From Chitinophaga pinensis (lineage in GTDB: Bacteria > Bacteroidota > Bacteroidia > UKL13-3): a DNA stretch of 64,000 bases. Both the position numbers and the translations under genes were made by a program. Where the stretch lies: contig CAMDHZ010000004.1 of NCBI GenBank assembly GCA_945898275.1, positions 1-64,000 on the forward strand, read 5' to 3'. Positions within the stretch are counted from its first letter, which is position 1. Each line of letters begins with the position of its first letter. The notes beneath the pieces were generated by a model that was not told the origin of the DNA, did no database searches, and saw nothing but the letters and a program-made list of their open reading frames with translations. This document shows positions 1 through 64,000 of the stretch, piece by piece.

Positions 1-212
1 GCATCAGAATAAAAAAAGAGGGAATCTCCTTCCCAATCAGGAAGAAGGTCTTTTTCATTCTTTTCAAAATAAGAGGTATCAAAGGTCTTATCTGTCATAC
101 CACAAGGGCCATCAATGTCTCTTTTACAATTGCTTATTCCAAAGAATAAAGACAAAAGCAAAAGGAATTTTAGACTACTTTGTAAATGTTTAAAAATGAG
201 ATAATTTTTCAT
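1..212 (-). CDS. N-terminal part of a predicted lipoprotein (cut by window edge)
   Basis: The reading frame starts at an ATG on the minus strand (base 212) and is still open at base 1, so only about 70 residues are visible. The N-terminus has a basic start, a hydrophobic run (LKFLLLLSLFFG) and a lipobox-like ISNC with Cys near residue 29, which points to signal peptidase II processing and membrane anchoring. The mature part begins with charged and Cys-containing residues (KRDIDGPCG) and matches no family I can name. The coding potential is clear, the function is unknown. The frame is too short within the window to be called by a length-based ORF filter. Confidence 0.65.
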   Translation of the reverse strand, partial: MKNYLIFKHLQSSLKFLLLLSLFFGISNCKRDIDGPCGMTDKTFDTSYFEKNEKDLLPDWEGDSLFFYSD

Positions 213-379
213 AAGTATTGTTATTAAAATTTATGTTTATTTTAGATTTCAATCAAAATCTGATTGTATACTTTGCTATAAATATTTGGAATTTCATTAG
301 GCTTAAATATTAGGGGTACATCAAAGGTTAATTAAAAATTATTGAAAAACAAAGAGTTAAGAATTATTTAACGCCATAA

Positions 380-394
380 TTGGTTCAAACCGAA
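380..394 (+). repeat. Iterated motif TTGGTTCAAACCGAA, intergenic copy
   Basis: Exact 15-mer copy of the window-wide motif, and one of only two exact core copies outside a gene. It lies 168 bp upstream of the first lipoprotein gene and 256 bp left of the IS element. Confidence 0.85.
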
Positions 395-436
395 GCTATA
401 AATTTTACAAGGAAATTAAATATTAGCTATGTATAA

Positions 437-493
437 ATCTGTGCTATCTGTAAGCCACCTTTTCTCTCACAGATGCCACAGATTTTCACAGAT
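437..493. repeat. CACAGAT short repeat cluster
   Basis: CACAGAT occurs at 468-474, 477-483 and 487-493 with 2-3 bp gaps; its complement ATCTGTG is at 437-443, so the cluster could fold into a hairpin. No gene overlaps it. The function is unknown; it may be a remnant of a larger dispersed repeat. Confidence 0.5.
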
Positions 494-568
494 TTTAAAT
501 ATACTTACAAAGGTCGCGTAAGCCAAGGCAACTTTCCTTCAAACTAATTCCTGCGCTAACTGCAAGGT

Positions 569-587
569 TCGACCCCTTCGGGGTCGA
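569..587. repeat. Hairpin with 8-bp stem and TTC loop
   Basis: TCGACCCC (569-576) pairs perfectly with GGGGTCGA (580-587) around a TTC loop. A weaker relative, AATCC-CTTCA-GGATT, follows at 621-635. No T-run follows either stem, so they are not good intrinsic terminators; they look like dispersed palindromic repeats. Confidence 0.5.
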
Positions 588-649
588 CCACTTTTAGACA
601 TCCCTTTTTTATTCATATTTAATCCCTTCAGGATTGGTTTTGCTGCCAG

Positions 650-676
650 TGTTAGCGCCTGAAATATGTTGACCGT
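650..676 (+). repeat. IS left inverted repeat
   Basis: Starts TGTTAGCGCCTG and continues through a conserved GTTGACCG core; it matches the complement of 2073-2099 at 21 of 27 positions. The last eight-base block (GTTGACCG) is identical at both ends. The boundary is set by the TGT/ACA termini and the CAG flanks. Confidence 0.8.
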
Positions 677-704
677 TTTATGCCGAAAAAACAAAGTTTA
701 AACA

Positions 705-1118
705 ATGGCAACAAGACAAAAGTTTACAATGAGCGAGTATGAACGACGCAGGAGAATCTTCAGTGATGAGTTCAAACGAAAAAAAGTTTCAGAAATATTA
801 AAAAAACAGACAACAGTTTCGGAAATTAGCAGGACTTATGAGGTTCGTCCTTGGGCAGTCCGATTATGGATTTACAAGTATGGGCCTAAAGACCAAAAAG
901 GAGAACGAATAATTGTGGAATCAGAAAGTGACACCCAACGCATTAAAGAGCTTCAGTCAAAAATAGCAGAATTAGAGCGGCTGTTAGGCCAGAAGGAGGT
1001 TCAATTAGCGTATCAAGAAAAGCTAATCGACATAGCTGAGGAAACGTATGGAGTAGATATAAAAAAAAACTCCGATACAAAACCATCATTTGGTTCTGGG
1101 AAAATAGAGAAGAGCTGA
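705..1118 (+). CDS. IS3-family transposase OrfA (helix-turn-helix)
   Basis: This 137-residue protein is the DNA-binding part of the transposase. Residues about 15-60 form a Transposase_8-type helix-turn-helix (FSDEFKRKKVSEILKK, then TVSEISRTYEVRPWAVRLW). Residues about 80-110 form a heptad-like coiled coil (RIKELQSKIAELERLLGQKE) that acts as a leucine zipper in IS3 OrfA proteins. It starts 55 bp inside the left repeat. Near its end it crosses an A9 run (1061-1069) from which a -1 shift enters the orfB frame. On its own it would act as a regulator or inhibitor, as in other IS3 elements. Confidence 0.88.
   Translation: MATRQKFTMSEYERRRRIFSDEFKRKKVSEILKKQTTVSEISRTYEVRPWAVRLWIYKYGPKDQKGERIIVESESDTQRIKELQSKIAELERLLGQKEVQLAYQEKLIDIAEETYGVDIKKNSDTKPSFGSGKIEKS
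1061..1069 (+). promoter_or_regulatory. A9 slippery tract for -1 frameshift OrfA to OrfAB
   Basis: Nine adenines interrupt orfA about 50 bp before its stop. The -1 frame opens after a TGA at 1037-1039 and stays open through orfB, with a sensible junction (…LRYKTIIWFW…). A single -1 shift here gives a fused OrfAB of about 425 residues, the normal transposase size for IS3-family elements. No downstream pseudoknot was modelled. Confidence 0.7.
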
Positions 1119-1180
1119 GATTTAGTCTAAACCAGTTTTATCAATCAATAGGATTAAGTAAACAATCTCTACACCAATAT

Positions 1181-1981
1181 TTGGAACGGCAAATGAAGGA
1201 GATGGAAAAATATGCCTTTTTGGAAGTAATTGTTAATCAAATAAGACATGAACACCCAACCATGGCCATTAGGAGCATGTATGAGTTGATTAAGCCAGAA
1301 GGTATAGGAAGAGATAAGTTTGTTATCTATTGCAATGAATTGGGATTGCATCAGGTGAAGCGTTTCAAGCTATTAAAGACAACTGATAGTAGTGGAGTAG
1401 TCCGATTTGCTAACCACTTGATAAATTTGACTATAACGCGAATAAACCAGGTATGGTCAAGTGATATAACCTATTATCAAATACGAGAAAAAGTTTATTA
1501 TTTAACTTTCATAATAGACAATTATTCAAGAATGATATTGGGTTGGTCGGTATCAGAAAGTTTAAGGACAGAATGCACAACATTACCGGCCCTAAAAATG
1601 GCCATAAAACAAAGAAAGGAGGTTGATTTAAAGGGTTTAATATTCCACTCAGATGGAGGCGGTCAATATTACGCTAAAATATTTTTAGAGTACACAAGCA
1701 GATATGGATTGATTAATAGTATGTGTGAGTATGCATATGAGAATGGCAAAGCAGAGCGAATCAACGGTATTATCAAGAATAACTATCTAAAACATTGGAG
1801 TAATTCAACCATAAAGGAATTAACTAAAAATGTTTACCGAGCATGCACCAACTACAATTTGGAGAAACCACATAAATCATTAAAAATGCTTAGCCCATTA
1901 ATATTTGAAAGAAATCAAATAAACTTGCAGCAGCAAACAAAACCGGAAGTGATGGAGTCATTTTACGGTAAACGCTGTTAA
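1181..1981 (+). CDS. IS3-family transposase OrfB, DDE integrase core
   Basis: This frame encodes the catalytic domain. The rve core begins at QVWSSDITYY (first Asp), continues with FHSDGGGQY (second Asp) and ends with ENGKAERINGIIK (Glu), so the DDE triad is intact. The N-terminal HTH_21-type part (HPTMAIRSMYELI) lies before it. The listed start at 1181 is a TTG; the frame is open from 1040, so the natural product is most likely the OrfAB fusion made by frameshifting at 1061-1069 rather than independent initiation. It catalyses cut-and-copy transposition of the element. No internal stop or deletion was seen. Confidence 0.88.
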   Translation: MERQMKEMEKYAFLEVIVNQIRHEHPTMAIRSMYELIKPEGIGRDKFVIYCNELGLHQVKRFKLLKTTDSSGVVRFANHLINLTITRINQVWSSDITYYQIREKVYYLTFIIDNYSRMILGWSVSESLRTECTTLPALKMAIKQRKEVDLKGLIFHSDGGGQYYAKIFLEYTSRYGLINSMCEYAYENGKAERINGIIKNNYLKHWSNSTIKELTKNVYRACTNYNLEKPHKSLKMLSPLIFERNQINLQQQTKPEVMESFYGKRC

Positions 1982-2072
1982 TAGGGGCCTCGAGCCCCAA
2001 TTAACAGAGCAAACAAAACCAAAAGTTCAAGATGTATTTTTGGTAAACAATTTTTTAAAAGTTGGCTTTAAA

Positions 2073-2099
2073 GCGGTCAACGTATTTTAGGCTTTTACA
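2073..2099 (-). repeat. IS right inverted repeat
   Basis: The complement starts TGTAAAAGCCTA and ends in the same GTTGACCG block as the left end. CAG follows directly at 2100-2102, repeating the CAG before the left end. Confidence 0.8.
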
Positions 2100-2153
2100 C
2101 AGTTGCCAGAGGCTAGAAGCCAGTTGCCTAAAAGCCTAAAGGTCAAAGAGGCA

Positions 2154-2588
2154 CTAAAACTGAATCAATCCCCTGAGCCCCAAAATGAGTAAGGCCCAAA
2201 AACATAGGGAACCTAGCATAATTAATTTGATGCGCCATTTATTAGGCTCAATGGCAGAGGCTAATATTGTACCAATAGGCATAGAAAATAACACAGGCGT
2301 TAACAAGGCTATCCCATATACTTCGTACTTTTTGATGAAAACAACTAGCTTTCGCTTAAAAGGGCTAAACTTAATGGGCTTATTCTTTTTTGGATAATAA
2401 CGCCTAAAGACCTTTAAAATCGAATCCCATAAATACAAGTAAATTACAACACCTATCATGCCACCCGATACACTCAAGATAAAAGCTTCAAAAGTGTTAA
2501 AACCCAATACCAACGCGCTGGTTATGCCTACCACAAATTTAAAACCGCTCCAAAGCAAAACGGTTAGCATCTTAATGATTATTTCCAT
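2154..2588 (-). CDS. Small multi-pass membrane protein of unknown function
   Basis: The 144-residue product has about four membrane segments (residues about 5-27, 30-55, 93-113 and 122-142) and a Lys/Arg-rich cytoplasmic loop (about 62-85) between the two pairs. The third segment contains small and proline residues (LLTPVLFSMPIGTILAS), reminiscent of small exporter-like families, but I cannot assign one. It starts 2 bp after the murQ stop codon and is surely co-transcribed with it. Its 3' end lies 55 bp from the right end of the IS element, so the insertion may have separated it from downstream DNA. Confidence 0.8.
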   Translation of the reverse strand: MEIIIKMLTVLLWSGFKFVVGITSALVLGFNTFEAFILSVSGGMIGVVIYLYLWDSILKVFRRYYPKKNKPIKFSPFKRKLVVFIKKYEVYGIALLTPVLFSMPIGTILASAIEPNKWRIKLIMLGSLCFWALLILGLRGLIQF

Positions 2589-2590
2589 GC

Positions 2591-3415
2591 TTATTTGTGT
2601 GAAGCTTCTATTGCCGTTCTAACATTGCCATGTTTTTTTAATAAAGTCGCTGCTTGTTTTTCGGTGATTCCTAATTCTTCAGCAAGCATTTTATTTCCTC
2701 TCTTTACTAATTTATCGTTGCTTAAACGCATGTCAACCATTTTGTTTCCTTTTACTCGGCCTAGTTTTATCATTAAAGAGGTACTAACCATATTCAATAC
2801 CAATTTTTGAGCAGTACCAGATTTCATGCGGGTGCTACCTGTTACGAATTCTGGTCCAACCACCACCTCTATAGGATATTTTGCTGTGGCTGCCAATTTG
2901 GAATGTTTGTTACAGGTTAAGCAGGCCGTTTCAATTCCAACTGCATTTGCCTTTTCTAAGGCGCCAATTACATAAGGAGTAGTTCCGCTTGCCGCGATAC
3001 CAATTAAAAAGTCTTTGTCAGAAATCTTGTGTTTTTGCAAATCTAACCAACCTTGTTCTTTATCATCTTCTGCAAATTCAACTGCCTTTCTAATGGCTTT
3101 GTCTCCACCAGCAATAAGGCCAATCACCATGCCAAAAGGCACACCAAACGTAGGAGGGCACTCACTGGCATCTACAATACCCAATCTGCCACTTGTTCCA
3201 GCGCCAATATAAAACAATCGTCCGCCTGCTTGCATTTTTTTGAAAGCTGCATTAACCACCTTCTCAATTTTGGGAATTGCCTTGCCCACGGCTATCGGTA
3301 CACCTAAGTCTTGCTCATTTATGCCACGTAACAAATCTTTGGTAGACATTTTTTCTAAGTGATTGTATTTTGAGTCGGACTCTGTAGTTTTAATTATTTT
3401 CTTCTGTTTATTCAT
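2591..3415 (-). CDS. murQ: N-acetylmuramic acid 6-phosphate etherase
   Basis: MurQ removes D-lactate from MurNAc-6-phosphate, giving GlcNAc-6-phosphate during cell-wall sugar recycling. The SIS-domain signature GAGTSGRLGIVDASECPPTFG is split here as GAGTSGRLGI and DASECPPTFG, the latter carrying the catalytic Glu; the C-terminus keeps the VVGPEFVTGSTRMKSGTAQK block that defines the family. I chose the start at 3415 (MNKQKKIIK) rather than the upstream ATG at 3454, because the extra 13 residues are not family-like and would run into the promoter region shared with the divergent protease gene. Length is then 274 residues, normal for MurQ. Confidence 0.93.
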   Translation of the reverse strand: MNKQKKIIKTTESDSKYNHLEKMSTKDLLRGINEQDLGVPIAVGKAIPKIEKVVNAAFKKMQAGGRLFYIGAGTSGRLGIVDASECPPTFGVPFGMVIGLIAGGDKAIRKAVEFAEDDKEQGWLDLQKHKISDKDFLIGIAASGTTPYVIGALEKANAVGIETACLTCNKHSKLAATAKYPIEVVVGPEFVTGSTRMKSGTAQKLVLNMVSTSLMIKLGRVKGNKMVDMRLSNDKLVKRGNKMLAEELGITEKQAATLLKKHGNVRTAIEASHK

Positions 3416-3439
3416 GGGTGTACTACTTACTGCAAAACT

Positions 3440-3447
3440 TATATTTG
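3440..3447 (+). promoter_or_regulatory. Possible -7 box TATATTTG for the S41 protease gene
   Basis: TATATTTG fits the Bacteroidota TAnnTTTG box and ends 20 bp before the ATG at 3467. No good -33 TTG is present at the expected spacing, so this is tentative. Confidence 0.35.
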
Positions 3448-3466
3448 CCAGCAACGTTTCAAAGTT

Positions 3467-5089
3467 ATGTCAAATAAATTCAATAAGTGGCAGCCATTTA
3501 TATATGCCTTGGTTTTGTCAATCGGATTAGCCATGGGTATTTTTCTGCGACCTGCTGGCTCGGTTCAAACCTTTATAGGAAAAAGCGACAAGTTTAGCGA
3601 ATTGCTCTCCATCATAGACCAATCTTATGTTGATACCATTGACAAGGATGTTTTAGAGGAAGAAACGCTTAATGAAATGCTTCATACGCTCGACCCACAT
3701 TCTGTTTATATCCCTGCCTCCGAATTGAAAGTAGCCAATGAGCAATTGGAAGGAAATTTTGAAGGAATTGGCGTTGAGTTCAATATCATTGACGATACCA
3801 TAATGGTTGTTTCTGCACTTAATGGCGGGCCTGCGCAAGAATTGGGCATTTTACCAGGAGATAGAATTGTTAAGGTAGACAGCATTAGGGTGGCAGGAAA
3901 CGGGATAACCTCCGAAAAGGTCTTTAAACTATTAAGAGGCAAGGGTGGCTCAAAAGTTAAGGTGCAGATTTATAGACCAGGTGAAAAGCAGTTAATTCCC
4001 TTTACCATCACAAGAGGTACCATTCCAATTTATAGTGTAGATGCCTGGCGCATGTTAGACAAAGAAACTGGGTATATTAAGGTTAGTAGGTTTGCAGAGA
4101 ATACCCATGATGAATTTATGACAGCTTTCAATGAACTTAAAGCACAGAACCTTCAAAACTTGGTATTAGATTTAAGAGGAAACCCGGGCGGATATTTAAA
4201 AACCGCTATTGATTTAGCAGATGAATTTTTGGAAGATTCCAAGTTAATTGTTTACACACAAGGTAGGGCTAAGCCTAGAACCGAATATAGTGCAGAACGA
4301 AAAGGGGTATTTGAAAAAGGTAAATTGGTTGTGCTCATAGACGAAGGCTCAGCCTCTGCTAGCGAAATTGTGAGTGGTGCCATACAAGATTGGGACAGAG
4401 GAATGGTTATTGGAAGAAGAAGTTTTGGCAAAGGTTTGGTTCAAGAACCTTACGAATTAAGTGATGGTTCGGCATTAAGATTAACCGTTTCAAGATACTA
4501 CACCCCAAGCGGAAGATGCATACAAAAGGATTATTCAGACAAAGACAAATATGATCATGATTTGTATGAGCGCTATGCCAATGGCGAATTAGAGCGTGAA
4601 GGCGCACAAACCATTTTTGATTCTACACCTTACTTCACCAAAAGGTTGAATAGACCCGTTTATGGGGGTGGTGGAATTTATCCAGATAAGTTTGTTGCCA
4701 TTGATACGAGTTACAATTCGAAGTTTTTGATGAACGTAATTTCTAAAGGCTTAATTGGCAAATTTTCTTACGAATACTTGGATGCCAATAGAAAAGCAAT
4801 AACAGCCATAAAAGACCTAACAAGTTATGTAAATGGCTATCAAATTTCTCAAAATGTGTATGAGGATTTTATTGCTTTTGTAATAAAGAACGAAGTGCAA
4901 AGTCCAACCAAAGAAGAAAAGAAGCGTTCTGAGAAGTTTATCAAATTGCAGTTAAAAGCTTTGGTGGCAAGGCAAATTTGGCGCGACCAAGGCTTTTTTG
5001 CTGTGGTTCAAACCGAAGATAAAGCCATAGCTGCAGCGCTAAATGCGATTATGCAAAATCAAGCTTTGCTAACAGGTTCTTCCAATTGA
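3467..5089 (+). CDS. S41 family C-terminal processing peptidase with PDZ domain
   Basis: This is a membrane-anchored serine protease of the CtpA/Prc type, acting in the periplasm on protein C-termini. One N-terminal membrane helix (about residues 10-27) is followed by a PDZ domain (about 85-175, EGIGVEFNI to KVQIYRPGE) and the S41 core. The catalytic Ser lies in GSASASEIVSG (about residue 297) and the Lys in RRSFGKGLVQ (about residue 322). The C-terminal 150 residues are a family extension. Two exact copies of the iterated motif fall in this gene (3562-3571 and 5005-5014), both reading as Val-Gln-Thr. The 3' end overlaps the convergent trmB by 31 bp. Confidence 0.93.
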   Translation: MSNKFNKWQPFIYALVLSIGLAMGIFLRPAGSVQTFIGKSDKFSELLSIIDQSYVDTIDKDVLEEETLNEMLHTLDPHSVYIPASELKVANEQLEGNFEGIGVEFNIIDDTIMVVSALNGGPAQELGILPGDRIVKVDSIRVAGNGITSEKVFKLLRGKGGSKVKVQIYRPGEKQLIPFTITRGTIPIYSVDAWRMLDKETGYIKVSRFAENTHDEFMTAFNELKAQNLQNLVLDLRGNPGGYLKTAIDLADEFLEDSKLIVYTQGRAKPRTEYSAERKGVFEKGKLVVLIDEGSASASEIVSGAIQDWDRGMVIGRRSFGKGLVQEPYELSDGSALRLTVSRYYTPSGRCIQKDYSDKDKYDHDLYERYANGELEREGAQTIFDSTPYFTKRLNRPVYGGGGIYPDKFVAIDTSYNSKFLMNVISKGLIGKFSYEYLDANRKAITAIKDLTSYVNGYQISQNVYEDFIAFVIKNEVQSPTKEEKKRSEKFIKLQLKALVARQIWRDQGFFAVVQTEDKAIAAALNAIMQNQALLTGSSN

Positions 5090-5736
5090 GCAGGAAGCTT
5101 AAAGGATAGGTATTTTATTTTTCTTCCTTTCGCGCTAAACAAATTTTCATAGTGCGTGCGAATGTTTTTTACATAGCTATCTACTGTTTCAGAGTTGTGC
5201 ACATCTCTATCTAGTTGTATCGGTTTGATCCTAAGCTGCTCGAACAATTCGCAGGTGAAGTCAAAAAGGCCATCATCATCGGTTTTGAAGTGTAAAACGC
5301 CATCGTCATGGATTACCTCTTTGTATAATTTTAAAAAGCGTTGATGGGTAAGACGATGTTTATCGTGGCGGTCTTTAGGAAAGGGATCGGGAAAGGTAAT
5401 CCAGATTTCACTTACCTCGCCTTTTTCAAAATGTTCGGCAAGTTTTTCAATCACCATTCTAATAAAAGCCACATTATTCCTATTGGCTTCAATGGCTTTT
5501 TTTGCGCCCACCCACATGCGATTGCTTTTAAGGTCGATGCCAATAAAGTTTTTTTCTGGGAATGCCTCAGAAAGCGCAACGGTGTATTCTCCTTTTCCAC
5601 AACCTAATTCTAATACAATTGGATGGTTGTTTTTAAAATAATCTGAATGCCATTTTCCTTTTAAATACCTTGGAAAGTCAAAGCAATTCTCGAACGAACT
5701 AAACTCGGCAAATCTTCTTAATTTGTCTTTACCCAT
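5059..5736 (-). CDS. trmB: tRNA (guanine-N7-)-methyltransferase
   Basis: TrmB makes m7G46 in the variable loop of tRNAs using S-adenosylmethionine. The SAM-binding motif I is LELGCGKGEYTVAL (about residues 42-55) and the family signature FPDPFPKDRHDKHRL follows at about 115-129. Length (225 residues) is typical. It is convergent with and overlaps the S41 protease gene by 31 bp, and lies 9 bp downstream of the antiporter gene's region on the same strand, so it is likely the last gene of a Usp-antiporter-trmB transcript. Confidence 0.94.
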   Translation of the reverse strand: MGKDKLRRFAEFSSFENCFDFPRYLKGKWHSDYFKNNHPIVLELGCGKGEYTVALSEAFPEKNFIGIDLKSNRMWVGAKKAIEANRNNVAFIRMVIEKLAEHFEKGEVSEIWITFPDPFPKDRHDKHRLTHQRFLKLYKEVIHDDGVLHFKTDDDGLFDFTCELFEQLRIKPIQLDRDVHNSETVDSYVKNIRTHYENLFSAKGRKIKYLSFKLPAQLEEPVSKA

Positions 5737-5745
5737 TTTTACTAA

Positions 5746-7005
5746 TTACAATGTTTCAGCGTTTGATTCTTCTTCGTTTTTTGGTTTGAGAATCCAACTC
5801 ATGAGAGGGCCTGCTAAAATACTTGTTAATACTGCCATAATGATGATGGCAACGAATAATTTTTCTCCAATTAATCCAGTTTGAAGGGCAAGCAAGGCTA
5901 ATATAATTTCCATCGCACCCCTTGCGTTCAAACCGAAACCAATTGCTAAACTTTCTCTATTGTTGAGGCCGCCTAAGCGACCGCCCAGATACGCTCCAAA
6001 TATTTTACCTGTCATAGCTATAAGCAATACAATGGCAGTTATATTGAAATCAAAATGCTCAAAAAAGTTAACCTTAAACCCAATTGAAACAAAGAAAAGC
6101 GGAGCAAAAATATTGGTCACAAATTGGTTTACGATGTCTTTGGTTTTTTCTGTGACATGTACCGAATCTCCAATAGCTATTCCGATGATGAAAGCCCCAA
6201 AGATAGCATGAAGGCCTATGTATTCGGTAAAGGCTGCACCTAAGAAGGCCAATCCTAAAGACATACTTAGAAAGCCACCTGGCCAACTAAAGTTTTTAGA
6301 GGCCCAAGGCAAACTTTTGTTAATTAAAAACCTTCCAAGTGTTAAGATTAGTAAGGCATAAGCCAGCGTGTAAAGCAAGGTATAGAAAATGCTATGGTCG
6401 GCATTGCCTTTGAGCATGCCCACAATCATAGAGAAAAGTATCCAGCCAATGAGGTCATTAAACATGGCTGCTGCAATGATGATGCTGCCAATTTTGGTTC
6501 TAAACAAGCCTAAATCCATAAGTGTTCTTGCAATTACAGGCAATGCAGAAATAGACATGGCTGTTCCGATGAATAAGGCAAAAGCAACTTTATCAGAACT
6601 GTTTTTCCCAAAAAGGTTGTATCCATAATAAGCAGCTAAAAAACCAATACCCAGAGGAATGATCAAACCCAGAACGCTAGTTGTAAAGGCTGCTTTGCCT
6701 TGCTGTCTAATCACAGAAAGGTTTAACTCCATGCCTGCCACAAAAAGCAACATGATGATGGAAATATTTATGATGCCATTGAGAGCAAGTGAGGCATTTT
6801 TATTATGGGTATAAACAATTTCTGTAAATTCTGGGAAGTATTGACCCAATAAACTTGGACCTAAAAAAATGCCGGCCAAAAGTTCTCCAACCACCAAAGG
6901 CATTTTAAATTTCCTGAAAAACTCACCAAACAAGCGCGCAATAATGAGCATTAGCCCAATGCTAAGCAGCAAACTGATATTTTCATTGTGGCTAAGTGCG
7001 GCCAT
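5746..7005 (-). CDS. Cation:proton antiporter (CPA2 / Kef-type membrane domain)
   Basis: This integral membrane protein of about 420 residues carries the Na+/H+ exchanger fold with 12-13 hydrophobic segments and no C-terminal TrkA domain. Recognisable blocks are GELLAGIFLGPSLLG near the N-terminus and GFGLNARGAMEIILA near the C-terminus, both typical of CPA2 exchangers. I chose the ATG at 7005 (MAALSHNEN), 1 bp after the Usp stop codon; an ATG at 7032 in the same frame would overlap the Usp gene by 26 bp. The adjacent Usp protein probably serves as its soluble regulatory partner, an arrangement often seen for CPA2 exchangers. The ion transported is unknown. Confidence 0.88.
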   Translation of the reverse strand: MAALSHNENISLLLSIGLMLIIARLFGEFFRKFKMPLVVGELLAGIFLGPSLLGQYFPEFTEIVYTHNKNASLALNGIINISIIMLLFVAGMELNLSVIRQQGKAAFTTSVLGLIIPLGIGFLAAYYGYNLFGKNSSDKVAFALFIGTAMSISALPVIARTLMDLGLFRTKIGSIIIAAAMFNDLIGWILFSMIVGMLKGNADHSIFYTLLYTLAYALLILTLGRFLINKSLPWASKNFSWPGGFLSMSLGLAFLGAAFTEYIGLHAIFGAFIIGIAIGDSVHVTEKTKDIVNQFVTNIFAPLFFVSIGFKVNFFEHFDFNITAIVLLIAMTGKIFGAYLGGRLGGLNNRESLAIGFGLNARGAMEIILALLALQTGLIGEKLFVAIIIMAVLTSILAGPLMSWILKPKNEEESNAETL

Positions 7006-7006
7006 A

Positions 7007-7870
7007 TTATTCGATATCTTTTGGATGAACAATTAATAAATTACAAGGCAAATCTGCTAAGGCATGTTCTATATCATGCGGAAAAACCCTATCCAATAAA
7101 TTCAATTGTTTATCGGGCGAGTTTACAACTAACAAATCAGCATTTTTAAGACGCGCATAATTAGAAATCACATAGCCTGGTTTTCCTTCAATTCTTTCGG
7201 TAATTACCTTTAAATTACCACAATCTGTGCACTTTAATATTTCTTCCAGCTTTTCGTCTTCTTCTTTTAAAATTTGTTCCATCCTTTCTTCCGCTTCATT
7301 TTCTTTAAGTTCCTCGCTGCGGATTAAGGCCAATTTGCCAGGATCAGATTCTTGAATGATACTTACTATTCCAGCTTGAAACTGCTTAGCAATTTCTACT
7401 GCAACAGCAATGGTGTTCTCCGTTTTTGGATGGTCGGTTCCTTCTACTACTAAGTGGCTAAAACCTTTGGGATGTGTGCTAGGTTCAGTAAGCAATAGCA
7501 TGCTGCATTTTACCTTTCGGCTCAATTGTCTAGAAATGTCTCCTAAGACATATTTTAACAAACTTTCTTTTTCTAGCGCACCAGCCACCAACAAGTCAAT
7601 ATCTAAGCTTTGGGTCAAGGCAATAATGGTTTCAACGGGTTCACCCTCCTCCCAAACAACCTGATTATTCCCTTTGTCCAACTCAAACCGATGCAAGAGA
7701 TGTTTCAAATATTGTTCCTCTTGCAGGCTCTTTTTGCCTATATGAATAAAGAACATTTGTGCACCAAATCGTTGGTGCAGCAAACGGGCTTCGGCGAGTA
7801 TGGCTTCGCACCTTGGCGAGAATGCTACGGCAATAGCAATTTTCGCAAAAGAATTTCCTTCATTACGCAT
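7007..7870 (-). CDS. Tandem universal stress (UspA) domain protein
   Basis: Two Usp domains can be traced in 287 residues: the first from about residue 9 to 130 (KIAIAVAFSPRCEAIL to SMLLLTEP), the second from about 140 to 285 (FSHLVVEGTDHPKTEN to PCNLLIVHPKD). The second has a Glu-rich helical insertion (ELKENEAEERMEQILKEED). The usual ATP-loop GxxGxxxxxxGS is not clear in either half, so it may be a non-nucleotide type. The gene is directly upstream of, and nearly abuts, the antiporter gene, which suggests control of ion exchange. It diverges from the E1 dehydrogenase gene with a 76-bp gap. Confidence 0.82.
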   Translation of the reverse strand: MRNEGNSFAKIAIAVAFSPRCEAILAEARLLHQRFGAQMFFIHIGKKSLQEEQYLKHLLHRFELDKGNNQVVWEEGEPVETIIALTQSLDIDLLVAGALEKESLLKYVLGDISRQLSRKVKCSMLLLTEPSTHPKGFSHLVVEGTDHPKTENTIAVAVEIAKQFQAGIVSIIQESDPGKLALIRSEELKENEAEERMEQILKEEDEKLEEILKCTDCGNLKVITERIEGKPGYVISNYARLKNADLLVVNSPDKQLNLLDRVFPHDIEHALADLPCNLLIVHPKDIE

Positions 7871-7946
7871 TTTACAAACTTAGGTGTAATTGGATAATTT
7901 CTGAGCAGGTAATTGAGGTTTTTACCTAAACTTGCAGCAATAAATT

Positions 7947-9995
7947 ATGGACAAAGCAATCTTACTGGAAGCCTATGCCCACATGTGTTCGGTGCGTGCA
8001 ATGGCAGAAATATACGATGCCAATAGGCCAATTGCCAAATATGTACACTCTACCAGTCGCGGCCACGAAGCCATCCAACTAGCTGTGGGTATGCAACTTA
8101 CAGGTGATGATTATGCCGCTCCTTATTACCGTGATGAGAGCATGTTATTAGGCATGGGAATGAGCCCCTATGAATTAATGTTGCAATTATTAGGCAAAGC
8201 AGAAGACCCATTTTCCGGGGGTAGAACTTATTATGGTCACCCTAACCTTAAGCGAGCAGGCTTTGTAAAAATGCTACATTCGAGCTCTGCAACAGGCATG
8301 CAAGCCATTCCAGCCACAGGTATGGCACATGGTATTGCTTATTTAGAAAGTCAGGGCTTACTCGATGCTGAGGAAAACCCAATTGTACTTTGCAGCCTTG
8401 GCGATGGTTCAGTTACAGAAGGCGAAGTTGCTGAAGCCTTTCAAATGGCTGTTTTGAAAAAATTACCCATATTTTACCTGATTCAAGACAATGATTGGGG
8501 CATCAGTGCCAGTGGAGCAGAAATGCGTGCCATGGATGCTTATGAATATGCTGCAGGTTTCAAAGGCTTGCAAAGATTAAGAGTGGATGGCAGTGATTTC
8601 TTAAAATCTTGGAATGCTGTTTTACAGTGTATTGATTATGTTAGAGAACACCGAGCACCGATTTTGTTGCACGCCAAAGTTCCTTTATTGGGCCATCATA
8701 CCAGCGGGGTAAGAAAAGAATGGTACCGCACAGAGGATGACATGTCTAAGCATTTAAAGGACGACCCAACCCCAAAGTTGAGACAGCATTTGCTAGAAAT
8801 TGGTATTCCAGAAACTGAACTTAGAGAAATTGAAGAAATACAGGCAGACAAAGTAGCACAACAGTTTAAACAGGCTGTAAATGCTGCCGACCCAGAGCCA
8901 AGCACTGCGCTCGATCATATTTATACACCAAGTGGTGCCACAGAAGAAGTGGGAATTAGAAAGCCAGAAGGCAAAGAACCTGTGGTTATGGTAGATGCTG
9001 CGTTGCATGCGGTGGATGAGTTAATGGCCAAGCATCCAGAATGTTTGTTTTACGGACAAGACGTGGGTGCCAGACTAGGAGGTGTGTTTAGAGAAGCAGC
9101 TACATTGGCTCAAAAATACGGAGATAATAGGGTGTTTAATACCCCCATTCAAGAAGCCTATATCATTGGTTCAACCACAGGCATGAGTGCAGTTGGTGCA
9201 AAGCCAATCGTAGAAATTCAGTTTGCAGATTATATATGGACAGGCATGAACCAATTGGTATGCGAGATTACAAAATCTAATTACCTCACCATGGGAAAAT
9301 ATCCAGTGAGTGCCGTAATTAGGATTCCTATTGGTGCCTATGGTGGTGGTGGTCCTTACCACAGCGGCAGCATAGAATCTACTTTGCTTACACTCAAAGG
9401 AATTAAAATTGCCTATCCAAGTAATGCTGCAGATATGAAAGGCTTAATGAAAGCGGCATATTATGATGGCAATCCTTGCATCATGCTTGAACACAAAGGC
9501 CTTTACTGGAGCAAGAATCCTGGGACAGAATTAGCCAGGTGTGTTGAGCCAGATGAGGAGTATATTCTTCCTTTTGGTAAAGCCAATAAGGTTTTGCAAG
9601 CAAGTGAAGAAGCCATAGATAACGGAGAAAGTTGTGTGGTGGTAACCTACGGAATGGGTGTATATTGGGCTTTGGCCGCAGCCAAGCAGCATGTAGGCAA
9701 AGTTGAAGTCTTAGACTTAAGAAGCTTGCAGCCCCTCGATGAAGAAACCATCATGGCCTCAGTTAAAACCCATGGCAAATGCTTGGTATTAACGGAAGAG
9801 CCTTTGTTAAATTCATTTGCAGAAAGTTTGGCAGCAAGGATAATGCAACAGTGTTTTACCTCATTAGATGCGCCCGTAGCAACTTTAGGCGCTAAGAACG
9901 TACCAGCCATTCCACTAAACATGGGATTAGAAGCAGAGATATTGCCAAATGCAGAGAAAGTTGCTGTGGTGTTGGGGAGTTTGTTGAGTAATTAA
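7947..9995 (+). CDS. 2-oxoacid dehydrogenase E1, fused alpha and beta subunits
   Basis: This thiamine-diphosphate enzyme carries out the decarboxylating first step of a pyruvate or branched-chain 2-oxoacid dehydrogenase complex. The alpha part (residues 1 to about 330) holds the TPP motif from GDG at 152-154 to Asn182 (GDGSVTEGE … QDNDWGIS). The beta part (about 345-682) has FYGQDVGARLGGVF, the QEAYIIGSTTGMSAVGAKP block and the transketolase C domain at the end. Single-chain alpha-beta fusions of 660-690 residues are common in this phylum. E2 and E3 genes are not in the window, so the substrate is uncertain. Confidence 0.92.
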   Translation: MDKAILLEAYAHMCSVRAMAEIYDANRPIAKYVHSTSRGHEAIQLAVGMQLTGDDYAAPYYRDESMLLGMGMSPYELMLQLLGKAEDPFSGGRTYYGHPNLKRAGFVKMLHSSSATGMQAIPATGMAHGIAYLESQGLLDAEENPIVLCSLGDGSVTEGEVAEAFQMAVLKKLPIFYLIQDNDWGISASGAEMRAMDAYEYAAGFKGLQRLRVDGSDFLKSWNAVLQCIDYVREHRAPILLHAKVPLLGHHTSGVRKEWYRTEDDMSKHLKDDPTPKLRQHLLEIGIPETELREIEEIQADKVAQQFKQAVNAADPEPSTALDHIYTPSGATEEVGIRKPEGKEPVVMVDAALHAVDELMAKHPECLFYGQDVGARLGGVFREAATLAQKYGDNRVFNTPIQEAYIIGSTTGMSAVGAKPIVEIQFADYIWTGMNQLVCEITKSNYLTMGKYPVSAVIRIPIGAYGGGGPYHSGSIESTLLTLKGIKIAYPSNAADMKGLMKAAYYDGNPCIMLEHKGLYWSKNPGTELARCVEPDEEYILPFGKANKVLQASEEAIDNGESCVVVTYGMGVYWALAAAKQHVGKVEVLDLRSLQPLDEETIMASVKTHGKCLVLTEEPLLNSFAESLAARIMQQCFTSLDAPVATLGAKNVPAIPLNMGLEAEILPNAEKVAVVLGSLLSN

Positions 9996-10029
9996 TTTTT
10001 TAATTTTTATTATCTTTATAAAAATTAAT
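9991..10029 (+). terminator. AT-only hairpin after the E1 gene (weak terminator candidate)
   Basis: ATTAATTTTT (9991-10000) is complementary to AAAAATTAAT (10020-10029) with a 19-nt loop. The stem has no G-C pairs, so support as a terminator is weak. Confidence 0.25.
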
Positions 10030-10170
10030 AGCAGCAATACTATTTCGGCCTTGAGTAGAAAAAAACTTTGCTAATGCAAGTAAAAGCTTAAAGCGATTTA
10101 CCTCGTTTTTTTGAAAATTGCTTTAGCGTTAACCGCAAACTTTTGTATAGGAGGTAATTTAAAAAAAGTT

Positions 10171-10178
10171 TAAATTTG
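10171..10178 (+). promoter_or_regulatory. Possible -7 box TAAATTTG for the DUF433 pair
   Basis: TAAATTTG fits TAnnTTTG and ends 16 bp before the ATG at 10195. A TTTG at 10142-10145 could be the -33 box, but the 25-bp gap is longer than usual. Confidence 0.35.
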
Positions 10179-10194
10179 AGTTCTATTTTAAATT

Positions 10195-10428
10195 ATGGAC
10201 TCTAAAATTATTAATGTAAATCCTGAGATTTTAGGTGGAACACCAGTCTTTAGCGGCACGAGAGTTCCTATTAAAAACCTCTTTGATTATTTAGAAACTG
10301 GTGATACAATAGAGGATTTTTTGAATGATTTTGAAGGTGTAAGGAAAGACCAAGTTGTAAAAGTTTTAGAAATGTCTCAAAAACTTATTGAAAACGCTTC
10401 AAATACGCTAAATGAAAATTTTGCTTGA
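10195..10428 (+). CDS. DUF433 antitoxin-like protein
   Basis: The 77-residue protein has the DUF433 signature INVNPEILGGTPVFSGTRVPI followed by a helix-turn-helix-like tail (GDTIEDFLNDFEGV). DUF433 proteins are small DNA-binding proteins that occur next to PIN-like toxins. The last 17 bp overlap the start of the next gene, so the two are translationally coupled. The likely role is antitoxin and autoregulator; this is family knowledge plus context, not shown directly. Confidence 0.85.
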   Translation: MDSKIINVNPEILGGTPVFSGTRVPIKNLFDYLETGDTIEDFLNDFEGVRKDQVVKVLEMSQKLIENASNTLNENFA

Positions 10429-10735
10429 CGAATGTATAACCAAGCGACTCAAATTGCACTTGCAAGATTTTGAAGTTTTTAGTGTCCATGAATTAAATTT
10501 AAGTGGAATTAAGAATGGTAAATTAATGACATATTGTTCTGAGAATAATTTTGATATTTTATTGACCATTGATAAAAACCTGATGTTTCAACAAAACTTA
10601 GAGAAATACAAGGTTTCAATAGTTGTACTGAATTCTAAGACCAGTAAAATAGAGGAATTAATAACCTTTTTGCCAAATTTTATAAATCAAGTTTTTTCCT
10701 TCGAAAAACATAAAGCATATTTAATAGAAAAGTAG
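10412..10735 (+). CDS. DUF5615 PIN-like toxin candidate
   Basis: The 107-residue protein starts MKILLDECITKRL, the DUF5615 (PIN-like) opening with the acidic pair D6-E7, and has a second acidic site in LLTIDKNL. PIN-like folds are nucleases, usually RNases, and DUF433/DUF5615 neighbours form a recognised type II toxin-antitoxin-like pair. The gene starts inside the end of the DUF433 gene (17-bp overlap). Base composition is more AT-rich than the flanking housekeeping genes, in keeping with horizontal mobility. Confidence 0.82.
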   Translation: MKILLDECITKRLKLHLQDFEVFSVHELNLSGIKNGKLMTYCSENNFDILLTIDKNLMFQQNLEKYKVSIVVLNSKTSKIEELITFLPNFINQVFSFEKHKAYLIEK

Positions 10736-10852
10736 TTTGAAAGATTATTGTATTGCAACAACTGTTATTTAGTTAGTTTTCGGGTTGAACCAATTAGCGC
10801 TAATGCAACCCAATATACAGCAGCGTTGACTTCATGAAAAAGCCAGTTATCC

Positions 10853-12007
10853 ATGAAAAAACTAATCCTATTTTTTGCGTTCTTTCCTTTGATATCTCAA
10901 GCCCAGTTTGTAAGTAGCTTTTTTCAATTGTATGGAGATCCAATGCATTCATTTTACCTCGATACTTCCTTGTATCAATCTGGTTTGGGTCAAGCCAAAG
11001 ATTATACAGTAGACGTGGATGGAAACCTAAATTTATTTATTGATCATACTTGGCAAACAGAAGGCAACAGATTCGTAAAAAAAGGCAGTACCTATCCTAA
11101 TGCTACCTCCTATAATTACTATGAAGCCAAATACAGTTTTAAAGAAGATAGGCCTTTTCAAACCGAATATTTTAGACGACTAAAAGACCAAACTTTGCTT
11201 GAACCAACTGGAATAGACTCGATGGCTTTTGAGGATAATCGAATTAAAAATATCCATAGGTTAACAGGTAACCAAAACGCAGGCACTATAACTGAATATT
11301 TTTATGATTCTATCAATGGGGTAAAGGGCAATACGGTTAAATTAATTCCTCCATCAACTGAATATACTGGAATATATAATGTGCGTGAGTTTCATCAACC
11401 CCAACTGCCTAAAATTATAGATGGTTATTCAGAATCTGCTACAGAAAGAAAATTGTTTAGCATTTCTCATTATTACTTTGATTCCTTAAACAGGGTAAGC
11501 TCGGCAATAGATTCTAGCTTGCAATTTGGAGTCAATATGATATTTAGAGGCACCAGAAGAATAGTGTACATAGGAAACACAATGTTGGTAGATTCCATCA
11601 TTCAAGAAAGTCAATATTTTAAATACTATTATGTTTCTATAATAAGTTATGATACCCATCAAAAGATAGCTCAAATTAATCGTTATGGGCAAGAAACCAA
11701 TAGGCCATACCGACTATTGCAGCGCATAGAGTTTGGGACACCTCCTTCAGGCTTATGGGATCAACCCAATACAAAATTAGCAGTTGCCCTTTTTCCCAAT
11801 CCTGCTTTTGATAGGTTAAACTTTAAATCAGAAAAGCCAATTGAGGCAGTTGAAATTTATGACCTTACAGGAGCATTGGTTTTCAAACAGGAGGCTTTCA
11901 AGCTTGAATCAATTTCAATTAAAGAACTAGCGGCAGGCACATACCTTGTAAAGCTAATGAACCAACAAGGTTCGGTTTACCAAAGGTTGATAAAAAGCCA
12001 GAACTAG
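10853..12007 (+). CDS. Secreted protein with type IX secretion (Por) sorting domain
   Basis: The product (384 residues) has a signal peptide (KKLILFFAFFPLISQA, cleavage near AQF) and a C-terminal type A sorting domain of about 70 residues, from LFPNPAFDRLNFKSEKPI through IYDLTGALVF to LAAGTYLVKLMN. Such tails direct proteins through the type IX system to the cell surface. The middle (about 25-310) is rich in Tyr, Asn and Ser with no domain I recognise; it may be a YD-like repeat fold. The spacer before it contains a perfect 12-bp palindrome ATTAGCGCTAAT at 10793-10804 and a one-base-centre copy of the iterated motif (10783-10791). Confidence 0.85.
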   Translation: MKKLILFFAFFPLISQAQFVSSFFQLYGDPMHSFYLDTSLYQSGLGQAKDYTVDVDGNLNLFIDHTWQTEGNRFVKKGSTYPNATSYNYYEAKYSFKEDRPFQTEYFRRLKDQTLLEPTGIDSMAFEDNRIKNIHRLTGNQNAGTITEYFYDSINGVKGNTVKLIPPSTEYTGIYNVREFHQPQLPKIIDGYSESATERKLFSISHYYFDSLNRVSSAIDSSLQFGVNMIFRGTRRIVYIGNTMLVDSIIQESQYFKYYYVSIISYDTHQKIAQINRYGQETNRPYRLLQRIEFGTPPSGLWDQPNTKLAVALFPNPAFDRLNFKSEKPIEAVEIYDLTGALVFKQEAFKLESISIKELAAGTYLVKLMNQQGSVYQRLIKSQN

Positions 12008-12079
12008 GACATAATTTTCCTCACATCTTTGGCGATGCTTTAAGAAAAGTGCAAATTTGCCCTTTCATTTAACGCAAAC

Positions 12080-14320
12080 ATGAGTCAGATGCAACCCGTA
12101 GGAAATCTTGCCACTTTAGAACAAGCCACCCAATTAGGATTACGCCCCGAAGAATTTGATAAAATCAAAGAAATCTTAGGTCGCACCCCAACTTTCACAG
12201 AAATGAGTGTTTACTCAGTAATGTGGAGTGAGCATTGTTCTTACAAAAACTCAATCGTTTGGCTCAAAACGCTACCTAAAGAAGGCGAAAAAATGCTGGC
12301 CAAGGCCGGTGAAGAAAATGCCGGCCTCATTGATATTGGCGATGGATTAGCCTGCTGCTTTAAGATTGAAAGTCATAACCACCCAAGTGCCATTGAGCCT
12401 TACCAAGGCGCAGCAACTGGTGTGGGCGGCATTAACCGCGATATCTTCTCTATGGGTGCACGTCCTATTGCTCAAATGAATTCATTGCGTTTTGGTAATA
12501 TAGAAAACGAGCGTACCAAATGGTTGGTAAAAGGAGTGGTAAAAGGCATTGGAAATTATGGCAATGCCTTTGGTATTCCAACTGTTGGCGGCGAAGTGTA
12601 TTTTGATGATTGTTACCAAATTAATCCTCTGGTAAATGCCATGAGCGTGGGCATTGCCAAAGTGGGTAAAACCGTTTCGGCCATTGCAGAAGGCGTTGGA
12701 AATCCAGTATATATTTATGGTTCTGCTACCGGTAAAGATGGAATTCACGGTGCTGCCTTTGCCTCAAAAGACATTACAGAAGATTCGGCCAAAGACCTTC
12801 CTTCGGTTCAAGTAGGTGATCCTTTCTGGGAGAAACTTATCTTAGAAGCTACCATGGAATTGCTTGAAACCACCGATGCGGTGGTAGGGATGCAAGACAT
12901 GGGTGCGGCAGGTATCACTTGCTCCACCAGCGAAATGAGTGCAAAAAGTGGCACTGGAATGAAAGTGTGGTTAGACAAAGTTCCTATGCGCCAAGCGGGT
13001 ATGAAAGATTGGGAAGTATTGCTTTCTGAAAGTCAGGAACGCATGCTAGTTGTGGTGCACAAAGGCAAAGAAGCAGAGGTCGAAAAAATATTTAAGAAGT
13101 GGGATTTAACCTACGCGGTAATTGGCGAGGTAACCGATACTGGTCGCGTACAATATTTCATGGACGGAGAGTTGCGAGCTGATATTCCGGGAGAAAGCTT
13201 GGTATTAGGCGGCGGTGCTCCGGTTTATCATAGAGAATACAAAGAGCCGCGCTACTTTGAGGAAATCAAAAAATTTGATTTGAACCAAATTGCTGATATA
13301 AATCTAGAGGCAGCACCAGCCATTGCCAAAGCTTTGGTTGCGCATCCAAACATTGCCAGCAAACGTTGGGTATATAACCAATACGATAGCATGGTGGGAA
13401 CCGTTAATCAAACTACCAATGCACCAAGTGATGCGGCCGTGGTTAAGGTAAAAGGCAGTAACCGCAGCATTGCCATGACAGTAGATTGCAATAGCCGCTT
13501 TGTGTATGCCGATCCATTTAAAGGTGCGATGATTGCGGTATCCGAAGCTGCTAGAAATCTTGTTTGCAGTGGCGCAGAACCAGCCGGTGTTACCAATTGT
13601 TTAAACTTTGGTAATCCCTATAACCCAGAAGTGTATTACCAATTTGTATATGCTATTAAAGGCATGGGCGAGGCGTGCAAGAAATTTGATACACCAGTAA
13701 CTGGTGGAAATGTAAGTTTTTACAACCAAAGTTCAGACGACAATGCGGTGTTTCCAACCCCAACCATTGGCATGGTAGGTTTATTGCCAAAAGGTTCAAA
13801 ACACATGACCTTAAACTTTAAGCAAGCTGGCGATGTGATTGTGATGTTGGGTCAAACCAAAGACGATTTAGGCTGCTCGCATTACTTAGCACATTACCTA
13901 AAGGTTGCACAATCTCCAGCGCCTTGGTTTGATTTAGACCAAGAATACAACATGCAACAAGCGGTGTTAAAATTAATTGGGGGCGGTTTGATCCAAAGTG
14001 CTCATGATGTAAGTGAAGGAGGATTGATGACTTGTTTGTTAGAGTCTGCCTTTGTGGGTAATTTAGGATTTGAGATAAGCCAAACTGCCAATTCACGTTG
14101 CGATGCATTCTTGTTTGGCGAAGCACAAGGTAGGGTAGTAGTTAGTGTAAACCCAGTGCAATTAGCCGACGTAGAAAGCCTATTGCATAGGCTTAACCTA
14201 TCCTATGAAAAATTGGGTACAGTTACTGCAAATGGGATTAATGTAAACGGTGTTGATTTTGGCCAAGTGAGCGAGTATTCAGAAATTTACAATAACTCAT
14301 TAGGGCATAAGTTAGCTTAA
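12080..14320 (+). CDS. purL: Phosphoribosylformylglycinamidine synthase subunit PurL
   Basis: PurL converts FGAR to FGAM in purine synthesis, using ammonia supplied by PurQ. At 746 residues it is the small PurL type, which needs separate PurQ and PurS. Clear landmarks are EHCSYKNS, the ESHNHPSAIEPYQGAATGVGG block near residue 95, VGMQDMGAAGITCS, and the C-terminal ISAHDVSEGGL-type motif (IQSAHDVSEGGL). It is a single gene here, between the T9SS-sorted protein and a toxin-antitoxin-like pair. Codon choice resembles that of other housekeeping genes. Confidence 0.96.
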   Translation: MSQMQPVGNLATLEQATQLGLRPEEFDKIKEILGRTPTFTEMSVYSVMWSEHCSYKNSIVWLKTLPKEGEKMLAKAGEENAGLIDIGDGLACCFKIESHNHPSAIEPYQGAATGVGGINRDIFSMGARPIAQMNSLRFGNIENERTKWLVKGVVKGIGNYGNAFGIPTVGGEVYFDDCYQINPLVNAMSVGIAKVGKTVSAIAEGVGNPVYIYGSATGKDGIHGAAFASKDITEDSAKDLPSVQVGDPFWEKLILEATMELLETTDAVVGMQDMGAAGITCSTSEMSAKSGTGMKVWLDKVPMRQAGMKDWEVLLSESQERMLVVVHKGKEAEVEKIFKKWDLTYAVIGEVTDTGRVQYFMDGELRADIPGESLVLGGGAPVYHREYKEPRYFEEIKKFDLNQIADINLEAAPAIAKALVAHPNIASKRWVYNQYDSMVGTVNQTTNAPSDAAVVKVKGSNRSIAMTVDCNSRFVYADPFKGAMIAVSEAARNLVCSGAEPAGVTNCLNFGNPYNPEVYYQFVYAIKGMGEACKKFDTPVTGGNVSFYNQSSDDNAVFPTPTIGMVGLLPKGSKHMTLNFKQAGDVIVMLGQTKDDLGCSHYLAHYLKVAQSPAPWFDLDQEYNMQQAVLKLIGGGLIQSAHDVSEGGLMTCLLESAFVGNLGFEISQTANSRCDAFLFGEAQGRVVVSVNPVQLADVESLLHRLNLSYEKLGTVTANGINVNGVDFGQVSEYSEIYNNSLGHKLA

Positions 14321-14620
14321 AATGATTCAAGCTTGTTGAGGTAGTTTTAAGGTAACAAAGTGATTTTAACAACCCAATGTATAGGTGTTTAAAAAGGATT
14401 TCTAAAAAGGAAATTGGTATTTAATTGGAGAATTGTTTTGTTACAGGAATTTTTGATGAAAAATAGCCTTTGCCCTCACATGCCAATTGGCAAAAGTCAG
14501 AATTACAAAATTGAGCCAATTTGGAGGGTTGGGTTACAATAGCCTAAAAAACATGAGGTTAATCCTCCATTTTGAAGGGACGATGTTGTTATATTTAGGG
14601 AATTAGTCTAAGTTTGAATC
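14321..14620. other. 300-bp intergenic region after purL
   Basis: I see no gene, tRNA or strong terminator here. The right end carries a promoter-like TTG-N20-TAAGTTTG at 14586-14616. The rest is AT-rich with scattered near-palindromes (for example CCAATTGG at 14481-14488) that I cannot assign. Confidence 0.5.
14586..14616 (+). promoter_or_regulatory. Promoter-like TTG-N20-TAAGTTTG before the ParE-type pair
   Basis: TTG at 14586-14588 and TAAGTTTG at 14609-14616 match the Bacteroidota -33/-7 pattern with a 20-bp gap. The ATG at 14621 is only 4 bp further on, so transcription from this site would give a leaderless or almost leaderless message. Confidence 0.45.
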
Positions 14621-14905
14621 ATGACGATTATTAGAACAATTGTAATTGATACAGAAGAACATGCAATAGAGTTTGATAAAATTCTAGGAAAGCTTCCTTA
14701 CGTAAAAACATTAGAAGTTATAAATGAAGACGCTGTTGCTTTAGGCAGAATTCAAGCTGCTACAACAGCCGAATTGACTCTTTTTTTCACTGAAGATAAT
14801 GAGGATGAAGTTTTGATAGCTGCAGAGGAGGTATTTTCAAAGTATCGAAATGGTGGAAGTTTTTTTTACCAAAAGAGCAAAAAGGGCATTAGAGGTTATC
14901 ATTGA
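14621..14905 (+). CDS. Small putative antitoxin upstream of a ParE/RelE-type toxin
   Basis: This 94-residue protein is acidic in its second half (FFTEDNEDEVLIAAEEVF) and has no DNA-binding motif I can name. Its role as antitoxin is inferred from position: it overlaps the following RelE/ParE-like gene by 56 bp. The overlap contains a T8 run (14862-14869), so the annotated C-terminus depends on the exact length of that run. Similar short proteins of unknown fold precede ParE-type toxins in many Bacteroidota. Confidence 0.7.
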   Translation: MTIIRTIVIDTEEHAIEFDKILGKLPYVKTLEVINEDAVALGRIQAATTAELTLFFTEDNEDEVLIAAEEVFSKYRNGGSFFYQKSKKGIRGYH

Positions 14906-15137
14906 GTTTATTGAAAGTAAAAACACACCAGGGAGCGGAAGAAGATTTGCATTAAAGTTTGAAGAGATACTAAACCAATATGCATTGGAAAATACAACCT
15001 ATGCAAAGTGTAATCACATTTCTTTGTATAAGCTTAACTACTCTTGTATCACAATTTCAAAATGGGTAATTGTGTTTAAGATTAAAGATAACAAGTTTAT
15101 AATCTACAGAATTGTTTGGGGAGCCCTATTAAGTTAA
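14850..15137 (+). CDS. RelE/ParE-family toxin
   Basis: The 95-residue basic protein has the RelE/ParE opening VEVFFTKRAKRALEVIIEFIE, a central GRRFALKFEEIL helix and the C-terminal strand WVIVFKIKDNKFIIYRIVWG, which is how this fold usually ends. RelE-type members cut mRNA at the ribosome, ParE-type members poison gyrase; the sequence alone does not decide, though the VKFKIKDNKIII-RI ending is closer to ParE. It is coupled to the preceding small gene by a long overlap. Confidence 0.8.
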   Translation: MVEVFFTKRAKRALEVIIEFIESKNTPGSGRRFALKFEEILNQYALENTTYAKCNHISLYKLNYSCITISKWVIVFKIKDNKFIIYRIVWGALLS

Positions 15138-15395
15138 CAAATCTAACCCAAATGCCTTTTCAAAAAATCTTCTAAATTACAGACCAAGCTATTTTTATTG
15201 GGGTAGATATCGCTAGTTGTTATAGATTTACCAGGTAAATCAAAATCCGTATTTTATTTTTACTTGATAAAATGTATTTAACCAAGTAATTAAAAATTGT
15301 ATATTAGTTTTACTTAGTTAATTGAGTTTATAAACCTACATAGAAAATTATGGGTAGCCATAGATTTTATCCCTAATATTGCACCAAAATAAATA
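15138..15395. other. AT-rich spacer with a short possible gene remnant
   Basis: On the minus strand, 15148-15258 reads as about 36 codons without a stop (ending DFLKRHLG then TAG) but has no start codon and is preceded in frame by TAA. It could be the remnant of a gene's 3' end, or chance. The rest is very AT-rich. A TAATATTG box near 15376 may be part of the tatC promoter. Confidence 0.35.
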
Positions 15396-16220
15396 ATGCC
15401 TTTAGACCAAATAGATTTAGACCAAGAAGAGAAGGAGATGGGTTTCTTTGATCATATTGATGATTTAAGAAAGCACTTATTTCGCTCAGCAATTGCCGTA
15501 ATAGTGGCAGCAGTGGCTATGTTTTTAAATAAATCTTTTTTATTTGATACCGTTCTTTTTGGTCCAGTTCACAAGGATTTCTGGACTTACCGCAAAATGT
15601 GTGAGTTGAGCCATCAACTTACTGGCACAGATGAATATTGCGTAAAAGAAATAGGTTTTGTATTATCCAATATTGATATCACGGGACAGTTTACCCAGCA
15701 TTTGTTTATCTCCTTTATTGCTGGAATTGTTATTGCTTTCCCATTTGTTTTATGGCAATTTTGGATGTTTGTAAAACCGGCACTCAGCATAAAGGAAATT
15801 GGTTATGCACGGGGTTTTGTATTCTTTAGTTCGGGTTTATTTTTCATAGGAATCTTATTTGGTTATTTCTTTTTGACCCCACTCTCTGTTAATTTTTTAG
15901 GTTCGTACAAGGTAAGTGAATTGGTGAGCAATGAAATCAACTTAGAGTCGTATGTGTCCTTTATTTCAACCCTCACTTTTGCCACCGGGTTAATATTTGA
16001 GATGCCAGTTTTAGCCTATTTTCTTGCAAAAATTGGTATTTTAGGGAGTAAGTTTTTGCGCAGTTCTAGGAGATATGCAGTTGTAATTATTCTTATATTG
16101 GCAGGTATTTTAACTCCTTCACCAGACATTGCCAGCATGGTAATGATGGCTTTGCCACTTTATGCCTTATTTGAAATAAGCATTTTGGTGGTGGCAAAGG
16201 TTGAGGAGAGAAAAGGATAG
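15396..16220 (+). CDS. tatC: Sec-independent protein translocase TatC
   Basis: TatC is the receptor subunit of the twin-arginine pathway, which exports folded proteins. The cytoplasmic N-terminus shows the family's GFFDHIDDLRKHLFRS, and six membrane segments follow, with the conserved Phe/Glu region FVLWQFWMFVKPALSIKE and the closing block ILAGILTPSPDIASMVMMALPLYALFE. Length (274 residues) is typical for the phylum, including a larger periplasmic loop after the first helix. tatA is not in the window. rpiB starts 29 bp downstream. Confidence 0.95.
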   Translation: MPLDQIDLDQEEKEMGFFDHIDDLRKHLFRSAIAVIVAAVAMFLNKSFLFDTVLFGPVHKDFWTYRKMCELSHQLTGTDEYCVKEIGFVLSNIDITGQFTQHLFISFIAGIVIAFPFVLWQFWMFVKPALSIKEIGYARGFVFFSSGLFFIGILFGYFFLTPLSVNFLGSYKVSELVSNEINLESYVSFISTLTFATGLIFEMPVLAYFLAKIGILGSKFLRSSRRYAVVIILILAGILTPSPDIASMVMMALPLYALFEISILVVAKVEERKG

Positions 16221-16249
16221 GTTTATTTAAACTTTCTTATCTTCGTCCC

Positions 16250-16678
16250 ATGAACATAGCAATTGCTTGCGACCACGCAGGATATGAATATAAAGAAGCC
16301 ATTAAGTTGCAGTTGGTCTCTTTAGGGCACGAAGTAAAAGACTTTGGCACCCATACTTTAGATTCAATGGATTATCCTGATACTACCCACCCAGCGGCGG
16401 ATGCTGTTGAATCAAGAGAATGCGAATTAGGAATTCTCATTTGTGGCAGCGCAAACGGAGTAGCCATGACTGCCAATAAACACCAAGGCATTCGTGCAGC
16501 TATTTGCTGGGAGCCAGAACTTAGCAAATTGGCCCGTACCCACAATGATGCCAATATGGTTTGCCTACCTGCCCGATTTATTTCTTTAGAAACTGCCAAA
16601 GAAATTGTGGCTATTTTCTTGTCAACCTCCTTCGAAGGCGGAAGACATGCCAATCGTGTCAATAAAATTGCCTGCTAA
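16250..16678 (+). CDS. rpiB: Ribose-5-phosphate isomerase B
   Basis: RpiB interconverts ribose 5-phosphate and ribulose 5-phosphate in the pentose phosphate pathway. The N-terminal IACDHAGYEYKEAI and the active-site Cys block LGILICGSANGVAMTANK are both present, and the C-terminal ANMVCLPARFIS is typical. The 142-residue length is normal. It sits between tatC and meaB, 6 bp from the latter, so co-transcription is likely. A TATCTTCG box at about 16237-16244 may give it its own promoter. Confidence 0.95.
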   Translation: MNIAIACDHAGYEYKEAIKLQLVSLGHEVKDFGTHTLDSMDYPDTTHPAADAVESRECELGILICGSANGVAMTANKHQGIRAAICWEPELSKLARTHNDANMVCLPARFISLETAKEIVAIFLSTSFEGGRHANRVNKIAC

Positions 16679-16684
16679 CTAGCA

Positions 16685-17578
16685 ATGAGCGATTTGAAGT
16701 CGGCATTGATTAGCGGTGATAAAAGAGCTTTGGCGCGGGTGATTAGCTTGGTAGAAAACCAGCATCCACAAGCACTTGCTTTATTGCAAGATTTAGCGTT
16801 TAACCAGGCGCCGCTAATTGGTATTACTGGTCCGCCCGGTGCTGGTAAAAGCACACTCATTAATGCCTTATGTGGTTTTTGGTTGAACCAAGGATTAAAA
16901 GTTGGCATTGTAGCGGTTGACCCAAGTTCGCCTTTTAACCATGGCGCACTTATGGGAGATAGGCTGCGCATGAGCGAACATTTTCTGCACCCAAATCTGT
17001 TTATCAGAAGCATGGCCAGCCGAGGTAATTTAGGGGGTCTTTCTCCAAAGATTTTTGAGGTATGTGATTTATTTCGTGCAGCAGGTTTCGATAAAATTAT
17101 CATCGAAACGGTTGGTGTAGGCCAAAGTGAAGTTGAAATTGCAGGCTTGGCAGATACCACTGTTTTAGTGCTTGTTCCAGAAGCTGGCGATGATATTCAG
17201 GCCATAAAAAGTGGAATCATGGAAATTGGCGAAGTGTATGTGGTTAATAAATCAGATCGTGAAGGCGCCGATGTGTTTTACAAGAACTTGGTACTTTTGG
17301 CACATACCCATGCCACCCAAGAGTGGGAAACGCCTGTTATTAAAACTGTGGCGCAAAAAGATATTGGCATCGAAAGTTTGGTTCAAGCCATAGAAAACCA
17401 TAGAAAAGCGCCTATAAAATTGGCACAAAAGGCTCAATTGCTTGCAGCCAGAGCCATGATGATGATTGCTGGTTTGCGCACCAAAGACATCAGTCCAGAC
17501 GATTTAAGCAAAGAAATATTGCTTGGTTTGAACCAACCTAACTTCAACCTATATAAACTTGTGGCAGCATATGCCTAA
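16685..17578 (+). CDS. meaB: MeaB/ArgK-type GTPase, methylmalonyl-CoA mutase chaperone
   Basis: MeaB is a G3E-family GTPase that protects and loads cobalamin in methylmalonyl-CoA mutase. The P-loop GPPGAGKST is at residues 49-57, the DPSSP block near 79-83, the ETVGVGQSE switch region near 141-149 and NKSD at 188-191. At 297 residues it is shorter than the usual 320-340, lacking part of the C-terminal dimerisation arm. The mutase genes are not nearby. An exact motif copy lies 45-54 bp before the stop (17525-17534), reading Gly-Leu-Asn-Gln; a one-base-centre copy is at 16881-16889. Confidence 0.9.
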   Translation: MSDLKSALISGDKRALARVISLVENQHPQALALLQDLAFNQAPLIGITGPPGAGKSTLINALCGFWLNQGLKVGIVAVDPSSPFNHGALMGDRLRMSEHFLHPNLFIRSMASRGNLGGLSPKIFEVCDLFRAAGFDKIIIETVGVGQSEVEIAGLADTTVLVLVPEAGDDIQAIKSGIMEIGEVYVVNKSDREGADVFYKNLVLLAHTHATQEWETPVIKTVAQKDIGIESLVQAIENHRKAPIKLAQKAQLLAARAMMMIAGLRTKDISPDDLSKEILLGLNQPNFNLYKLVAAYA

Positions 17579-17599
17579 TAATAAATATAACTTAGTATC

Positions 17600-18502
17600 A
17601 TGAAAGTAAGCGGATTCTCCTATGTTAGAAACGGGTTAAATTATAATTACCCTTTTATTCAAGCCATAAAATCTATACTCCCTGTTTGCGATGAATTTGT
17701 AATTGCTGTTGGAGATTCAACTGATGGCACACGCGAGGCCATTGAAGCCATTGGGGATAATAAGATTCGCATTATAGATACTATTTGGGATGAAACCAAC
17801 CGCAAAAGCGGTAAAATTTTTGGACAACAAGCCAATATTGCTTTGAGAGAAACTACAGGAGATTGGGCCTTTCATATTCAGGCAGATGAGTGCATACATG
17901 AAAATGATTTGAATAAGATTTATGACTTTATAAAAAGGGCAGACAAAGATGAAAGGGTAGAAGGGCTGCTGTTTAACTTCCTTAACTTTTATGGAAGTTA
18001 CAAGTATTTAAATGGATCTAGATACCAACATACCAGAGAGGTAAGGGTAATAAGAAATCATCGAAATATTTATTCATATAAAGACTCTCAAGGCTTTAGA
18101 AGGTATCCTTCGTTTGTAGATTATGAGAAGGAGCACAAAGGATTTAAACTAAAAGTATTGGATACTCACTTACCTGTTTTTCATTATAATTATGTGCGCC
18201 GACCAGAAAACATGAGCAAGAAAGCAGAGTTCTTTGAAAAGTTTTGGCACAACGACCAATACTTAGAAAAGAAATATGTAGAAAAAAAAGCCTTTGATTA
18301 TTATAATGGTATTGATAGGGTTAAACTATTTCCTGGCACACACCCATCATTGTTAAAAAGTGAGGTAGATGCCGAGGATTGGGAGTTTGACCCAGCCAAA
18401 ATTACCAAGGTGATGCCTTTAAAAGACAAGGTAATTTACTTTATTGAAGATTTATTGCAGTATCGATTTGGGGATTATAAAAACTATGTGAAGATTGGAT
18501 AG
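17600..18502 (+). CDS. Glycosyltransferase family 2-like protein
   Basis: The 300-residue protein opens with KVSGFSYVRNGLNYNYPFI, typical of a GT2 subgroup that acts on surface or flagellar glycans, followed by the nucleotide-binding VIAVGDSTDGT and a QADECIHE acidic motif in place of the usual DxD. The C-terminal third is rich in Trp, Tyr and Lys. It stands alone between meaB and an oxidoreductase, so its acceptor is unknown. It starts 21 bp after meaB and is probably in the same transcript. Confidence 0.82.
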   Translation: MKVSGFSYVRNGLNYNYPFIQAIKSILPVCDEFVIAVGDSTDGTREAIEAIGDNKIRIIDTIWDETNRKSGKIFGQQANIALRETTGDWAFHIQADECIHENDLNKIYDFIKRADKDERVEGLLFNFLNFYGSYKYLNGSRYQHTREVRVIRNHRNIYSYKDSQGFRRYPSFVDYEKEHKGFKLKVLDTHLPVFHYNYVRRPENMSKKAEFFEKFWHNDQYLEKKYVEKKAFDYYNGIDRVKLFPGTHPSLLKSEVDAEDWEFDPAKITKVMPLKDKVIYFIEDLLQYRFGDYKNYVKIG

Positions 18503-18521
18503 TTAATAGTAAAAGTCCAAT

Positions 18522-19094
18522 ATGCGAATCTGTGTCATTTCGGGTAGTGCCCGAACCAACAATAACACCATAAGGGTAGCAAAGGCCATAGAACACGCCT
18601 TGCAATCAGAACACCAAGTTGTGGTAATCGATTTTATCCATTATGATATACCTTTAATTGCACAAGGAGGATTAAATGCTAATAATTTGAGCGCATTTCA
18701 GCAAAAGTTGGTTAAAGCAATGGATGAGGCGCATGTTGTTATTATGATTTCTCCAGAATACAACTGGAGCACAACACCAGAAATTTTAAACATGCTTCAC
18801 TTATTACCTAATAAGCCGTTGGCGCATTTGTTTAACAACAAGGTATTTTCATTTGTAGGGGTATCAACAGGGAAAGGAGGCAAAGCCCCTGCAATTCATT
18901 TGATGCAGATAGTAAATAAGTTAATCAGCTTTGGCGACCATGACTCATTTGTTTCATCTAGAATTTTCGAAGCCCATTTTACCAAGGAAGTATTAGACGA
19001 CGAAGGAAATAGTTTAGGTAACCCATTATTTGATAAAGGTTTAGAAGACTACTGCAATTACACCATGAGAATGGCGCATAGGTGGTTTAAGTAA
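18522..19094 (+). CDS. NADPH-dependent FMN reductase family protein
   Basis: The flavodoxin-like fold is indicated by the phosphate-binding loop SGSARTNNNTIRVAK (residues 6-20) and the SPEYNWSTTPEILNMLH motif near residue 80, the family's PEYN signature. Members reduce FMN, quinones or azo compounds with NAD(P)H. Length (190) is normal. It ends one base before the convergent gldH gene ends, leaving no spacer. Confidence 0.87.
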   Translation: MRICVISGSARTNNNTIRVAKAIEHALQSEHQVVVIDFIHYDIPLIAQGGLNANNLSAFQQKLVKAMDEAHVVIMISPEYNWSTTPEILNMLHLLPNKPLAHLFNNKVFSFVGVSTGKGGKAPAIHLMQIVNKLISFGDHDSFVSSRIFEAHFTKEVLDDEGNSLGNPLFDKGLEDYCNYTMRMAHRWFK

Positions 19095-19574
19095 TTACCT
19101 TGTTAAGGCCACATCTTCAACACGCATGCCAGCAGCCATAATATGTGGCAAGGTGTCTAGGCGCATATTTTGTTCTAAATCGAAATGGTATAAGCCTTTT
19201 TCTTTGAACCTAACCCTTTCCATAACAGGTAATTGAAAGTCGAACAAATCACCTAACCCTTTTCCCAACCATTTGCCATTCTCATTGATGAGCGTAAGTT
19301 CTCTTCTAAAGGAGGTATCTTTATTTCCAGGATTCCTTTGATGGAGCATTACAAAAAGATTACTAAAAGGATAATCATTTTCAGCCCTAACATTTACATA
19401 TACAGTATAAATACGATTGGTATCTTTAATTTCAAAATCAAAGCCCAACTTGTTTTTGTAATACCAGCCAGAAGCAGGGATTTCTTTATTTTCATCAATA
19501 ATTCGTGCTTTATCACAGCCACTTATGAGCAGCAAGCTAAATATGAAAAGCGCTAAAATCAATGTATGTCTCAT
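19095..19574 (-). CDS. gldH: Gliding motility lipoprotein GldH
   Basis: GldH is a lipoprotein needed for Bacteroidota gliding and for the type IX system in Flavobacterium. The signal peptide ends in a clear lipobox LLISGC with Cys20, and the mature protein follows the GldH pattern with WYYKNKLGFDFEIKDTNR and the C-terminal AGMRVEDVAL. It is translationally coupled to ricT by a 4-bp ATGA overlap. The holB-ricT-gldH order is common in this phylum. Its presence together with the sorted protein at 10.9 kb indicates a working T9SS. Confidence 0.92.
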   Translation of the reverse strand: MRHTLILALFIFSLLLISGCDKARIIDENKEIPASGWYYKNKLGFDFEIKDTNRIYTVYVNVRAENDYPFSNLFVMLHQRNPGNKDTSFRRELTLINENGKWLGKGLGDLFDFQLPVMERVRFKEKGLYHFDLEQNMRLDTLPHIMAAGMRVEDVALTR

Positions 19575-20899
19575 GTTGGGTTTTCTGGTTTTGGTTTATT
19601 TGGGTTATTTCTATTTGGGTTGTTATAAGGTCTGTTTGGCCTATTATTTCTATTGTTTTGAGGAGGCCTATTTCTGTTGTCCTGAGGTTTATTATCAGCA
19701 ACAGGTCTTTCTCCCTGTGGTCTATCTTGTTGTACTTTGGGTGGATTCTGATTTCTTGGTCCTTGCCCTTGTTGTGGCCTATTGTTTCCTTTTCCTTTAC
19801 GTTTACGGTCGCGTTCATCTAAACGTGTTAAACTGCCCGTACCCATATCATTTTTGAATTCAAGTTCGCCTTTTTCAGTTTTAAGTTGTTTCTTTTCCTG
19901 AACCAAAAGTGGTGGGAATTCGCCTTTTCTGTTTAAACTCTGAATGTTTCGGACTTCAGCAACAGGTAGGTTTAGCCACTCTCCTCCAGCTTCTGTAAAA
20001 GGGGCAAACCACATCACCCGCTTCAAAATATCTGTTTTTACTTGCTTGTAAACACGGTTATCTTCAAAAGTTAAACTTATGTTGTTTTCATCAGGGAATT
20101 CTTTTAAAGCCTCAAGATAAGAGTCGAGCTCAAAGTTTAAGCAGCATTTTAATTTGCCACACTGACCACTTAACTTAAGTGGGTTCAAAGAAAGATTTTG
20201 GTAACGTGCTGCACTGGTATTAACCAATTTAAAATCAGTGAGCCAAGTGCTGCAACAAAGCTCTCTGCCACAAGACCCAATTCCACCTAATCTTGCTGCT
20301 TCTTGTCTATATCCAATTTGACGCATTTCTATACGAACCTTGAACGAGTCTGCTAACTTTTTAATCAACTCCCTAAAATCCACACGCTCATCTGCTGTAT
20401 AGAAAAAAGTAGCTTTTCTGCGGTCTCCTTGGTATTCAACATCACTAAGCTTCATACTCAAACCAAGTTCCATTGCTATACTTCTGGCTTTGTACATGGT
20501 AGGAACCTCAAGTTCTTTATTTTCTTTATGCTTGGTTATATCAGCTTCGTTGGCTTTGCGTAATATCTTTTTGAAATCGGTATCAAATTCACTGCGGTTA
20601 TACTTTTTTAACTGCAAGCGAACAAGCTCTCCTTTTAGGTTTACTTTCCCAATATCGTAGCCATTTTCAACCTCTACTACTACATATTCATTGATGAAGA
20701 AGTCGTTTAAATTATTCGCTTTATAAAATTCTTTTCTAGTGCCTTTGAATTGTACTTCAACAATATCAAATGGTTTCATATGTGGCGGCAAGTCCATTTC
20801 TGCCAACCAATCATAGGTATTTAATTTGTTACATCCACCGCTGCTACAGCCTCCACTGCAACCTCCACCAGTGCTACAACCACCTGATCCACATCCCAT
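19571..20899 (-). CDS. ricT: RicT/YaaT-type PSP1 domain protein with Cys-rich N-terminus
   Basis: The PSP1 domain covers about residues 40-320, with the two Cys clusters CGRELCC and CGKLKCC that are diagnostic of YaaT/RicT. In Bacillus RicT belongs to an Fe-S complex affecting RNA maturation. The first 23 residues are almost only Gly, Ser and Cys, with Cys at 3, 8, 14, 18 and 23, a likely metal or Fe-S site. The last 80 residues are a disordered Asn/Pro/Arg/Gln tail (RNRPPQNNRNNRPNRP), probably RNA-binding. Encoded between holB (64 bp upstream) and gldH (4-bp overlap). Confidence 0.88.
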   Translation of the reverse strand: MGCGSGGCSTGGGCSGGCSSGGCNKLNTYDWLAEMDLPPHMKPFDIVEVQFKGTRKEFYKANNLNDFFINEYVVVEVENGYDIGKVNLKGELVRLQLKKYNRSEFDTDFKKILRKANEADITKHKENKELEVPTMYKARSIAMELGLSMKLSDVEYQGDRRKATFFYTADERVDFRELIKKLADSFKVRIEMRQIGYRQEAARLGGIGSCGRELCCSTWLTDFKLVNTSAARYQNLSLNPLKLSGQCGKLKCCLNFELDSYLEALKEFPDENNISLTFEDNRVYKQVKTDILKRVMWFAPFTEAGGEWLNLPVAEVRNIQSLNRKGEFPPLLVQEKKQLKTEKGELEFKNDMGTGSLTRLDERDRKRKGKGNNRPQQGQGPRNQNPPKVQQDRPQGERPVADNKPQDNRNRPPQNNRNNRPNRPYNNPNRNNPNKPKPENPT

Positions 20900-20933
20900 A
20901 CTATTTATATTTTTTTAACAAAGTAGGTTCAAC

Positions 20934-20953
20934 AATAAAACCGCTAATGCGGT
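20934..20953 (-). terminator. Short hairpin between holB and ricT (weak terminator)
   Basis: On the minus strand ACCGC-ATTA-GCGGT is followed by TTTTATT, directly after the holB stop codon. The 5-bp stem is short, so it may only attenuate. Confidence 0.45.
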
Positions 20954-20963
20954 CCTTTAAAAA

Positions 20964-22085
20964 TTAAGCATACTTTGGAGCGTGCTTTAATTGACCGCCA
21001 ATATACAAAGAAAGATTCAAAAACAGGATTTTAACATTCGCATTCCGCTCGGCCTGATTCACAGCTTCATCTAAACTTTGAAGGATGGCGCTTAGGTTAT
21101 CTTGATTGATAAATGCAGAAAACTTAGTAATAAAGGCCAGTTCTTCGGCATTAACCCTGAGAAGTTTTGCATCTCCATACTTGTAAATAAATGCGGCACG
21201 CATCATTTGAGAGGTATAACCCATAAAGTTTTTTACATATTCTCTACCCGTTTCATTTATTTCATCAACCCATTTTTGTAATTCATCTACCTTACCCGCA
21301 AAACAACAGCGCATCCAAACACTGTACCTTTCAAAATAGCCATCATGTCCAGATTGAAGTAAAGACAATGCCATATTATAATTTCCGTCGCTCAAACGAG
21401 CAATGTCGCTGGCTTTTTGATAATCGCATTGGTGAAATTGTATTAATGCACTACTTATTTCTTCATCTAAAAGCTTTGGTATTTTTATGGTTTGAGCACG
21501 ACTAAGTATCGTTGGTAGAATTTTTTCTGTGTTTGAACCAACCAAAATAATTAGTGTACCTACAGGAGGTTCCTCTAAGAGTTTTAAAAGTATATTTCCC
21601 TCTTTAACCAATAATTCAGGTTGCCAGATAATTTGGGTTTTATACTTTGCTTCATAGCTAGTTAAGGCAAGCCTGTGAATGATATCCCGGCACTCATCAG
21701 CAGTAATGTTTCCTTGCTTGTTTGCTTTTGTGTCTAAGGTGTTCAACCAATCAAAATCATTGAGATATGGGTTTTTTAGAAACTCTTCTCGCCATTCTTC
21801 AGCAAGCTCATTGCTCTTTTTAATTGGAGAAATGGTTGGTATCGTAAAATGCAAATCGGGATGTATTAGTTTTTCAAACTTTATACAACTAGCACATTCT
21901 CCACAACTATCATCTTCTAATGGGTTCAAACAGTTAATGTATTGAGAAAAAGCTACTGCTAATGCTAAATTACCTGAGCCTTGAGGGCCTACAAATAGTT
22001 GCGTATGGCTTATTCTACGGGCATTTACTAAGCTTATTAATTTTGTTTTTAGCTCTTTTTGCCCAATTATTTCTTTAAATCGCAT
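20964..22085 (-). CDS. holB: DNA polymerase III delta-prime subunit (clamp loader)
   Basis: The AAA+ clamp-loader fold is shown by the N-terminal FKEIIGQKELKTKLISL, the zinc-binding CLN…CGECASC cluster (Cys near residues 50-66) and LLKLLEEPPVGTLIILVGSN. The Walker A position reads GPQGSGNLA, without the Lys, so this subunit probably does not hydrolyse ATP, as in other delta-prime proteins. Length 373. It diverges from the zinc-ribbon gene with a 102-bp spacer rich in TTAATTAA-like palindromes. Confidence 0.9.
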   Translation of the reverse strand: MRFKEIIGQKELKTKLISLVNARRISHTQLFVGPQGSGNLALAVAFSQYINCLNPLEDDSCGECASCIKFEKLIHPDLHFTIPTISPIKKSNELAEEWREEFLKNPYLNDFDWLNTLDTKANKQGNITADECRDIIHRLALTSYEAKYKTQIIWQPELLVKEGNILLKLLEEPPVGTLIILVGSNTEKILPTILSRAQTIKIPKLLDEEISSALIQFHQCDYQKASDIARLSDGNYNMALSLLQSGHDGYFERYSVWMRCCFAGKVDELQKWVDEINETGREYVKNFMGYTSQMMRAAFIYKYGDAKLLRVNAEELAFITKFSAFINQDNLSAILQSLDEAVNQAERNANVKILFLNLSLYIGGQLKHAPKYA

Positions 22086-22187
22086 AATTTATCATTCTTA
22101 CAATTACTATAATATAACTTAATTAAGACTTAATTGACAGAAGTCATTAAATTTTTATTAAGTTAATGTTTACATTCGTACAAATAT

Positions 22188-22370
22188 ATGGGAGGTCAGA
22201 TAATAAAATATAAACTGCATGCTCATTGTCCAAATTGTGGTTCATGGGACTTGGAGAGAGTTAAAAGACCTTTCTGGGCACATTTCTTTTTTTTCTTTTT
22301 GAACCTAAAAACCTTTTGGTGTAGAAAATGCTTCAGCATCATTACTTGTTTAAAGAAGGACGAGAATTAA
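22188..22370 (+). CDS. Small zinc-ribbon-like protein with hydrophobic segment
   Basis: This 60-residue reading frame has paired CxxC knuckles at Cys14/Cys17 and Cys45/Cys48, separated by a Phe-rich stretch (AHFFFFFLNL, 31-40) that could insert in a membrane. The spacing suggests a zinc ribbon. It has its own spacer upstream and ends 47 bp before the fucosidase gene. No family name is certain; it is supported by the metal-site geometry and clean start, not by a known homologue. Confidence 0.6.
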   Translation: MGGQIIKYKLHAHCPNCGSWDLERVKRPFWAHFFFFFLNLKTFWCRKCFSIITCLKKDEN

Positions 22371-22417
22371 ATTGCCTTTATTATCTTAATTAATATATTG
22401 CCTTTTCATTTATTTAT

Positions 22418-23893
22418 ATGAAAAGGCTTAAGATACTTATTTTATTTACTCTTTTTGCATGTACTACTTTTGCTCAACACAGCGAAGAAGAAAAATATGT
22501 TCACGAAACAGATTCTTTGGCACTGCTTCAAATCAAAGCGTGGCAAGGTTTAAAATTTGGTTTGCTGATGCATTGGGGACCTTACAGCCAGTGGGGCATT
22601 GTAGAATCTTGGTCCATTTGCCCAGAAGAATACGGCTGGTGCGAGCGAAAAATGGGTAAAAATCCAGGAAATTATTTTGCCTACAAAGCCGAATACGAAA
22701 ACTTAAAAGCTACGTTTAATCCAGTTCGGTTCAACCCAGAACAATGGGCTTTAGCAGCTAAAAATGCTGGAATGCGTTATGTGGTTTTTACCACCAAACA
22801 CCATGATGGATTCTCTATGTTTGACTCTAAACTTACAGATTATAAAATTACTGATTCATCTTGTGCCTTTGCAAATCACCCTAAAAAGAACATTACCTTA
22901 GAGATATTTAATGCTTTTCGAAACCAAGGACTTTGGACTGGAGCTTATTTTAGTAAACCAGATTGGCATCACCCAAATTATTGGGATAGTATGTACCCTC
23001 CAAGAGATAGAAATGTAAATTATGAGCCAGAGTCAAATCCCGAAAAATGGAATAAATATGTTGATTTTACCCATGGACAAATTTTCGAGTTGCTAAAGGA
23101 TTATGGAAAAGTAAATATCCTTTGGTTGGATGGAGGATGGGTTTCTAAAAAATCTAAAATTGAAATTGAATCGTGGTATGACGAACAGTTTAAAGAAAGT
23201 AAAAATGGATATGTTTTTCATAGAAACATCAACCAAGATATAAGAATGGATGAATTGGTGGCAAAGGCAAGAGTGATGCAGCCAGGACTAATTGTAGTGG
23301 ATAGGGCGGTTTATGGAAAAAACCAAAATTACCTTACACCAGAAAATCGAGTTCCTGCTAAGGAATTGCCTTATCCATGGGAAAGTTGCATAATTTCTGG
23401 AGGTGGTTGGGCACATACACCAAATGCCAAATATATGAGTGGAAGAGAAGGAATTCACTTATTGGTGAATATCGTTTCAAAAGGAGGTAATTTATTGTTA
23501 AACATTGCGCCAACTCCCGAAGGGGAATGGCAGCAAGGAGCTTACCAATTACTCGAAGCCTATGGAGAATGGATGAAAGTAAATGAAAGTGCTATCTACA
23601 ACACAAACACCTTAGCTCCTTATAAAGAAAACCAAGTTTGCTTTACACAAGATTCCATAGGTAGAACAAACTTTATCTACCTACAAGATAAGAACGAAAC
23701 TTCCATACCTTCTCAAATTAGGATTGAATCACATTGCCCAAAGTCGGGCTCCACTGTAACTTTGCTTGGGTCAAGTCAAAAACTTAAGTGGAAGAAAAAT
23801 GGCAATGGCTGTATCATTTATATTCCAAATTCACTTAAGAATAAAATGCCTTGCAAATATGCTTGGGTTTTTAGGGCAGAAGCAATTAAGTAA
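22418..23893 (+). CDS. Secreted GH29 alpha-L-fucosidase (first copy)
   Basis: This retaining glycosidase releases L-fucose from glycans. A signal peptide (KRLKILILFTLFACTTFA) precedes the (beta/alpha)8 domain, which begins LKFGLLMHWGPYSQWG. The conserved TKHHDGFSMFD is at about 126-136 and the nucleophile is Asp238 in ILWLDGGW. The C-terminal sandwich domain is short. Length 491. With the second fucosidase, the mutarotase, FucP and the kinase fusion it forms a fucose locus. Its sequence differs strongly from the second copy (SGG and Trp-rich loops), so the two may cut different linkages. Confidence 0.93.
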   Translation: MKRLKILILFTLFACTTFAQHSEEEKYVHETDSLALLQIKAWQGLKFGLLMHWGPYSQWGIVESWSICPEEYGWCERKMGKNPGNYFAYKAEYENLKATFNPVRFNPEQWALAAKNAGMRYVVFTTKHHDGFSMFDSKLTDYKITDSSCAFANHPKKNITLEIFNAFRNQGLWTGAYFSKPDWHHPNYWDSMYPPRDRNVNYEPESNPEKWNKYVDFTHGQIFELLKDYGKVNILWLDGGWVSKKSKIEIESWYDEQFKESKNGYVFHRNINQDIRMDELVAKARVMQPGLIVVDRAVYGKNQNYLTPENRVPAKELPYPWESCIISGGGWAHTPNAKYMSGREGIHLLVNIVSKGGNLLLNIAPTPEGEWQQGAYQLLEAYGEWMKVNESAIYNTNTLAPYKENQVCFTQDSIGRTNFIYLQDKNETSIPSQIRIESHCPKSGSTVTLLGSSQKLKWKKNGNGCIIYIPNSLKNKMPCKYAWVFRAEAIK

Positions 23894-23900
23894 AGGTTAA

Positions 23901-24230
23901 TTATAACCTAAAAATCTGTTCCATTAGCATCCATTTTTCGCCATCTTTTGCCCCTGGTAGCGCTTGCTGATAATTCCACATTAAGCTTTCCCATGCTTGC
24001 ACTTTAGGATTGCTTTGGTCTTGTAAATTCTTTTGCTCGAAACTAAAATCATCGTTTGTTTCTAGTAACAGCACCAAACGGTTTTGTACTCGGTAAATAT
24101 CACATTGATGTATACCACTTGCTTTAATTTGCGCTAATACCTCTGGCCAAACTGCTTTGTGATGGGCCTCATAGGCGGCTATGAGCGCTTGATCAGGTTT
24201 TAGGTCCAAAGCCAATACAAATTTTTTCAT
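23901..24230 (-). CDS. L-rhamnose/L-fucose mutarotase family protein (DUF718)
   Basis: The family interconverts alpha and beta anomers of deoxy-hexoses so that transporters and enzymes can use them. The signature is AYEAHHKAVWPEVLAQI with the active-site His pair near residues 19-20, and the LMWNYQQALPG and MLMEQIF blocks follow. I take the ATG at 24230 (MKKFVLAL), one base after the fucP stop codon; the longer frame up to 24335 only extends into fucP and has no family match. In this setting L-fucose is the probable substrate. Convergent with the first fucosidase gene, with 7 bp between. Confidence 0.88.
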   Translation of the reverse strand: MKKFVLALDLKPDQALIAAYEAHHKAVWPEVLAQIKASGIHQCDIYRVQNRLVLLLETNDDFSFEQKNLQDQSNPKVQAWESLMWNYQQALPGAKDGEKWMLMEQIFRL

Positions 24231-24231
24231 G

Positions 24232-25407
24232 TCAATTTTCTTTTGGTAATTTCCAAGCAAACCAAGCAATAATTGCAAAGCAAAACATAGGAACTGTAAA
24301 GGCAAAATTAATGGTAGCAACATCTGAAATCGCACCCATTATTACAGGCAAAATTGCTCCGCCTACAATAGTCATTATAATTAGCGGTGAACCAAATCTG
24401 GTGTCTGTTCCAAGACCTTTTATACCTGCTGCAAAAATACTAGGAAACATAATTGACATGAAAAATTCTGTACCCATTAAAGCATAAATAGCCCAAAAGT
24501 CTTTTCCAAAAACTACGCCTGTAAGCAGTAGTATATTAAGCATGCTATACAGAAAAAGTAATGTCTTGGTTTGCATTACCTTTAGCAATGCTGCTCCTAA
24601 AAATCTTCCTACCATAAACAACAACAATGCGGCTGATAAGTACAATGCTGCTTTTTCATTACTCATTTGTGTTTGCGATACACAAAAGCGTATAAAAAAG
24701 CTGCCAATCCCAACTTGTGCACCAACATAAAAAAATTGAGCAATTAATGCACTACGCAATTGAGGATAACCCAACAAACGCTTAAGCGAAAATGCTTGTG
24801 TTTCCTTTTCTTGCTTAGCTTTTGGTAATTGTATTTTAATGAAAATTATCATCACAATTAACACGATTATTCCAATGATAAGATAAGGGATGCGCACACC
24901 TAGCGCATCTCCGCTGCTATCTGAAAGAATAAATTTACTTCCAAAAAGGGCAGCTAATGTTGCACCTAGGCCATTAAATGCCTGCGCAAAGTTTAGTCGC
25001 TGTGATGCTGTTTCTGGCGCTCCTAAAATGCTAACATATGGATTAGCTGCTGTTTCTAGAAATGTAATGCCTGTTGCAATGATAAACAGGCCTAGCAAAA
25101 AGAGAGGATATGAAACCAGTGTTGCCGCAGGGTAAAAAACAAAAGCGCCCAATGAAAACAGCAATAGTCCAAATACAATGGTGTTTTGATACCCGTATTT
25201 TTTTATGATAAAACCTGCAGGCAAGGCCATAAAGAAATAGGCCAAGTAAAAGCTAGAATCCACTAATGCAGATTGCATATCGTTGAGAGAACAAGCATTT
25301 TTTAAATGGGGAATGAGAATAGGATTTAAGTTATGCGCCAAGGCCCACAAGAAAAACAAACTGAAAATTGCCATCAATGGCAATGTTTGATGTAGCTTAT
25401 TTTTCAT
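24232..25407 (-). CDS. fucP: L-fucose:H+ symporter, FucP-type MFS permease
   Basis: A 12-segment major-facilitator protein of about 391 residues. The N-terminal PLMAIFSLFFLWALAHNLNPILIPHL is the classic FucP opening (FFxWG-like, with NLN/PhL), and TFLETAANPYVSILGAPETASQRLNFAQ is the family's strongest signature, with the Asn-Pro-Tyr and Arg needed for sugar recognition. Start: an ATG at 25407 shares its A with the TGA of the upstream kinase gene (TGATG), giving translational coupling; an alternative ATG is at 25413. Function as fucose importer is well supported by neighbours. Confidence 0.92.
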   Translation of the reverse strand: MKNKLHQTLPLMAIFSLFFLWALAHNLNPILIPHLKNACSLNDMQSALVDSSFYLAYFFMALPAGFIIKKYGYQNTIVFGLLLFSLGAFVFYPAATLVSYPLFLLGLFIIATGITFLETAANPYVSILGAPETASQRLNFAQAFNGLGATLAALFGSKFILSDSSGDALGVRIPYLIIGIIVLIVMIIFIKIQLPKAKQEKETQAFSLKRLLGYPQLRSALIAQFFYVGAQVGIGSFFIRFCVSQTQMSNEKAALYLSAALLLFMVGRFLGAALLKVMQTKTLLFLYSMLNILLLTGVVFGKDFWAIYALMGTEFFMSIMFPSIFAAGIKGLGTDTRFGSPLIIMTIVGGAILPVIMGAISDVATINFAFTVPMFCFAIIAWFAWKLPKEN

Positions 25408-26564
25408 CACCATATTGGATATCTTCTAACGTTTATTTTCAAAGCATTTTCTATGGGTGTTTCACTTAATAGAACAAGATAACCCCCACCTCCAGCGCCG
25501 CTAATTTTGTACCCTAAAACCATATCTTTATACTGAGAGATTAATTGTATAATATCTTCGTCAACCATTCGAGGAAACATGGCTATTTGTGCTTCAAAAG
25601 AAGCTGTCATATGTTTTCCAATTGCTTTTAGGTCTTTTTCTAACAAGGCATTCCAGCAATCCTCAGCAGCCTTAGCAAGTAATTGGGCATCGATTGGGTT
25701 TAGGTTGGTTTGACCCAATACATGATAGTTATCTTTTCTTGACCCGAGTGGTAAAAAATATAAATGTTGCTCGAGCAATTGAAAAATAGATTCATCTTGG
25801 GTATTATCTATTTGTATTGGCCAATAATCTGCTTGATACATACTTTTGGTTAAGCCAGAATAAACGATGCCAATGCTATCTTGTGAGCCTGCTATTTCAT
25901 TAGTTCCAGGTGGATTTTCAAAAGCAAAAAGTTGCTTGGCTATCAATTCATCATTTGGTCTTGGAATTTGAGTATGCCACAATTGGGTGGCACATTTTCT
26001 TGTGCTGGTTGCCATGCCACTGCGCGTATCAAATGCTAGGTTTGGTTCTATACAAAGGGTAATTACCGGTCCGCTAGCAAGTTTAGAAACAAAGGGTTGA
26101 TCTAACCAACCACCTGCCAAGTCTATGCGATAAGGGATTTGGTTTACTTCTCTTAAGGCGGTAGTAGAGCGTGCCGCTAAATCAGCATGCGGCGTTCTAG
26201 GTAGGACGATGTATTGAATGCCTTTTTGCTGGCATAAAGTTTCTTTATCTGCCGAATGTCCATCATGATTTACAATAAAAATATCCGGTTTTATTATTTC
26301 TAATTCTGGTAAGAAATCTAAGTATCCACTATCACTACTTATATAAACTTTGTGCACACAAGCAAGTGCTTCAAGTAAATATTTTCTTTCTGCTTCTGGG
26401 TTAATTGTTTTTCGTTTTTTTAAATCAAATATGGTTTGATCTGAGCCGAGGCAAATGTGCAGTTTTCCATAGGTTGCAGCACTTTTTAGGAAGGCCACAT
26501 GCCCACTGTGCAATAGGTCGAAACAACCACTCACCATTACTTTTTTATTTGCGTTATCTGTCAT
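25407..26564 (-). CDS. Fused cytidylyltransferase-like and GHMP-kinase-like protein
   Basis: Two domains are visible in 385 residues. Residues about 8-140 form a nucleotidyltransferase of the TagD/RfaE type with GCFDLLHSGHVAFL (HSGH at 19-22) and the later ARSTTALRE (about 131-139). Residues about 143-375 resemble a GHMP sugar kinase with PYRIDLAGGWLD (144-155), a loop TRSGMATST (180-188) in the place of the ATP loop, GSQDSIG (226-232) and SGAGGGGYLVLL (355-366). The gap between the first two kinase motifs is short. By context the substrate is L-fucose, giving a sugar phosphate and then a nucleotide sugar, but this is inference. It differs from the known FKP fusion, whose pyrophosphorylase domain is a different fold. 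Confidence 0.8.
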   Translation of the reverse strand: MTDNANKKVMVSGCFDLLHSGHVAFLKSAATYGKLHICLGSDQTIFDLKKRKTINPEAERKYLLEALACVHKVYISSDSGYLDFLPELEIIKPDIFIVNHDGHSADKETLCQQKGIQYIVLPRTPHADLAARSTTALREVNQIPYRIDLAGGWLDQPFVSKLASGPVITLCIEPNLAFDTRSGMATSTRKCATQLWHTQIPRPNDELIAKQLFAFENPPGTNEIAGSQDSIGIVYSGLTKSMYQADYWPIQIDNTQDESIFQLLEQHLYFLPLGSRKDNYHVLGQTNLNPIDAQLLAKAAEDCWNALLEKDLKAIGKHMTASFEAQIAMFPRMVDEDIIQLISQYKDMVLGYKISGAGGGGYLVLLSETPIENALKINVRRYPIW

Positions 26565-26617
26565 ACTTTGCTTCCTGATAAACTTAATATTTCAATTGTA
26601 AATAAAAAAATTCAACC

Positions 26618-27922
26618 ATGCGCATACTTTGTTTACTATTTTTATTCATTTGGTTCAAACCGAATCTTGCACAAACAGATAGCACCAAGATGCAATGGTT
26701 TAAGGATGCCAAATTAGGGATATTTATTCATTGGGGAATCTATGCTGTTGAGGGCACAACCGAATCATGGGCATTTTATAATAAGCAAGTGCCATATGAT
26801 GCCTATATGCGCCAGATAAAAGGGTTTAAGGCTGAGAATTATCAAGCTACAGAATGGGCAAAATTAATTAAAGAGAGTGGTGCTAAATATTGTGTTATTA
26901 CTGCCAAACACCATGATGGAGTTGCCTTGTATGATACCAAGATGAATGGCTTGAGCATTCCTAAAAAATCACCGGCTAAGAGAGATGTATTGAGTCCGTT
27001 TGTTCAAGCCTTAAAAAATGAGCAATTAAAAGTGGGTATATATTACTCTTTAATTGATTGGTCACATCCAGATTATCCAGGTTTTACAAAAGATTCTAGC
27101 AGGTATAATCTTTTAAATGAGCCCTTACGTTGGCAAAAGTTCACCAAGTTTTTGCATGGCCAGATTCAGGAATTAAGCACGGCATATCAACCAGATTTGT
27201 GGTGGTTTGATGGCGATTGGGACCACAGTGCCCAAGAGTGGCAGGCTAAAGAAATTCGGGAAAGAATTCTAAAAGCCAAGCCAAGTGCAATTATCAATGG
27301 TCGTTTGCAGGGTTATGGAGATTACGCTACACCCGAGCAAAACTTTCCTGTGAGCAAACCTACTGAGGAGGCTTGGGAATTATGCATGACCATTAACGAC
27401 AATTGGGGCTATCGTTCAATTGATACCAATTATAAAACTGCATATGAACTCATTAGCATCTTTGCCGATTGCATTGGCTATGGAGGAAATTTACTATTGG
27501 ATTTGGCGCCCAAGTCAGATGGGACGTTTCCCGATAGACAAAAGTACCTAATTAAGGAGTTGGGTAAATGGATCCATAAACATGCTGAAGCTATTTATGG
27601 TGCCACCGCGGGCTTGCCACAAGGTCACTTTTACGGTGCTAGCACCTTATCTAAAGACTCTATGAACTTGTATTTATTTGTAAATAGCAGCAATGCAAAT
27701 AGTATTTATGTAAAGGGATTAAAGAATAAAATACTAAAGGCTGAAATTGTAGGAACTGCAGAAGCTATTAAACCTAAAATAGTAGGTAAGATTTACTGGA
27801 GTTCGGTTCCTGGTTTAGTGTTTTTAGATATTCCACCTGATGCCCAAGATGACTATATTACAGTGGTTAAACTAAGTTTAGAGAAACCCTTGCAATTGTA
27901 TAATGGCAAAGGAGGATTGTAA
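26618..27922 (+). CDS. Secreted GH29 alpha-L-fucosidase (second copy)
   Basis: The protein of 434 residues has a short signal peptide (RILCLLFLFIWFKPNLAQ), the GH29 core beginning KLGIFIHWGIYAV, the AKHHDGVALYDTK block (about 96-108) and nucleophile Asp198 in DLWWFDGDWD. The Trp-rich WWFDGDW is like fucosidases acting on terminal fucose in plant or mucin glycans. An exact 15-mer motif (26650-26664) is placed inside the signal peptide and reads Phe-Lys-Pro. It diverges from the kinase fusion gene and converges with the DegT-like gene (14 bp gap). Confidence 0.93.
   Translation: MRILCLLFLFIWFKPNLAQTDSTKMQWFKDAKLGIFIHWGIYAVEGTTESWAFYNKQVPYDAYMRQIKGFKAENYQATEWAKLIKESGAKYCVITAKHHDGVALYDTKMNGLSIPKKSPAKRDVLSPFVQALKNEQLKVGIYYSLIDWSHPDYPGFTKDSSRYNLLNEPLRWQKFTKFLHGQIQELSTAYQPDLWWFDGDWDHSAQEWQAKEIRERILKAKPSAIINGRLQGYGDYATPEQNFPVSKPTEEAWELCMTINDNWGYRSIDTNYKTAYELISIFADCIGYGGNLLLDLAPKSDGTFPDRQKYLIKELGKWIHKHAEAIYGATAGLPQGHFYGASTLSKDSMNLYLFVNSSNANSIYVKGLKNKILKAEIVGTAEAIKPKIVGKIYWSSVPGLVFLDIPPDAQDDYITVVKLSLEKPLQLYNGKGGL
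26650..26664 (+). repeat. Iterated motif TTGGTTCAAACCGAA
   Basis: Exact 15-mer copy inside the signal peptide of the second fucosidase, read as Trp-Phe-Lys-Pro. Confidence 0.85.
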
Positions 27923-27936
27923 AGCGCAAGATTGAA

Positions 27937-28872
27937 TTAATTTTGGACTTGAATATATTGCTCAGTTACAAACTTAAAATAATCAATATCTGCTTCGCTT
28001 AAATAGTGATGGCAAGGGATAAAAAAGGCATCCTCTCCATAGAAAACACTGTTTTGAATTCCTTGAGCGTACAAGTAGTTTTTAAAACTTGGTAAATCTT
28101 TGATGATTTGTTGGTTGTTCAATAGTAGCAGTGAAGGCACTACTTCAGGCTCGCTTGGAAACCTTAGGCTAAAGCCCAATGATTCAAAGGCTGCGCTTGC
28201 ATACTTGTGCAATTCACTTCTTTTCTGAAGGATATTGCCTACTTCTCTTAATTCAAAACCAACTACCTTTAAAACATAGTTTATTTCATCGCTTGTTAGA
28301 GATACTTTGTTCAATAGTTTTCGGTTTGAACCAACGTCTTTTCCAACTAGTAATCCACCTATTTGAATGCTAAAAAACTTAGGAAAGCTATATACACTGT
28401 AGTTGCCATATAGGCCAATTTTATGATGGTCATCTTGGCTAAAAAAGGTAGTACAACAATCCTCAATAACTGGCAGGCCAGTATTCACCAATCCAACCAT
28501 ATCTTTAAATAAATATCCAAACTCATGATTGACAAAATAGGCAGCAGTTGACTCGCTTGCTTCACGGTCCCATTGGCAGTAATTAGAAAGGGTAGAGGTA
28601 ACGCAGCCGCTAATATAAAGGTTATGAGAAGGTGTTAGAATACTTATGTTTTGAGTTAACTCAAGGTTAAGCTCCTCCATGGTAAAGGCAATGGCTTCTC
28701 TACCGTTTTTGGTAACAAGCCAATTGTTCTCTCCAAATCGTTCATTAAAATAGGTTTGTGCATATTCTGCCCAACCCGCATCAATTTTGGCATTGCGGGC
28801 AATAGATGCAGTAACAAAAGCACCAATACGAAAAGCAGGCATTAAATATGGGTCGGGGTTTGTAACAAACAT
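27937..28872 (-). CDS. DegT/DnrJ/EryC1-like aminotransferase-fold protein
   Basis: This 311-residue protein follows the fold-type I PLP pattern: the WLVTKNGREAIAFTM N-terminal helix, VIEDCCTTFFSQDDHHKIG near residue 135, and the presumed PLP lysine in YSVYSFPKFFSIQIGGLLVG. It is shorter than a typical DegT enzyme (about 370), with some active-site blocks reduced, so it may be a degenerate or specialised member. Function is likely in sugar or lipid modification. An exact 15-mer motif copy (28320-28334) is inside it, read as Gly-Ser-Asn. Convergent with the second fucosidase. Confidence 0.72.
   Translation of the reverse strand: MFVTNPDPYLMPAFRIGAFVTASIARNAKIDAGWAEYAQTYFNERFGENNWLVTKNGREAIAFTMEELNLELTQNISILTPSHNLYISGCVTSTLSNYCQWDREASESTAAYFVNHEFGYLFKDMVGLVNTGLPVIEDCCTTFFSQDDHHKIGLYGNYSVYSFPKFFSIQIGGLLVGKDVGSNRKLLNKVSLTSDEINYVLKVVGFELREVGNILQKRSELHKYASAAFESLGFSLRFPSEPEVVPSLLLLNNQQIIKDLPSFKNYLYAQGIQNSVFYGEDAFFIPCHHYLSEADIDYFKFVTEQYIQVQN
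28320..28334 (-). repeat. Iterated motif TTGGTTCAAACCGAA (minus strand)
   Basis: Exact 15-mer on the minus strand inside the DegT-like gene, read as Val-Gly-Ser-Asn-Arg; a different frame from the copy at 26650. Confidence 0.85.
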
Positions 28873-28946
28873 TGATAGCGTATTAATTTAATGGTTTTCC
28901 TTGGGGCCAAAGCTAATGAAAATTGAGATTGTCTAAGCGCATTTTT

Positions 28947-30497
28947 TTACAGTCCACCCCAACTCTCTCTGTCTAGGCTTCGGTATTGAATCGCTTCTGC
29001 GAGGTGTTCGGTTTTGATTTCTTCGCTACCAGCTAAATCACTAATGGTTCGGGCAACTTTTAATATTCTATCATATGCCCTTGCAGATAATTTTAGCTTA
29101 TTCATCGCCCCTTTAAGTAAGGCGTTAGAGGCCTGACTCAGTTCGCAAAATTCTCTTGCCATGGTGGCACTCATTTGTGAATTACTGTAAACTCCTTCAA
29201 TGTCTTTAAAGCGCTCGCTCTGTATGGCCCTAGCATTAACAACTCTTGACCGAATCTCCTTGCTCTTTTCTGCTTTTCTTCTTTCAGTAAGTTGATCGAA
29301 ATCTACTGGTGTAACTTCAATGTGAATATCAATTCTGTCTAATAATGGACCGCTTACTTTACTCAAGTACTTTTGTACCACAGTGCTGCCACAAATGCAT
29401 TCTTTTTCTGGGTGGTTAAAATAACCACAGGGGCATGGGTTCATGCTAGCAATAAGCATAAAACTTGCTGGGTATTCCATGCTAAATCTCGCTCTAGAAA
29501 TGGTAATTTTCCTTTCTTCTAGCGGCTGTCTCATTACTTCTAAAACTTGTCTTTTGAATTCGGGTAATTCATCTAAAAACAAAACTCCGTTATGGGCCAA
29601 GGAAATTTCGCCTGGTTGAGGATGGTTACCTCCACCCACTAAGGCTACATCACTAATCGTATGATGAGGTGCTCTAAATGGCCTACCATAAAGCAAGGAA
29701 CTATTTTTAGGAAGTTTGCCAGCTACCGAATGGATTTTTGTTGTTTCAAGGGCTTCCTGTAAGTTTAGAGGTGGTAAAATTCCAGGTAATCTTTTTGCAA
29801 GCATTGTCTTTCCAGCACCAGGTGGGCCAATGAGTATCACATTATGACCGCCAGCTGCAGCAATTTCCATGGCACGTTTGATGTTTTCTTGTCCGCGTAC
29901 ATCTGCAAAATCATCTACTAATTGGGCTTGATTTTCTTCAAATTCTCTGCGTGTATCAACCACATGTTGCTGCAATGCGTTTTCCTCTCCTTTAAAAAAG
30001 GAAACCACTTCTGTTAAGTTATTTGCTCCAAATACTTTTAAATTGTTAACAATGGCAGCTTCTCTCGCATTTTCCATAGGCAAAATAAAGCCATCATAGT
30101 TTTCTTTTCTCGCTTGAATGGCAATAGGTAATGCACCTTTGATAGGTTTTAGTGTGCCATCTAATGCAAGTTCTCCCATCATGATGTAACGCTCAACTGC
30201 AGGGTTTTCAATTTGTCCGGTTGCGGCCATAAATCCAATAGCCAAAGGCAAATCATAGGCACTGCCTTCCTTTCTGATGTCGGCTGGCGCCATATTAATG
30301 ACTACCTTTTTTCGAGGCATTAAATAGTTGTTGTATAGCAAAGCACTTTCCATGCGTTGATGACTCTCTTTAACCGCATTATCTGGTAAGCCCACCAAGA
30401 AGTAGCCAATGCCTGCATCGTCGCTGGCATTCACCTCCATTGTAATTGTAACGGCATTTACGCCATAAACAGCACTTCCATAGGTTCTAATCAACAT
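28947..30497 (-). CDS. YifB/ComM-family Mg-chelatase-like AAA+ ATPase
   Basis: ComM in naturally competent bacteria is a branch-migration helicase for incoming DNA. The N-terminal ChlI domain (YGVNAVTITMEVNASDDAG, VGLPDNAVKESHQRM) is followed by the AAA+ core with Walker A GPPGAGKTMLAKRLPG, ELPEFKRQVLEVMRQPLEE, and a CPCGYFNHPEKECICG zinc motif. I choose the start at 30497 (MLIRTYGSAVYG), where family proteins begin; the frame upstream to 30608 lacks similarity. Length is then 516 residues. Its presence is of interest because of the iterated motif in this genome, but it is widespread in bacteria, so the link is only speculative. Confidence 0.93.
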   Translation of the reverse strand: MLIRTYGSAVYGVNAVTITMEVNASDDAGIGYFLVGLPDNAVKESHQRMESALLYNNYLMPRKKVVINMAPADIRKEGSAYDLPLAIGFMAATGQIENPAVERYIMMGELALDGTLKPIKGALPIAIQARKENYDGFILPMENAREAAIVNNLKVFGANNLTEVVSFFKGEENALQQHVVDTRREFEENQAQLVDDFADVRGQENIKRAMEIAAAGGHNVILIGPPGAGKTMLAKRLPGILPPLNLQEALETTKIHSVAGKLPKNSSLLYGRPFRAPHHTISDVALVGGGNHPQPGEISLAHNGVLFLDELPEFKRQVLEVMRQPLEERKITISRARFSMEYPASFMLIASMNPCPCGYFNHPEKECICGSTVVQKYLSKVSGPLLDRIDIHIEVTPVDFDQLTERRKAEKSKEIRSRVVNARAIQSERFKDIEGVYSNSQMSATMAREFCELSQASNALLKGAMNKLKLSARAYDRILKVARTISDLAGSEEIKTEHLAEAIQYRSLDRESWGGL

Positions 30498-30658
30498 GTT
30501 TAATAAATTATTTCTTTTCAGTGCAGGTAGTATATTTGCCCTTTCACTTATATGTTTATTTTGTTGCAAGAAACAGCATCGAGGATGAATAAAAAAAGTT
30601 GAAATCACTAGATTGAAAATAAAAATCTGATAAGTAAGATAACCACTATATCATTTGA

Positions 30659-32485
30659 ATGAAAGACATTGTTAAAATTTTAAGATACGTTGCTCCCTAC
30701 AAAACACTTGCAGCTCTTAACGTATTGTTTAATGCCGTATCAATTATAACTGGACTGTTTTCCGTTGCCTTGGTTATACCATTTTTGAATGTCTTATTTG
30801 ATAGAAATGAGCAAATTGCTGTTAAGCCAGATCTTTCTTTAAGTACAGAATCTGTTACCAATTATTTTAAATTTTTGGTTTCTGAATTGATTAGAACGCA
30901 TGGTTCAGAGGCTGCATTATTATTTATTATTGGGTCTGTTTTGGCAAGTATTTTACTAAAAAATCTGTTTAGATATTTAGGCCTTTATGTGATGGTCTTG
31001 TTAAGGAATTTCATCATCCGAGACTTGCGTGCAAGCATGTATAGTAGAATTTTAATATTGCCTTTATCCTATTTTTCCTCTGAAAGAAAAGGTGATTTAA
31101 TAAGTAGAATGAGCAACGATATTGCAGACGTTGAAGTTTCAATAATGAGTTCACTAGAAGCATTGTTTAGGGAACCAATGTCCATCATTTTTTCTATTGC
31201 AGTGCTAGTTTGGATCAACCCATACTTAACGTTATTGGTTTTTTTGACCCTTCCTGTTGCTGTAGCAATAATTGCTTTAATTGGCAAAACACTTAAGAAG
31301 CAAGCCACTAAAGGGCAATCCCAAATGGGCAGATTAATTGCTTTGTTCGAAGAAACCTTAGGTGGGGTAAGAATCATTAAAGCCTTTAGTGCTCAATCTT
31401 TTTTTGACAAGAAATTTTATAAGGAGAACGAAAACTATACAAATTTAAGTATCAAAATAAATCATTTGAATGATGCAAATTCTCCAATTTCTGAGACCTT
31501 AAGCGTGGCAATTTTATCTCTTATTTTATGGGTTGGGGGTAAAATGGCACTTGCTAATAATGGTAGTTTATCAGCTGGTGAGTTCATTGGTTTTATTGCA
31601 ATTTTTTCACAGATAATTTCTCCAGCCAAGCAGTTTTCTACAGCCTTTAATCGCGTACAAAAGGGACTAGCTTCTCTAAATCGAATCAATGAAGTTGTGT
31701 CGAGCGAGGAAATTATTACAGAAATGCCCAACGCGCAGTCAATTGGAAGTTTAAATGCTAAAATTGAATTGAGAAATGTGTCTTTTCACTACAATGGTGA
31801 ATATGTATTAAAGAATGTAAACCTTATCATAGAAAAAGGAAAAACTGTAGCTTTAGTAGGTCCGAGTGGTGGAGGTAAATCTACTTTGGCAGATTTAATT
31901 CCGAGATTTTATGACCCAATTGAAGGTGAGGTGCTTATTGATGGCGTAAATATAAAAAATTATAAAATATTAGAACTTAGACGCCTTATGGGAATCGTTA
32001 CCCAAGAGAGTATTTTATTCAATGACTCAATTGCCAACAATATTGCTTTTGGGAAAAGTGGCATTTCAAAGGATTTGATTGAAGAAGCTGCTAAGGTGGC
32101 ACATGCCCATGATTTTATATTAGGAACGGATAACGGTTATCAAACCAATATTGGAGATCGCGGAAATAAGCTAAGCGGTGGGCAGCGTCAACGTTTAAGC
32201 ATTGCTAGAGCTGTTTTAGCCGACCCTGCAATTATGATTTTGGATGAAGCCACTTCTGCCTTAGATACCACTAGCGAACGTTTGGTTCAAGCCGCACTAT
32301 TTGATGCCATGAAAGGTAGAACCACAGTAGTTATTGCACACAGGTTAAGCACTATACAAAATGCCGATTTAATTGTAGTTTTAGATAAGGGTCATATTGT
32401 ACAAACTGGAACGCATTTAGAATTGATTTCACACGAAGGATTGTATAGGGATTTGCATCATCTTCAGAAGCTTGCAGAATCTTAG
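30659..32485 (+). CDS. ABC transporter, MsbA-type lipid/multidrug exporter (full half-transporter)
   Basis: A 608-residue fused membrane-ATPase half-transporter. The N-terminal domain has six membrane helices (about residues 15-325). The ATPase has Walker A GPSGGGKST at 401-409, the signature LSGGQRQRLSIARA, Walker B IMILDEATSALD and the AHRLSTIQNADLIVVLD H-loop. MsbA-like proteins flip lipid A or other lipids and form homodimers. It is followed after 57 bp by feoA; the genes may be separate units, as a weak spacing break precedes feoA. Confidence 0.9.
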   Translation: MKDIVKILRYVAPYKTLAALNVLFNAVSIITGLFSVALVIPFLNVLFDRNEQIAVKPDLSLSTESVTNYFKFLVSELIRTHGSEAALLFIIGSVLASILLKNLFRYLGLYVMVLLRNFIIRDLRASMYSRILILPLSYFSSERKGDLISRMSNDIADVEVSIMSSLEALFREPMSIIFSIAVLVWINPYLTLLVFLTLPVAVAIIALIGKTLKKQATKGQSQMGRLIALFEETLGGVRIIKAFSAQSFFDKKFYKENENYTNLSIKINHLNDANSPISETLSVAILSLILWVGGKMALANNGSLSAGEFIGFIAIFSQIISPAKQFSTAFNRVQKGLASLNRINEVVSSEEIITEMPNAQSIGSLNAKIELRNVSFHYNGEYVLKNVNLIIEKGKTVALVGPSGGGKSTLADLIPRFYDPIEGEVLIDGVNIKNYKILELRRLMGIVTQESILFNDSIANNIAFGKSGISKDLIEEAAKVAHAHDFILGTDNGYQTNIGDRGNKLSGGQRQRLSIARAVLADPAIMILDEATSALDTTSERLVQAALFDAMKGRTTVVIAHRLSTIQNADLIVVLDKGHIVQTGTHLELISHEGLYRDLHHLQKLAES

Positions 32486-32542
32486 TATTTACTGACAACA
32501 ATCATTTGGCTGCTATTTAGAAAAGGTCTAAATTGCCCGCCA

Positions 32543-32767
32543 ATGAATTTATCACAAATCAAGTTTGGTGAGGTAGCAACCATTACAAAAGTGAAAGGCA
32601 ATTTGCTAGCCTTAAAGCTTTTTGAAATGGGCGTTTTACCTGGCGAAGAAGTTGCATTAGAAAATGTTGCCCCATTTGGAGACCCGATTGCCGTGAGAGT
32701 TGGAGAGTATAAGTTGTGTTTGCGTTTACAAGATGCAGCCCACATCGAAATAAAAATTAACAAATGA
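32543..32767 (+). CDS. feoA: Ferrous iron transport protein FeoA
   Basis: The 74-residue protein has the SH3-like FeoA fold: LSQIKFGEVATITKV, LLALKLFEMGVLPGEEVALEN, and PIAVRVGEYKLCLRLQDAAHIEIK. FeoA partners the FeoB channel at the inner membrane. The end overlaps the feoB start by 4 bp (ATGA), giving translational coupling. Confidence 0.95.
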   Translation: MNLSQIKFGEVATITKVKGNLLALKLFEMGVLPGEEVALENVAPFGDPIAVRVGEYKLCLRLQDAAHIEIKINK

Positions 32768-34884
32768 GGCGAAAGATAACCGTTGCATTGGTTGGTAATC
32801 CCAACTGTGGCAAAACATCTCTATTTAACGCCTTAACAGGTATGAACCAAAAGGTGAGTAATTTCCCAGGAACTACTGTAGAAAAGAAGTCTGGTGAAAT
32901 GAAGTTGAATAGTGAAGTCTCCCTGCAAATCATAGACTTGCCTGGAACCTATAGCCTATATCCCAAATCAGCCGACGAATTGGTAACCTACGAATTGCTG
33001 CGAAACAAAGCAGAAACTAATTTTCCTGATGTGGTTATTTTTATCGCAGATGCTTCAAACTTAAAGCGCAATCTATTGCTTTTTACACAAGTATGCGATT
33101 TAGGCTGCCCTGCTATTTTAGCCTTAAATATGGTAGACGTAGCAGAACGACGTGGTATTTATTATAATTCAGAATTGCTTTCCAAAGAATTGGGTGTGCC
33201 TGTAATTCCTATAAATGCTAGAAAAAAAACAGGGCTTGAACCCTTAAAGGAAATTTTAATTCATCATTTACCAAAAGAGTATAATACTTATTTTAGTTTA
33301 GAGAAAATTGACCCTGATTTTTTAAACATGGTAAGCAAGGTTACAGATAAGCGCAATCCTTATGCTGCTCTTCAATATGCCATAAATGCTGCCGAATTAA
33401 TCAGTGAAAAATCTGCCAGAATCAAAGAAATATTTGAAAACTATAAGTTTGATGCACGACAGTTTCAGGAAGATGAGGTCTTTGCGAGGTATCACATTAT
33501 TGATAATGCAGTTAAGCAGGCCAGAGTGCATAAAGAGCATAGCTTAAAGAAATCTGTAACACGAAAAATTGATGCAGTGCTTACCCATCGTATTTTTGGA
33601 ATTTTGATTTTTTTATCCTTGATGTTTTTGATTTTCCAGGCAGTTTTTAGTTGGAGCAGTTATCCAATGGATTGGGTAGAAGCTGGCTTTTCAGAATTGA
33701 GCCGTTATATCCAAACAAATTTGCCAGAAGGTGTGCTCAATGATCTATTGGTTCAAGGTATTTTGGCTGGGTTAAGTGGTGTTATAGTTTTCTTGCCTCA
33801 AATAATTGTTCTCTTTCTTTTTATAGCCATTCTTGAAGATGTTGGCTATATGGCGCGAGTTGGATTCATTATGGATAGAATTATGCGCCCATTTGGTTTA
33901 AATGGAAAGTCAATTGTGCCACTCATAAGCGGAATGGCCTGCGCTGTGCCTAGCATAATGGCTAGCAGAAGTATCGAAAATAAAAAGGAAAGGCTCATTA
34001 CTATGCTAGTAATTCCATTAATGAGTTGTTCCGCCCGCTTACCAGTTTATACTTTATTGATTTCACTTTTTATTCCAGATACTGCAGTTTGGGGGCCTTT
34101 TAATATTCATGGCCTGGTGCTTATGCTCATGTATTTTATTGGATTTGCGGCCGCATTGGTAAGTGCATGGATTTTTAAATTCTTTATTAAAAGTACCCAA
34201 ATCAATTATTTTTTAATGGAATTACCAGGCTATAAAATGCCTGTTGCTTCAAATATCCTAATTACCCTTTATGAAAAGGCTGGAGCTTTTGTATTTGGCG
34301 CAGGTAAAATTATCATCGCCGTTTCCATTGTTTTATGGGTTTTGGCTTCTACTGGTCCAACTAAGCAAATGCATGCAGTTGCAGATAGGTTTGAGGTAAT
34401 TACTCAAAACATGACAGAGGCTGAAAGAAACGAAGCTATAATTAACGGTTTGAACCTACAAAAAGACGCAGCTTTGTTGGAAGCTAGCTATGCAGGTCAG
34501 TTTGGTAAATTTATTGAACCTGCAATTCGGCCCTTAGGTTTTGATTGGAAAATTGGCATCTCATTATTAACTTCCTTGGCAGCCAGAGAAGTATTTGTGG
34601 GCACCATGAGCACAATTTATAGCGTTAGTGGCACAGATGATAATTTAGATTCAATTAGAGAGGCTATGCTAAAAGAAACTAATGTTAGCACGGGGAAGCC
34701 AAGCTATTCACTTGCAACTGTTTTTTCTTTATTGCTTTTTTATGCATTCGCATTGCAATGCATGAGCACTGTAGCAATTGTAAAAAAGGAGACAGGCAAA
34801 ACCAAGTGGGCGGTAATTCAGTTTATTTACATGACAGTTTTGGCATATGGCAGTAGTTTGGTTGTTTATCAGATTTTTGGCTGA
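32764..34884 (+). CDS. feoB: Ferrous iron transporter FeoB
   Basis: FeoB imports Fe2+ with a cytoplasmic G domain and a polytopic channel. The G domain has GNPNCGKTSLFNALTG (about 11-26), FPGTTVEKKSG switch I, DLPGTYSL (G3) and NMVD (G4). Nine or so membrane segments follow, with the two Gate domains and the conserved SGMACAVPSIMASR block and RLPVYTLLIS. Length 706 is typical of Bacteroidota. An exact motif copy (34447-34456) reads Gly-Leu-Asn in the loop near residue 565. No FeoC or Fur box was recognised. Confidence 0.95.
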   Translation: MRRKITVALVGNPNCGKTSLFNALTGMNQKVSNFPGTTVEKKSGEMKLNSEVSLQIIDLPGTYSLYPKSADELVTYELLRNKAETNFPDVVIFIADASNLKRNLLLFTQVCDLGCPAILALNMVDVAERRGIYYNSELLSKELGVPVIPINARKKTGLEPLKEILIHHLPKEYNTYFSLEKIDPDFLNMVSKVTDKRNPYAALQYAINAAELISEKSARIKEIFENYKFDARQFQEDEVFARYHIIDNAVKQARVHKEHSLKKSVTRKIDAVLTHRIFGILIFLSLMFLIFQAVFSWSSYPMDWVEAGFSELSRYIQTNLPEGVLNDLLVQGILAGLSGVIVFLPQIIVLFLFIAILEDVGYMARVGFIMDRIMRPFGLNGKSIVPLISGMACAVPSIMASRSIENKKERLITMLVIPLMSCSARLPVYTLLISLFIPDTAVWGPFNIHGLVLMLMYFIGFAAALVSAWIFKFFIKSTQINYFLMELPGYKMPVASNILITLYEKAGAFVFGAGKIIIAVSIVLWVLASTGPTKQMHAVADRFEVITQNMTEAERNEAIINGLNLQKDAALLEASYAGQFGKFIEPAIRPLGFDWKIGISLLTSLAAREVFVGTMSTIYSVSGTDDNLDSIREAMLKETNVSTGKPSYSLATVFSLLLFYAFALQCMSTVAIVKKETGKTKWAVIQFIYMTVLAYGSSLVVYQIFG

Positions 34885-34952
34885 CAAATAAAAAAACGAT
34901 TAAATAACTAAGTGTTTGGTGATTAATAATTTATGTTTTTCGCCTTGATTTT

Positions 34953-34985
34953 TTGGCAGATAAACATAACTTTTCATGATATTTG
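34953..34985 (+). promoter_or_regulatory. Promoter-like TTG-N22-GATATTTG before rpoD
   Basis: TTG at 34953-34955 and GATATTTG at 34978-34985 resemble the -33/-7 pair with one mismatch in the -7 box. The ATG is 36 bp further on. Tentative. Confidence 0.35.
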
Positions 34986-35020
34986 CAGATTCTTAACTTT
35001 ACTATAGGAACCAATTTGAT

Positions 35021-35884
35021 ATGAGGCAGCTTAAAATAAGCAAACAGTTTACAAACCGCGAGAGTAAGTCGTTAGATAAATACCTGAATGAAATAAGTAA
35101 GGTTCCAATGATTGATGCGCAAGAGGAAGTGGAGTTGGCAAGAAGAATCAGGGAGGGCGATCAGGTTGCACTTGAGCGATTGGTAAATGCCAACTTAAGA
35201 TTTGTAGTTTCCGTTTCTAAACAATACCAAAACCAAGGTTTAACTTTAGGAGACCTTATCAACGAAGGTAACCTAGGTTTAATAAAAGCCGCAAAAAGAT
35301 TTGATGAAACCAGAGGTTTCAAATTTATCTCTTACGCTGTATGGTGGATTCGTCAATCTATTCTTCAGGCTTTGGCTGACCAAAGTCGTATTGTGCGCTT
35401 GCCATTGAACAAAGTTGGTTCAATTGGTAGAATTGGAAATACTTCTGCCAAATTAGAGCAAGAATTAGAGCGTGAACCAACGGTGGAAGAAATTGCTGAA
35501 GCAATGGACATTCCTTTACAAGAAGTTGAAAATGCTTTACGTTCTACCGGTCGTCATTTGAGTATAGACGCACCTTTAACTGATGGAGAAGACAATACTT
35601 TGTTGGGTATTTTAGATACCAACGATGAACCTCGTCCAGATGTACAGTTAATCAATGAGTCATTACAAAAAGAAATTAACCGTGTAATCTCAACTCTAAG
35701 CGAAAAAGAACGTGATGTGTTGAAATATTATTATGGTTTAGACGGCGGCCCAGCCCATACTTTAGAAGATATTTCAGAAAAGATTGGTTTGACCCGCGAA
35801 CGTGTACGTCAGATTAAAGAAAAAGCCCTACGTAGATTGCGTAAATCTAGCAAGAGCAAAATTTTAAAAGCGTATTTGGGATAG
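35021..35884 (+). CDS. rpoD: Primary sigma factor RpoD (Bacteroidota short type)
   Basis: The 287-residue product has the phylum's characteristic short housekeeping sigma without region 1.1: region 1.2/2 ([17 protein letters not shown] … [22 protein letters not shown]), region 3 ([18 protein letters not shown]) and region 4 ([21 protein letters not shown] … [18 protein letters not shown]). It reads the TAnnTTTG promoters noted in this window. A strong terminator follows directly. The gene is not linked to dnaG here. Confidence 0.96.
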
Positions 35885-35921
35885 ATGTCCATGGTCGATA
35901 GACCATAGTTCATAGCATTTA

Positions 35922-35955
35922 AATGGTCCAGAGTTTACTCTGGATCATTTTTTTT
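35922..35955 (+). terminator. Rho-independent terminator of rpoD
   Basis: An imperfect 11-bp stem around GGTCCAGAG / CTCTGGATC with a TTTA loop is followed by eight T residues (35948-35955). It begins 38 bp after the rpoD stop codon. Just before it, ATGGTC-GATA-GACCAT forms a smaller hairpin (35891-35906). Confidence 0.85.
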
Positions 35956-35983
35956 GTTTATGAAGGCCTGAATTTTTTTATAT

Positions 35984-35995
35984 ATCGTATACGAT
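35984..35995. repeat. Perfect 12-bp palindrome ATCGTATACGAT
   Basis: Lies in the short gap between the rpoD terminator and the convergent nucleotidyltransferase gene end, 30 bp from the latter's stop. It could be a binding site for a dimeric regulator or part of a terminator for the minus-strand gene; no T-run supports the second option. Confidence 0.4.
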
Positions 35996-36024
35996 TTCAG
36001 TGAAATGTAGCAGAATGATACGAA

Positions 36025-36513
36025 TTAAAAGTCACTATTTTTCGGGTTTACAGCTATAATTTTTTTAAGATCCTCTAGGTCTAATAAATCCTTAGGGCGT
36101 CCATTCGCTAGTTTTTCTTCCATTAAATGGTTAATGTGTAAAAATGGGATACTTATGCCATCAATTGTTGCTTTATAGGATAATTGATAACAGTCATCGA
36201 AACTTGTTTGAGGAAATAACTTAAGATAAGTCATAAGGTCTAATTCTAATCCTATTCCTAAATAAATGGTTGTCCAACCTGGAATAAATTCTTGCGTTTC
36301 TATGCTTTTAAAGTCTCCTAGCCCTATATCAGCAAGAGATTTTCTCAATTGAACCCTATTTTCATGGGTATCTTTTATCCAGATGTCTACATCTTGTGTG
36401 ATTCTAGAAATACCATGCAGGATGGCAGCAAATCCACCAACCATGATATAGTGAACGTTATTCTTTGAAAATGTTTTCCAGAGATTTAACAATTCGTCAT
36501 CTAGTATATCCAT
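36025..36513 (-). CDS. DUF6036-type minimal nucleotidyltransferase
   Basis: The 162-residue protein carries the minimal nucleotidyltransferase motif GGFAAILHGISRITQDVDIWI, with the GG and DxD (DVDIW) metal site near residues 22-45. It ends with a short helical region (EEKLANGRPKDLLDLEDL). Such NTases often act with a small partner protein and can be toxin-antitoxin or phage-defence components. Its upstream partner is the 49-residue gene at 36516-36665, 2 bp away. Family assignment is clear, but its target is unknown. Confidence 0.83.
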   Translation of the reverse strand: MDILDDELLNLWKTFSKNNVHYIMVGGFAAILHGISRITQDVDIWIKDTHENRVQLRKSLADIGLGDFKSIETQEFIPGWTTIYLGIGLELDLMTYLKLFPQTSFDDCYQLSYKATIDGISIPFLHINHLMEEKLANGRPKDLLDLEDLKKIIAVNPKNSDF

Positions 36514-36515
36514 TT

Positions 36516-36665
36516 TTATTTTGTTGGTTTGGTAATCTTTGCTTGCTTCAACTTATGAACTATTCGAATCATTCTAATTGCTGATTTATATCGTTCTTCA
36601 TACGAAAGTGATAAACGATATCTAAGTTTTTCTTCTTCAGAAATATTGATTTTCTTTTGAATCAT
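36516..36665 (-). CDS. Small basic protein paired with the nucleotidyltransferase
   Basis: This 49-residue frame starts ATG at 36665 and ends TAA at 36516, 2 bp before the nucleotidyltransferase start. It is highly charged and helical, MIQKKINISEEEKLRYRLSL through SYEERYKSAIRMIR to a Lys-rich tail, so it is probably an adaptor or nucleic-acid-binding partner. The tight spacing and shared strand argue for a real gene although it is short. No family name is assigned. Confidence 0.6.
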   Translation of the reverse strand: MIQKKINISEEEKLRYRLSLSYEERYKSAIRMIRIVHKLKQAKITKPTK

Positions 36666-36787
36666 AATTAACAAATATAATAAAATACACTTCCTAAATT
36701 TTCTAACTATTTTACAACTTCAAGCATGGATAACTATTTTTTTCGGTCTGAACCAAATTTCCTACAATTGAGGTACAATAATAAAAA

Positions 36788-38221
36788 ATGGCATTAAGTA
36801 GATTTTGGAGTTGGATGATTGTGCTAAGCAGTCTGTTTGTATTTTATATGCTGGGAAGTGGTAGGCTTTACTCGCTCAACGGCTTGGTAAATGGTAAGCA
36901 AAACGACCCAGTTTTGGTGAATGAACTATCGGTTCAAACCGCTAACTTAGATACTGCACTTATGACTACTTTGAAAATGCACAAAGGAGAGTTTATGGCA
37001 GGTGAGAATGGAAATTTTTATAAACTCCAAGCCTCTGGGATGATAGAAGTTGCGGCTGGCAAACAAGCCGCAGATGGCATTTTCCCTACCTGTAAAAATA
37101 CCATTATGGATATTTGGCTGCCGCTTATTGGTTACCTCACCTTTTTTTGTGGACTCCTTAATTTGTTAAGTGATTCTAATGCCACTGATAAGTTGGCCAA
37201 AATAATGGCTCCCTTTTTTGCTAAAATATTTCCCGAATTGCCCAAAGAACATCCAGCTTATGGCTTTATGACCATGAACTTTGCGGCTAATTTTCTGGGC
37301 TTAGATAATGCGGCAACTCCTTTTGGATTAAAGGCAATGGAAAGCATGCAAGAACTTAATAAAGAAAAAGAGACTGCCAGCAATAGTCAGATTATGTTTT
37401 TGTGTTTGCATGCGGCTGGCTTAACCCTTATTCCAACTTCAATTATTGGTTACAGAGCGGCTCAAAATGCTGCCAATCCCGCAGATATTATGCTGCCTAC
37501 CATCATTACTTCTTTTGTGGGTACCATTGCCGCATTAGTTTTTGTGAGCATCAAGCAAAAAATAAACCTGCTAAACTTAGTGGTAGTTGGATTTGTAGGT
37601 GGAATCACCGCAATAATTGCGCTGTTATTGGTTTATATTCAAACCCTCACAGGCATTGCCAAGTTGCACTTTACAGGAAACTTAAGCAATGCAGTTTTAT
37701 TGTTTATCATCCTCGCTATTGTGGCCTACAGTATTTATAAAGAGAAGGTATTTAAGGCTAATCAAACTAATATTTTCGAGTCGTTTGTGCATGGTGCTAA
37801 AGACGGTTTTACAACTGGCTTGCGCGTAATGCCTTATATGATTGCTATGTTGGTTGCCTTAAGTATTTTTAGAAATAGCGGTTTAATGCAATTGGCCTTG
37901 GGCGGCATCACTGCGGTTATGGAAGTGTTTGGTGTAGATGCACAAATTATAAATGCCATTCCGGTTGCCATTATGAGGCCCTTTAGTGCCGGCGGCTCCC
38001 GCGGGTTTATGTTAGATGCTATGAAAACTTATGGTGCAGATAGTCTTACAGGTCAATTGGCTTGCTTGTTTCAAGGTGCTGCAGAAACAACTTTCTACGT
38101 GGTTGCCTTATATTTTGGATCAATAAATGTGAAGAATGCAAGATATACCTTAAGCATTATGTTGTTGGTTGATTTGGTTTGTGTATTAGCAGGAATCGCT
38201 GTTATTAAATTGTATTTTTAA
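36788..38221 (+). CDS. Gate-domain membrane protein (fused SpmA/SpmB-like)
   Basis: The 477-residue integral membrane protein contains two nucleoside-recognition/Gate domains, similar to spore maturation proteins A and B fused in one chain. The first has NFLGLDNAATPFGLKAM (about 165-185), the second PFSAGGSRGFMLDAMKTYGADS. Such transporters are found outside spore formers; the solute is unknown. An exact motif copy (36931-36940) reads Val-Gln-Thr in the periplasmic loop after the first helix. The 3' end overlaps the convergent carboxypeptidase gene by 17 bp. Confidence 0.85.
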   Translation: MALSRFWSWMIVLSSLFVFYMLGSGRLYSLNGLVNGKQNDPVLVNELSVQTANLDTALMTTLKMHKGEFMAGENGNFYKLQASGMIEVAAGKQAADGIFPTCKNTIMDIWLPLIGYLTFFCGLLNLLSDSNATDKLAKIMAPFFAKIFPELPKEHPAYGFMTMNFAANFLGLDNAATPFGLKAMESMQELNKEKETASNSQIMFLCLHAAGLTLIPTSIIGYRAAQNAANPADIMLPTIITSFVGTIAALVFVSIKQKINLLNLVVVGFVGGITAIIALLLVYIQTLTGIAKLHFTGNLSNAVLLFIILAIVAYSIYKEKVFKANQTNIFESFVHGAKDGFTTGLRVMPYMIAMLVALSIFRNSGLMQLALGGITAVMEVFGVDAQIINAIPVAIMRPFSAGGSRGFMLDAMKTYGADSLTGQLACLFQGAAETTFYVVALYFGSINVKNARYTLSIMLLVDLVCVLAGIAVIKLYF

Positions 38222-39131
38222 CTGGAATTAACCCGATTTTTCCATTTTCATTAACCACTTGATAGCGGTGTCCCATTAAAATGCTTTCGTTGTGTGGTTC
38301 GTGGCCAGCAGGTATGCCAAAAAGTGCTGGTATTTGCAAACTGGTTGCAGTTTCTAAAATTATTTCGTAAGCGTTTTTTCCAAACAGAATTGCATTGTCT
38401 TTCATATCACTCATATCGCCAACCAAGATGCCTTTTAAGCCATTCAGCGCACCAGCACGTTTTAGGCCTTGCATCATGCGATCTATATGGTATAAATACT
38501 CGTCTAGGTCTTCGAGAAACAAATAGCAATTATCAAGCGCTGGGAAACTGTTTGAACCAAGCATGGAATAAAGCACAGAAAGATTTCCTCCAATAATAGG
38601 AAAGGCCTCAGTTGGTTTTAACTCAAAATTATTGTATGGGTTTGGTTCAAACCAAATGGCTTGCGGCCCATCAAAAAGTGTGTTCTTCAATTGTTGCAAA
38701 CTCTGCGCATGTTGCTTGCTTGCTTGCATGTTTAAAGGCATTGGGCCATGCAGCGAGCAAAGTTGATGCATTTGAAATAGGTGTCCAATTAAAACAGTAA
38801 TATCACTGTAGCCTATAATCCATTTGGGTTGAGCAGACAATGGGCTAAAGTCTATTAGGTCTATCATTCTAATGGTTCCATAGCCGCCTCTTGCACAAAA
38901 AATAGCTTTTATATCGGGGTTTGCAATAAGCTTAGAAAAGGCCATGGCACGGTGCGTATCCGTTCCTGCAAATTGGTTTTCTGCTGCAAATAATTCGGGT
39001 TGAACCAACACCTTTAATCCCCATTCTTGCAATAGTTTTACGGCATCCTCCATTTCATCTTTCGAAACTTTTCGGGCAGTAGCGGCAATGGCAACAGTGT
39101 CGCCTATATGCAGGTATGGTGGAATGATCAT
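38205..39131 (-). CDS. LD-carboxypeptidase, S66 family (LdcA/MccF-like)
   Basis: The enzyme removes D-alanine from muropeptide tetrapeptides in cell-wall recycling, a link to murQ at the other end of the window. The S66 signature is present: FCARGGYGTIRMIDLIDF, the nucleophile Ser in IIGYSDITVLIGH (about residue 105), the Glu region LFLEDLDEYLYHIDRMM and the C-terminal GIPAGHEPHN His. Length 308. Motif copies: one exact at 38644-38653 (Phe-Glu-Pro), a one-mismatch at 38549-38558 and a one-base-centre at 38998-39006, so this gene is unusually rich in them. Confidence 0.9.
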   Translation of the reverse strand: MIIPPYLHIGDTVAIAATARKVSKDEMEDAVKLLQEWGLKVLVQPELFAAENQFAGTDTHRAMAFSKLIANPDIKAIFCARGGYGTIRMIDLIDFSPLSAQPKWIIGYSDITVLIGHLFQMHQLCSLHGPMPLNMQASKQHAQSLQQLKNTLFDGPQAIWFEPNPYNNFELKPTEAFPIIGGNLSVLYSMLGSNSFPALDNCYLFLEDLDEYLYHIDRMMQGLKRAGALNGLKGILVGDMSDMKDNAILFGKNAYEIILETATSLQIPALFGIPAGHEPHNESILMGHRYQVVNENGKIGLIPVKNTI

Positions 39132-39178
39132 TGGGCAAATATATTTAAATCAAGGACTCAAAATAAGTTGGATTAGAA

Positions 39179-39208
39179 TTGATTTTGATATTATCAATCT
39201 TAAATTTG
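39179..39208 (+). promoter_or_regulatory. Promoter TTG-N19-TAAATTTG before the DUF1801-Tag gene
   Basis: TTG at 39179-39181 and TAAATTTG at 39201-39208 fit the Bacteroidota consensus with a 19-bp gap. The predicted start of transcription, near 39214, supports the ATG at 39227 rather than the in-frame start at 39179. Confidence 0.55.
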
Positions 39209-39226
39209 AAACATTTACCTACATCT

Positions 39227-40183
39227 ATGAAAACCGTTGAAGCATACATAAATACTTTCCCTGCATTGGTTCAAACCGAATTAAAAAAAATTAGAAATTT
39301 AATCCTGGCCGAAGTGCCTGAGGCCGAAGAAAGCATAAATTACGGCATGCCAGCTTATAAATACAAGGGCAAACCTTTGGTTTATTTTGCAGGTTATAAG
39401 AACCATATTGGCTTTTATGCAACGCCCCAAGGCCACGAAGCTTTTGCAAAAGAGCTTGCAAAATACAAGCAAGGTAAAGGTTCTGTTCAATTTCCTTTGG
39501 ATCAAATTATACCTTATAAATTAATTGGGCAAATGGTTAAGTTTAAAAAAGCTGTGGCTGATACTGCTCCTACAAAGAAAACCACCCCAAAGAAGGAAGC
39601 TAAAAAAGTAGCGCCAGAAAATAAACCTACTTTAGCCCCAAGCAATTATTGCGAGTTTTCAGCTACTTTAGAAAAAACCCATGTGCACCGTGTTTATCAT
39701 GACCTGGCTTATGGATTTCCTATTCACAATGATGATGAACTTTTCTGCAGATTGGTTTTAGAAATTAACCAGGCCGGACTTAGCTGGACCACCATACTTA
39801 ACAAACAAGAAAATTTTAGAGCTGCATATCATCAGTTTAATATTAAAAAGGTTGCTACCTATAAAGAGAAAGACGTTACAAGGTTGATGGCAGATGCTGG
39901 TATCATTAGAAACCGACTAAAAATTGAGGCGGCCGTTCACAATGCCAATATAATTTTAGGCTTGCAGAAGGAACATGGTTCTTTTGAAAACTGGTTGAAC
40001 CAAAATCATCCAAAAACAAAAGTGGAATGGATGAAATTGTTTAAGAAAACTTTTAAGTTTACTGGTGGTGAAATAGTAAATGAGTTTTTGATGAGTACTG
40101 GTTACTTGCCCGGTGCACATCAATTGAATTGTCCAACCTATAAGAAGTTAGTGAAAGCTAAACCTGCTTTTTTGAAGCAGTAG
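39227..40183 (+). CDS. DUF1801 domain fused to DNA-3-methyladenine glycosylase I
   Basis: The N-terminal 115 residues are a DUF1801 (YdhG-like) domain: TVEAYINTFPALVQTEL, EESINYGMPAYKYKGKPLVYFAGYKNHIGFY, KGSVQFPLDQIIPYKLI. A Lys/Pro-rich linker (TAPTKKTTPKKEAKK) joins it to a Tag domain that begins YHDLAYGFPIHNDDELFCRL and includes EINQAGLSWTTILNKQENFR and MADAGIIRNRLKIEAAVHNA, the family's hallmark helix-hairpin-helix region; the usual N-terminal C-x-W-x4-Y zinc segment is reduced (SNYCEFSAT). The Tag half excises 3-methyladenine. Start at 39227 is supported by the upstream promoter. Confidence 0.86.
   Translation: MKTVEAYINTFPALVQTELKKIRNLILAEVPEAEESINYGMPAYKYKGKPLVYFAGYKNHIGFYATPQGHEAFAKELAKYKQGKGSVQFPLDQIIPYKLIGQMVKFKKAVADTAPTKKTTPKKEAKKVAPENKPTLAPSNYCEFSATLEKTHVHRVYHDLAYGFPIHNDDELFCRLVLEINQAGLSWTTILNKQENFRAAYHQFNIKKVATYKEKDVTRLMADAGIIRNRLKIEAAVHNANIILGLQKEHGSFENWLNQNHPKTKVEWMKLFKKTFKFTGGEIVNEFLMSTGYLPGAHQLNCPTYKKLVKAKPAFLKQ
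39266..39280 (+). repeat. Iterated motif TTGGTTCAAACCGAA
   Basis: Exact 15-mer near the 5' end of the DUF1801-Tag gene, read as Leu-Val-Gln-Thr-Glu. Confidence 0.85.
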
Positions 40184-40189
40184 TTTTAC

Positions 40190-41122
40190 TTACTTTATAT
40201 TCTCAAGCATCACTGCTGTCATCCTATCTAAATCATAATTTGGCTTCCAGCCCCAATCCTCGCGTGCACGAGTATCATCAATTGATTGTGGCCAGCTATC
40301 TGCAATGGCTTGTCTAAAGTCGGGCTGATAAGAAATACTAAAAGCAGGAATATGTTTGCGAATGCTTACGGCAATTTCTTCTGGATTAAAACTAATGCCA
40401 GCCACATTATAAGCACTTCTAATTTTTACCTTTTCAGCTGGGGCTTCCATTAAATCAATGGTAGCGCGAATGGCGTCTTCCATGTACATCATTGGCAAGG
40501 TAGTTTCTGCACTTAAGAAGCATTCATATTTCTGATGTTTTAAGGCCTCATGGTAAATATGAACAGCATAATCTGTTGTGCCACCACCAGGTGCACTTTT
40601 CCAACCAATGAGTCCGGGATACCTGATGCTTCGCACATCTACGCCAAATTTTTGATGGTAGTACTCGCAATACCTTTCGCCTGCTTGCTTGCTAATGCCA
40701 TAAATGGTATTGGGTTCCATTACCGTGTATTGTGGCGTGTGAACACGAGGTGTGGTAGGGCCAAATACGGCTATTGAACTTGGCCAATAAATCTTTTTAA
40801 TTATACCTTCTTTGGCCATATCTAACACATGGAAAAGACCGTTCATGTTAAGGTCCCAAGCAAATTTGGGATTCTTTTCCGCTGTTGCACTAAGAAGGGC
40901 TGCTAAAAGGTAAACCTGAGTAATCTGATGTTTTTTTACAATTTCATGTAATTTTTGAACATCCAAAATATCTAATAATTCAAATGGGGCAATTTGATTT
41001 TCTAGCATTCTAACATCGCTACAAACCACATTATTTTCGCCATAAAATTTCCTCAGGTTTTCTGCTAATTCTAATCCTATTTGTCCGTTTGAACCAATGA
41101 TTAATATTTTGTCTGTTGCCAT
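40190..41122 (-). CDS. tdh: L-threonine 3-dehydrogenase, SDR type
   Basis: A Rossmann-fold SDR enzyme of 310 residues, oxidising L-threonine to 2-amino-3-ketobutyrate. Landmarks are ILIIGSNGQIGLEL (NAD loop), SSIAVFG and YGISKQAGERYCEYYHQKFGVDVRSIRYPGLI (Tyr and Lys of the catalytic YxxxK), and the TDH-specific APGGGTTDYAVHIYHEAL and LSAETTLPMMYMEDAI. It is convergent with the DUF1801-Tag gene (6-bp gap). A one-mismatch motif copy is at 41086-41095, near the gene start. Confidence 0.9.
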   Translation of the reverse strand: MATDKILIIGSNGQIGLELAENLRKFYGENNVVCSDVRMLENQIAPFELLDILDVQKLHEIVKKHQITQVYLLAALLSATAEKNPKFAWDLNMNGLFHVLDMAKEGIIKKIYWPSSIAVFGPTTPRVHTPQYTVMEPNTIYGISKQAGERYCEYYHQKFGVDVRSIRYPGLIGWKSAPGGGTTDYAVHIYHEALKHQKYECFLSAETTLPMMYMEDAIRATIDLMEAPAEKVKIRSAYNVAGISFNPEEIAVSIRKHIPAFSISYQPDFRQAIADSWPQSIDDTRAREDWGWKPNYDLDRMTAVMLENIK

Positions 41123-41189
41123 TTGATTTTAAATTGTGGGGCTAAATTAGAAAAATTACTCGAATGCCAAGTGCTTAAGGCTGCTATTT

Positions 41190-41207
41190 AATTGGTTTGA
41201 ACCAATT
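41190..41207. repeat. Iterated motif with fully symmetrical 8-bp arms, intergenic
   Basis: AATTGGTT-TG-AACCAATT is an inverted repeat with perfect 8-bp arms around a 2-base centre, including the exact core at 41194-41203. It ends at the stop codon of the membrane protein gene and is 68 bp upstream of tdh. It is the second of two exact intergenic copies. Confidence 0.85.
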
Positions 41208-42874
41208 TATTTTAAAATAGACTTATAGCGGCCTCCTAATGAGTGGGGGATGGGTTTTGATAAACTATCATCATCTGCCAAGTAAACTATTTTTGAGGTG
41301 TCAATACCAGTATCTCCCAACCGGTTTTTAAAAGTAAGTGTCCAACCGTGAAAAACTTGAAATTGCTTCGGATTAGTTTTTACCTGTTGAAAAATTTCTT
41401 CTTGCTCTTTACTATAGTCAATTGCACCATTTACAGCGGTTTTCCCTAATATGTACGCATTGGTAAAGCAAAACAAAAGAATTTCCAAACTGATTAATTT
41501 CCAAACAAATTTATTAGGCGTTAGCGTTATGCTATACCTAATAACTGCAAAAAGCATAAGCATAAAGAGCAACCAAAACTGTGGCACATACCTTAGAACC
41601 CAAGCCTCTGGGTTTATAAATATGCTCGTAAAAATTGTAATTATAAAGACCAGATAAACAGTTCTCTCTTTTTTATTTGCTTTATACATTACCCAAAGAA
41701 ACAAAGGAAGAAGAAGGGTAAATATTTCCGCAGAAACTGGCCCAAATGCTGTGAGTTCAGGCATTCCATTTTCATAAGTTTTTAATGGGATTGGGTCAAA
41801 CGGTTTTTTAATTTTTGCTTCATTTGGATTTCTGCTCCAAATGGGTTCAGCATATAGGCTAAAGAAGAAATTGTGAATTGGGTTTTTACCTAGAAAATTG
41901 GCTGGATAAATTGCAGTTCTATTAAAAAATTGTTCATTGCCCTCAGAAACTGGATAGAAAGGATGCCCTTTTTGAACCAAGTTATTAATATATGGGCTTA
42001 GTCCAAGGATGCCATAAGTAAAAATACCCCAAATAAGTCCAATACCAAGTGCTTTAAAAAAAGAAAAATATTTAATGAAAATCAAATAAATTAATCCTGC
42101 AGCAACAAAAATCAAGGCATAAATAGCGCTGGTAAATTTTAGGTTTGCAAGGATTGCAGCAGAAAGTAAGGCTAAAATTCCTAGAAGTCTGTTTTTGTCT
42201 TGAATGAACAAAATTCCAAAAATTGCTGTAAAAGTGCTTAAAGCAGCAACTTGACCATCAGCATAAGTGTTGCCTAAGTTTAATAGCAGAATAGGATTTG
42301 CTGCAGTCACTAAGGCTAATCCCAAGGCAAATAGCGTTTTGTTATTTAAAAGTTTGTTAAAAAGAAATAATGATGTTCCAAGGATGGAAATAATAAGCAT
42401 TAAGTTTATTCCTTTGGCACATTCAATATTGCCGCTTAAGTTGTAAATAAAAGCACCGCCCACCCAAGAGGCAATTGGAAAATGGTTTAGGTATTTTTGG
42501 GAGTAGGATGTTTCAGCCTCTGTTAAAGTTTTATAAAGAGGTTTCCAGCCATCTTTAAGTAAGTACATGGCGTCTTGGTGGTACCAGTTTCCATCGAAAC
42601 TTGTGTCATAAAAGCTGCCAGCCCAATTAAGGCAGAACAAGGCTAATATGAAGGAGAAAAAAAGTAGACTTACAAAAGTGATTTTGCTATTGAGATTTAG
42701 GTAGTTATTGTAAAAAAACCAAGAAATTGAAATCACCCAAGCCAAAATAGGGAAAATGTAAAAAGACTGTATGGAAACCCCTGCCAAAAGCATCAATTGA
42801 GGTACAACAACGATACCTGTATAAAATAGAAACAAGTTGATTCCAGCCACAAAAGCCAGTGAACTAATTTTCAT
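41207..42874 (-). CDS. Large multi-pass membrane protein, probable glycosyltransferase of GT-C type
   Basis: The 555-residue protein has about 12 hydrophobic segments and an early acidic loop (SFYDTSFDGNWYHQDAMYLLKDGWKPLY) with an Asp/Trp/His pattern often seen in GT-C lipid-linked sugar transferases. The C-terminus carries a soluble domain. I cannot name the family. Its paralogue-like neighbour at 46497-48119 has the same size and topology and the same GDIADYHLQDILWAEHYPL-like loop, so both probably work in one glycan or lipid-sugar pathway. Confidence 0.7.
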   Translation of the reverse strand: MKISSLAFVAGINLFLFYTGIVVVPQLMLLAGVSIQSFYIFPILAWVISISWFFYNNYLNLNSKITFVSLLFFSFILALFCLNWAGSFYDTSFDGNWYHQDAMYLLKDGWKPLYKTLTEAETSYSQKYLNHFPIASWVGGAFIYNLSGNIECAKGINLMLIISILGTSLFLFNKLLNNKTLFALGLALVTAANPILLLNLGNTYADGQVAALSTFTAIFGILFIQDKNRLLGILALLSAAILANLKFTSAIYALIFVAAGLIYLIFIKYFSFFKALGIGLIWGIFTYGILGLSPYINNLVQKGHPFYPVSEGNEQFFNRTAIYPANFLGKNPIHNFFFSLYAEPIWSRNPNEAKIKKPFDPIPLKTYENGMPELTAFGPVSAEIFTLLLPLFLWVMYKANKKERTVYLVFIITIFTSIFINPEAWVLRYVPQFWLLFMLMLFAVIRYSITLTPNKFVWKLISLEILLFCFTNAYILGKTAVNGAIDYSKEQEEIFQQVKTNPKQFQVFHGWTLTFKNRLGDTGIDTSKIVYLADDDSLSKPIPHSLGGRYKSILK

Positions 42875-42947
42875 AAGCTACGTGCAAGTAAAGAAAACGA
42901 TTTCTAATTCCCAATAAATTACTAAACTTGCGCTACCAATTTAACTG

Positions 42948-44021
42948 ATGTCATATAGGATTTTAATTACTGGAGGAGCGGGTTTTGTAGGTTCAACACT
43001 TGCAATTGGATTAAAAAAGTTTAATCCTTCTTGGGAAGTAGTTGCCTTCGATAATTTACGCAGGCGGGGTTCTGAGTTGAACCTATCCCGACTTAAAACT
43101 CATGAAATCAATTTCATACATGGGGACATTCGCAATTCTGAAGATTTTGAAGGAATTGACGGAATCAACATTATAATTGATGCTTCTGCTGATCCAAGTG
43201 TACTTTCTGGAATCGATTCACCTGTTACGCCTTTGGTTCAAACCAACCTTTTAGGAACAGCCAATTGTTTGGAATTTGCTTCCCAACAAAAAGCAGCATT
43301 TATATTTTTATCAACCAGCAGGATTTACCCGATTAAATCACTGGAAAGTGCCCTTTTTACGGAAGCAAAAACACGTTTTGAATGGTTAGATAACCAGCCT
43401 ATGCGTGGCATTTCTTCAAAAGGTGTTTCAGAAGATTTTCCTTTGGAAGGTAGCAGAAGTTTTTATGGAACCACCAAACTTGCTTCTGAATTGCTTATTA
43501 CCGAGTACAATGAGTTAAAGGGTTTAAAAACCATTATCAATCGTTGTGGGGTGCTAAGCGGGCCTTGGCAAATGGGCAAAGTAGACCAAGGTGTTTTAGT
43601 GCTTTGGTTGGCTAGGCATTATTTTAAGGGTAAACTGTCCTATATTGGTTATGGTGGAACTGGCAAACAAACTAGAGATGTGCTTCATGTAGATGATTTG
43701 CTGGATTTAATTATTCATCAAATTCAAAACTTAGATAGTTATAATAATCTAACCTTAAATGTTGGAGGTGGCAGAGACATTAGCTTTAGTTTACAAGAAC
43801 TTACTGGATTATGCCAAGAGGTTACAGGTAATAAAATAGAAATTGGTAGTGTAATAGAAAATCGCAGCGCCGATGTTAGGCTTTACCTTAGTGATTGCAG
43901 TAAATTACAAAAAGTATGCAATGAGGCTTGGACGCCTAAGCGTGATGTTAAGCAACTGGTAGTAGATACTTTTGAGTGGCTGAAGGCCAATGAAAATCAA
44001 TTAAAAAATATTTTGAATTAG
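42948..44021 (+). CDS. NAD-dependent sugar epimerase (CDP-paratose 2-epimerase-like), SDR
   Basis: The extended SDR of 357 residues has the NAD loop ITGGAGFVGSTLA, LDNLRRRGSELNLSRL-type recognition (FDNLRRRGSELN), STSRIYPI and the YGTTKLASELL Tyr/Lys active site. The FDNLRRRGSE block is characteristic of CDP-paratose/tyvelose epimerases and related enzymes. It is followed after 3 bp by a second epimerase, a methyltransferase and a GT2, all on one strand. The true sugar is unknown. An exact motif copy (43235-43244) reads Val-Gln-Thr. Confidence 0.85.
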   Translation: MSYRILITGGAGFVGSTLAIGLKKFNPSWEVVAFDNLRRRGSELNLSRLKTHEINFIHGDIRNSEDFEGIDGINIIIDASADPSVLSGIDSPVTPLVQTNLLGTANCLEFASQQKAAFIFLSTSRIYPIKSLESALFTEAKTRFEWLDNQPMRGISSKGVSEDFPLEGSRSFYGTTKLASELLITEYNELKGLKTIINRCGVLSGPWQMGKVDQGVLVLWLARHYFKGKLSYIGYGGTGKQTRDVLHVDDLLDLIIHQIQNLDSYNNLTLNVGGGRDISFSLQELTGLCQEVTGNKIEIGSVIENRSADVRLYLSDCSKLQKVCNEAWTPKRDVKQLVVDTFEWLKANENQLKNILN

Positions 44022-44024
44022 GAC

Positions 44025-45104
44025 ATGAAAATTGCGGTAGTAACTGGAAGTAGCGGTTTAATTGGTGGCGAGTCTGTAGAGTTCTTTTGTAGCAAATTCG
44101 ACCTGGTGGTTGGAATTGATAACAACATGCGTTCTTACTTTTTTGGTGCTGATGGCTCAACCCTTTGGAATAAAAGTAGGCTTGAAGAAAAGTTTGCAAA
44201 TTTTAAGTCAGAGGATGCAGACATTCGCGATTATGCAGCGCTTGAGAAAATATTTAACCAGTATGGTAATGATATTTCCCTTATTGTGCATACTGCCGCG
44301 CAACCCAGCCATGATTGGGCTGCGAAGGAGCCTTTAACAGATTTTGGAGTTAATGCAACTGGTACACTCAACATGCTCGAACTAACAAGATTGTATTGTC
44401 CTGAGGCAGTTTTTATCTTCACCTCAACCAATAAAGTGTATGGCGATACCCCAAACTTTTTGCCATTAGTAGAATTGGACAAACGCTGGGAAATAGCTGA
44501 AAGCCATGCTTTTTACAAACATGGTATTGATGAAAGTATGAGCGTAGACCAAACCAAGCACAGTGTTTTTGGCGCAAGTAAAGTTGCTGCTGATATTATG
44601 GTACAGGAGTATGGTAGGTATTTTGGAATTAAAACAGGCATCTTTAGAGGTGGTTGTTTAACAGGTCCAAACCATAGCGGTGCGCAATTACATGGCTTTT
44701 TAGCTTACCTCATGAAATGTGCGATTAGTGGAAATCATTATACTATTTTTGGTTACCAAGGCAAACAAGTTAGGGACAATATACATAGCTACGATTTGGT
44801 TAATATGTTTTGGCACTTCTACCAGAACCCAAAGGCTGGAGAGGTTTATAACGCTGGTGGTGGCAGGCATGCAAATTGTTCAATGTTAGAAGCTATTGAA
44901 TGGTGCGAGAAAATTTCTGGTAACAAAATGAGTTATAGTTACAGCGAAACCAATAGAATTGGCGACCATATTTGGTATATCAGCGATGTATCGAAGTTTA
45001 AAAACCATTACCCTACTTGGGATTGGAAGTTTAACCTAGAAGATACCTTAATAGAAATGCACGACCGTATGGATGAAAGAATGAAAGTTAGCGATTGCAA
45101 TTAA
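44025..45104 (+). CDS. NAD-dependent sugar epimerase (CDP-tyvelose epimerase-like), SDR
   Basis: The second extended SDR (359 residues) has [34 protein letters not shown], the [13 protein letters not shown] loop and [11 protein letters not shown], where the usual Tyr of YxxxK is replaced by Phe in HSVFGASK. The GIDNNMRxYFFG block is typical of tyvelose-type epimerases. It starts 3 bp after the first epimerase, and the two are likely to act on the same or successive nucleotide sugars. The Tyr-to-Phe change at the active site would need checking for activity. Confidence 0.85.
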
Positions 45105-45105
45105 T

Positions 45106-45756
45106 ATGAATTACGAAAGAATTTACGAATACAGATTTCAAGGGGTGGATAGAAATAAAAAGCTATCGACATGGAAAATTATAGCAGAATTTATTGCTGA
45201 AAAATTAGGCAACCCTAAATCAATAATTGACCCAGCAGCGGGTGATTGTGAATTTATCAACCAGGTGCCAGTTGCCGAACGTTGGGCAGTTGACATGGGC
45301 GAACATACTCGCAAAATGGCCGCCGATGGCGTAAATGTTGTGATTGGAAATAACCTTACGGCAGAATTACCTCAGAATTATTTTGAAGGTGTTTATGTTT
45401 CAAACTTCTTAGAACATTTATATAGCCAGGATGAGGTTGCAACTTTTCTATCTCGCATGTTTGCGATATTAAAACCAGGTGGGAAAATTGCAATCATGGG
45501 GCCAAATTTTAAGTACTGCGCAAAAAATTATTTCGATTTTGCTGACCATACCGTAATTCTTACAGAATTGGGCGTTGCCGAACATTTATACGGTGCAGGC
45601 TTTCAGGTTAATGAGGTTCATGGAAGGTTCTTACCTCTTTCTTTTAGAGGAAATATTCCTGTAACAGATTTCTTGGTTAAAACTTATTTTAAAATGCCTT
45701 TTGCTTGGAAGATAATGGGCAAACAATTTTTACTCATTGCACAAAAACCAATGTAA
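45106..45756 (+). CDS. Class I SAM-dependent methyltransferase
   Basis: The 216-residue protein has a SAM loop that reads IIDPAAGDCEFINQV in place of the usual GxGxG, followed by AVDMGEHTRKMAADGVNV, SNFLEHLYSQDEV and LKPGGKIAIMGPNFKYC, the normal motif order of Methyltransf_11/25 proteins. It starts 1 bp after the epimerase stop codon and ends within 6 bp of the GT2 start, so it is part of the same operon. The substrate is probably the sugar or lipid built by the neighbours. Confidence 0.82.
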   Translation: MNYERIYEYRFQGVDRNKKLSTWKIIAEFIAEKLGNPKSIIDPAAGDCEFINQVPVAERWAVDMGEHTRKMAADGVNVVIGNNLTAELPQNYFEGVYVSNFLEHLYSQDEVATFLSRMFAILKPGGKIAIMGPNFKYCAKNYFDFADHTVILTELGVAEHLYGAGFQVNEVHGRFLPLSFRGNIPVTDFLVKTYFKMPFAWKIMGKQFLLIAQKPM

Positions 45757-45761
45757 TTCCT

Positions 45762-46496
45762 TTGAAACTTAGTGTTGTAATACCAGCCTATAATGAGTCT
45801 GAAAGCATCGGTGAAACCCTTTTGCAATTGTATAAAAAGCTGCAAGAGGCTAATATTCCGCATGAGATTCTTGTAGTAAATGATAATTCTAAAGACCAAA
45901 CCTTAGAAGTGTTATCCATTTTACAAATGGAAATTCCAAGTTTGGTGGTGCATACCAATGCCGGTCCAAATGGGTTTGGATACGCAGTTCGTTATGGCTT
46001 AGAAAGATTTTCTGGAGAGTGCGTCGCCATTATGATGGCAGATTTAAGCGATTCCCCAGATGATTTGTTGCGCTTCTACCATCAAATGATTAAAGATGGA
46101 AGTGATTGTGTTTTTGGTACACGCTGGAGTAAGGGTGGCAAGGTAGTTGATTATCCGCCACATAAATTATGGTTAAATAGGCTGTTCAATAACCTTGTAA
46201 GAATGTTATTTGGCATAAAATACAATGATGTTACCAATGCCTTTAAACTTTATAGGAGGGAAACGATTGAAGGAATTAAACCTTTTCTCTCTCCGCATTT
46301 CAATTTAACTGTAGAAATCCCACTTAAAGCCATTATCCGTGGTTATACTTACTCTGTTTTGCCCAACATTTGGGTTAACCGAAAGCATGGAGTTTCTAAT
46401 TTAAAAATCAAAGAAATGGGAAGTCGTTATTTTTTCATTCTATTATATTGCCTCATAGAAAAATCCTTTTCACAAGGTGATTTTAAGAAAAAATAA
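45762..46496 (+). CDS. Glycosyltransferase family 2 (dolichyl-phosphate mannose synthase-like)
   Basis: The protein begins KLSVVIPAYNESESIGETLL, the standard GT2 opening, with ILVVNDNSKDQT and MADLSDSPDDL (the DxD-type site). It resembles polyprenyl-phosphate sugar synthases that feed GT-C enzymes such as the two large membrane proteins here. I place the start at a TTG at 45762, which gives the usual start of the family; a longer frame from 45705 (also TTG) would overlap the methyltransferase by 52 bp and adds unmatched residues. Length is 244 residues. It abuts the convergent membrane protein gene (no gap). Confidence 0.85.
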   Translation: MKLSVVIPAYNESESIGETLLQLYKKLQEANIPHEILVVNDNSKDQTLEVLSILQMEIPSLVVHTNAGPNGFGYAVRYGLERFSGECVAIMMADLSDSPDDLLRFYHQMIKDGSDCVFGTRWSKGGKVVDYPPHKLWLNRLFNNLVRMLFGIKYNDVTNAFKLYRRETIEGIKPFLSPHFNLTVEIPLKAIIRGYTYSVLPNIWVNRKHGVSNLKIKEMGSRYFFILLYCLIEKSFSQGDFKKK

Positions 46497-48119
46497 TTAT
46501 GGGTTCAAACCTTTAACCATAAAGCCATCTTCCACACGATTGGTTCTCAAAGTTACAGAATCAATCATATAGTATGTAGCTGGGAATTGGTCCCAAATGG
46601 TATTATTTAATGGAGAATACAAGAATTTGAAACCATTAATTTCTCTCGCTTTTAAAGCGTTTTTAGGATAAGGTTTTGGTTTGAACCAAACATAGCTTGG
46701 CGCTGAATTTTTTATAAGGGCATAACTCAAATATAAGCCTAAACCAAGAAGCAATACCCATAAAAAGTTAATTGCAAGTTTCGGTTTGAACCTAATAGGT
46801 GTTACATAAAGAGCAAATGCAAGCATACTTACCATATACGCAAATAAGAATCTTGGGTGTGGACCATTGCTAAAAATGATTAGATAACCTAAAAGTAAAA
46901 ATGCACAAACCCAAATATTTTCCTTTTGCTTGATTAACTTAAATGCTAAGTAGGGTATTGAGATTAAAAATGCTACCAACAATGATTTGTTTAGGATGTC
47001 TAAGTTCCCAAACCAAATAGGAAGCCAGTTACTTAAAGGTAAGGTAGCAGTTACATAAACGTCTTGCCCAGGAACTTTTGCCCAGTTTTTTAAGATTACC
47101 TTATCTAATTCAAAAAAGTATGCAGGCACTTTCCAATCTACAATAAACAAATCAATTTGATTAAATGGATAAAGCAGGTAACCACTTAAAATAATATTAC
47201 CAATAAAGTACGGAACAAAGAAAAGCAACGCAATGCCGCTAATCTTGAGTAAATAAGTATAGTTTTTATTTTTTAGTAATTGAATTAACCACGGCAAAGG
47301 CAACATAAAAAAGGTGAGTGCTGTTGCTTTAACAGTCACCATAAAGCATACTATAATGAAGATGTAAAGTTGTGTCCAGTTTCTTTCTGAAGGTTGAATG
47401 GTGCCAATTAAAAAAAGATCTACTAGTAGGTACAAACTAAGTGTTACGATGTAATCCGAGGTTACTGCGCCTACAAAGGCAGTTTTAAGGGATAGGATAA
47501 TGAATGCAATAAAAACCAATCTAAACCACTGATGTTGCTCATTTCTAGCAGGAGAAATGATGAACCATGAAAGTGTAGCTATAAAAAACAAAGCATTACC
47601 AACATATACAGATGCTGCGGTAAATTGGTTCAAACCGAAAAATGCTTGTAAATTAAACCACCAATTATTATTGGCCAATGGACGGTTAAAATTACCCAGA
47701 CCTTTAATAAGCGGGTAATGTTCTGCCCACAGAATATCTTGTAAATGATAATCGGCAATATCACCAGAACCAGGCCTTAACAGAATAGCAATCCAGCCAA
47801 AGAATGTAGCAGGAATAAGCCATTTGAGGTGAGGTTTAATTTGTTGCCAGCTTTGTTCAAAATATCTTTTAGTATTTTGTCTATCATTTATAGCTTGGAT
47901 AAATAAAGCAAACATCATCACCCAAGAGATGCTTGAAATAAAATGAGTAATACTCAATGCTAAAGCTATCGCAGCCATGCCTAAGATATTGCTTAAGCCA
48001 ACCGGAATATAATCTTCTTCCTGATGAAGATTGAATTGAAGTAGTCTATACCAAATAACAGCTCCAACATAATGTGTTGCGAGCCATCCAAGTAGAAAGA
48101 GAATTGCAACTAAAAGCAT
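46497..48119 (-). CDS. Large multi-pass membrane protein, probable GT-C glycosyltransferase (second)
   Basis: This 540-residue polytopic protein has about 12 membrane segments and an early acidic loop SGDIADYHLQDILWAEHYPL like the one in the 41207 gene product. The family is likely GT-C, but I cannot fix it. It is unusually rich in the iterated motif: exact copies at 46502-46511 (last codons), 46678-46687, 46783-46792 and 47627-47636, the last being part of a full 15-mer. It lies immediately against the GT2 stop codon. Confidence 0.7.
   Translation of the reverse strand: MLLVAILFLLGWLATHYVGAVIWYRLLQFNLHQEEDYIPVGLSNILGMAAIALALSITHFISSISWVMMFALFIQAINDRQNTKRYFEQSWQQIKPHLKWLIPATFFGWIAILLRPGSGDIADYHLQDILWAEHYPLIKGLGNFNRPLANNNWWFNLQAFFGLNQFTAASVYVGNALFFIATLSWFIISPARNEQHQWFRLVFIAFIILSLKTAFVGAVTSDYIVTLSLYLLVDLFLIGTIQPSERNWTQLYIFIIVCFMVTVKATALTFFMLPLPWLIQLLKNKNYTYLLKISGIALLFFVPYFIGNIILSGYLLYPFNQIDLFIVDWKVPAYFFELDKVILKNWAKVPGQDVYVTATLPLSNWLPIWFGNLDILNKSLLVAFLISIPYLAFKLIKQKENIWVCAFLLLGYLIIFSNGPHPRFLFAYMVSMLAFALYVTPIRFKPKLAINFLWVLLLGLGLYLSYALIKNSAPSYVWFKPKPYPKNALKAREINGFKFLYSPLNNTIWDQFPATYYMIDSVTLRTNRVEDGFMVKGLNP
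47625..47639 (+). repeat. Iterated motif TTGGTTCAAACCGAA
   Basis: Exact 15-mer inside the second membrane protein gene (minus strand), read there as Phe-Gly-Leu-Asn-Gln. Confidence 0.85.
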
Positions 48120-48140
48120 GTAGGAAAGCTAAATAAAATG

Positions 48141-48935
48141 CTATTTAAAAGTAATTCCTAAGTTGCGCAATTGCCTTTTAATAAAGTTTTTTGCACCTTC
48201 TTTGAGGGGTGTCATAGCTTTTTTGAGTGGACTATCTGTTGGACGAGCTTTAAATACGGTATCATGGTATTTAGCAGCATCTTCCCTTAATGCAGTATAA
48301 TAATAGGCATAAAAGCTTTTTCTAGTTACTCCTTCAGGAACTTTTATGGCAGCATAACCGTGATAACTGATTTCATTGGTTTCAAAAATCAAACAGCGGT
48401 TAAAGGATGGGAATACTTTTTTGTCGAGGTTAGTCATGTCTGCATTCCAAAGTTCTGTATGACCACCATAAGCCTCTTTCCAATCTTTATTAAAGAACAC
48501 CAATAAGTTTACCCTACGATGAATTCCTCTGTCTGCATGTATATTAAAATCGATATGAATGTCGAGAAAGCTGCCGTTTCCTCCTTGGTGCAATCCACCT
48601 CCTAAGGCGTCAGGTACGCTAAAAAGTGCTGGAATACCAGTTATTTTGCTCATGATTTCACACCATTCTTTGGTATGAAAAGCTTCTCTTATTTTGGAAA
48701 ATAGTTCAGGAAAGTCTTCAAAGTTTGAGCCTTCAGCTTTAAATTCATTCACGCCTTTGTAGCGCTTATTGAAAACTTCCTCCTTAGGAAAGGAAACAAA
48801 AACCTCCTCCGCTATTTCAAGGAGGAGGATATTGTCTATAATAAGATGTTTATATGGTTTGGCTTCATTAAATTCTTTACTCATTTGAGTAAGTGAAGCC
48901 TCATCAAAAAGATTTAAATTTAATAAGTGGTTCAT
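48141..48935 (-). CDS. 2-oxoglutarate/Fe(II)-dependent oxygenase
   Basis: The 264-residue protein has the HxD…H iron site: FLDIHIDFNIH near residue 130 for His and Asp, and SYHGYAAIKVPEGVTRKSF further on for the distal His and the 2OG-binding Arg. The substrate is unknown; neighbours suggest a glycan, lipid or nucleotide-sugar hydroxylation. It starts next to a 6-bp-stem hairpin (48938-48958) that ends 3 bp from the ATG and could influence translation. It is separated from the membrane protein gene by 21 bp on the same strand. Confidence 0.83.
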   Translation of the reverse strand: MNHLLNLNLFDEASLTQMSKEFNEAKPYKHLIIDNILLLEIAEEVFVSFPKEEVFNKRYKGVNEFKAEGSNFEDFPELFSKIREAFHTKEWCEIMSKITGIPALFSVPDALGGGLHQGGNGSFLDIHIDFNIHADRGIHRRVNLLVFFNKDWKEAYGGHTELWNADMTNLDKKVFPSFNRCLIFETNEISYHGYAAIKVPEGVTRKSFYAYYYTALREDAAKYHDTVFKARPTDSPLKKAMTPLKEGAKNFIKRQLRNLGITFK

Positions 48936-48993
48936 TTTTGCGTGTTTGAGGTACGCAATTTAGAATTTTTCTAAATATGAAACACGTAAAATA

Positions 48994-49875
48994 TTATGCT
49001 TTGGCTGCAAGGGCGTTTAGCATAGCAGAACCTATTTCGGCAGGTGATTCAACAACATGCAAACCACACTCGCGCATAATTGCCATTTTTGCTTCTGCCG
49101 TGTCGTCTTTTCCACCGATAATGGCACCTGCATGTCCCATTCTACGTCCTGCTGGAGCAGTTTGACCCGCGATAAAGCCAACCACTGGCTTTTTATTTCC
49201 ATTTGCTTTGATCCAACGAGCTGCATCAGCTTCGTAGCTGCCACCAATTTCTCCAATCATGATGATTGCATCAGTTTCTGGGTCATTCATTAATAACTCA
49301 ACAGCATCTTTAGTAGGTGTTCCGATTATAGGATCTCCACCAATACCAATTGCAGTAGAAATGCCCAAACCAGCTTTAACAACTTGGTCTGCAGCTTCGT
49401 ATGTAAGAGTTCCCGATTTAGAAACGATTCCAATTTTTCCAGTTTTAAAAACAAAACCTGGCATGATTCCAACTTTTGCTTGGCCTGGAGTAATAACGCC
49501 TGGGCAATTTGGTCCGATTAAAGTACAATTCCTAGATTTGATATATTCTTTAACAGGAATCATATCAGCAACTGGGATACCTTCTGTGATACAAACAATT
49601 ACTTTTATTCCGCCATCAGCAGCTTCCATAATTGCATCAGCTGCAAATGCAGGTGGCACAAAAATGATTGAAACGTTTGCACCAGTTTGGTCAACCGCAT
49701 CTTTAACTGTGTTAAATACAGGTTTTTCTAAGTGAGACTGTCCACCTTTGCCAGGTGTTACTCCGCCTACTACATTTGTGCCGTACTCAATCATTTGTTG
49801 TGCATGAAACGAACCTTCACTTCCTGTGAAGCCTTGCACAATTGCTTTTGAATTTTTATCTACTAATACTGCCAT
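48994..49875 (-). CDS. sucD: Succinate-CoA ligase, alpha subunit
   Basis: SucD forms the CoA-binding part of succinyl-CoA synthetase in the TCA cycle. The N-terminal [40 protein letters not shown] and [23 protein letters not shown] blocks are all present, and the phosphorylated His lies in [10 protein letters not shown]. Length 293 is normal. sucC is not adjacent, as is common in the phylum. The gene stands alone with about 70 bp upstream. Confidence 0.96.
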
Positions 49876-49945
49876 GTTTCTTATTTATTTTGGGCGTGGC
49901 AAATATGATGTATTTTTCTGAATTTATTCAAAACCTAGGATAATT

Positions 49946-52411
49946 TCAGGTACTTCTTTTAAGAATATGTTCCTTTATTTTGTCTAAAAGCAATTCTTTA
50001 TTTACAGGTTTAGTCAAATAATCATTCATTCCTACATCAAAGCATTTTTTTCTTTCCTCTGCATCATCGTGGGCTGTAACTGCAACAATTGGAATATTTT
50101 TATCCATTGCAAAGGTATCATCTGTTCTTAAATGGTGGGTTGCCTCAATGCCATCCATTTCTGGCATTCTGATGTCCATTAATACTAAATCAAATGATTT
50201 TTCTTGAATTATATTTAAAGCCTCTAATCCATTTTCTGCAACCTGATAGCTATAACCTGTCTTTTCTAAGATTTTTATGAGTAAATGTTGGTTTAATTTA
50301 TTGTCTTCAACTATAAGAATCAAATATTTACTTGGGTCAAAGTTTAATATGTCGGTGGGATTGACAATTTGGTCAACCGGTTGGTTTTCTCCAATTTCCA
50401 CCTCTAATTCAAAAATAAAGCTGCTTCCTCTTCCTTTTTCACTTATAACTTCCAAATGCCCGTCTAAGTGTTCCACCAATTGTTTAACGTTTCTTAACCC
50501 AATTCCAAAACCAGTTTTATTGCTAACTTCAGGTTGTTTTTTGAAAATATCTTTAATCTCCCTTTCACTTAATCCTGAACCTTCATCAATAATAGAAAAT
50601 TGGAGGGTAACAAATTTCTGTTCTCCCTTTAACCTTGTAGCACTATCTTTTACTTCAATTTTTACAACGCCACTTTCAGTGTGATTTACTGCGTTATTAA
50701 GTAAATTATGAAGGATGTTGTTCAGCTTTTGTTCATCGGTTAAGATTACTTTTGGAACTCCTGGATAAACCATTTGATTGAACAACAAACCTTTTTGACT
50801 GCATTTTGATTGGTAAGTTTTAAATACAGTTTCAAGTGAAGTATGAATATTACATGGAGTAATTGTGGTTACAACTTCTTTTCTTTCTAATTGGAGGTAG
50901 GTTATTAAATTATTAAGAACAAACATTAACTCATCACTAGAAAACTTAATGTGCATTAAATAGTCTTTTAACTCGTTAAATGTTTTACTTTCTATTGCCA
51001 ATTGGCTCATCCCAATTATACCATTCAGGGGTGTTCTAATTTCATGATTAATTTGTTGCAACATGCTGCTTTTAGCTTTGTAACTCATCTCAAACAGCTT
51101 ACTTTTCTTGTTAATAGTAACTGTATAAATTAACAAGCCACTTAGAAGTATCAGAAAAAACAAAACACAAAAGACTGCAATCAAAAGAATATTCCTTTTT
51201 TCAATTCCAAGCGCTTGTTCTCTTAATTTTAGATCCTTAATTTCATTTTCTTTTTGAAGCAGTTTTAATTCAGTTTTTCGTCTTTGATTTTCATGTTCTG
51301 AAATTAATTTTCCTATTTCCTTTTTATCACCTCTGTTATTAAAGTTGGAATCATTTTTTTCTGCTAAGTTTAGATAGTAAGCTTCTTTCTCTTCATCACC
51401 TATAGCTTTATAATACTGTGATGCAATGAGGTAGATTCCTCCAGCTTCTATGCTATTCGGGTTTTTATTTGCTGTTTTTAAACCCAAATCAATATAAAAG
51501 AAGGCTGAATCAAAGTTTTCTAAATTCAAATATGCGGAACCTAAGTTGTCTAACACTAACATTAATTCCTTATTACTACCAGATTTTTGGTCTAATTGAT
51601 ATGATTCAATGAAATAGGGAATTGCTAATTTTGGCTGTTTGGAGACTAAATAAACACTTCCAATATTATTTAAGGCAGTTGATATATCTGTAACATTGCT
51701 TTTAACCCTAAAAACCTCCAAGGCAGATTTATAATAATATAGTGCCTTTAGATATTGCTTTTTAGAATGATAAATATTTGCCAAATTATTTGAGATTTCG
51801 GCAATAATTAACTCACTTGGTCCTCCTTTATACAAATCTAAGGAACGCAAAAGGTAAAGCTCTGCCTTATCTGCTTCATCTAAATCTAAATACAAAGAAC
51901 CAATATTGTTATAAGTTCGCGCAGCTCTTGCGTAATCTTTTAACTGCTCAGAAATCTTTACAGAGCCAAGATAATATCGCATGGCTTTAGTTAAATCTTG
52001 GTTTATAAATGCTAAGTTACCAAGACTATGGTAGGCAAATGAAACTGCATAAGGTTCTTTGCATTTCAGAGCAATTGATAATCCCTTTAAATAATTTGCC
52101 TTGGCATCTTCGAGTTTATTATGATTTTTATCTAAAATACCTAGAACAATGTAGGCATTTGCTTGGCCCTTACAATAATTTAATTGGTTAGAAATGGCAA
52201 GTGCTTGGGCAACATAATTTCTAGCTTTGGTGGTGTCTGTGCTTTTTAAATAGATTGCTAATCCATTTAAAATATCTGCCCTTTGTAAATCATTGGCAAA
52301 GGGCAATAAACTTTCTAAGCTGTCTTTTTCATTTTCGGGCTGAGCCAAACTTGGTTCAAACCGAAATAATACAAGCCAAATAAATAATAATTTAACTAAT
52401 TTCCTCATCAT
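49946..52411 (-). CDS. Hybrid sensor histidine kinase with periplasmic TPR domain
   Basis: An 821-residue sensor. A signal peptide (about 1-23) is followed by seven or more TPR units (about 40-350), a coiled coil (365-400), one membrane helix (about 407-433), HisKA with His456 in QQINHEIRTPLNGIIGMS, HATPase (LHNLLNNAVNH, IIDEGSGLS, TGFGIGLRNV) and a C-terminal receiver with Asp746 in LVLMDIRMPEMDG and acid pair at 702-703. TPR-sensing kinases are typical of Bacteroidota. Its output partner is not nearby. A 15-mer motif copy lies in its signal peptide (52351-52365), read Phe-Glu-Pro. Confidence 0.92.
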   Translation of the reverse strand: MMRKLVKLLFIWLVLFRFEPSLAQPENEKDSLESLLPFANDLQRADILNGLAIYLKSTDTTKARNYVAQALAISNQLNYCKGQANAYIVLGILDKNHNKLEDAKANYLKGLSIALKCKEPYAVSFAYHSLGNLAFINQDLTKAMRYYLGSVKISEQLKDYARAARTYNNIGSLYLDLDEADKAELYLLRSLDLYKGGPSELIIAEISNNLANIYHSKKQYLKALYYYKSALEVFRVKSNVTDISTALNNIGSVYLVSKQPKLAIPYFIESYQLDQKSGSNKELMLVLDNLGSAYLNLENFDSAFFYIDLGLKTANKNPNSIEAGGIYLIASQYYKAIGDEEKEAYYLNLAEKNDSNFNNRGDKKEIGKLISEHENQRRKTELKLLQKENEIKDLKLREQALGIEKRNILLIAVFCVLFFLILLSGLLIYTVTINKKSKLFEMSYKAKSSMLQQINHEIRTPLNGIIGMSQLAIESKTFNELKDYLMHIKFSSDELMFVLNNLITYLQLERKEVVTTITPCNIHTSLETVFKTYQSKCSQKGLLFNQMVYPGVPKVILTDEQKLNNILHNLLNNAVNHTESGVVKIEVKDSATRLKGEQKFVTLQFSIIDEGSGLSEREIKDIFKKQPEVSNKTGFGIGLRNVKQLVEHLDGHLEVISEKGRGSSFIFELEVEIGENQPVDQIVNPTDILNFDPSKYLILIVEDNKLNQHLLIKILEKTGYSYQVAENGLEALNIIQEKSFDLVLMDIRMPEMDGIEATHHLRTDDTFAMDKNIPIVAVTAHDDAEERKKCFDVGMNDYLTKPVNKELLLDKIKEHILKRST
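52351..52365 (+). repeat. Iterated motif TTGGTTCAAACCGAA
   Basis: Exact 15-mer inside the 5' end of the histidine kinase gene (minus strand). Confidence 0.85.
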
Positions 52412-52473
52412 TTCTCTCTTACAACTCAGCCACTAAAATAGTAATTGGTAGGATATTGACTACAATAAATATA

Positions 52474-52827
52474 CTAATGGTCGTTTTGTAAGGATTCCCA
52501 GTACTCTACAGCCCTTCTAGTGTGTGGAATTACGATTGTGCCACCTACAATATTTGCTACAGCAAAAATTTCAAACATTTGGTCACTGCTAACTCCAAGT
52601 TCATAACATTTTCCTAAATGATACTTAATGCAATCATCGCAGCGCAAAACCATGCTAGCCACAAGTCCCAACATTTCTTTTGTTACAGATGGCAATGCGC
52701 CATCTTCATAAGTATTTGTATCTAGGTTAAACAAACGCTTTAAAACTAGGTTATCAGCACCTAGTATTTTTTCATTCATTTTCTCTCTATAGGTATTAAA
52801 TGCCTCTACTTGATTTGTATTTTCCAT
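52474..52827 (-). CDS. Carboxymuconolactone decarboxylase / AhpD-like protein
   Basis: The 117-residue helical protein has the AhpD-type active site CDDCIKYHLGKC, in which the CxxC and the His (CxxCxxxH) are conserved. Members are peroxidase or thiol-redox proteins. It starts 3 bp from the alkyltransferase-like gene's stop and probably shares a transcript with it and with the large TolB-like gene upstream. Confidence 0.87.
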   Translation of the reverse strand: MENTNQVEAFNTYREKMNEKILGADNLVLKRLFNLDTNTYEDGALPSVTKEMLGLVASMVLRCDDCIKYHLGKCYELGVSSDQMFEIFAVANIVGGTIVIPHTRRAVEYWESLQNDH

Positions 52828-52830
52828 TGC

Positions 52831-53163
52831 TTATAAATTTAGTTCTAAATTTGGATCCCAGAAATGTTCGGTAAAATTAACAACAATATCTTCAATTACC
52901 TGAACTCCTTCTTGCGCTAGTAGTTCCTGCATTTGGTTAGGATGTGCAAAATGGCTTTTACCAGACAGCATTCCAAATCTATTTACCACCCTATGTGCAG
53001 GTACAAATGGCATTTCTCCATGTGAAGCATTCATGGCATATCCAACCATTCTTGAACTTTTGGCTGCCCCCAAATACTTTGCAATGGCTCCATAAGTGCT
53101 AACCTTTCCAGTAGGAATGAGCCTTACCACTTCAAATACATCTTTAAAAAAGTCTGATTGCAT
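52831..53163 (-). CDS. Alkyltransferase-like protein (MGMT family lacking active Cys)
   Basis: The 110-residue protein matches the DNA-binding half of O6-alkylguanine-DNA methyltransferase: TGKVSTYGAIAKYLGAAKSSRMVGYAMNA split by me at IAKYLGAA, and PFVPAHRVVNR. The catalytic PCHR is PAHR here (Ala56), so it cannot transfer alkyl groups; ATL proteins instead flag lesions for nucleotide excision repair. Its ATG overlaps the stop codon of the upstream large gene by one base (TAATG). Confidence 0.9.
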   Translation of the reverse strand: MQSDFFKDVFEVVRLIPTGKVSTYGAIAKYLGAAKSSRMVGYAMNASHGEMPFVPAHRVVNRFGMLSGKSHFAHPNQMQELLAQEGVQVIEDIVVNFTEHFWDPNLELNL

Positions 53164-56100
53164 TAAAAATCCAAACCTAATGATAAATAATAAATAGGGC
53201 TATCGGCTATTTCAAAATCTTGAATGCCCCATGCAGCATCAAACCTTACAAAATAGCCAAATAGTTTTGAACGTAAGCCTGCGCCTGTGCCGGCAACTAT
53301 TGGGTCCCGCACATTAATCACTTTCGCTTTTACTGGACCTTGCTCATAAATCTTTTGATTAAAGGTATTTTCATCACTATATGGGTTTGAACCTACCCAT
53401 GCTGTGCCAATATCAAAGAAGGGAACAATTTGAAAATTATTTAAGAATTCACTTCGAAGGGGTCGGTTCAACGCATACCTAAATATTGGTATTCTTACTT
53501 CTGCATTTGCCAAAACATAATTATTGCCGTTTCTAATGTTTTGGTCGAACCCGCGCAGGTTGCAAGCCAAAGCTTGAAAAATATAATTTCTATCGTTTGC
53601 AGTTGCAATTTCGTTGTTGAAACTAGGTGAAATCCAATTTTCTACAGCACCTAAATAATAAACTACCCTTCCTGGCCCAAATGAGGTGTTTGCAGAAAGT
53701 CTACCTGCAAATATGATTTGGCGATGTATTTTTTGATAATGCCTAAAGTCTATACCTAATACATTTATCTGCAAATCTGTATTGTTTAGGTTTACAAACT
53801 TTTCATAGAATACTTTAAAACGCGTACCATGCCATAAATTGAGTCCTTTTGGTATGGTGTTGTCAAATACAAATTCTGCTTTTCCACCAGACCAATTGGT
53901 GTATTTATCTGATGAATCCAAAGTGGGAACATCCGTTGACCGTGTAATATCTCTATCCTGACGGTAAAAGGTTTCAATTCTAAAGCTGCTCACCTGATTA
54001 AAAGGAATTCTTACTGAATATCGTAGCTCATGGGAAAGATTTTTAAAACTTCTAACTTCTGGTACGCCTCCACTTCTGCTTTGTCTATAAAAAGTTAGCT
54101 TATGGTCGAGTTTTTTCTTGCGAGTTTCTACACTTGCAAAATAATCAAAGCCACTCAAATCATAGGCTAATCTTAAACCTCCGTTGATTCTATAATCTTC
54201 GAATAAGTCTATCATGCCAAGCTTAAACATGCCATTCAAGCCAGGATTAAACATTTGTCCAGCTGCTGGAGTAATAGGTTGATAGTAGGTGTTGATGATA
54301 CTATTGTCAATAAATTGGGCTAAAATTTTATCGGGGAAAAAGGTTACATCATAAAATCTCGGGGCATTTATTTTCGGAATTTTCTTTGACCCTAATTCTA
54401 ACTCAGATTTTTTAAGGATGGTAAATGCCGGTCGTTTGTAGTTTGGTTCTGTAAATTCGCTTACAAAAAAATACGCATTGGTATCATTGGCTATTTTAAC
54501 ATTCTCTTCAGAATTTTGCTGAGAAGCTCTTAATCTATTCTCCTTAAATACAACCGGTCCTTTAACAAATTGCTCTGTTGCATAACCTGTTTTTAGCCTA
54601 AACATGGTTGGGTAAGTTTCAATTGACTCGGATGATTTAACTACATCCTTTTCTATGCCAGCATAACGAATAGTATATTTTCCTTTGTCTAAAATCAAGT
54701 CAAAAACTTGCTTGGTCTGTATAGAAACATCGTGTGCTAGAATGTTCTTTTTGTAGTTTGTAAGTGGATAGGTATATACGATATCTTTAAAATGAACAAT
54801 TGTATCAATTCTTTCCACGCCTATGTTAAGGTTGATTTGTTTTCCTTCAAACTCAAATTGGCTTCCTTGCCAAGAAGGTTCGTTTTCATAAACTAATGTG
54901 TCGGGCTCTTTTTGAACCGAATCTTTATAAAAAATTTGAAGCTCGGTATAGTCGTAAACTTCTTCAATTCTTGCAGCGTATCTATTATAAATACCATTGT
55001 ATTCTGTTAGATAAGCGAAGTAATCTTTGTTATAATCGATAGGTTGAATTTCATTGATATAAGGTGTTTTAGTTAACCTTTTAAGTTTTCTGTTATTTGT
55101 TTCAAGGTCGTACATGAAAATATCAAAGTTGTTTCCTTCTTCTAGACTATTGCTAATTCCTACTCCTAAGGAATCTCTACTTCTGTTGGAGCTGAATACA
55201 ATTTTTGTAGAGAAATCAACAAACCTTGGATATTGATCATCGTAAAAGTCTGAAGTGATTTGCCTTTCTTTCCTTGTTTGAATATCATAGGTATAAATAT
55301 CACTTTGCCCTTTTCTTATAGCTGCTAAAACCAAGGTTCGGCCATTCTCGCTAAAATCAATTCCTGTAATTTTATCGAACTTTAAAAACTTAATGGTTTC
55401 TTTTTTCTTGTTTACTAAATCTACCAAGCGCATGTAAACCACACCTTTTTTTTCGTACACATAAGCTAATTTATCTCCACCTGCTTGCCATGCAATAAGT
55501 GGAAAGGAATAGTCTACGTTTAGCTGGTAATATTTGATGCCACCTTTAAATATTTTCTTTGTTTTACCTGTTTGCGTATTGAGCAAAAACACTTTGTATT
55601 TACCATTTTTATTAGTGGTATAGGCAAGCATATTTCCTTTTGGACTAACCTTCATTTGCGGTTGAAGGTAAGGAGCAAGTCTTTTTTTAATTTTAAATTC
55701 AGAAGCAGGAAAATCGTTTAATAAATCAGATTCTTTCTTAAATAATTCTTGGTAATGGATTAAATATTCTTCAGTAATCTCTTTGTAGGATTTACTTGTA
55801 ACATATTCAATAGCTGATTCATAGTTTCTAGTTAGCTTGGTTATATAAACAAGGTTGGCTATCGATTCTTTATCATACTTTTCTACCATAAATTTCCAAA
55901 AAGCATGGCCTGCAAATGCTGCATCTTTTTGGTTCAAACGGTTAAATCTTGCCTTTTTACCTTGTTCCAGAATATCTTTCATCCGATTGTTTAAATCAGC
56001 ATCCCATGGCCTAGAAAGGTAAGAGGTTAATCCATGAATATACCACTCAGGTAAATTTAAGAATGCTGCTGTTTGCAGTCTTTCTTGAATATTTCCACCA

Positions 56101-56564
56101 TACAACATTTCATTTAACAGCACTAAAGCAAGACCTTCTTTTATTTGTCGAGCCAAATCGGCATGGTCGCCATTAAAATACACCAAAACACGATTATTAA
56201 CCACATTGGTGAATCCGCCTGTATTCAAAGAAATCTCCTCTAGGCCAAAATTGCTTTGCTTGTAATCTCCTAAAGTATTGTAGCAAATGATTTCAATTCT
56301 GCCATTTAATCGGTGGTCTAAGATTTTTTCTAATTCAGGCATAGATTCCTCGGCATATCGAATGCTATAATTTGCTAATTCTCTGCCACCGGAGTAAAAA
56401 AATGCGTCATAGTTTTCTGTTCTTAGAAAGCTCCATTCAAAACGGCCATATTGAATTCTATTTTGACCAAATAGTGTGTTTATTCCTTGCGAAAGGCCTT
56501 GTGTGGCGCCACTAATTAGGGCTACCAGTAATAGTAAAATGGATAATGGTTTTCTAAACATCAT
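53163..56564 (-). CDS. Large outer-membrane protein with TolB-like propeller and beta-barrel end
   Basis: The 1133-residue secreted protein has a signal peptide (about 1-25), a gluzincin-like N-terminal segment without an obvious HExxH, WD40/PD40-type propeller repeats (about 290-560, such as LAYTTNKNGKYKVFLL and DQYPRFVDFSTKIVFSSN) and a C-terminal surface-antigen-like beta-barrel that finishes YYLSLGLDF, the terminal Phe typical of barrel proteins. It likely sits in the outer membrane; its role is unknown. One exact motif copy (53384-53393, Gly-Ser-Asn) and a one-mismatch copy (55931-55940) are present. Confidence 0.78.
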   Translation of the reverse strand: MMFRKPLSILLLLVALISGATQGLSQGINTLFGQNRIQYGRFEWSFLRTENYDAFFYSGGRELANYSIRYAEESMPELEKILDHRLNGRIEIICYNTLGDYKQSNFGLEEISLNTGGFTNVVNNRVLVYFNGDHADLARQIKEGLALVLLNEMLYGGNIQERLQTAAFLNLPEWYIHGLTSYLSRPWDADLNNRMKDILEQGKKARFNRLNQKDAAFAGHAFWKFMVEKYDKESIANLVYITKLTRNYESAIEYVTSKSYKEITEEYLIHYQELFKKESDLLNDFPASEFKIKKRLAPYLQPQMKVSPKGNMLAYTTNKNGKYKVFLLNTQTGKTKKIFKGGIKYYQLNVDYSFPLIAWQAGGDKLAYVYEKKGVVYMRLVDLVNKKKETIKFLKFDKITGIDFSENGRTLVLAAIRKGQSDIYTYDIQTRKERQITSDFYDDQYPRFVDFSTKIVFSSNRSRDSLGVGISNSLEEGNNFDIFMYDLETNNRKLKRLTKTPYINEIQPIDYNKDYFAYLTEYNGIYNRYAARIEEVYDYTELQIFYKDSVQKEPDTLVYENEPSWQGSQFEFEGKQINLNIGVERIDTIVHFKDIVYTYPLTNYKKNILAHDVSIQTKQVFDLILDKGKYTIRYAGIEKDVVKSSESIETYPTMFRLKTGYATEQFVKGPVVFKENRLRASQQNSEENVKIANDTNAYFFVSEFTEPNYKRPAFTILKKSELELGSKKIPKINAPRFYDVTFFPDKILAQFIDNSIINTYYQPITPAAGQMFNPGLNGMFKLGMIDLFEDYRINGGLRLAYDLSGFDYFASVETRKKKLDHKLTFYRQSRSGGVPEVRSFKNLSHELRYSVRIPFNQVSSFRIETFYRQDRDITRSTDVPTLDSSDKYTNWSGGKAEFVFDNTIPKGLNLWHGTRFKVFYEKFVNLNNTDLQINVLGIDFRHYQKIHRQIIFAGRLSANTSFGPGRVVYYLGAVENWISPSFNNEIATANDRNYIFQALACNLRGFDQNIRNGNNYVLANAEVRIPIFRYALNRPLRSEFLNNFQIVPFFDIGTAWVGSNPYSDENTFNQKIYEQGPVKAKVINVRDPIVAGTGAGLRSKLFGYFVRFDAAWGIQDFEIADSPIYYLSLGLDF

Positions 56565-56667
56565 GCGCTACCTCAAAAATGCAGTAAAATCACCACTTAT
56601 GGAAATTAAATTTCTAATTATTGCACTTGAATTAATTCTTTTACTTTCGTCCCACAAAAATGACGAT

Positions 56668-57324
56668 ATGTTGCAGGTAAAAAGCTTTGTTTTTAATGAG
56701 TTTCAAGAAAACACATATGTGATTTGGGATCAAACCAAAGCTTGTGCTATCATAGACCCAGGCTGCTATAAATCTCAAGAGCGACTTGAATTGTCTGATT
56801 TTATTGCTAAAAATGAGTTGAAGCCTGAATTGTTGTTAAACACGCATTGCCACATCGACCACGTCTTAGGAAATGACTATGTAATGGCTAAATACAACTT
56901 GCCTTTGCATTTACATAAAGACGAATTAAAAACATATTCAGATACCAAAAAATGGACAGCCATGTTTGGAATTCCACCTCTAGTGTTACCAGAAAATTTA
57001 GTTTTTTTAAATGCTGGGACGGCAATTTCTTTTGGAGAAACAAGCCTCGAGGTATTGTTTACTCCAGGACATTCCATTGCTTCCCTTAGCTTTTTTCATG
57101 CCAGCAGCCTCCAACTTTTTGCAGGAGATGTTTTATTCAAGCAAAGTATAGGCAGAACAGATCTTCCTAGTGGAAATCTTAACACTTTGCTCAATAGCAT
57201 TAAAGAACAATTGCTTGTTTTACCAGATGAAACCATTGTATACGCAGGACACAACGAGCCAACCTCCATTGGAGAAGAAAGAAGAAGTAATCCTTTTTTG
57301 AGAAACCTTCAGGCTAGTCTTTAA
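56668..57324 (+). CDS. Metallo-beta-lactamase fold hydrolase (glyoxalase II-like)
   Basis: The protein of 218 residues begins MLQVKSFVFNEFQENTYVI, the usual start of the phylum's glyoxalase II-like hydrolases, and has the metal site NTHCHIDHVLGN (HxHxDH) plus later His and Asp in TPGHSIASLSFF, FAGDVLF and YAGHNEPTS. Persulfide dioxygenase or thioesterase activity is also possible. I choose the ATG at 56668; a longer frame from 56476 overlaps the divergent large gene and has no family match. A TACTTTCG box at about 56641-56648 may be the promoter -7. Confidence 0.9.
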   Translation: MLQVKSFVFNEFQENTYVIWDQTKACAIIDPGCYKSQERLELSDFIAKNELKPELLLNTHCHIDHVLGNDYVMAKYNLPLHLHKDELKTYSDTKKWTAMFGIPPLVLPENLVFLNAGTAISFGETSLEVLFTPGHSIASLSFFHASSLQLFAGDVLFKQSIGRTDLPSGNLNTLLNSIKEQLLVLPDETIVYAGHNEPTSIGEERRSNPFLRNLQASL

Positions 57325-58339
57325 TAGGGAAAACAAGCTCTGTAAGCCATTTACTATTGTCTTTTTCTAGCATTGGGTCTGTAAAATAAAATTCCATTGG
57401 TGCCCCTGCTGCTTTCAGATTATTCTCGATAAGGTATTTAAAGCCTTCTCCATACAAGGGCCCAATCTTTTCATAAGGGCCATAATATTTGATGACCAAT
57501 TGTTTGCCAGCCTCTATTTTTCCCGCAATAACAGGAGGTGTAACGGTGATTTCACTTTCTACACCTAGGCAAGTTGCCATATCATAAACTTTGCCTTTAG
57601 CTGCATAATTAATGGTAAAAGGTGCACCTGTTTGTTTGGCAGAAAGTTGTTTGATAAGGTCTAATAAAAAGGCATAATTCTCTCCGAGCTTTGGCCCAAT
57701 TTCTTCTTCCTTTAATTGGTTGCGCAAGGCAATATAAAATAGGGGAGAGGTGTTTCTAACTTCTGCCTCAAAGCCGCCAATTTCTAAATCAGTTTTGGAT
57801 TCAGCAATTTCTTTGATGGATTTTAATCCTGCCTCATAATCTGGCCCAAGCATACCATCCATTAAAAGTCCAAAAAGCTTGCTTATCGGTACCCAATAAA
57901 AGGGAAGGTCCTTAGTGTCTGAGTCGAAATTCCAAGTAAGGTGCACTATTCCTTCGGTTTCTTTCATGTTAAAATCAGCACGACTGCCTCCAAAATCATT
58001 TAGCGTTAATTCTATTTCAACCTTTTCATTTGGCACACTTGAGACAATTTTCATTGTACCATTGCCAACATCAGGATGTTTGCTTTTCCAGCTAAATGAA
58101 GCACCATTGCCTTCATAAATATCTGCATATGTATATATAGAATTAGTGTCTTTTTTATGCCATGGGCTCCACTGTTTCCAAGCTTTAAAATTGTTCACTA
58201 AATTATAAATATGCTTAGAATTAGCATTTATGTCAATGCTTCTTTCTACATGAGTTTTAGTTGGTAAAAAGAATGAAACAATAAGCAGCAATCCAATCAA
58301 ACCTAGGATTGAAAATGCAATGTATTTTAGAATTTTCAT
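57314..58339 (-). CDS. SRPBCC domain protein with GyrI-like effector-binding domain
   Basis: The 341-residue protein has one N-terminal membrane helix (about 7-25), an SRPBCC polyketide-cyclase-type domain (about 30-170, ERSIDINANSKHIYNLVNNF) and a GyrI-like ligand-binding domain (about 200-341, ending in LTELVFPIK). The pair is common as a membrane-anchored stress or small-molecule-binding protein in Bacteroidota. Its substrate is unknown. It overlaps the convergent hydrolase gene by 11 bp and lies 23 bp from prmA on the same strand. Confidence 0.82.
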   Translation of the reverse strand: MKILKYIAFSILGLIGLLLIVSFFLPTKTHVERSIDINANSKHIYNLVNNFKAWKQWSPWHKKDTNSIYTYADIYEGNGASFSWKSKHPDVGNGTMKIVSSVPNEKVEIELTLNDFGGSRADFNMKETEGIVHLTWNFDSDTKDLPFYWVPISKLFGLLMDGMLGPDYEAGLKSIKEIAESKTDLEIGGFEAEVRNTSPLFYIALRNQLKEEEIGPKLGENYAFLLDLIKQLSAKQTGAPFTINYAAKGKVYDMATCLGVESEITVTPPVIAGKIEAGKQLVIKYYGPYEKIGPLYGEGFKYLIENNLKAAGAPMEFYFTDPMLEKDNSKWLTELVFPIKD

Positions 58340-58362
58340 GGGTTAAAATTTTGGTAAATATA

Positions 58363-59190
58363 TCAACTAAAAGTTAAAATAGCTGCACACCAATTATTTT
58401 TGGTAAGGTAGGTTTGAACCAACAAACCAGCAGCTAGAATGCTGTCTTTCAGTACTATTAAGTCAGACTCATAGAAGCCGCTAATTATGATTTGTCCGTT
58501 TTTGTTTAACATAGCGGCCATATCAGACATGGAGTCTTGTAAAACATTTCTATTAATGTTTGCTAAAATAATATCAAAATCATTATCAGAAACTTTGCTT
58601 AAATCACCATGAATAAATGTGATATCAGAAACTTGGTTCAAACCAATATTTTCTTGGATGTTTTCTGCAGCCCAATCATCAATATCATTTGCAACCACAG
58701 AGGCTGCACCTAATTTTTTTGCTAAAATCGCTAGAATTCCAGTTCCGCTTCCATAATCAAAAACCTTCTTTTCATTAAAATCTATCGCTAACATTTGTGT
58801 TAAAATACTTGCAGTTGTTTCGTGATGGCCTGTGCCAAAAGAAGTTTTAGGCTGAATAATTAGTTCATGATCAAAATGCAAATCTTGCAAATGAAAAGGA
58901 GCTCTAATGATAAGTTTATCTTCGATAATAACGGGTTCAAAAGAACTTTCCCAAATGGCATTCCAGTTTTGTTGGGCTACTTCTTGTGTTTTATAATCGC
59001 TTGGCGCAAGCTCGTATTTCTCTAGAATTCCTTGGGTTAAAGATTTGTCAAATAAATTAAGTTCGATGCACGCTTCAAAGCCAAATTCTGTTTCTAGAAA
59101 TGAATCGAACTCAATGGCAGCTAGCTCTGCCATTAAGAATTCGGAAGTTTCTGAAGGGCAGGTAACACTTAGAGAAATATATTTTTGCAT
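58363..59190 (-). CDS. prmA: Ribosomal protein L11 methyltransferase
   Basis: PrmA trimethylates ribosomal protein L11. The substrate-binding N-domain (about 1-95) precedes the SAM domain with FGTGHHETTASILTQM, VFDYGSGTGILAILAKKLGA (motif I), ANDIDDWAAENIQENI and ILANINRNVL (motif IV). Length 275 is normal. Two exact motif copies, 58411-58420 (Val-Gln-Thr) and 58635-58644 (Gly-Leu-Asn-Gln), lie 224 bp apart in opposite orientation. Confidence 0.93.
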   Translation of the reverse strand: MQKYISLSVTCPSETSEFLMAELAAIEFDSFLETEFGFEACIELNLFDKSLTQGILEKYELAPSDYKTQEVAQQNWNAIWESSFEPVIIEDKLIIRAPFHLQDLHFDHELIIQPKTSFGTGHHETTASILTQMLAIDFNEKKVFDYGSGTGILAILAKKLGAASVVANDIDDWAAENIQENIGLNQVSDITFIHGDLSKVSDNDFDIILANINRNVLQDSMSDMAAMLNKNGQIIISGFYESDLIVLKDSILAAGLLVQTYLTKNNWCAAILTFS

Positions 59191-59299
59191 GGTGTAAAAT
59201 TAACAACATTAGGCTGAAGTTTTTTTAAGTGAATAATATAATATATCATTTAACAAACTTCTTTTATACCTTTTGCAAATATTTTAAAAGTATCAATTA

Positions 59300-60079
59300 A
59301 TGGCACAAACAGTTTTGCGCACCATCATTGTAGAAGATGAACTTGGGGGAAGAAATGCGCTTAAAGCAATTTTGAAAAACTTCGAAGAAATAACTTTAAT
59401 TGGTGAGGCTAGCAATGCCATTGAGGCCAAGGAATTAATTTCTGAGTTAAAACCAGATTTATTACTGTTAGACATTGAAATGCCTTTTAAGAATGGTTTT
59501 GATTTGCTATCAGATATTCCAGACCGAACTTTTGATGTTATTTTTACTACTGCTTACGACTCATATGCCATAAGAGCGATTAAGTTTAGTGCTATTGATT
59601 ACCTTCTAAAACCTGTTGACCCAGAAGAGCTTGCAGATGCAATTGCCCGCGTTTTTGAAAAGAAAAAACATAATTCTTACCAACCTCAGTTGCAAATCGA
59701 AAACTTATTAGACAATTTAAAAAGCATAAATAAGCAAAATTTCAAATTGTCATTACCTACCTCAGAAGGGACTTTATTTATTCCAATAGAAGATATTGTT
59801 CGCTGCGAGTCAGATGCAAATTATACCCGCTTCTTTTTTAAGGATGGTACAAAACCAGTTGTGGTTTCCAAAACACTTAAGGAATTCGAAGAATTGTTAA
59901 ATGATTATGGATTTTGCAGGGTTCATAATTCTCACATGATAAACTTAAAATTTATAAGAAGGTACATCAGAGGAGAGGGTGGAATTGTTGTTATGCTTGA
60001 TGGTACAGAAGTGGAAGTTTCTCGTAGGAAAAAGGAAATCTTTCAAAAAGCCTTAGAAAAGGAAACCGGATTTATATAA
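59300..60079 (+). CDS. LytTR-family response regulator
   Basis: The 259-residue transcription factor has a receiver domain (about 6-125) with the acid pair VEDE (11-14), phosphoacceptor Asp58 in LLLLDIEMPFKNG and Lys near 105, and a LytTR DNA-binding domain (about 145-250, DIVRCESDANYTRFFF … FCRVHNSHMINL). The partner kinase is usually a LytS/YehU-type sensor; none is adjacent. It is the only plus-strand gene between 57.3 and 60.3 kb, and the stretch after it contains a possible small RNA. Confidence 0.93.
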   Translation: MAQTVLRTIIVEDELGGRNALKAILKNFEEITLIGEASNAIEAKELISELKPDLLLLDIEMPFKNGFDLLSDIPDRTFDVIFTTAYDSYAIRAIKFSAIDYLLKPVDPEELADAIARVFEKKKHNSYQPQLQIENLLDNLKSINKQNFKLSLPTSEGTLFIPIEDIVRCESDANYTRFFFKDGTKPVVVSKTLKEFEELLNDYGFCRVHNSHMINLKFIRRYIRGEGGIVVMLDGTEVEVSRRKKEIFQKALEKETGFI

Positions 60080-60126
60080 AAAACAACCATACAAACATTG
60101 AAAGCTACCACTTATTTGTTTCCAGA

Positions 60127-60155
60127 TTGGTGTTGGTTTTAGTTCGTTATCTTTG
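60127..60155 (+). promoter_or_regulatory. Promoter-like TTG-N18-TATCTTTG after the LytTR gene
   Basis: TTG at 60127-60129 and TATCTTTG at 60148-60155 match the -33/-7 pattern (18-bp gap). No gene follows on this strand before a terminator at 60259-60287, so it may drive a small RNA. Confidence 0.45.
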
Positions 60156-60159
60156 GCAA

Positions 60160-60285
60160 GATTTTTATTAAATAAGACAATTTCTGGCTCGAAATTGCAC
60201 CCGCTGAAGCCTGAAATTCCCCTTGTTTGAGATGTATTTTGCAGTCGCAAATAAAATTAACCCGGAAATTCCCCACCGGGTTTTT

Positions 60286-60287
<2 letters not shown>
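60160..60287 (+). ncRNA. Candidate small RNA of about 125 nt between promoter and terminator
   Basis: A promoter-like pair ends at 60155 and a clear intrinsic terminator ends at 60287, with no open frame of note between. The 5' ATTTTTATT (60161-60169) can pair with AATAAAAT (60250-60257) and GAC with GTC just inside, giving a closing stem; an inner GGCT…AGCC hairpin is also possible. GAAATT-cytosine-rich segments recur (near 60191, 60213, 60265). Size and layout are like a 6S-type or other regulatory RNA. It could also be only the 3' UTR of the LytTR gene. Confidence 0.35.
60259..60287 (+). terminator. Intrinsic terminator after the LytTR gene / candidate sRNA
   Basis: AACCCGG (60259-60265) pairs with CCGGGTT (60276-60282) across a 10-nt loop, and T residues continue to 60287. 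It overlaps the stop codon of the convergent ABC-F gene. Confidence 0.8.
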
Positions 60288-61923
<1,636 letters not shown>

Positions 61924-61969
61924 TTACTTTTATGGGTGGGCGAAGATAGTTATTGCCAATGGCATACAC

Positions 61970-62003
61970 AAAAAAAACGGGAATCGGTTTAACCCGACCC
62001 CCG
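61970..62003 (-). terminator. Strong intrinsic terminator after the RND pump
   Basis: On the minus strand a 10-bp stem (two G-T pairs, 61978-62003) with a 6-nt loop is followed by eight T residues (complement of 61970-61977). It lies 54 bp after the RND stop codon and upstream of ybiT, so it separates the two genes. Confidence 0.85.
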
Positions 62004-62020
62004 CTTTAGCCTATGAAACA

Positions 62021-62048
62021 AATTGCACTTCTACCCCTAGGTGCAATT
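62021..62048. repeat. Perfect 8-bp inverted repeat AATTGCAC / GTGCAATT
   Basis: AATTGCAC (62021-62028) and GTGCAATT (62041-62048) flank TTCTACCCCTAG. It is in the 3' UTR of the RND gene, between its stop codon and the terminator, so it may protect the transcript end or be a regulator site. Confidence 0.45.
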
Positions 62049-62056
62049 ATCTTGAG

Positions 62057-64000
62057 TTATGATTCCTTATGTTTTTTAACTAAAGGAATATTGAACTTTA
62101 TTTTCAAATTGTTTGACAAATATAACATAACTGGAACTAATATCAAAGTTAAAAATGTTGCAAAACTTAAACCAAAAATCATTGTCCAGCTTAAAGGTCC
62201 CCAAAATGCCACATTGTCACCTCCAAAATGAATGTGTGGATCAAAGTGTGTGAAGAGCGAAACGAAATCAATATTTAATCCAACAGCCAGAGGAATTAAA
62301 CCAAGTATAGTAGCTGAGGCTGTTAGGATTACTGGAGTCATACGGGTTTTTCCTGCCTCAATAATTGCAGCTCTGTACTCCATTCCTTGCTCCATTAATA
62401 AGTCGGTAAATTCCACCAAAAGGATACCATTTCGCACCACAATACCTGCCAAAGCTATGACACCAACGCCTGTCATAACAACAGAAATTGTCATGTCAAA
62501 AATTGATAATCCTAGTAAAACTCCAATAATTGAGAAGAAAATTTCTACAAAAATAATCAGAGGTTTTGATACAGAATTGAATTGTGTAACTAAAATTAGG
62601 AAAATCAAACCAAATGAAACTAACATAGCACCACCTAAAAACGCCCCAGTTTCTGCTTGCTCTTCTTGTTCTCCTGTCATGGTAGCAATTACGCCATCTG
62701 GTAATGGGTAGCTGTCTAAAGATTTTTTAATCTTCCCAACAATTTCATTGGCGTTATAGCCACTTAACACATTGGAAGAAATAGTAACCATGCGCTTTTG
62801 ATTTTTGCGTTTAATACCTCCAAAAGTATTTCCGTATTTGATTGTGGCTACAGAAGAAAGTGGCACTTGTCTTAATACACCTCCCATATTCATGTCGCGG
62901 AAAGTAATTTTTAAGTTCATTAACGAATTGATATTGTTTCTTTGGTCAAAGGCATATCTTAATTGAATTGGATAATCATCCTTTGCATCTTTGAATTTAG
63001 AAACCTCTGCGCCGAAAATTGCATCTCTCATTTCTTTGCCAATAATTGCTGTAGAAATACCTTCTCTGTTGGCTCTTTCTCTATCAATTTCAACAATAAT
63101 TTCCGGCTTGTTTGCTTGTAAGTCAGATTTTAACTCTTCAATACCTGGAATTCCTAATGAGTCTAAATATCGCTTTACATCTTTTGAGGTAGCAGTTAAT
63201 TCATTAAAATCGTCTCCAGTAATTTCAATATTAATTGGTTTTCCTGTAGGTGGACCTCCCTCTTCTTGCTCAACGGTAATTTCTGCCCCAGGAATTCCTT
63301 TAATTGCACTTCTAATTTGATCAAGGTAAACTACTGTTGATTTTCCGTTTCTTTCTCCAAAAGGAACAAAAGCAACTGAAACTTTTCCCAAATGTGGCGC
63401 TGTACTAAAGTCGAAACTTTGCGGGTTACTAGCACCCACGGCAACATTGGAAATAATAGATTCAACAATTGGGTTAGAATCACCTACTACTTCAAAAATT
63501 CTATCCTCAATAATTCTTGTTATTGAATCTGTATAAGTTTGGTCTGTGCCAATAGGTAATGCGATATAAGTATAAACAAAGTTTGGATCACCTTTAGGGA
63601 AAAATTCAACTTTAGGTTGTCTAATTGCTGTAAGTACAATTGAAAAGACTAACAATACAATGGTACTGATAAGAATATAAATGGGTCTGTTTTTATGCAA
63701 TGCCCATTCAATTGCATTTTTATATTTTTCTTGTATGTTAGGCCAAGTTTTTTCTTGGAATTTTTGAATCATTTTGTAAAGAACAAATCGGTTCAAACAG
63801 TATAAACCATATAGCGTTAAAGAGAAGGTTCCCAAGCCAACATTACCTGCTAAGAAAGAAAGGAGTGCTATTACAGCAAATACTACACTTGTAATTTTGA
63901 AGCCTTTATTGAAACGTTGCTTATGATTATCGTCATTGTTGTGAGGCTTCATAAAGTCTACCGCAAAAACTGGATTGATAATGTATGCAACAAGTAGTGA
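62057..64000 (-). CDS. C-terminal part of an RND efflux transporter (AcrB/HAE1-like), cut by window edge
   Basis: This is the end of an inner-membrane RND pump. The frame has an internal Met at 63952 but is open to base 64000 (…LLVAYIINPVFAVDFMKP), as expected for a gene running past the edge, so about 647 residues are visible. Membrane segments and porter domain follow the AcrB layout: FPKGDPNFVYTYIALPIGTD, NVAVGASNP, GKPINIEITGDD, the GVGVIALAGIVVRNGILLVEF helix and the RMTPVILTASATILGLIPLA block. Resistance or metal specificity cannot be told. A one-mismatch motif copy is at 63790-63799. A strong terminator follows it. Confidence 0.9.
   Translation of the reverse strand, partial: SLLVAYIINPVFAVDFMKPHNNDDNHKQRFNKGFKITSVVFAVIALLSFLAGNVGLGTFSLTLYGLYCLNRFVLYKMIQKFQEKTWPNIQEKYKNAIEWALHKNRPIYILISTIVLLVFSIVLTAIRQPKVEFFPKGDPNFVYTYIALPIGTDQTYTDSITRIIEDRIFEVVGDSNPIVESIISNVAVGASNPQSFDFSTAPHLGKVSVAFVPFGERNGKSTVVYLDQIRSAIKGIPGAEITVEQEEGGPPTGKPINIEITGDDFNELTATSKDVKRYLDSLGIPGIEELKSDLQANKPEIIVEIDRERANREGISTAIIGKEMRDAIFGAEVSKFKDAKDDYPIQLRYAFDQRNNINSLMNLKITFRDMNMGGVLRQVPLSSVATIKYGNTFGGIKRKNQKRMVTISSNVLSGYNANEIVGKIKKSLDSYPLPDGVIATMTGEQEEQAETGAFLGGAMLVSFGLIFLILVTQFNSVSKPLIIFVEIFFSIIGVLLGLSIFDMTISVVMTGVGVIALAGIVVRNGILLVEFTDLLMEQGMEYRAAIIEAGKTRMTPVILTASATILGLIPLAVGLNIDFVSLFTHFDPHIHFGGDNVAFWGPLSWTMIFGLSFATFLTLILVPVMLYLSNNLKIKFNIPLVKKHKES

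Follow-up and report, generated by a model that had tools for sequence, protein, structure and literature searches.

Only a few bacterial groups are known to mark their genomes throughout with self-tags, and it took decades to identify the pilus receptors of such tags. The uptake sequences of Neisseria (DUS) and Haemophilus (USS) work through type IV pili. DUS of the Neisseriaceae are words of 10-12 bp that occur in hundreds to thousands of copies on both strands, in genes as well as between them, and their dialects share a short common core and follow the tree (PMC3630211). USS of Haemophilus and other Pasteurellaceae combine a strict core with tolerant positions and flanking A/T tracts, and a gradient of near-miss copies was described for both H. 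influenzae and Neisseria (PMC1939737). HIP1 of cyanobacteria is likewise highly iterated, and other words substitute for it in some lineages (PMC4390886). The window analysed here, a stretch of 64 kb of bacterial DNA, carries an iterated word, GGTTCAAACC, that shares these features of DUS, USS and HIP1. It differs from DUS in phylum and sequence, and from USS in its core and in a second A-tract that is clear in one dialect only; in contrast to both systems, the type IV pilus motor is missing, so that a receptor pilin like ComP is not to be expected, and an uptake role is putative.

A directional word in the window and genome

The first-pass annotation had reported 20 exact copies of GGTTCAAACC, and a scan of the window recovered 20/20 at the same coordinates, compared to a mean of 0.15 and a maximum of 1 in 100 dinucleotide shuffles and an order-3 Markov expectation of 0.26. 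The longer 15-mer TTGGTTCAAACCGAA occurs six times as claimed (at 380, 26650, 28320, 39266, 47625 and 52351), and the ten one-mismatch copies listed earlier were all genuine, out of a window total of 25. The copies were described as spread rather than tandem and are indeed mostly dispersed and within genes, where all five stop-free reading phases are used (VQT, GLN, GSN, FKP and FEP). VQT is encoded at 3562-3571 (+) and 5005-5014 (+; the sole copy without T at -2), both in gene 3467-5089 (S41 peptidase), and at 36931-36940 (+; gene 36788-38221), 39268-39277 (+; gene 39179-40183), 43235-43244 (+; gene 42948-44021) and 58411-58420 (-; gene 58363-59190). The last gene carries a second copy at 58635-58644 (+) in frame GLN, which is also used at 17525-17534 (-; gene 16685-17578), 34447-34456 (-; gene 32764-34884, feoB), and twice in gene 46497-48119, at its 3' end (46502-46511, +) and at 47627-47636 (+). 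Two further copies in that gene, at 46678-46687 (-) and 46783-46792 (-), are read as FKP, and the copy at 26652-26661 (+; gene 26618-27922) is read as WFKP in the signal peptide region. FEP is found at 38644-38653 (+; gene 38205-39131) and 52353-52362 (+; gene 49946-52411), and GSN at 28323-28332 (-; gene 27937-28872) and 53384-53393 (-; gene 53163-56564), the latter copy having a positional counterpart in several other species. Intergenic copies are located at 382-391 (+), inside the 15-mer TTGGTTCAAACCGAA, and at 41194-41203 (-), directly past gene 41207-42874.

Further sites of the word family are present on the forward strand at 10985-10996 (TTGGGTCAAGCC), 11756-11767 (TGGGATCAACCC), 13847-13858 (TTGGGTCAAACC), 17378-17389 (TTGGTTCAAGCC), 22726-22737 (TCGGTTCAACCC), 31210-31221 (TTGGATCAACCC), 32282-32293 (TTGGTTCAAGCC), 51002-51013 (TTGGCTCATCCC) and 56725-56736 (TGGGATCAAACC); those starting at 13847, 31210 and 32282 are retained in the relatives G008 and G005. 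Reverse-strand sites lie at 5222-5233 (TAGGATCAAACC), 9243-9254 (TTGGTTCATGCC), 10782-10793 (TTGGTTCAACCC), 13985-13996 (TTGGATCAAACC), 25707-25718 (TTGGGTCAAACC), 32839-32850 (TTGGTTCATACC), 36745-36756 (TTGGTTCAGACC), 38997-39008 (TTGGTTCAACCC), 52337-52348 (TTGGCTCAGCCC, adjoining the copy at 52353) and 60775-60786 (TGGGGTCAAACC, which several species have in the same position). A resemblance of the motif to the tRNA T-arm was dropped as a lead because tRNA and Rfam searches gave no match in the window.

The enrichment extends to the whole genome (3.52 Mb in 106 contigs, 16% of it examined in full letters; MAG assemblies were used throughout). We counted 394 + 391 = 785 copies of GGTTCAAACC, far over expectation, compared to 9 + 20 = 29 copies of the word read backwards, which bears out the earlier description of a highly iterated genome-wide word that invites comparison with HIP1 and with uptake sequences. 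The family word TNGGNTCRNNCC has 1533 sites in this genome (control, 90). Codon bias does not explain the enrichment: when synonymous codons were shuffled in 460 sampled genes, with proteins and codon usage kept, a mean of 8.0 copies (maximum 11 in 20 runs) was obtained, compared to 112 observed. Both outcomes that the first-pass annotation had named as refuting, a genome count close to expectation and an explanation by codon bias, were thus contradicted.

A set of 113 copies drawn from 464 kb yields the consensus tTwGGTTCAAACCgAAa, in which position -2 is T in 96% of copies; one motif-fitting program fitted too loosely, and its output was used for consensus shapes only. Over-representation of near-miss copies is graded and concentrated at two tolerant positions, with one-base variants strongly enriched solely at core position 3 (A 37-fold, G 41-fold) and position 8 (C 30-fold, G 14-fold). 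Variants in the right half were moderately enriched, while in the left half those at both G and at the C showed no enrichment. Strictness is thus unequal, the left half (T-GG-TC) being strict and the right half softer, followed by an A-tail. A spacing of 6 bp is preferred, and GGTTNNAACC occurs in the window with the centre CA/TG only. Conservation spans about 16-27 bp; A-richness was found at +10..13 in all three dialects described below (z 15, 7 and 7.5) and at +18..23 in dialect A (z 7.9), a layout of core followed by A-tracts that resembles the Haemophilus USS. The first-pass annotation had treated the inverted repeat as the essential feature. Given the unequal halves and the invariant centre in the window, the recognised unit is instead directional and not an inverted repeat as such, consisting of TNGGNTCR followed by a less strict CC and an A-tail; in keeping with this, the dialect word GGTTCAGGCC lacks matching arms.

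Placement, constraint and turnover

Placement was assessed for 140 copies in 564 kb, with genes called simply as longest ORFs. Of these copies, 112 (80%) are genic, 65 in sense and 47 in antisense orientation, one antisense frame being barred by stop codons; these numbers speak against the RNA-level role that had been listed among the possibilities. The remaining 28 lie in the 7% of the sequence that is non-coding, about three times the expectation, an excess consistent with release from the constraint on proteins. REP/BIME and other dispersed extragenic repeats differ from this pattern of mostly genic copies and short conservation, which is not that of a long extragenic unit. Spacing between copies is near random (CV 1.16), and density is alike across three contigs and genome-wide. 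Within stretches of 160-240 kb of these contigs no strand polarity was detected (29/27, 17/20 and 27/20), and inverted site pairs forming terminators were not common. DNA that does not align to G008 (9.8% of the sequence) holds 6 of 75 family sites and 1 of 39 exact sites, an underpowered comparison that did not establish a scarcity of sites in accessory DNA. In a check for phages that carry the tag, scans of IMG/VR with two 15-mers gave single scattered matches only, with background density around them, in viruses whose hosts are unknown.

Comparison with G008, at 7.0% divergence over 124 kb, demonstrated that the word is constrained as DNA. Copies of our genome showed 10 substitutions in 390 core positions in G008, several of them at one site, compared to 7.5% in their flanks; conversely, copies in G008 showed 0/330 core substitutions in our genome, compared to 6.5% in flanks. 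Fourfold-degenerate bases within the core were changed in 3 of 51 cases relative to G008 (22.9% elsewhere; P 0.001) and in 4 of 22 relative to G005 (56% elsewhere; P 0.0003), so that it is the DNA word itself that is preserved. Aligned family sites were still family sites in 67/69 cases in G008, 32/43 in G005 and 3/18 in G013; overall, density is kept while positions turn over between distant species. Differences at aligned sites are substitutions, with insertions as rare exceptions. A signature of local recombination was also sought, and divergence was independent of the distance to the nearest site.

One clade with lineage dialects

The word is restricted to one clade and has a single origin. 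All 18 other genomes of the genus are enriched in GGTTCAAACC, with 46 to 1318 copies each, whereas 18 genomes from 13 other genera of the family and 396 genomes sampled across the phylum stay at control level. Similarly, the family word TNGGNTCRNNCC occurs 353-2315 times per genome in 19/19 genomes of the genus (control, 45-177), the highest count being the 2315 sites of G013, and 27-107 times in the 18 genomes of the 13 other genera, like their own controls. On a tree of PurL, a single change accounts for the 13 rows that bear the motif (support 93/86; 92% of bootstraps), and the named public relatives found with PurL are uncultured Bacteroidota, frequently with pond or lake sample names.

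In sampled DNA, the top over-represented word differed among relatives, and whole-genome counts resolved three dialects that share a core and follow lineages. Dialect A (CAAACC) prevails in our genome (785), G008 (839), G005 (655) and G013 (1318), dialect B (CGAACC) in G012 (300), G010 (272) and the incomplete G016 (186), and dialect C (CAG[ACG]CC) in G001 (559), G007 (466), G002 (369) and G004 (238). The dialect B word GGTTCGAACC is a perfect palindrome, whereas A and C are not palindromes. In a gene tree of SucD, the genomes with dialect B form one clade (100/99), as do five of the C genomes (100/98) and G000, G008 and G005 (96/97), and with midpoint rooting G015 and G018, whose motif signal is weak, form a separate pair; the dialect trees are of single genes and leave open the order of G002, G003, G009 and G013. 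The first-pass annotation knew of no described equivalent in Bacteroidota, and we found none either; in published work, k-mers searched in Riemerella and Flavobacterium gave A/T runs only (PMC7965970). The word looks most like a self tag for DNA uptake, a kind so far undescribed in the phylum.

Candidate functions of the word

As the word is kept at the DNA level whatever its frame or strand, at shifting positions, with one origin and with dialects, we infer a trans-acting reader whose taste drifts. The best explanation, which we judge to have about an even chance of being correct, is that the word is an uptake (self-recognition) sequence like DUS and USS. It would mark the whole genome for self-recognition and be read as double-stranded DNA: in natural transformation, a cell-surface or periplasmic receptor would bind TWGGNTCR-nnCC-RAAA and so favour the import of own-kind DNA. 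New sites would arise by point mutation and would be favoured because tagged alleles return via uptake and recombination, or by weak selection, and changes in receptor preference would let the word drift into dialects. A copy number like that of known uptake sequences, the use of both strands and the lack of polarity appear to support this reading, as do the near-miss gradient, the A-tracts, the constraint at fourfold sites, the turnover at kept density, the single origin and the dialects. The flat divergence near sites counts against it, as strong recombination at sites might lower divergence there, and so do the missing type IV pilus motor and the low frequency of inverted site pairs forming terminators.

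The machinery is less likely to resemble that of the described systems. ComEC was found in 60/60 genomes and is universal in the phylum sample, and is thus non-discriminating. The motor ATPase of type IV pili and T2SS (PF00437) was absent in our genome, with at most weak partial matches in the genus, which makes a ComP-like pilin an unlikely reader and a type-IV-pilus-type uptake system unlikely as a whole. The reader may instead be non-pilus machinery like that of Riemerella, including an outer-membrane protein of the TonB-receptor type. Transformation of R. anatipestifer needs ComEC, DprA, ComF, RecA and a helix-hairpin-helix protein, as well as an outer-membrane protein with a TonB-dependent-receptor-type domain and its predicted surface partner (PMC8459023); TonB mutants transform more weakly, perhaps via iron (PMC8383284). 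R. columbina prefers its own DNA, transformation being outcompeted by it, whereas foreign DNA in the same quantity does not have this effect (PMC7965970). DUF4249 lipoproteins were considered as a guess for the receptor partner and set aside, since almost all relatives have them, within the genus and beyond it, so that they do not discriminate. We tentatively propose, at somewhat short of an even chance, that the word is the first DNA uptake sequence of Bacteroidota, a dialect-bearing self tag used by a pilus-independent (perhaps TonB-dependent) importer, and that sequence-specific transformation re-evolved outside pilus systems.

An alternative explanation, which we consider rather unlikely, is that the word is bound by a chromosome-organising or nucleoid protein, specific to the genus and dependent on many sites, with dialects as changes in its specificity. 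Such a protein would be compatible with DNA constraint independent of frame and strand, with density that is kept while positions turn over and is similar in three contigs and genome-wide, and with a partly two-fold symmetric site of TTGG/CCAA half-sites around a fixed 6-bp spacer. However, a strict one-sided core with a CA/TG centre is unusual for the site of a symmetric dimer, and the near-random spacing is neither even nor domain-wise. The known organising sites parS and matS are also much rarer than the present word.

It is improbable that the word follows the Elhai model for HIP1 (PMC4390886), in which an orphan DNA methyltransferase, with a repair bias directed by methylation, has such words as its by-product or target. 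The high genic copy number, the lineage-specific replacements and the perfect palindrome GGTTCGAACC of dialect B do recall HIPs, but these are palindromes with matching methyltransferases, whereas here the main dialect is directional, without a palindrome of 4 or more at its core. Moreover, PF01555 (N6/N4-methyltransferases) gave no match in G005, G008, G010, G012 and G014, and PF00145 (C5-methyltransferases) none in G005, G013, G012, G009 and G010, all strong carriers. Neither of the two families compared is therefore common to carriers, which counts against the methylation site suggested before, in so far as it would be of the usual orphan type.

A signal for recombination or segregation, in the manner of Chi or KOPS, appears very improbable: sites of these kinds are also frequent, asymmetric and mostly genic, but the present word shows no strand polarity in long contigs, divergence is not lower near its sites, and its consensus is much longer, exceeding known Chi sites in length. 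Codon-pair, peptide or mutational bias, or a dispersed mobile repeat, would suit copies mostly in coding DNA, but is refuted as the sole cause by the five reading frames, the codon-preserving null, the higher intergenic density and change by substitution and almost never insertion.

If the uptake reading is true, the genus would represent an unrelated dialect-bearing clade in a phylum with transformers that lack known pilus machinery. Such a clade would allow direct tests of whether tags result from receptor bias, from selection for within-species exchange or from a chromosome function. The motif is, in addition, a ready marker for assigning freshwater metagenome DNA fragments to the genus and its lineages.

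Spacing and extension of the motif

Besides the main form of the motif, in which the TNGG and CC halves stand at the preferred 6-bp spacing, a secondary version, TNGG-N5-CCNA, in which the spacer is 5 bp long, was found 304 times against 222 expected in 564 kb of the own genome. Examples of this form are TTGGTTCAACC and GGTTGAACCA, the latter with 32 copies compared to 1.9 expected in 464 kb. The 5-bp form suggests that the proposed trans-acting reader tolerates one missing base. On the downstream side, the extended word AACCGAAACC was counted 17 times (1 expected; 464 kb, own genome): some motif copies in this genome are continued by GAAACC, which adds one more ACC half-site.

Insertion sequence and a second word in the window

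Two neighbouring ORFs (137 aa and 266 aa; 705-1981), of which the first begins like a helix-turn-helix transposase, appear to be the insertion sequence from which the first-pass annotation reported the motif to be absent; the pair contains no copy of it. Another word, AGCCTCTG, has 9 copies within the window (2107, 2255, 4351, 30906, 34415, 37030, 41603, 42515 and 58698) compared to 1.3 expected.

Repeats in related genera and weak-signal species

Repeats of a different kind are seen in a sister genus (G021): numerous copies of ACCACAGGCA / CACCAACCAC lie within a single region (L175 5344-10840), and ACTGACCACT forms clusters in L173-L174. The palindrome TTGTATACAA occurs at 7 places in 120 kb (L186-L189) of G035, from sister genus g7, with a two-strand count of 14 against 1.7 expected.

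Inside the genus, the weak-signal species G015 carries tandem arrays of the heptamer AGGTATG (L164 18961-18996; L166 2561-2655). The family word, the degenerate genus-wide form of the motif, reached only 4-7x the control word in G015, G018 and G017, and the single-gene SucD tree placed G015 and G018 as a pair separate from the other species. Judging from these genome sequences, the three species may be cases of motif gain or loss in progress.

Follow-up and report, generated by a model that had tools for sequence, protein, structure and literature searches.

A candidate L-fucose salvage enzyme joining an HxGH nucleotidyltransferase to a compact GHMP kinase

We describe a 385-residue protein of Chitinophaga pinensis, which joins an HxGH nucleotidyltransferase to a compact GHMP kinase and is probably a bifunctional salvage enzyme converting L-fucose to fucose-1-phosphate and then to an NDP-fucose, most likely GDP-L-fucose. 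The window, i.e. the whole stretch of DNA analysed, comprises 64,000 nucleotides of contig CAMDHZ010000004.1. Domain identities, conserved residues, operon, gene context and genome content are observed here, and from them we infer the enzyme's substrate and product, the nucleotide used, the direction of the reaction and the physiological role. L-fucose is well supported as the substrate in the lineage of the window, NDP-fucose is the likely product and GDP is the nucleotide favoured by context. Support for the salvage reading comes from active-site residues, gene context in several phyla, fusions with a mutarotase, the content of the genome itself and the genetics of an Akkermansia homologue, Amuc_1591. 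The same lines of evidence support the original prediction of a parallel solution to the FKP enzyme of Bacteroides, leading through fucose-1-phosphate to a nucleotide-fucose.

The gene belongs to an operon with fucP and a mutarotase gene, and Pfam places a GH29 fucosidase on either side of it:

25407–26564, minus strand: two-domain gene, nucleotidyltransferase plus compact GHMP kinase, 385 amino acids (open reading frame, Pfam, NCBIfam, conservation, AlphaFold2 model)
24232–25413, minus strand: fucP, L-fucose:H+ symporter (NCBIfam TIGR00885, 332 bits, cut-off 280)
23901–24230, minus strand: rhaM-type sugar mutarotase (Pfam PF05336, E 4.2e-27)
26618–27922, plus strand: GH29 alpha-L-fucosidase, divergent from the operon (Pfam PF01120, E 9.7e-86)
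22418–23893, plus strand: GH29 alpha-L-fucosidase, convergent with the operon (Pfam PF01120, E 2.4e-84)

The start of fucP overlaps the last codons of the two-domain gene (ATGGTGATG, or TGATG) and a single base separates the fucP stop from the start of the mutarotase gene, as expected from the proposed coupling to fucP by TGATG and from the inclusion of the mutarotase in the operon. A short DegT/DnrJ-type aminotransferase-like protein of 311 residues, matched by its family model in part only, is encoded at 27937–28872 on the minus strand.

The N-terminal half carries the following features:

26145–26543, minus strand: HxGH nucleotidyltransferase domain, residues 8–140 (Pfam CTP_transf_like; fold like HldC, TagD and Fom1 CyTase)
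26499–26510, minus strand: HSGH motif, residues 19–22 (invariant in 73 aligned sequences)

Pfam CTP_transf_like covers residues 11–139 (E 2.4e-11) and, together with the HSGH motif, upholds the original assignment of residues 8–140 to an HSGH-type nucleotidyltransferase. By structure comparison, the nearest solved nucleotidyltransferases are the CTP enzymes TagD, Fom1 and ethanolamine-phosphate, plus the heptose enzyme HldC. Known HxGH nucleotidyltransferases of this fold take CTP or ATP as substrate, so use of GTP would be unusual. The only NCBIfam model above its cut-off for the two-domain protein is the general cyt_tran_rel domain. Among named enzymes RfaE domain II matches best (58.4 bits, cut-off 181.5), and TagD TIGR01518 reaches 38.2 bits (cut-off 165.4). 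Since scores of the named enzymes lie far below their cut-offs, no curated enzyme family claims the protein; a known heptose or glycerol enzyme, which would have spoken against the prediction, was not found among NCBIfam families above cut-off.

The C-terminal half is a small kinase with a recognizable sugar site:

25410–26144, minus strand: compact GHMP kinase domain, residues about 141–385 (AlphaFold2, hhalign, GHMP_kinases_C)
26091–26135, minus strand: kinase motif I, PYRIDLAGGWLDQPF, residues 144–158 (PYRIDLAGGWLDQP being 144–157), holding R146, W153 and D155, equivalent to FKP R592, W599 and D601
25998–26024, minus strand: altered ATP loop RSGMATSTR, residues 181–189 (FKP equivalent GSGLGTSS)
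25878–25889, minus strand: GSQD, residues 226–229, with Q228-D229 equivalent to FKP Q761-D762 (general base)
25482–25499, minus strand: GAGGGG loop, residues 356–361, whose G358 corresponds to G326 of Amuc_1591, mutated in published work

Pfam GHMP_kinases_C covers residues 306–374 (E 7.8e-6), and hhalign of the kinase domain against FKP and heptose-type kinases gives E 2.2e-15. Motifs I and II are spaced by about 25 residues, this distance being longer by about 70 or more in FKP and the heptose kinases. The compact GHMP kinase originally placed at residues 143–375, with its short motif gap and TRSGMATST loop, is thus confirmed, with limits of about 141–385. Because of this shortening, the kinase may be less active or have another activity.

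Crystal work on FKP names R592, W599, D601, T602, E751, Q761 and D762, the last being the general base; W599A and D601A each cause a more than 3000-fold loss, and the tryptophan stacks against C4-C5-C6 of the sugar (PMC11982464). We mapped these residues by PDB alignment and by a profile alignment that included two true FKPs and four heptose-type kinases, and their equivalents are R146, W153, D155, Q156, E216, Q228 and D229. In the 81 sequences formed by the window protein and the best 80 of 237 relatives, R146, W153, D155, Q228 and D229 are identical throughout and position 216 (FKP E751) is always E or D. The equivalent of T602, the sole FKP site residue to be replaced, is Q in all 81. GGWLD is likewise invariant in the family, whereas the four heptose-type kinases compared have GGGxD.

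AlphaFold2 models the whole protein with pLDDT 88.9 and pTM 0.68 and the kinase domain alone with pLDDT 93.2 and pTM 0.91. In a fold search the top PDB match of the whole protein was 9iip, the fucokinase part of FKP with fucose-1-phosphate. The kinase domain alone retrieved the heptokinase WcbL first and FKP second with similar scores, and fold by itself therefore has no power to decide the sugar.

A scan of contigs from one genome per species found a relative in 237 stretches, and we analysed the best 80 of these. All 80 are full length, keep both domains in the same order at 52–92% identity, and span Bacteroidota, Chloroflexota, Ignavibacteriota, Calditrichota, Verrucomicrobiota and Spirochaetota. 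Hence the domain order and the structure proposed for checking both held up, the model being confident, and the view of the fusion as an unusual local oddity gave way to a widespread family of several phyla. Full-length members occur in about 40 of the 388 Verrucomicrobiota genomes sampled, and distribution in Bacteroidota is patchy (4 of 268 genomes in a phylum sample drawn without regard to similarity, 9 of 64 in the window's own order). In the alignment, HSGH 19–22, S133 and T135 are invariant in the nucleotidyltransferase half; in the kinase half P144, R146, GGWLDQPF 151–158, RSG 181–183, S187, R189, G226, QD 228–229 and GAGGGGY 356–362 are.

Several relatives depart from this layout. At two loci (L055:7368-9146, L061:7392-9140) the two-domain enzyme is preceded, in the same chain, by a rhaM-type mutarotase. 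At three Verrucomicrobiota loci (L143:3958-6622, L144:4582-7249, L145:4402-6522) the kinase is a separate gene of about 265 codons, coming directly after a GDP-mannose 3',5'-epimerase-like gene and before a nucleotidyltransferase gene; in L143 the latter apparently has two modules, the first without an HxGH motif. An Amuc_1591-like gene is followed in L146:3733-5345 by a stand-alone 144-residue HSGH nucleotidyltransferase of the window type, and this pair adjoins apparent deoxysugar (rml) genes. A paralogue consisting of the kinase alone (L070:11693-12475, L073:11657-12475) is found close to a full-length copy at two loci. L070 comes from Anaerolineae and L073 from a bin labelled Rhodospirillaceae, yet the two loci are almost identical, so one of the bins probably carries the wrong label. 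L109:8358-9494 (likewise L092) is a second, divergent two-domain copy with HNGH, flanked by a GDP-mannose 3',5'-epimerase on one side and a mutarotase on the other.

Gene context was compared at 85 loci: the window, the best 80 of 237 relatives and four from the phylum sample. Neighbours include fucP (25 loci), mutarotase (22), GH29 (15), gmd (9), fcl (8), GDP-mannose 3',5'-epimerase (7) and fucI (4). At least one fucose or GDP-sugar gene is present at 41 of the 85, in disagreement with neighbours being unrelated to fucose elsewhere, the outcome that would have counted against the prediction; about half of the loci have no such gene within the flanks at the thresholds used. In the window's branch of the tree, all 13 rows have fucose genes. 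The three other carriers in the 268-genome sample show the orders gmd-fcl-X-mutarotase, epimerase-X-gmd-fcl and X-mutarotase-fucP (X, two-domain gene), one of them having a second X copy with epimerase and mutarotase, and at one locus, in Treponema, a GT11 fucosyltransferase adjoins X. These neighbours were identified with gmd, fucI and fuculokinase above cut-offs, Fcl as the best model but below its cut-off of 500, and GDP-mannose 3',5'-epimerase at E 2e-77 and 4e-95 (next family near 1e-22 to 1e-25). For gmd at 9 of 85 loci P is about 1e-10, and about 1e-6 for 6 of 82 with four related, hence not independent, loci merged (L059, L064, L068, L080), both values being estimates from an assumed 0.4% chance of gmd per 17-kb stretch and not from an empirical control. 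In Tannerella MAGs (L021, L041, L044, L063, L072, L079) an RmlA-like gene follows and kduI and a short-chain dehydrogenase adjoin; no fucose genes were recognised around the gene at these six loci.

The genome of the window contains gmd and fcl and, in a glycan cluster on the same contig, a GT10 alpha-1,3-fucosyltransferase with FucT_N (E 1.2e-31). A search of this genome for L-fucose isomerase (FucI), FKP and GT11 found none of them. Fucose import and a fucosyltransferase, with no isomerase pathway found, therefore indicate salvage in this genome. Other comparisons of carrier genomes were given up. FKP was above cut-off in none of 50 carriers, but it is present in only 2 of 268 Bacteroidota genomes, which makes its absence uninformative, and mutual exclusion with FKP was dropped. 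Presence of gmd anywhere in the genome (42 of 51 carriers, 174 of 268 phylum genomes) differs modestly between groups of different make-up and was set aside, so that weight rests on gmd adjacency. A general link to GT11 or GT10 was rejected because each is too rare (5 of 51 carriers), even though the window's own genome has GT10.

According to the mechanism we propose, GH29 fucosidases would free fucose, FucP would import it and the mutarotase would provide the beta anomer. The compact GHMP domain would then phosphorylate C1 of beta-L-fucose with ATP, D229 acting as the base while W153 and D155 hold the sugar. The HxGH domain would couple fucose-1-phosphate to a nucleotide, GTP being the most likely donor, to yield GDP-beta-L-fucose and pyrophosphate, and this product would supplement what gmd and fcl supply de novo for fucosylating the cell surface. 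As a counterpoint, gmd is present in many carriers, which could obtain their GDP-fucose de novo.

Three other readings have to be weighed. The same two steps on L-fucose might use CTP or ATP and give CDP- or ADP-fucose for a dedicated transferase. This fits the closest solved structures, those of CTP enzymes and HldC, and the ATP-using RfaE domain as best NCBIfam match; yet adjoining gmd, fcl, GDP-mannose 3',5'-epimerase and GT11 speak for GDP-sugar chemistry, as does the genome's own GT10 fucosyltransferase, of a class using GDP-fucose, and we consider this reading unlikely. We judge it quite unlikely that, in some subgroups or in all, the true substrate is a heptose or a sugar related to fucose (L-galactose, D-arabinose, L-gulose): the way the FKP tryptophan stacks may leave room for a hydroxyl on C6, and WcbL ranks alongside FKP by fold, but the window's gene sits beside fucP and two fucosidases, its branch has fucose genes in every row, and motif I reads GGW, not the GGGxD of heptose kinases. 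Heptose biosynthesis as such was rejected on two grounds, the GGW in motif I and a lack of recognisable heptose genes in the neighbourhoods that were read.

Some relatives lie beside fucA-fucI-fucK (L008, L015) or beside dehydrogenase, FAH and lactonase genes (L062), as a role in fucose catabolism or fucose sensing, with nucleotide transfer not the main role, would suggest. These loci, however, already have their own catabolic route, no FucI was found in the genome of the window, other relatives belong to surface-glycan clusters with gmd and fcl, and both active sites are conserved; such a role is very improbable. Returning to salvage, we lean, if only slightly, towards a second GDP-fucose salvage enzyme, assembled independently of FKP and distributed across Bacteroidota, Chloroflexota, Verrucomicrobiota and other groups; its TagD/RfaE-type nucleotidyltransferase would have turned into a GTP-specific fucose-1-phosphate guanylyltransferase, paired with a GHMP sugar kinase of unusually small size.

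Genetic support comes from Akkermansia muciniphila, in which D-arabinose toxicity is relieved by L-fucose or mucin; all D-arabinose-resistant mutants were altered in Amuc_1591 (V176G, G326E, frameshift), and from these mutants it was proposed in June 2026 to be a fucose nucleotidyltransferase, with a nucleotidyltransferase and a fucokinase-like domain (PMC13313206). In L141 the gene next to murJ encodes a 363-residue protein whose V176 and G326 match the published Amuc_1591 positions exactly; no fucose transport genes were recognised around it. Amuc_1591 is 37% identical to the window protein over 195 aligned columns (window residues 7–187, BLASTP E 1e-32), and by profile hhalign gives E 1.1e-29 over 319 columns. 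The two proteins are homologous by sequence, the window protein lying within a larger, separate subfamily.

A full-text literature search, with most subscription papers outside its scope, found Amuc_1591 as the sole described relative of this architecture. Passages on FKP evolution in a 2025 paper derive FKP from one fusion event of other domains, and HxGH plus compact GHMP is absent from those passages (PMC12732313). The present analysis adds the larger subfamily, the GDP-sugar genes found around its members, the mapping of site residues, and the mutarotase-fused and split forms. Fucose salvage by a kinase plus a nucleotidyltransferase is already known; here the nucleotidyltransferase module has another fold.

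Algae, mucus and detritus supply free fucose, a widely sought sugar, and GDP-fucose salvage in bacteria has so far been ascribed to FKP and its relatives. Here a different salvage enzyme, of about 385 instead of 950 residues, would operate in bacteria without FKP above cut-off. If this is true, many automatic annotations (cytidylyltransferase, heptose enzyme) need correction, a route by which environmental bacteria recycle fucose into surface glycans becomes visible, a small catalyst for GDP-fucose production is at hand, and the Akkermansia D-arabinose finding falls within a wide family.

Among known systems, FKP likewise places a nucleotidyltransferase before a GHMP fucokinase in one chain and shares the fucose site: the equivalents of R592, W599, D601, E751 (E/D), Q761, D762 and GAGGGG are kept, T602 being changed to Q. 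It differs in its nucleotidyltransferase, a pyrophosphorylase fold with a beta-helix domain, and in its length of about 950 residues, the kinase of the 385-residue window protein having about 70 fewer residues from motif I to motif II. FKP NF009948 scores 53 bits (cut-off 721) in two stretches of the kinase region, and the GDP-fucose pyrophosphorylase domain with beta-helix is absent, the N-terminus being CTP_transf_like with the HxGH fold. HldE/RfaE, HldC and TagD have the HxGH fold in common with the window protein, but HldE/RfaE has a different partner, HldE carrying an N-terminal PfkB-type kinase in place of a C-terminal GHMP kinase. The heptose-7-phosphate kinases HddA and WcbL share the GHMP fold, GxQD and GAGGGG, and differ in GGGxD (GGWLD here) and full-length motif spacing; HddA NF049969 scores 14.6 bits (cut-off 600). 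Amuc_1591 has the same domain order in one chain, an HxGH nucleotidyltransferase and a compact kinase with GGWLD, and differs in a kinase half further reduced and diverged. The two-domain protein is thus, as judged from sequence, a member of none of FKP, HldE, TagD and HddA, and is predicted to work like FKP.
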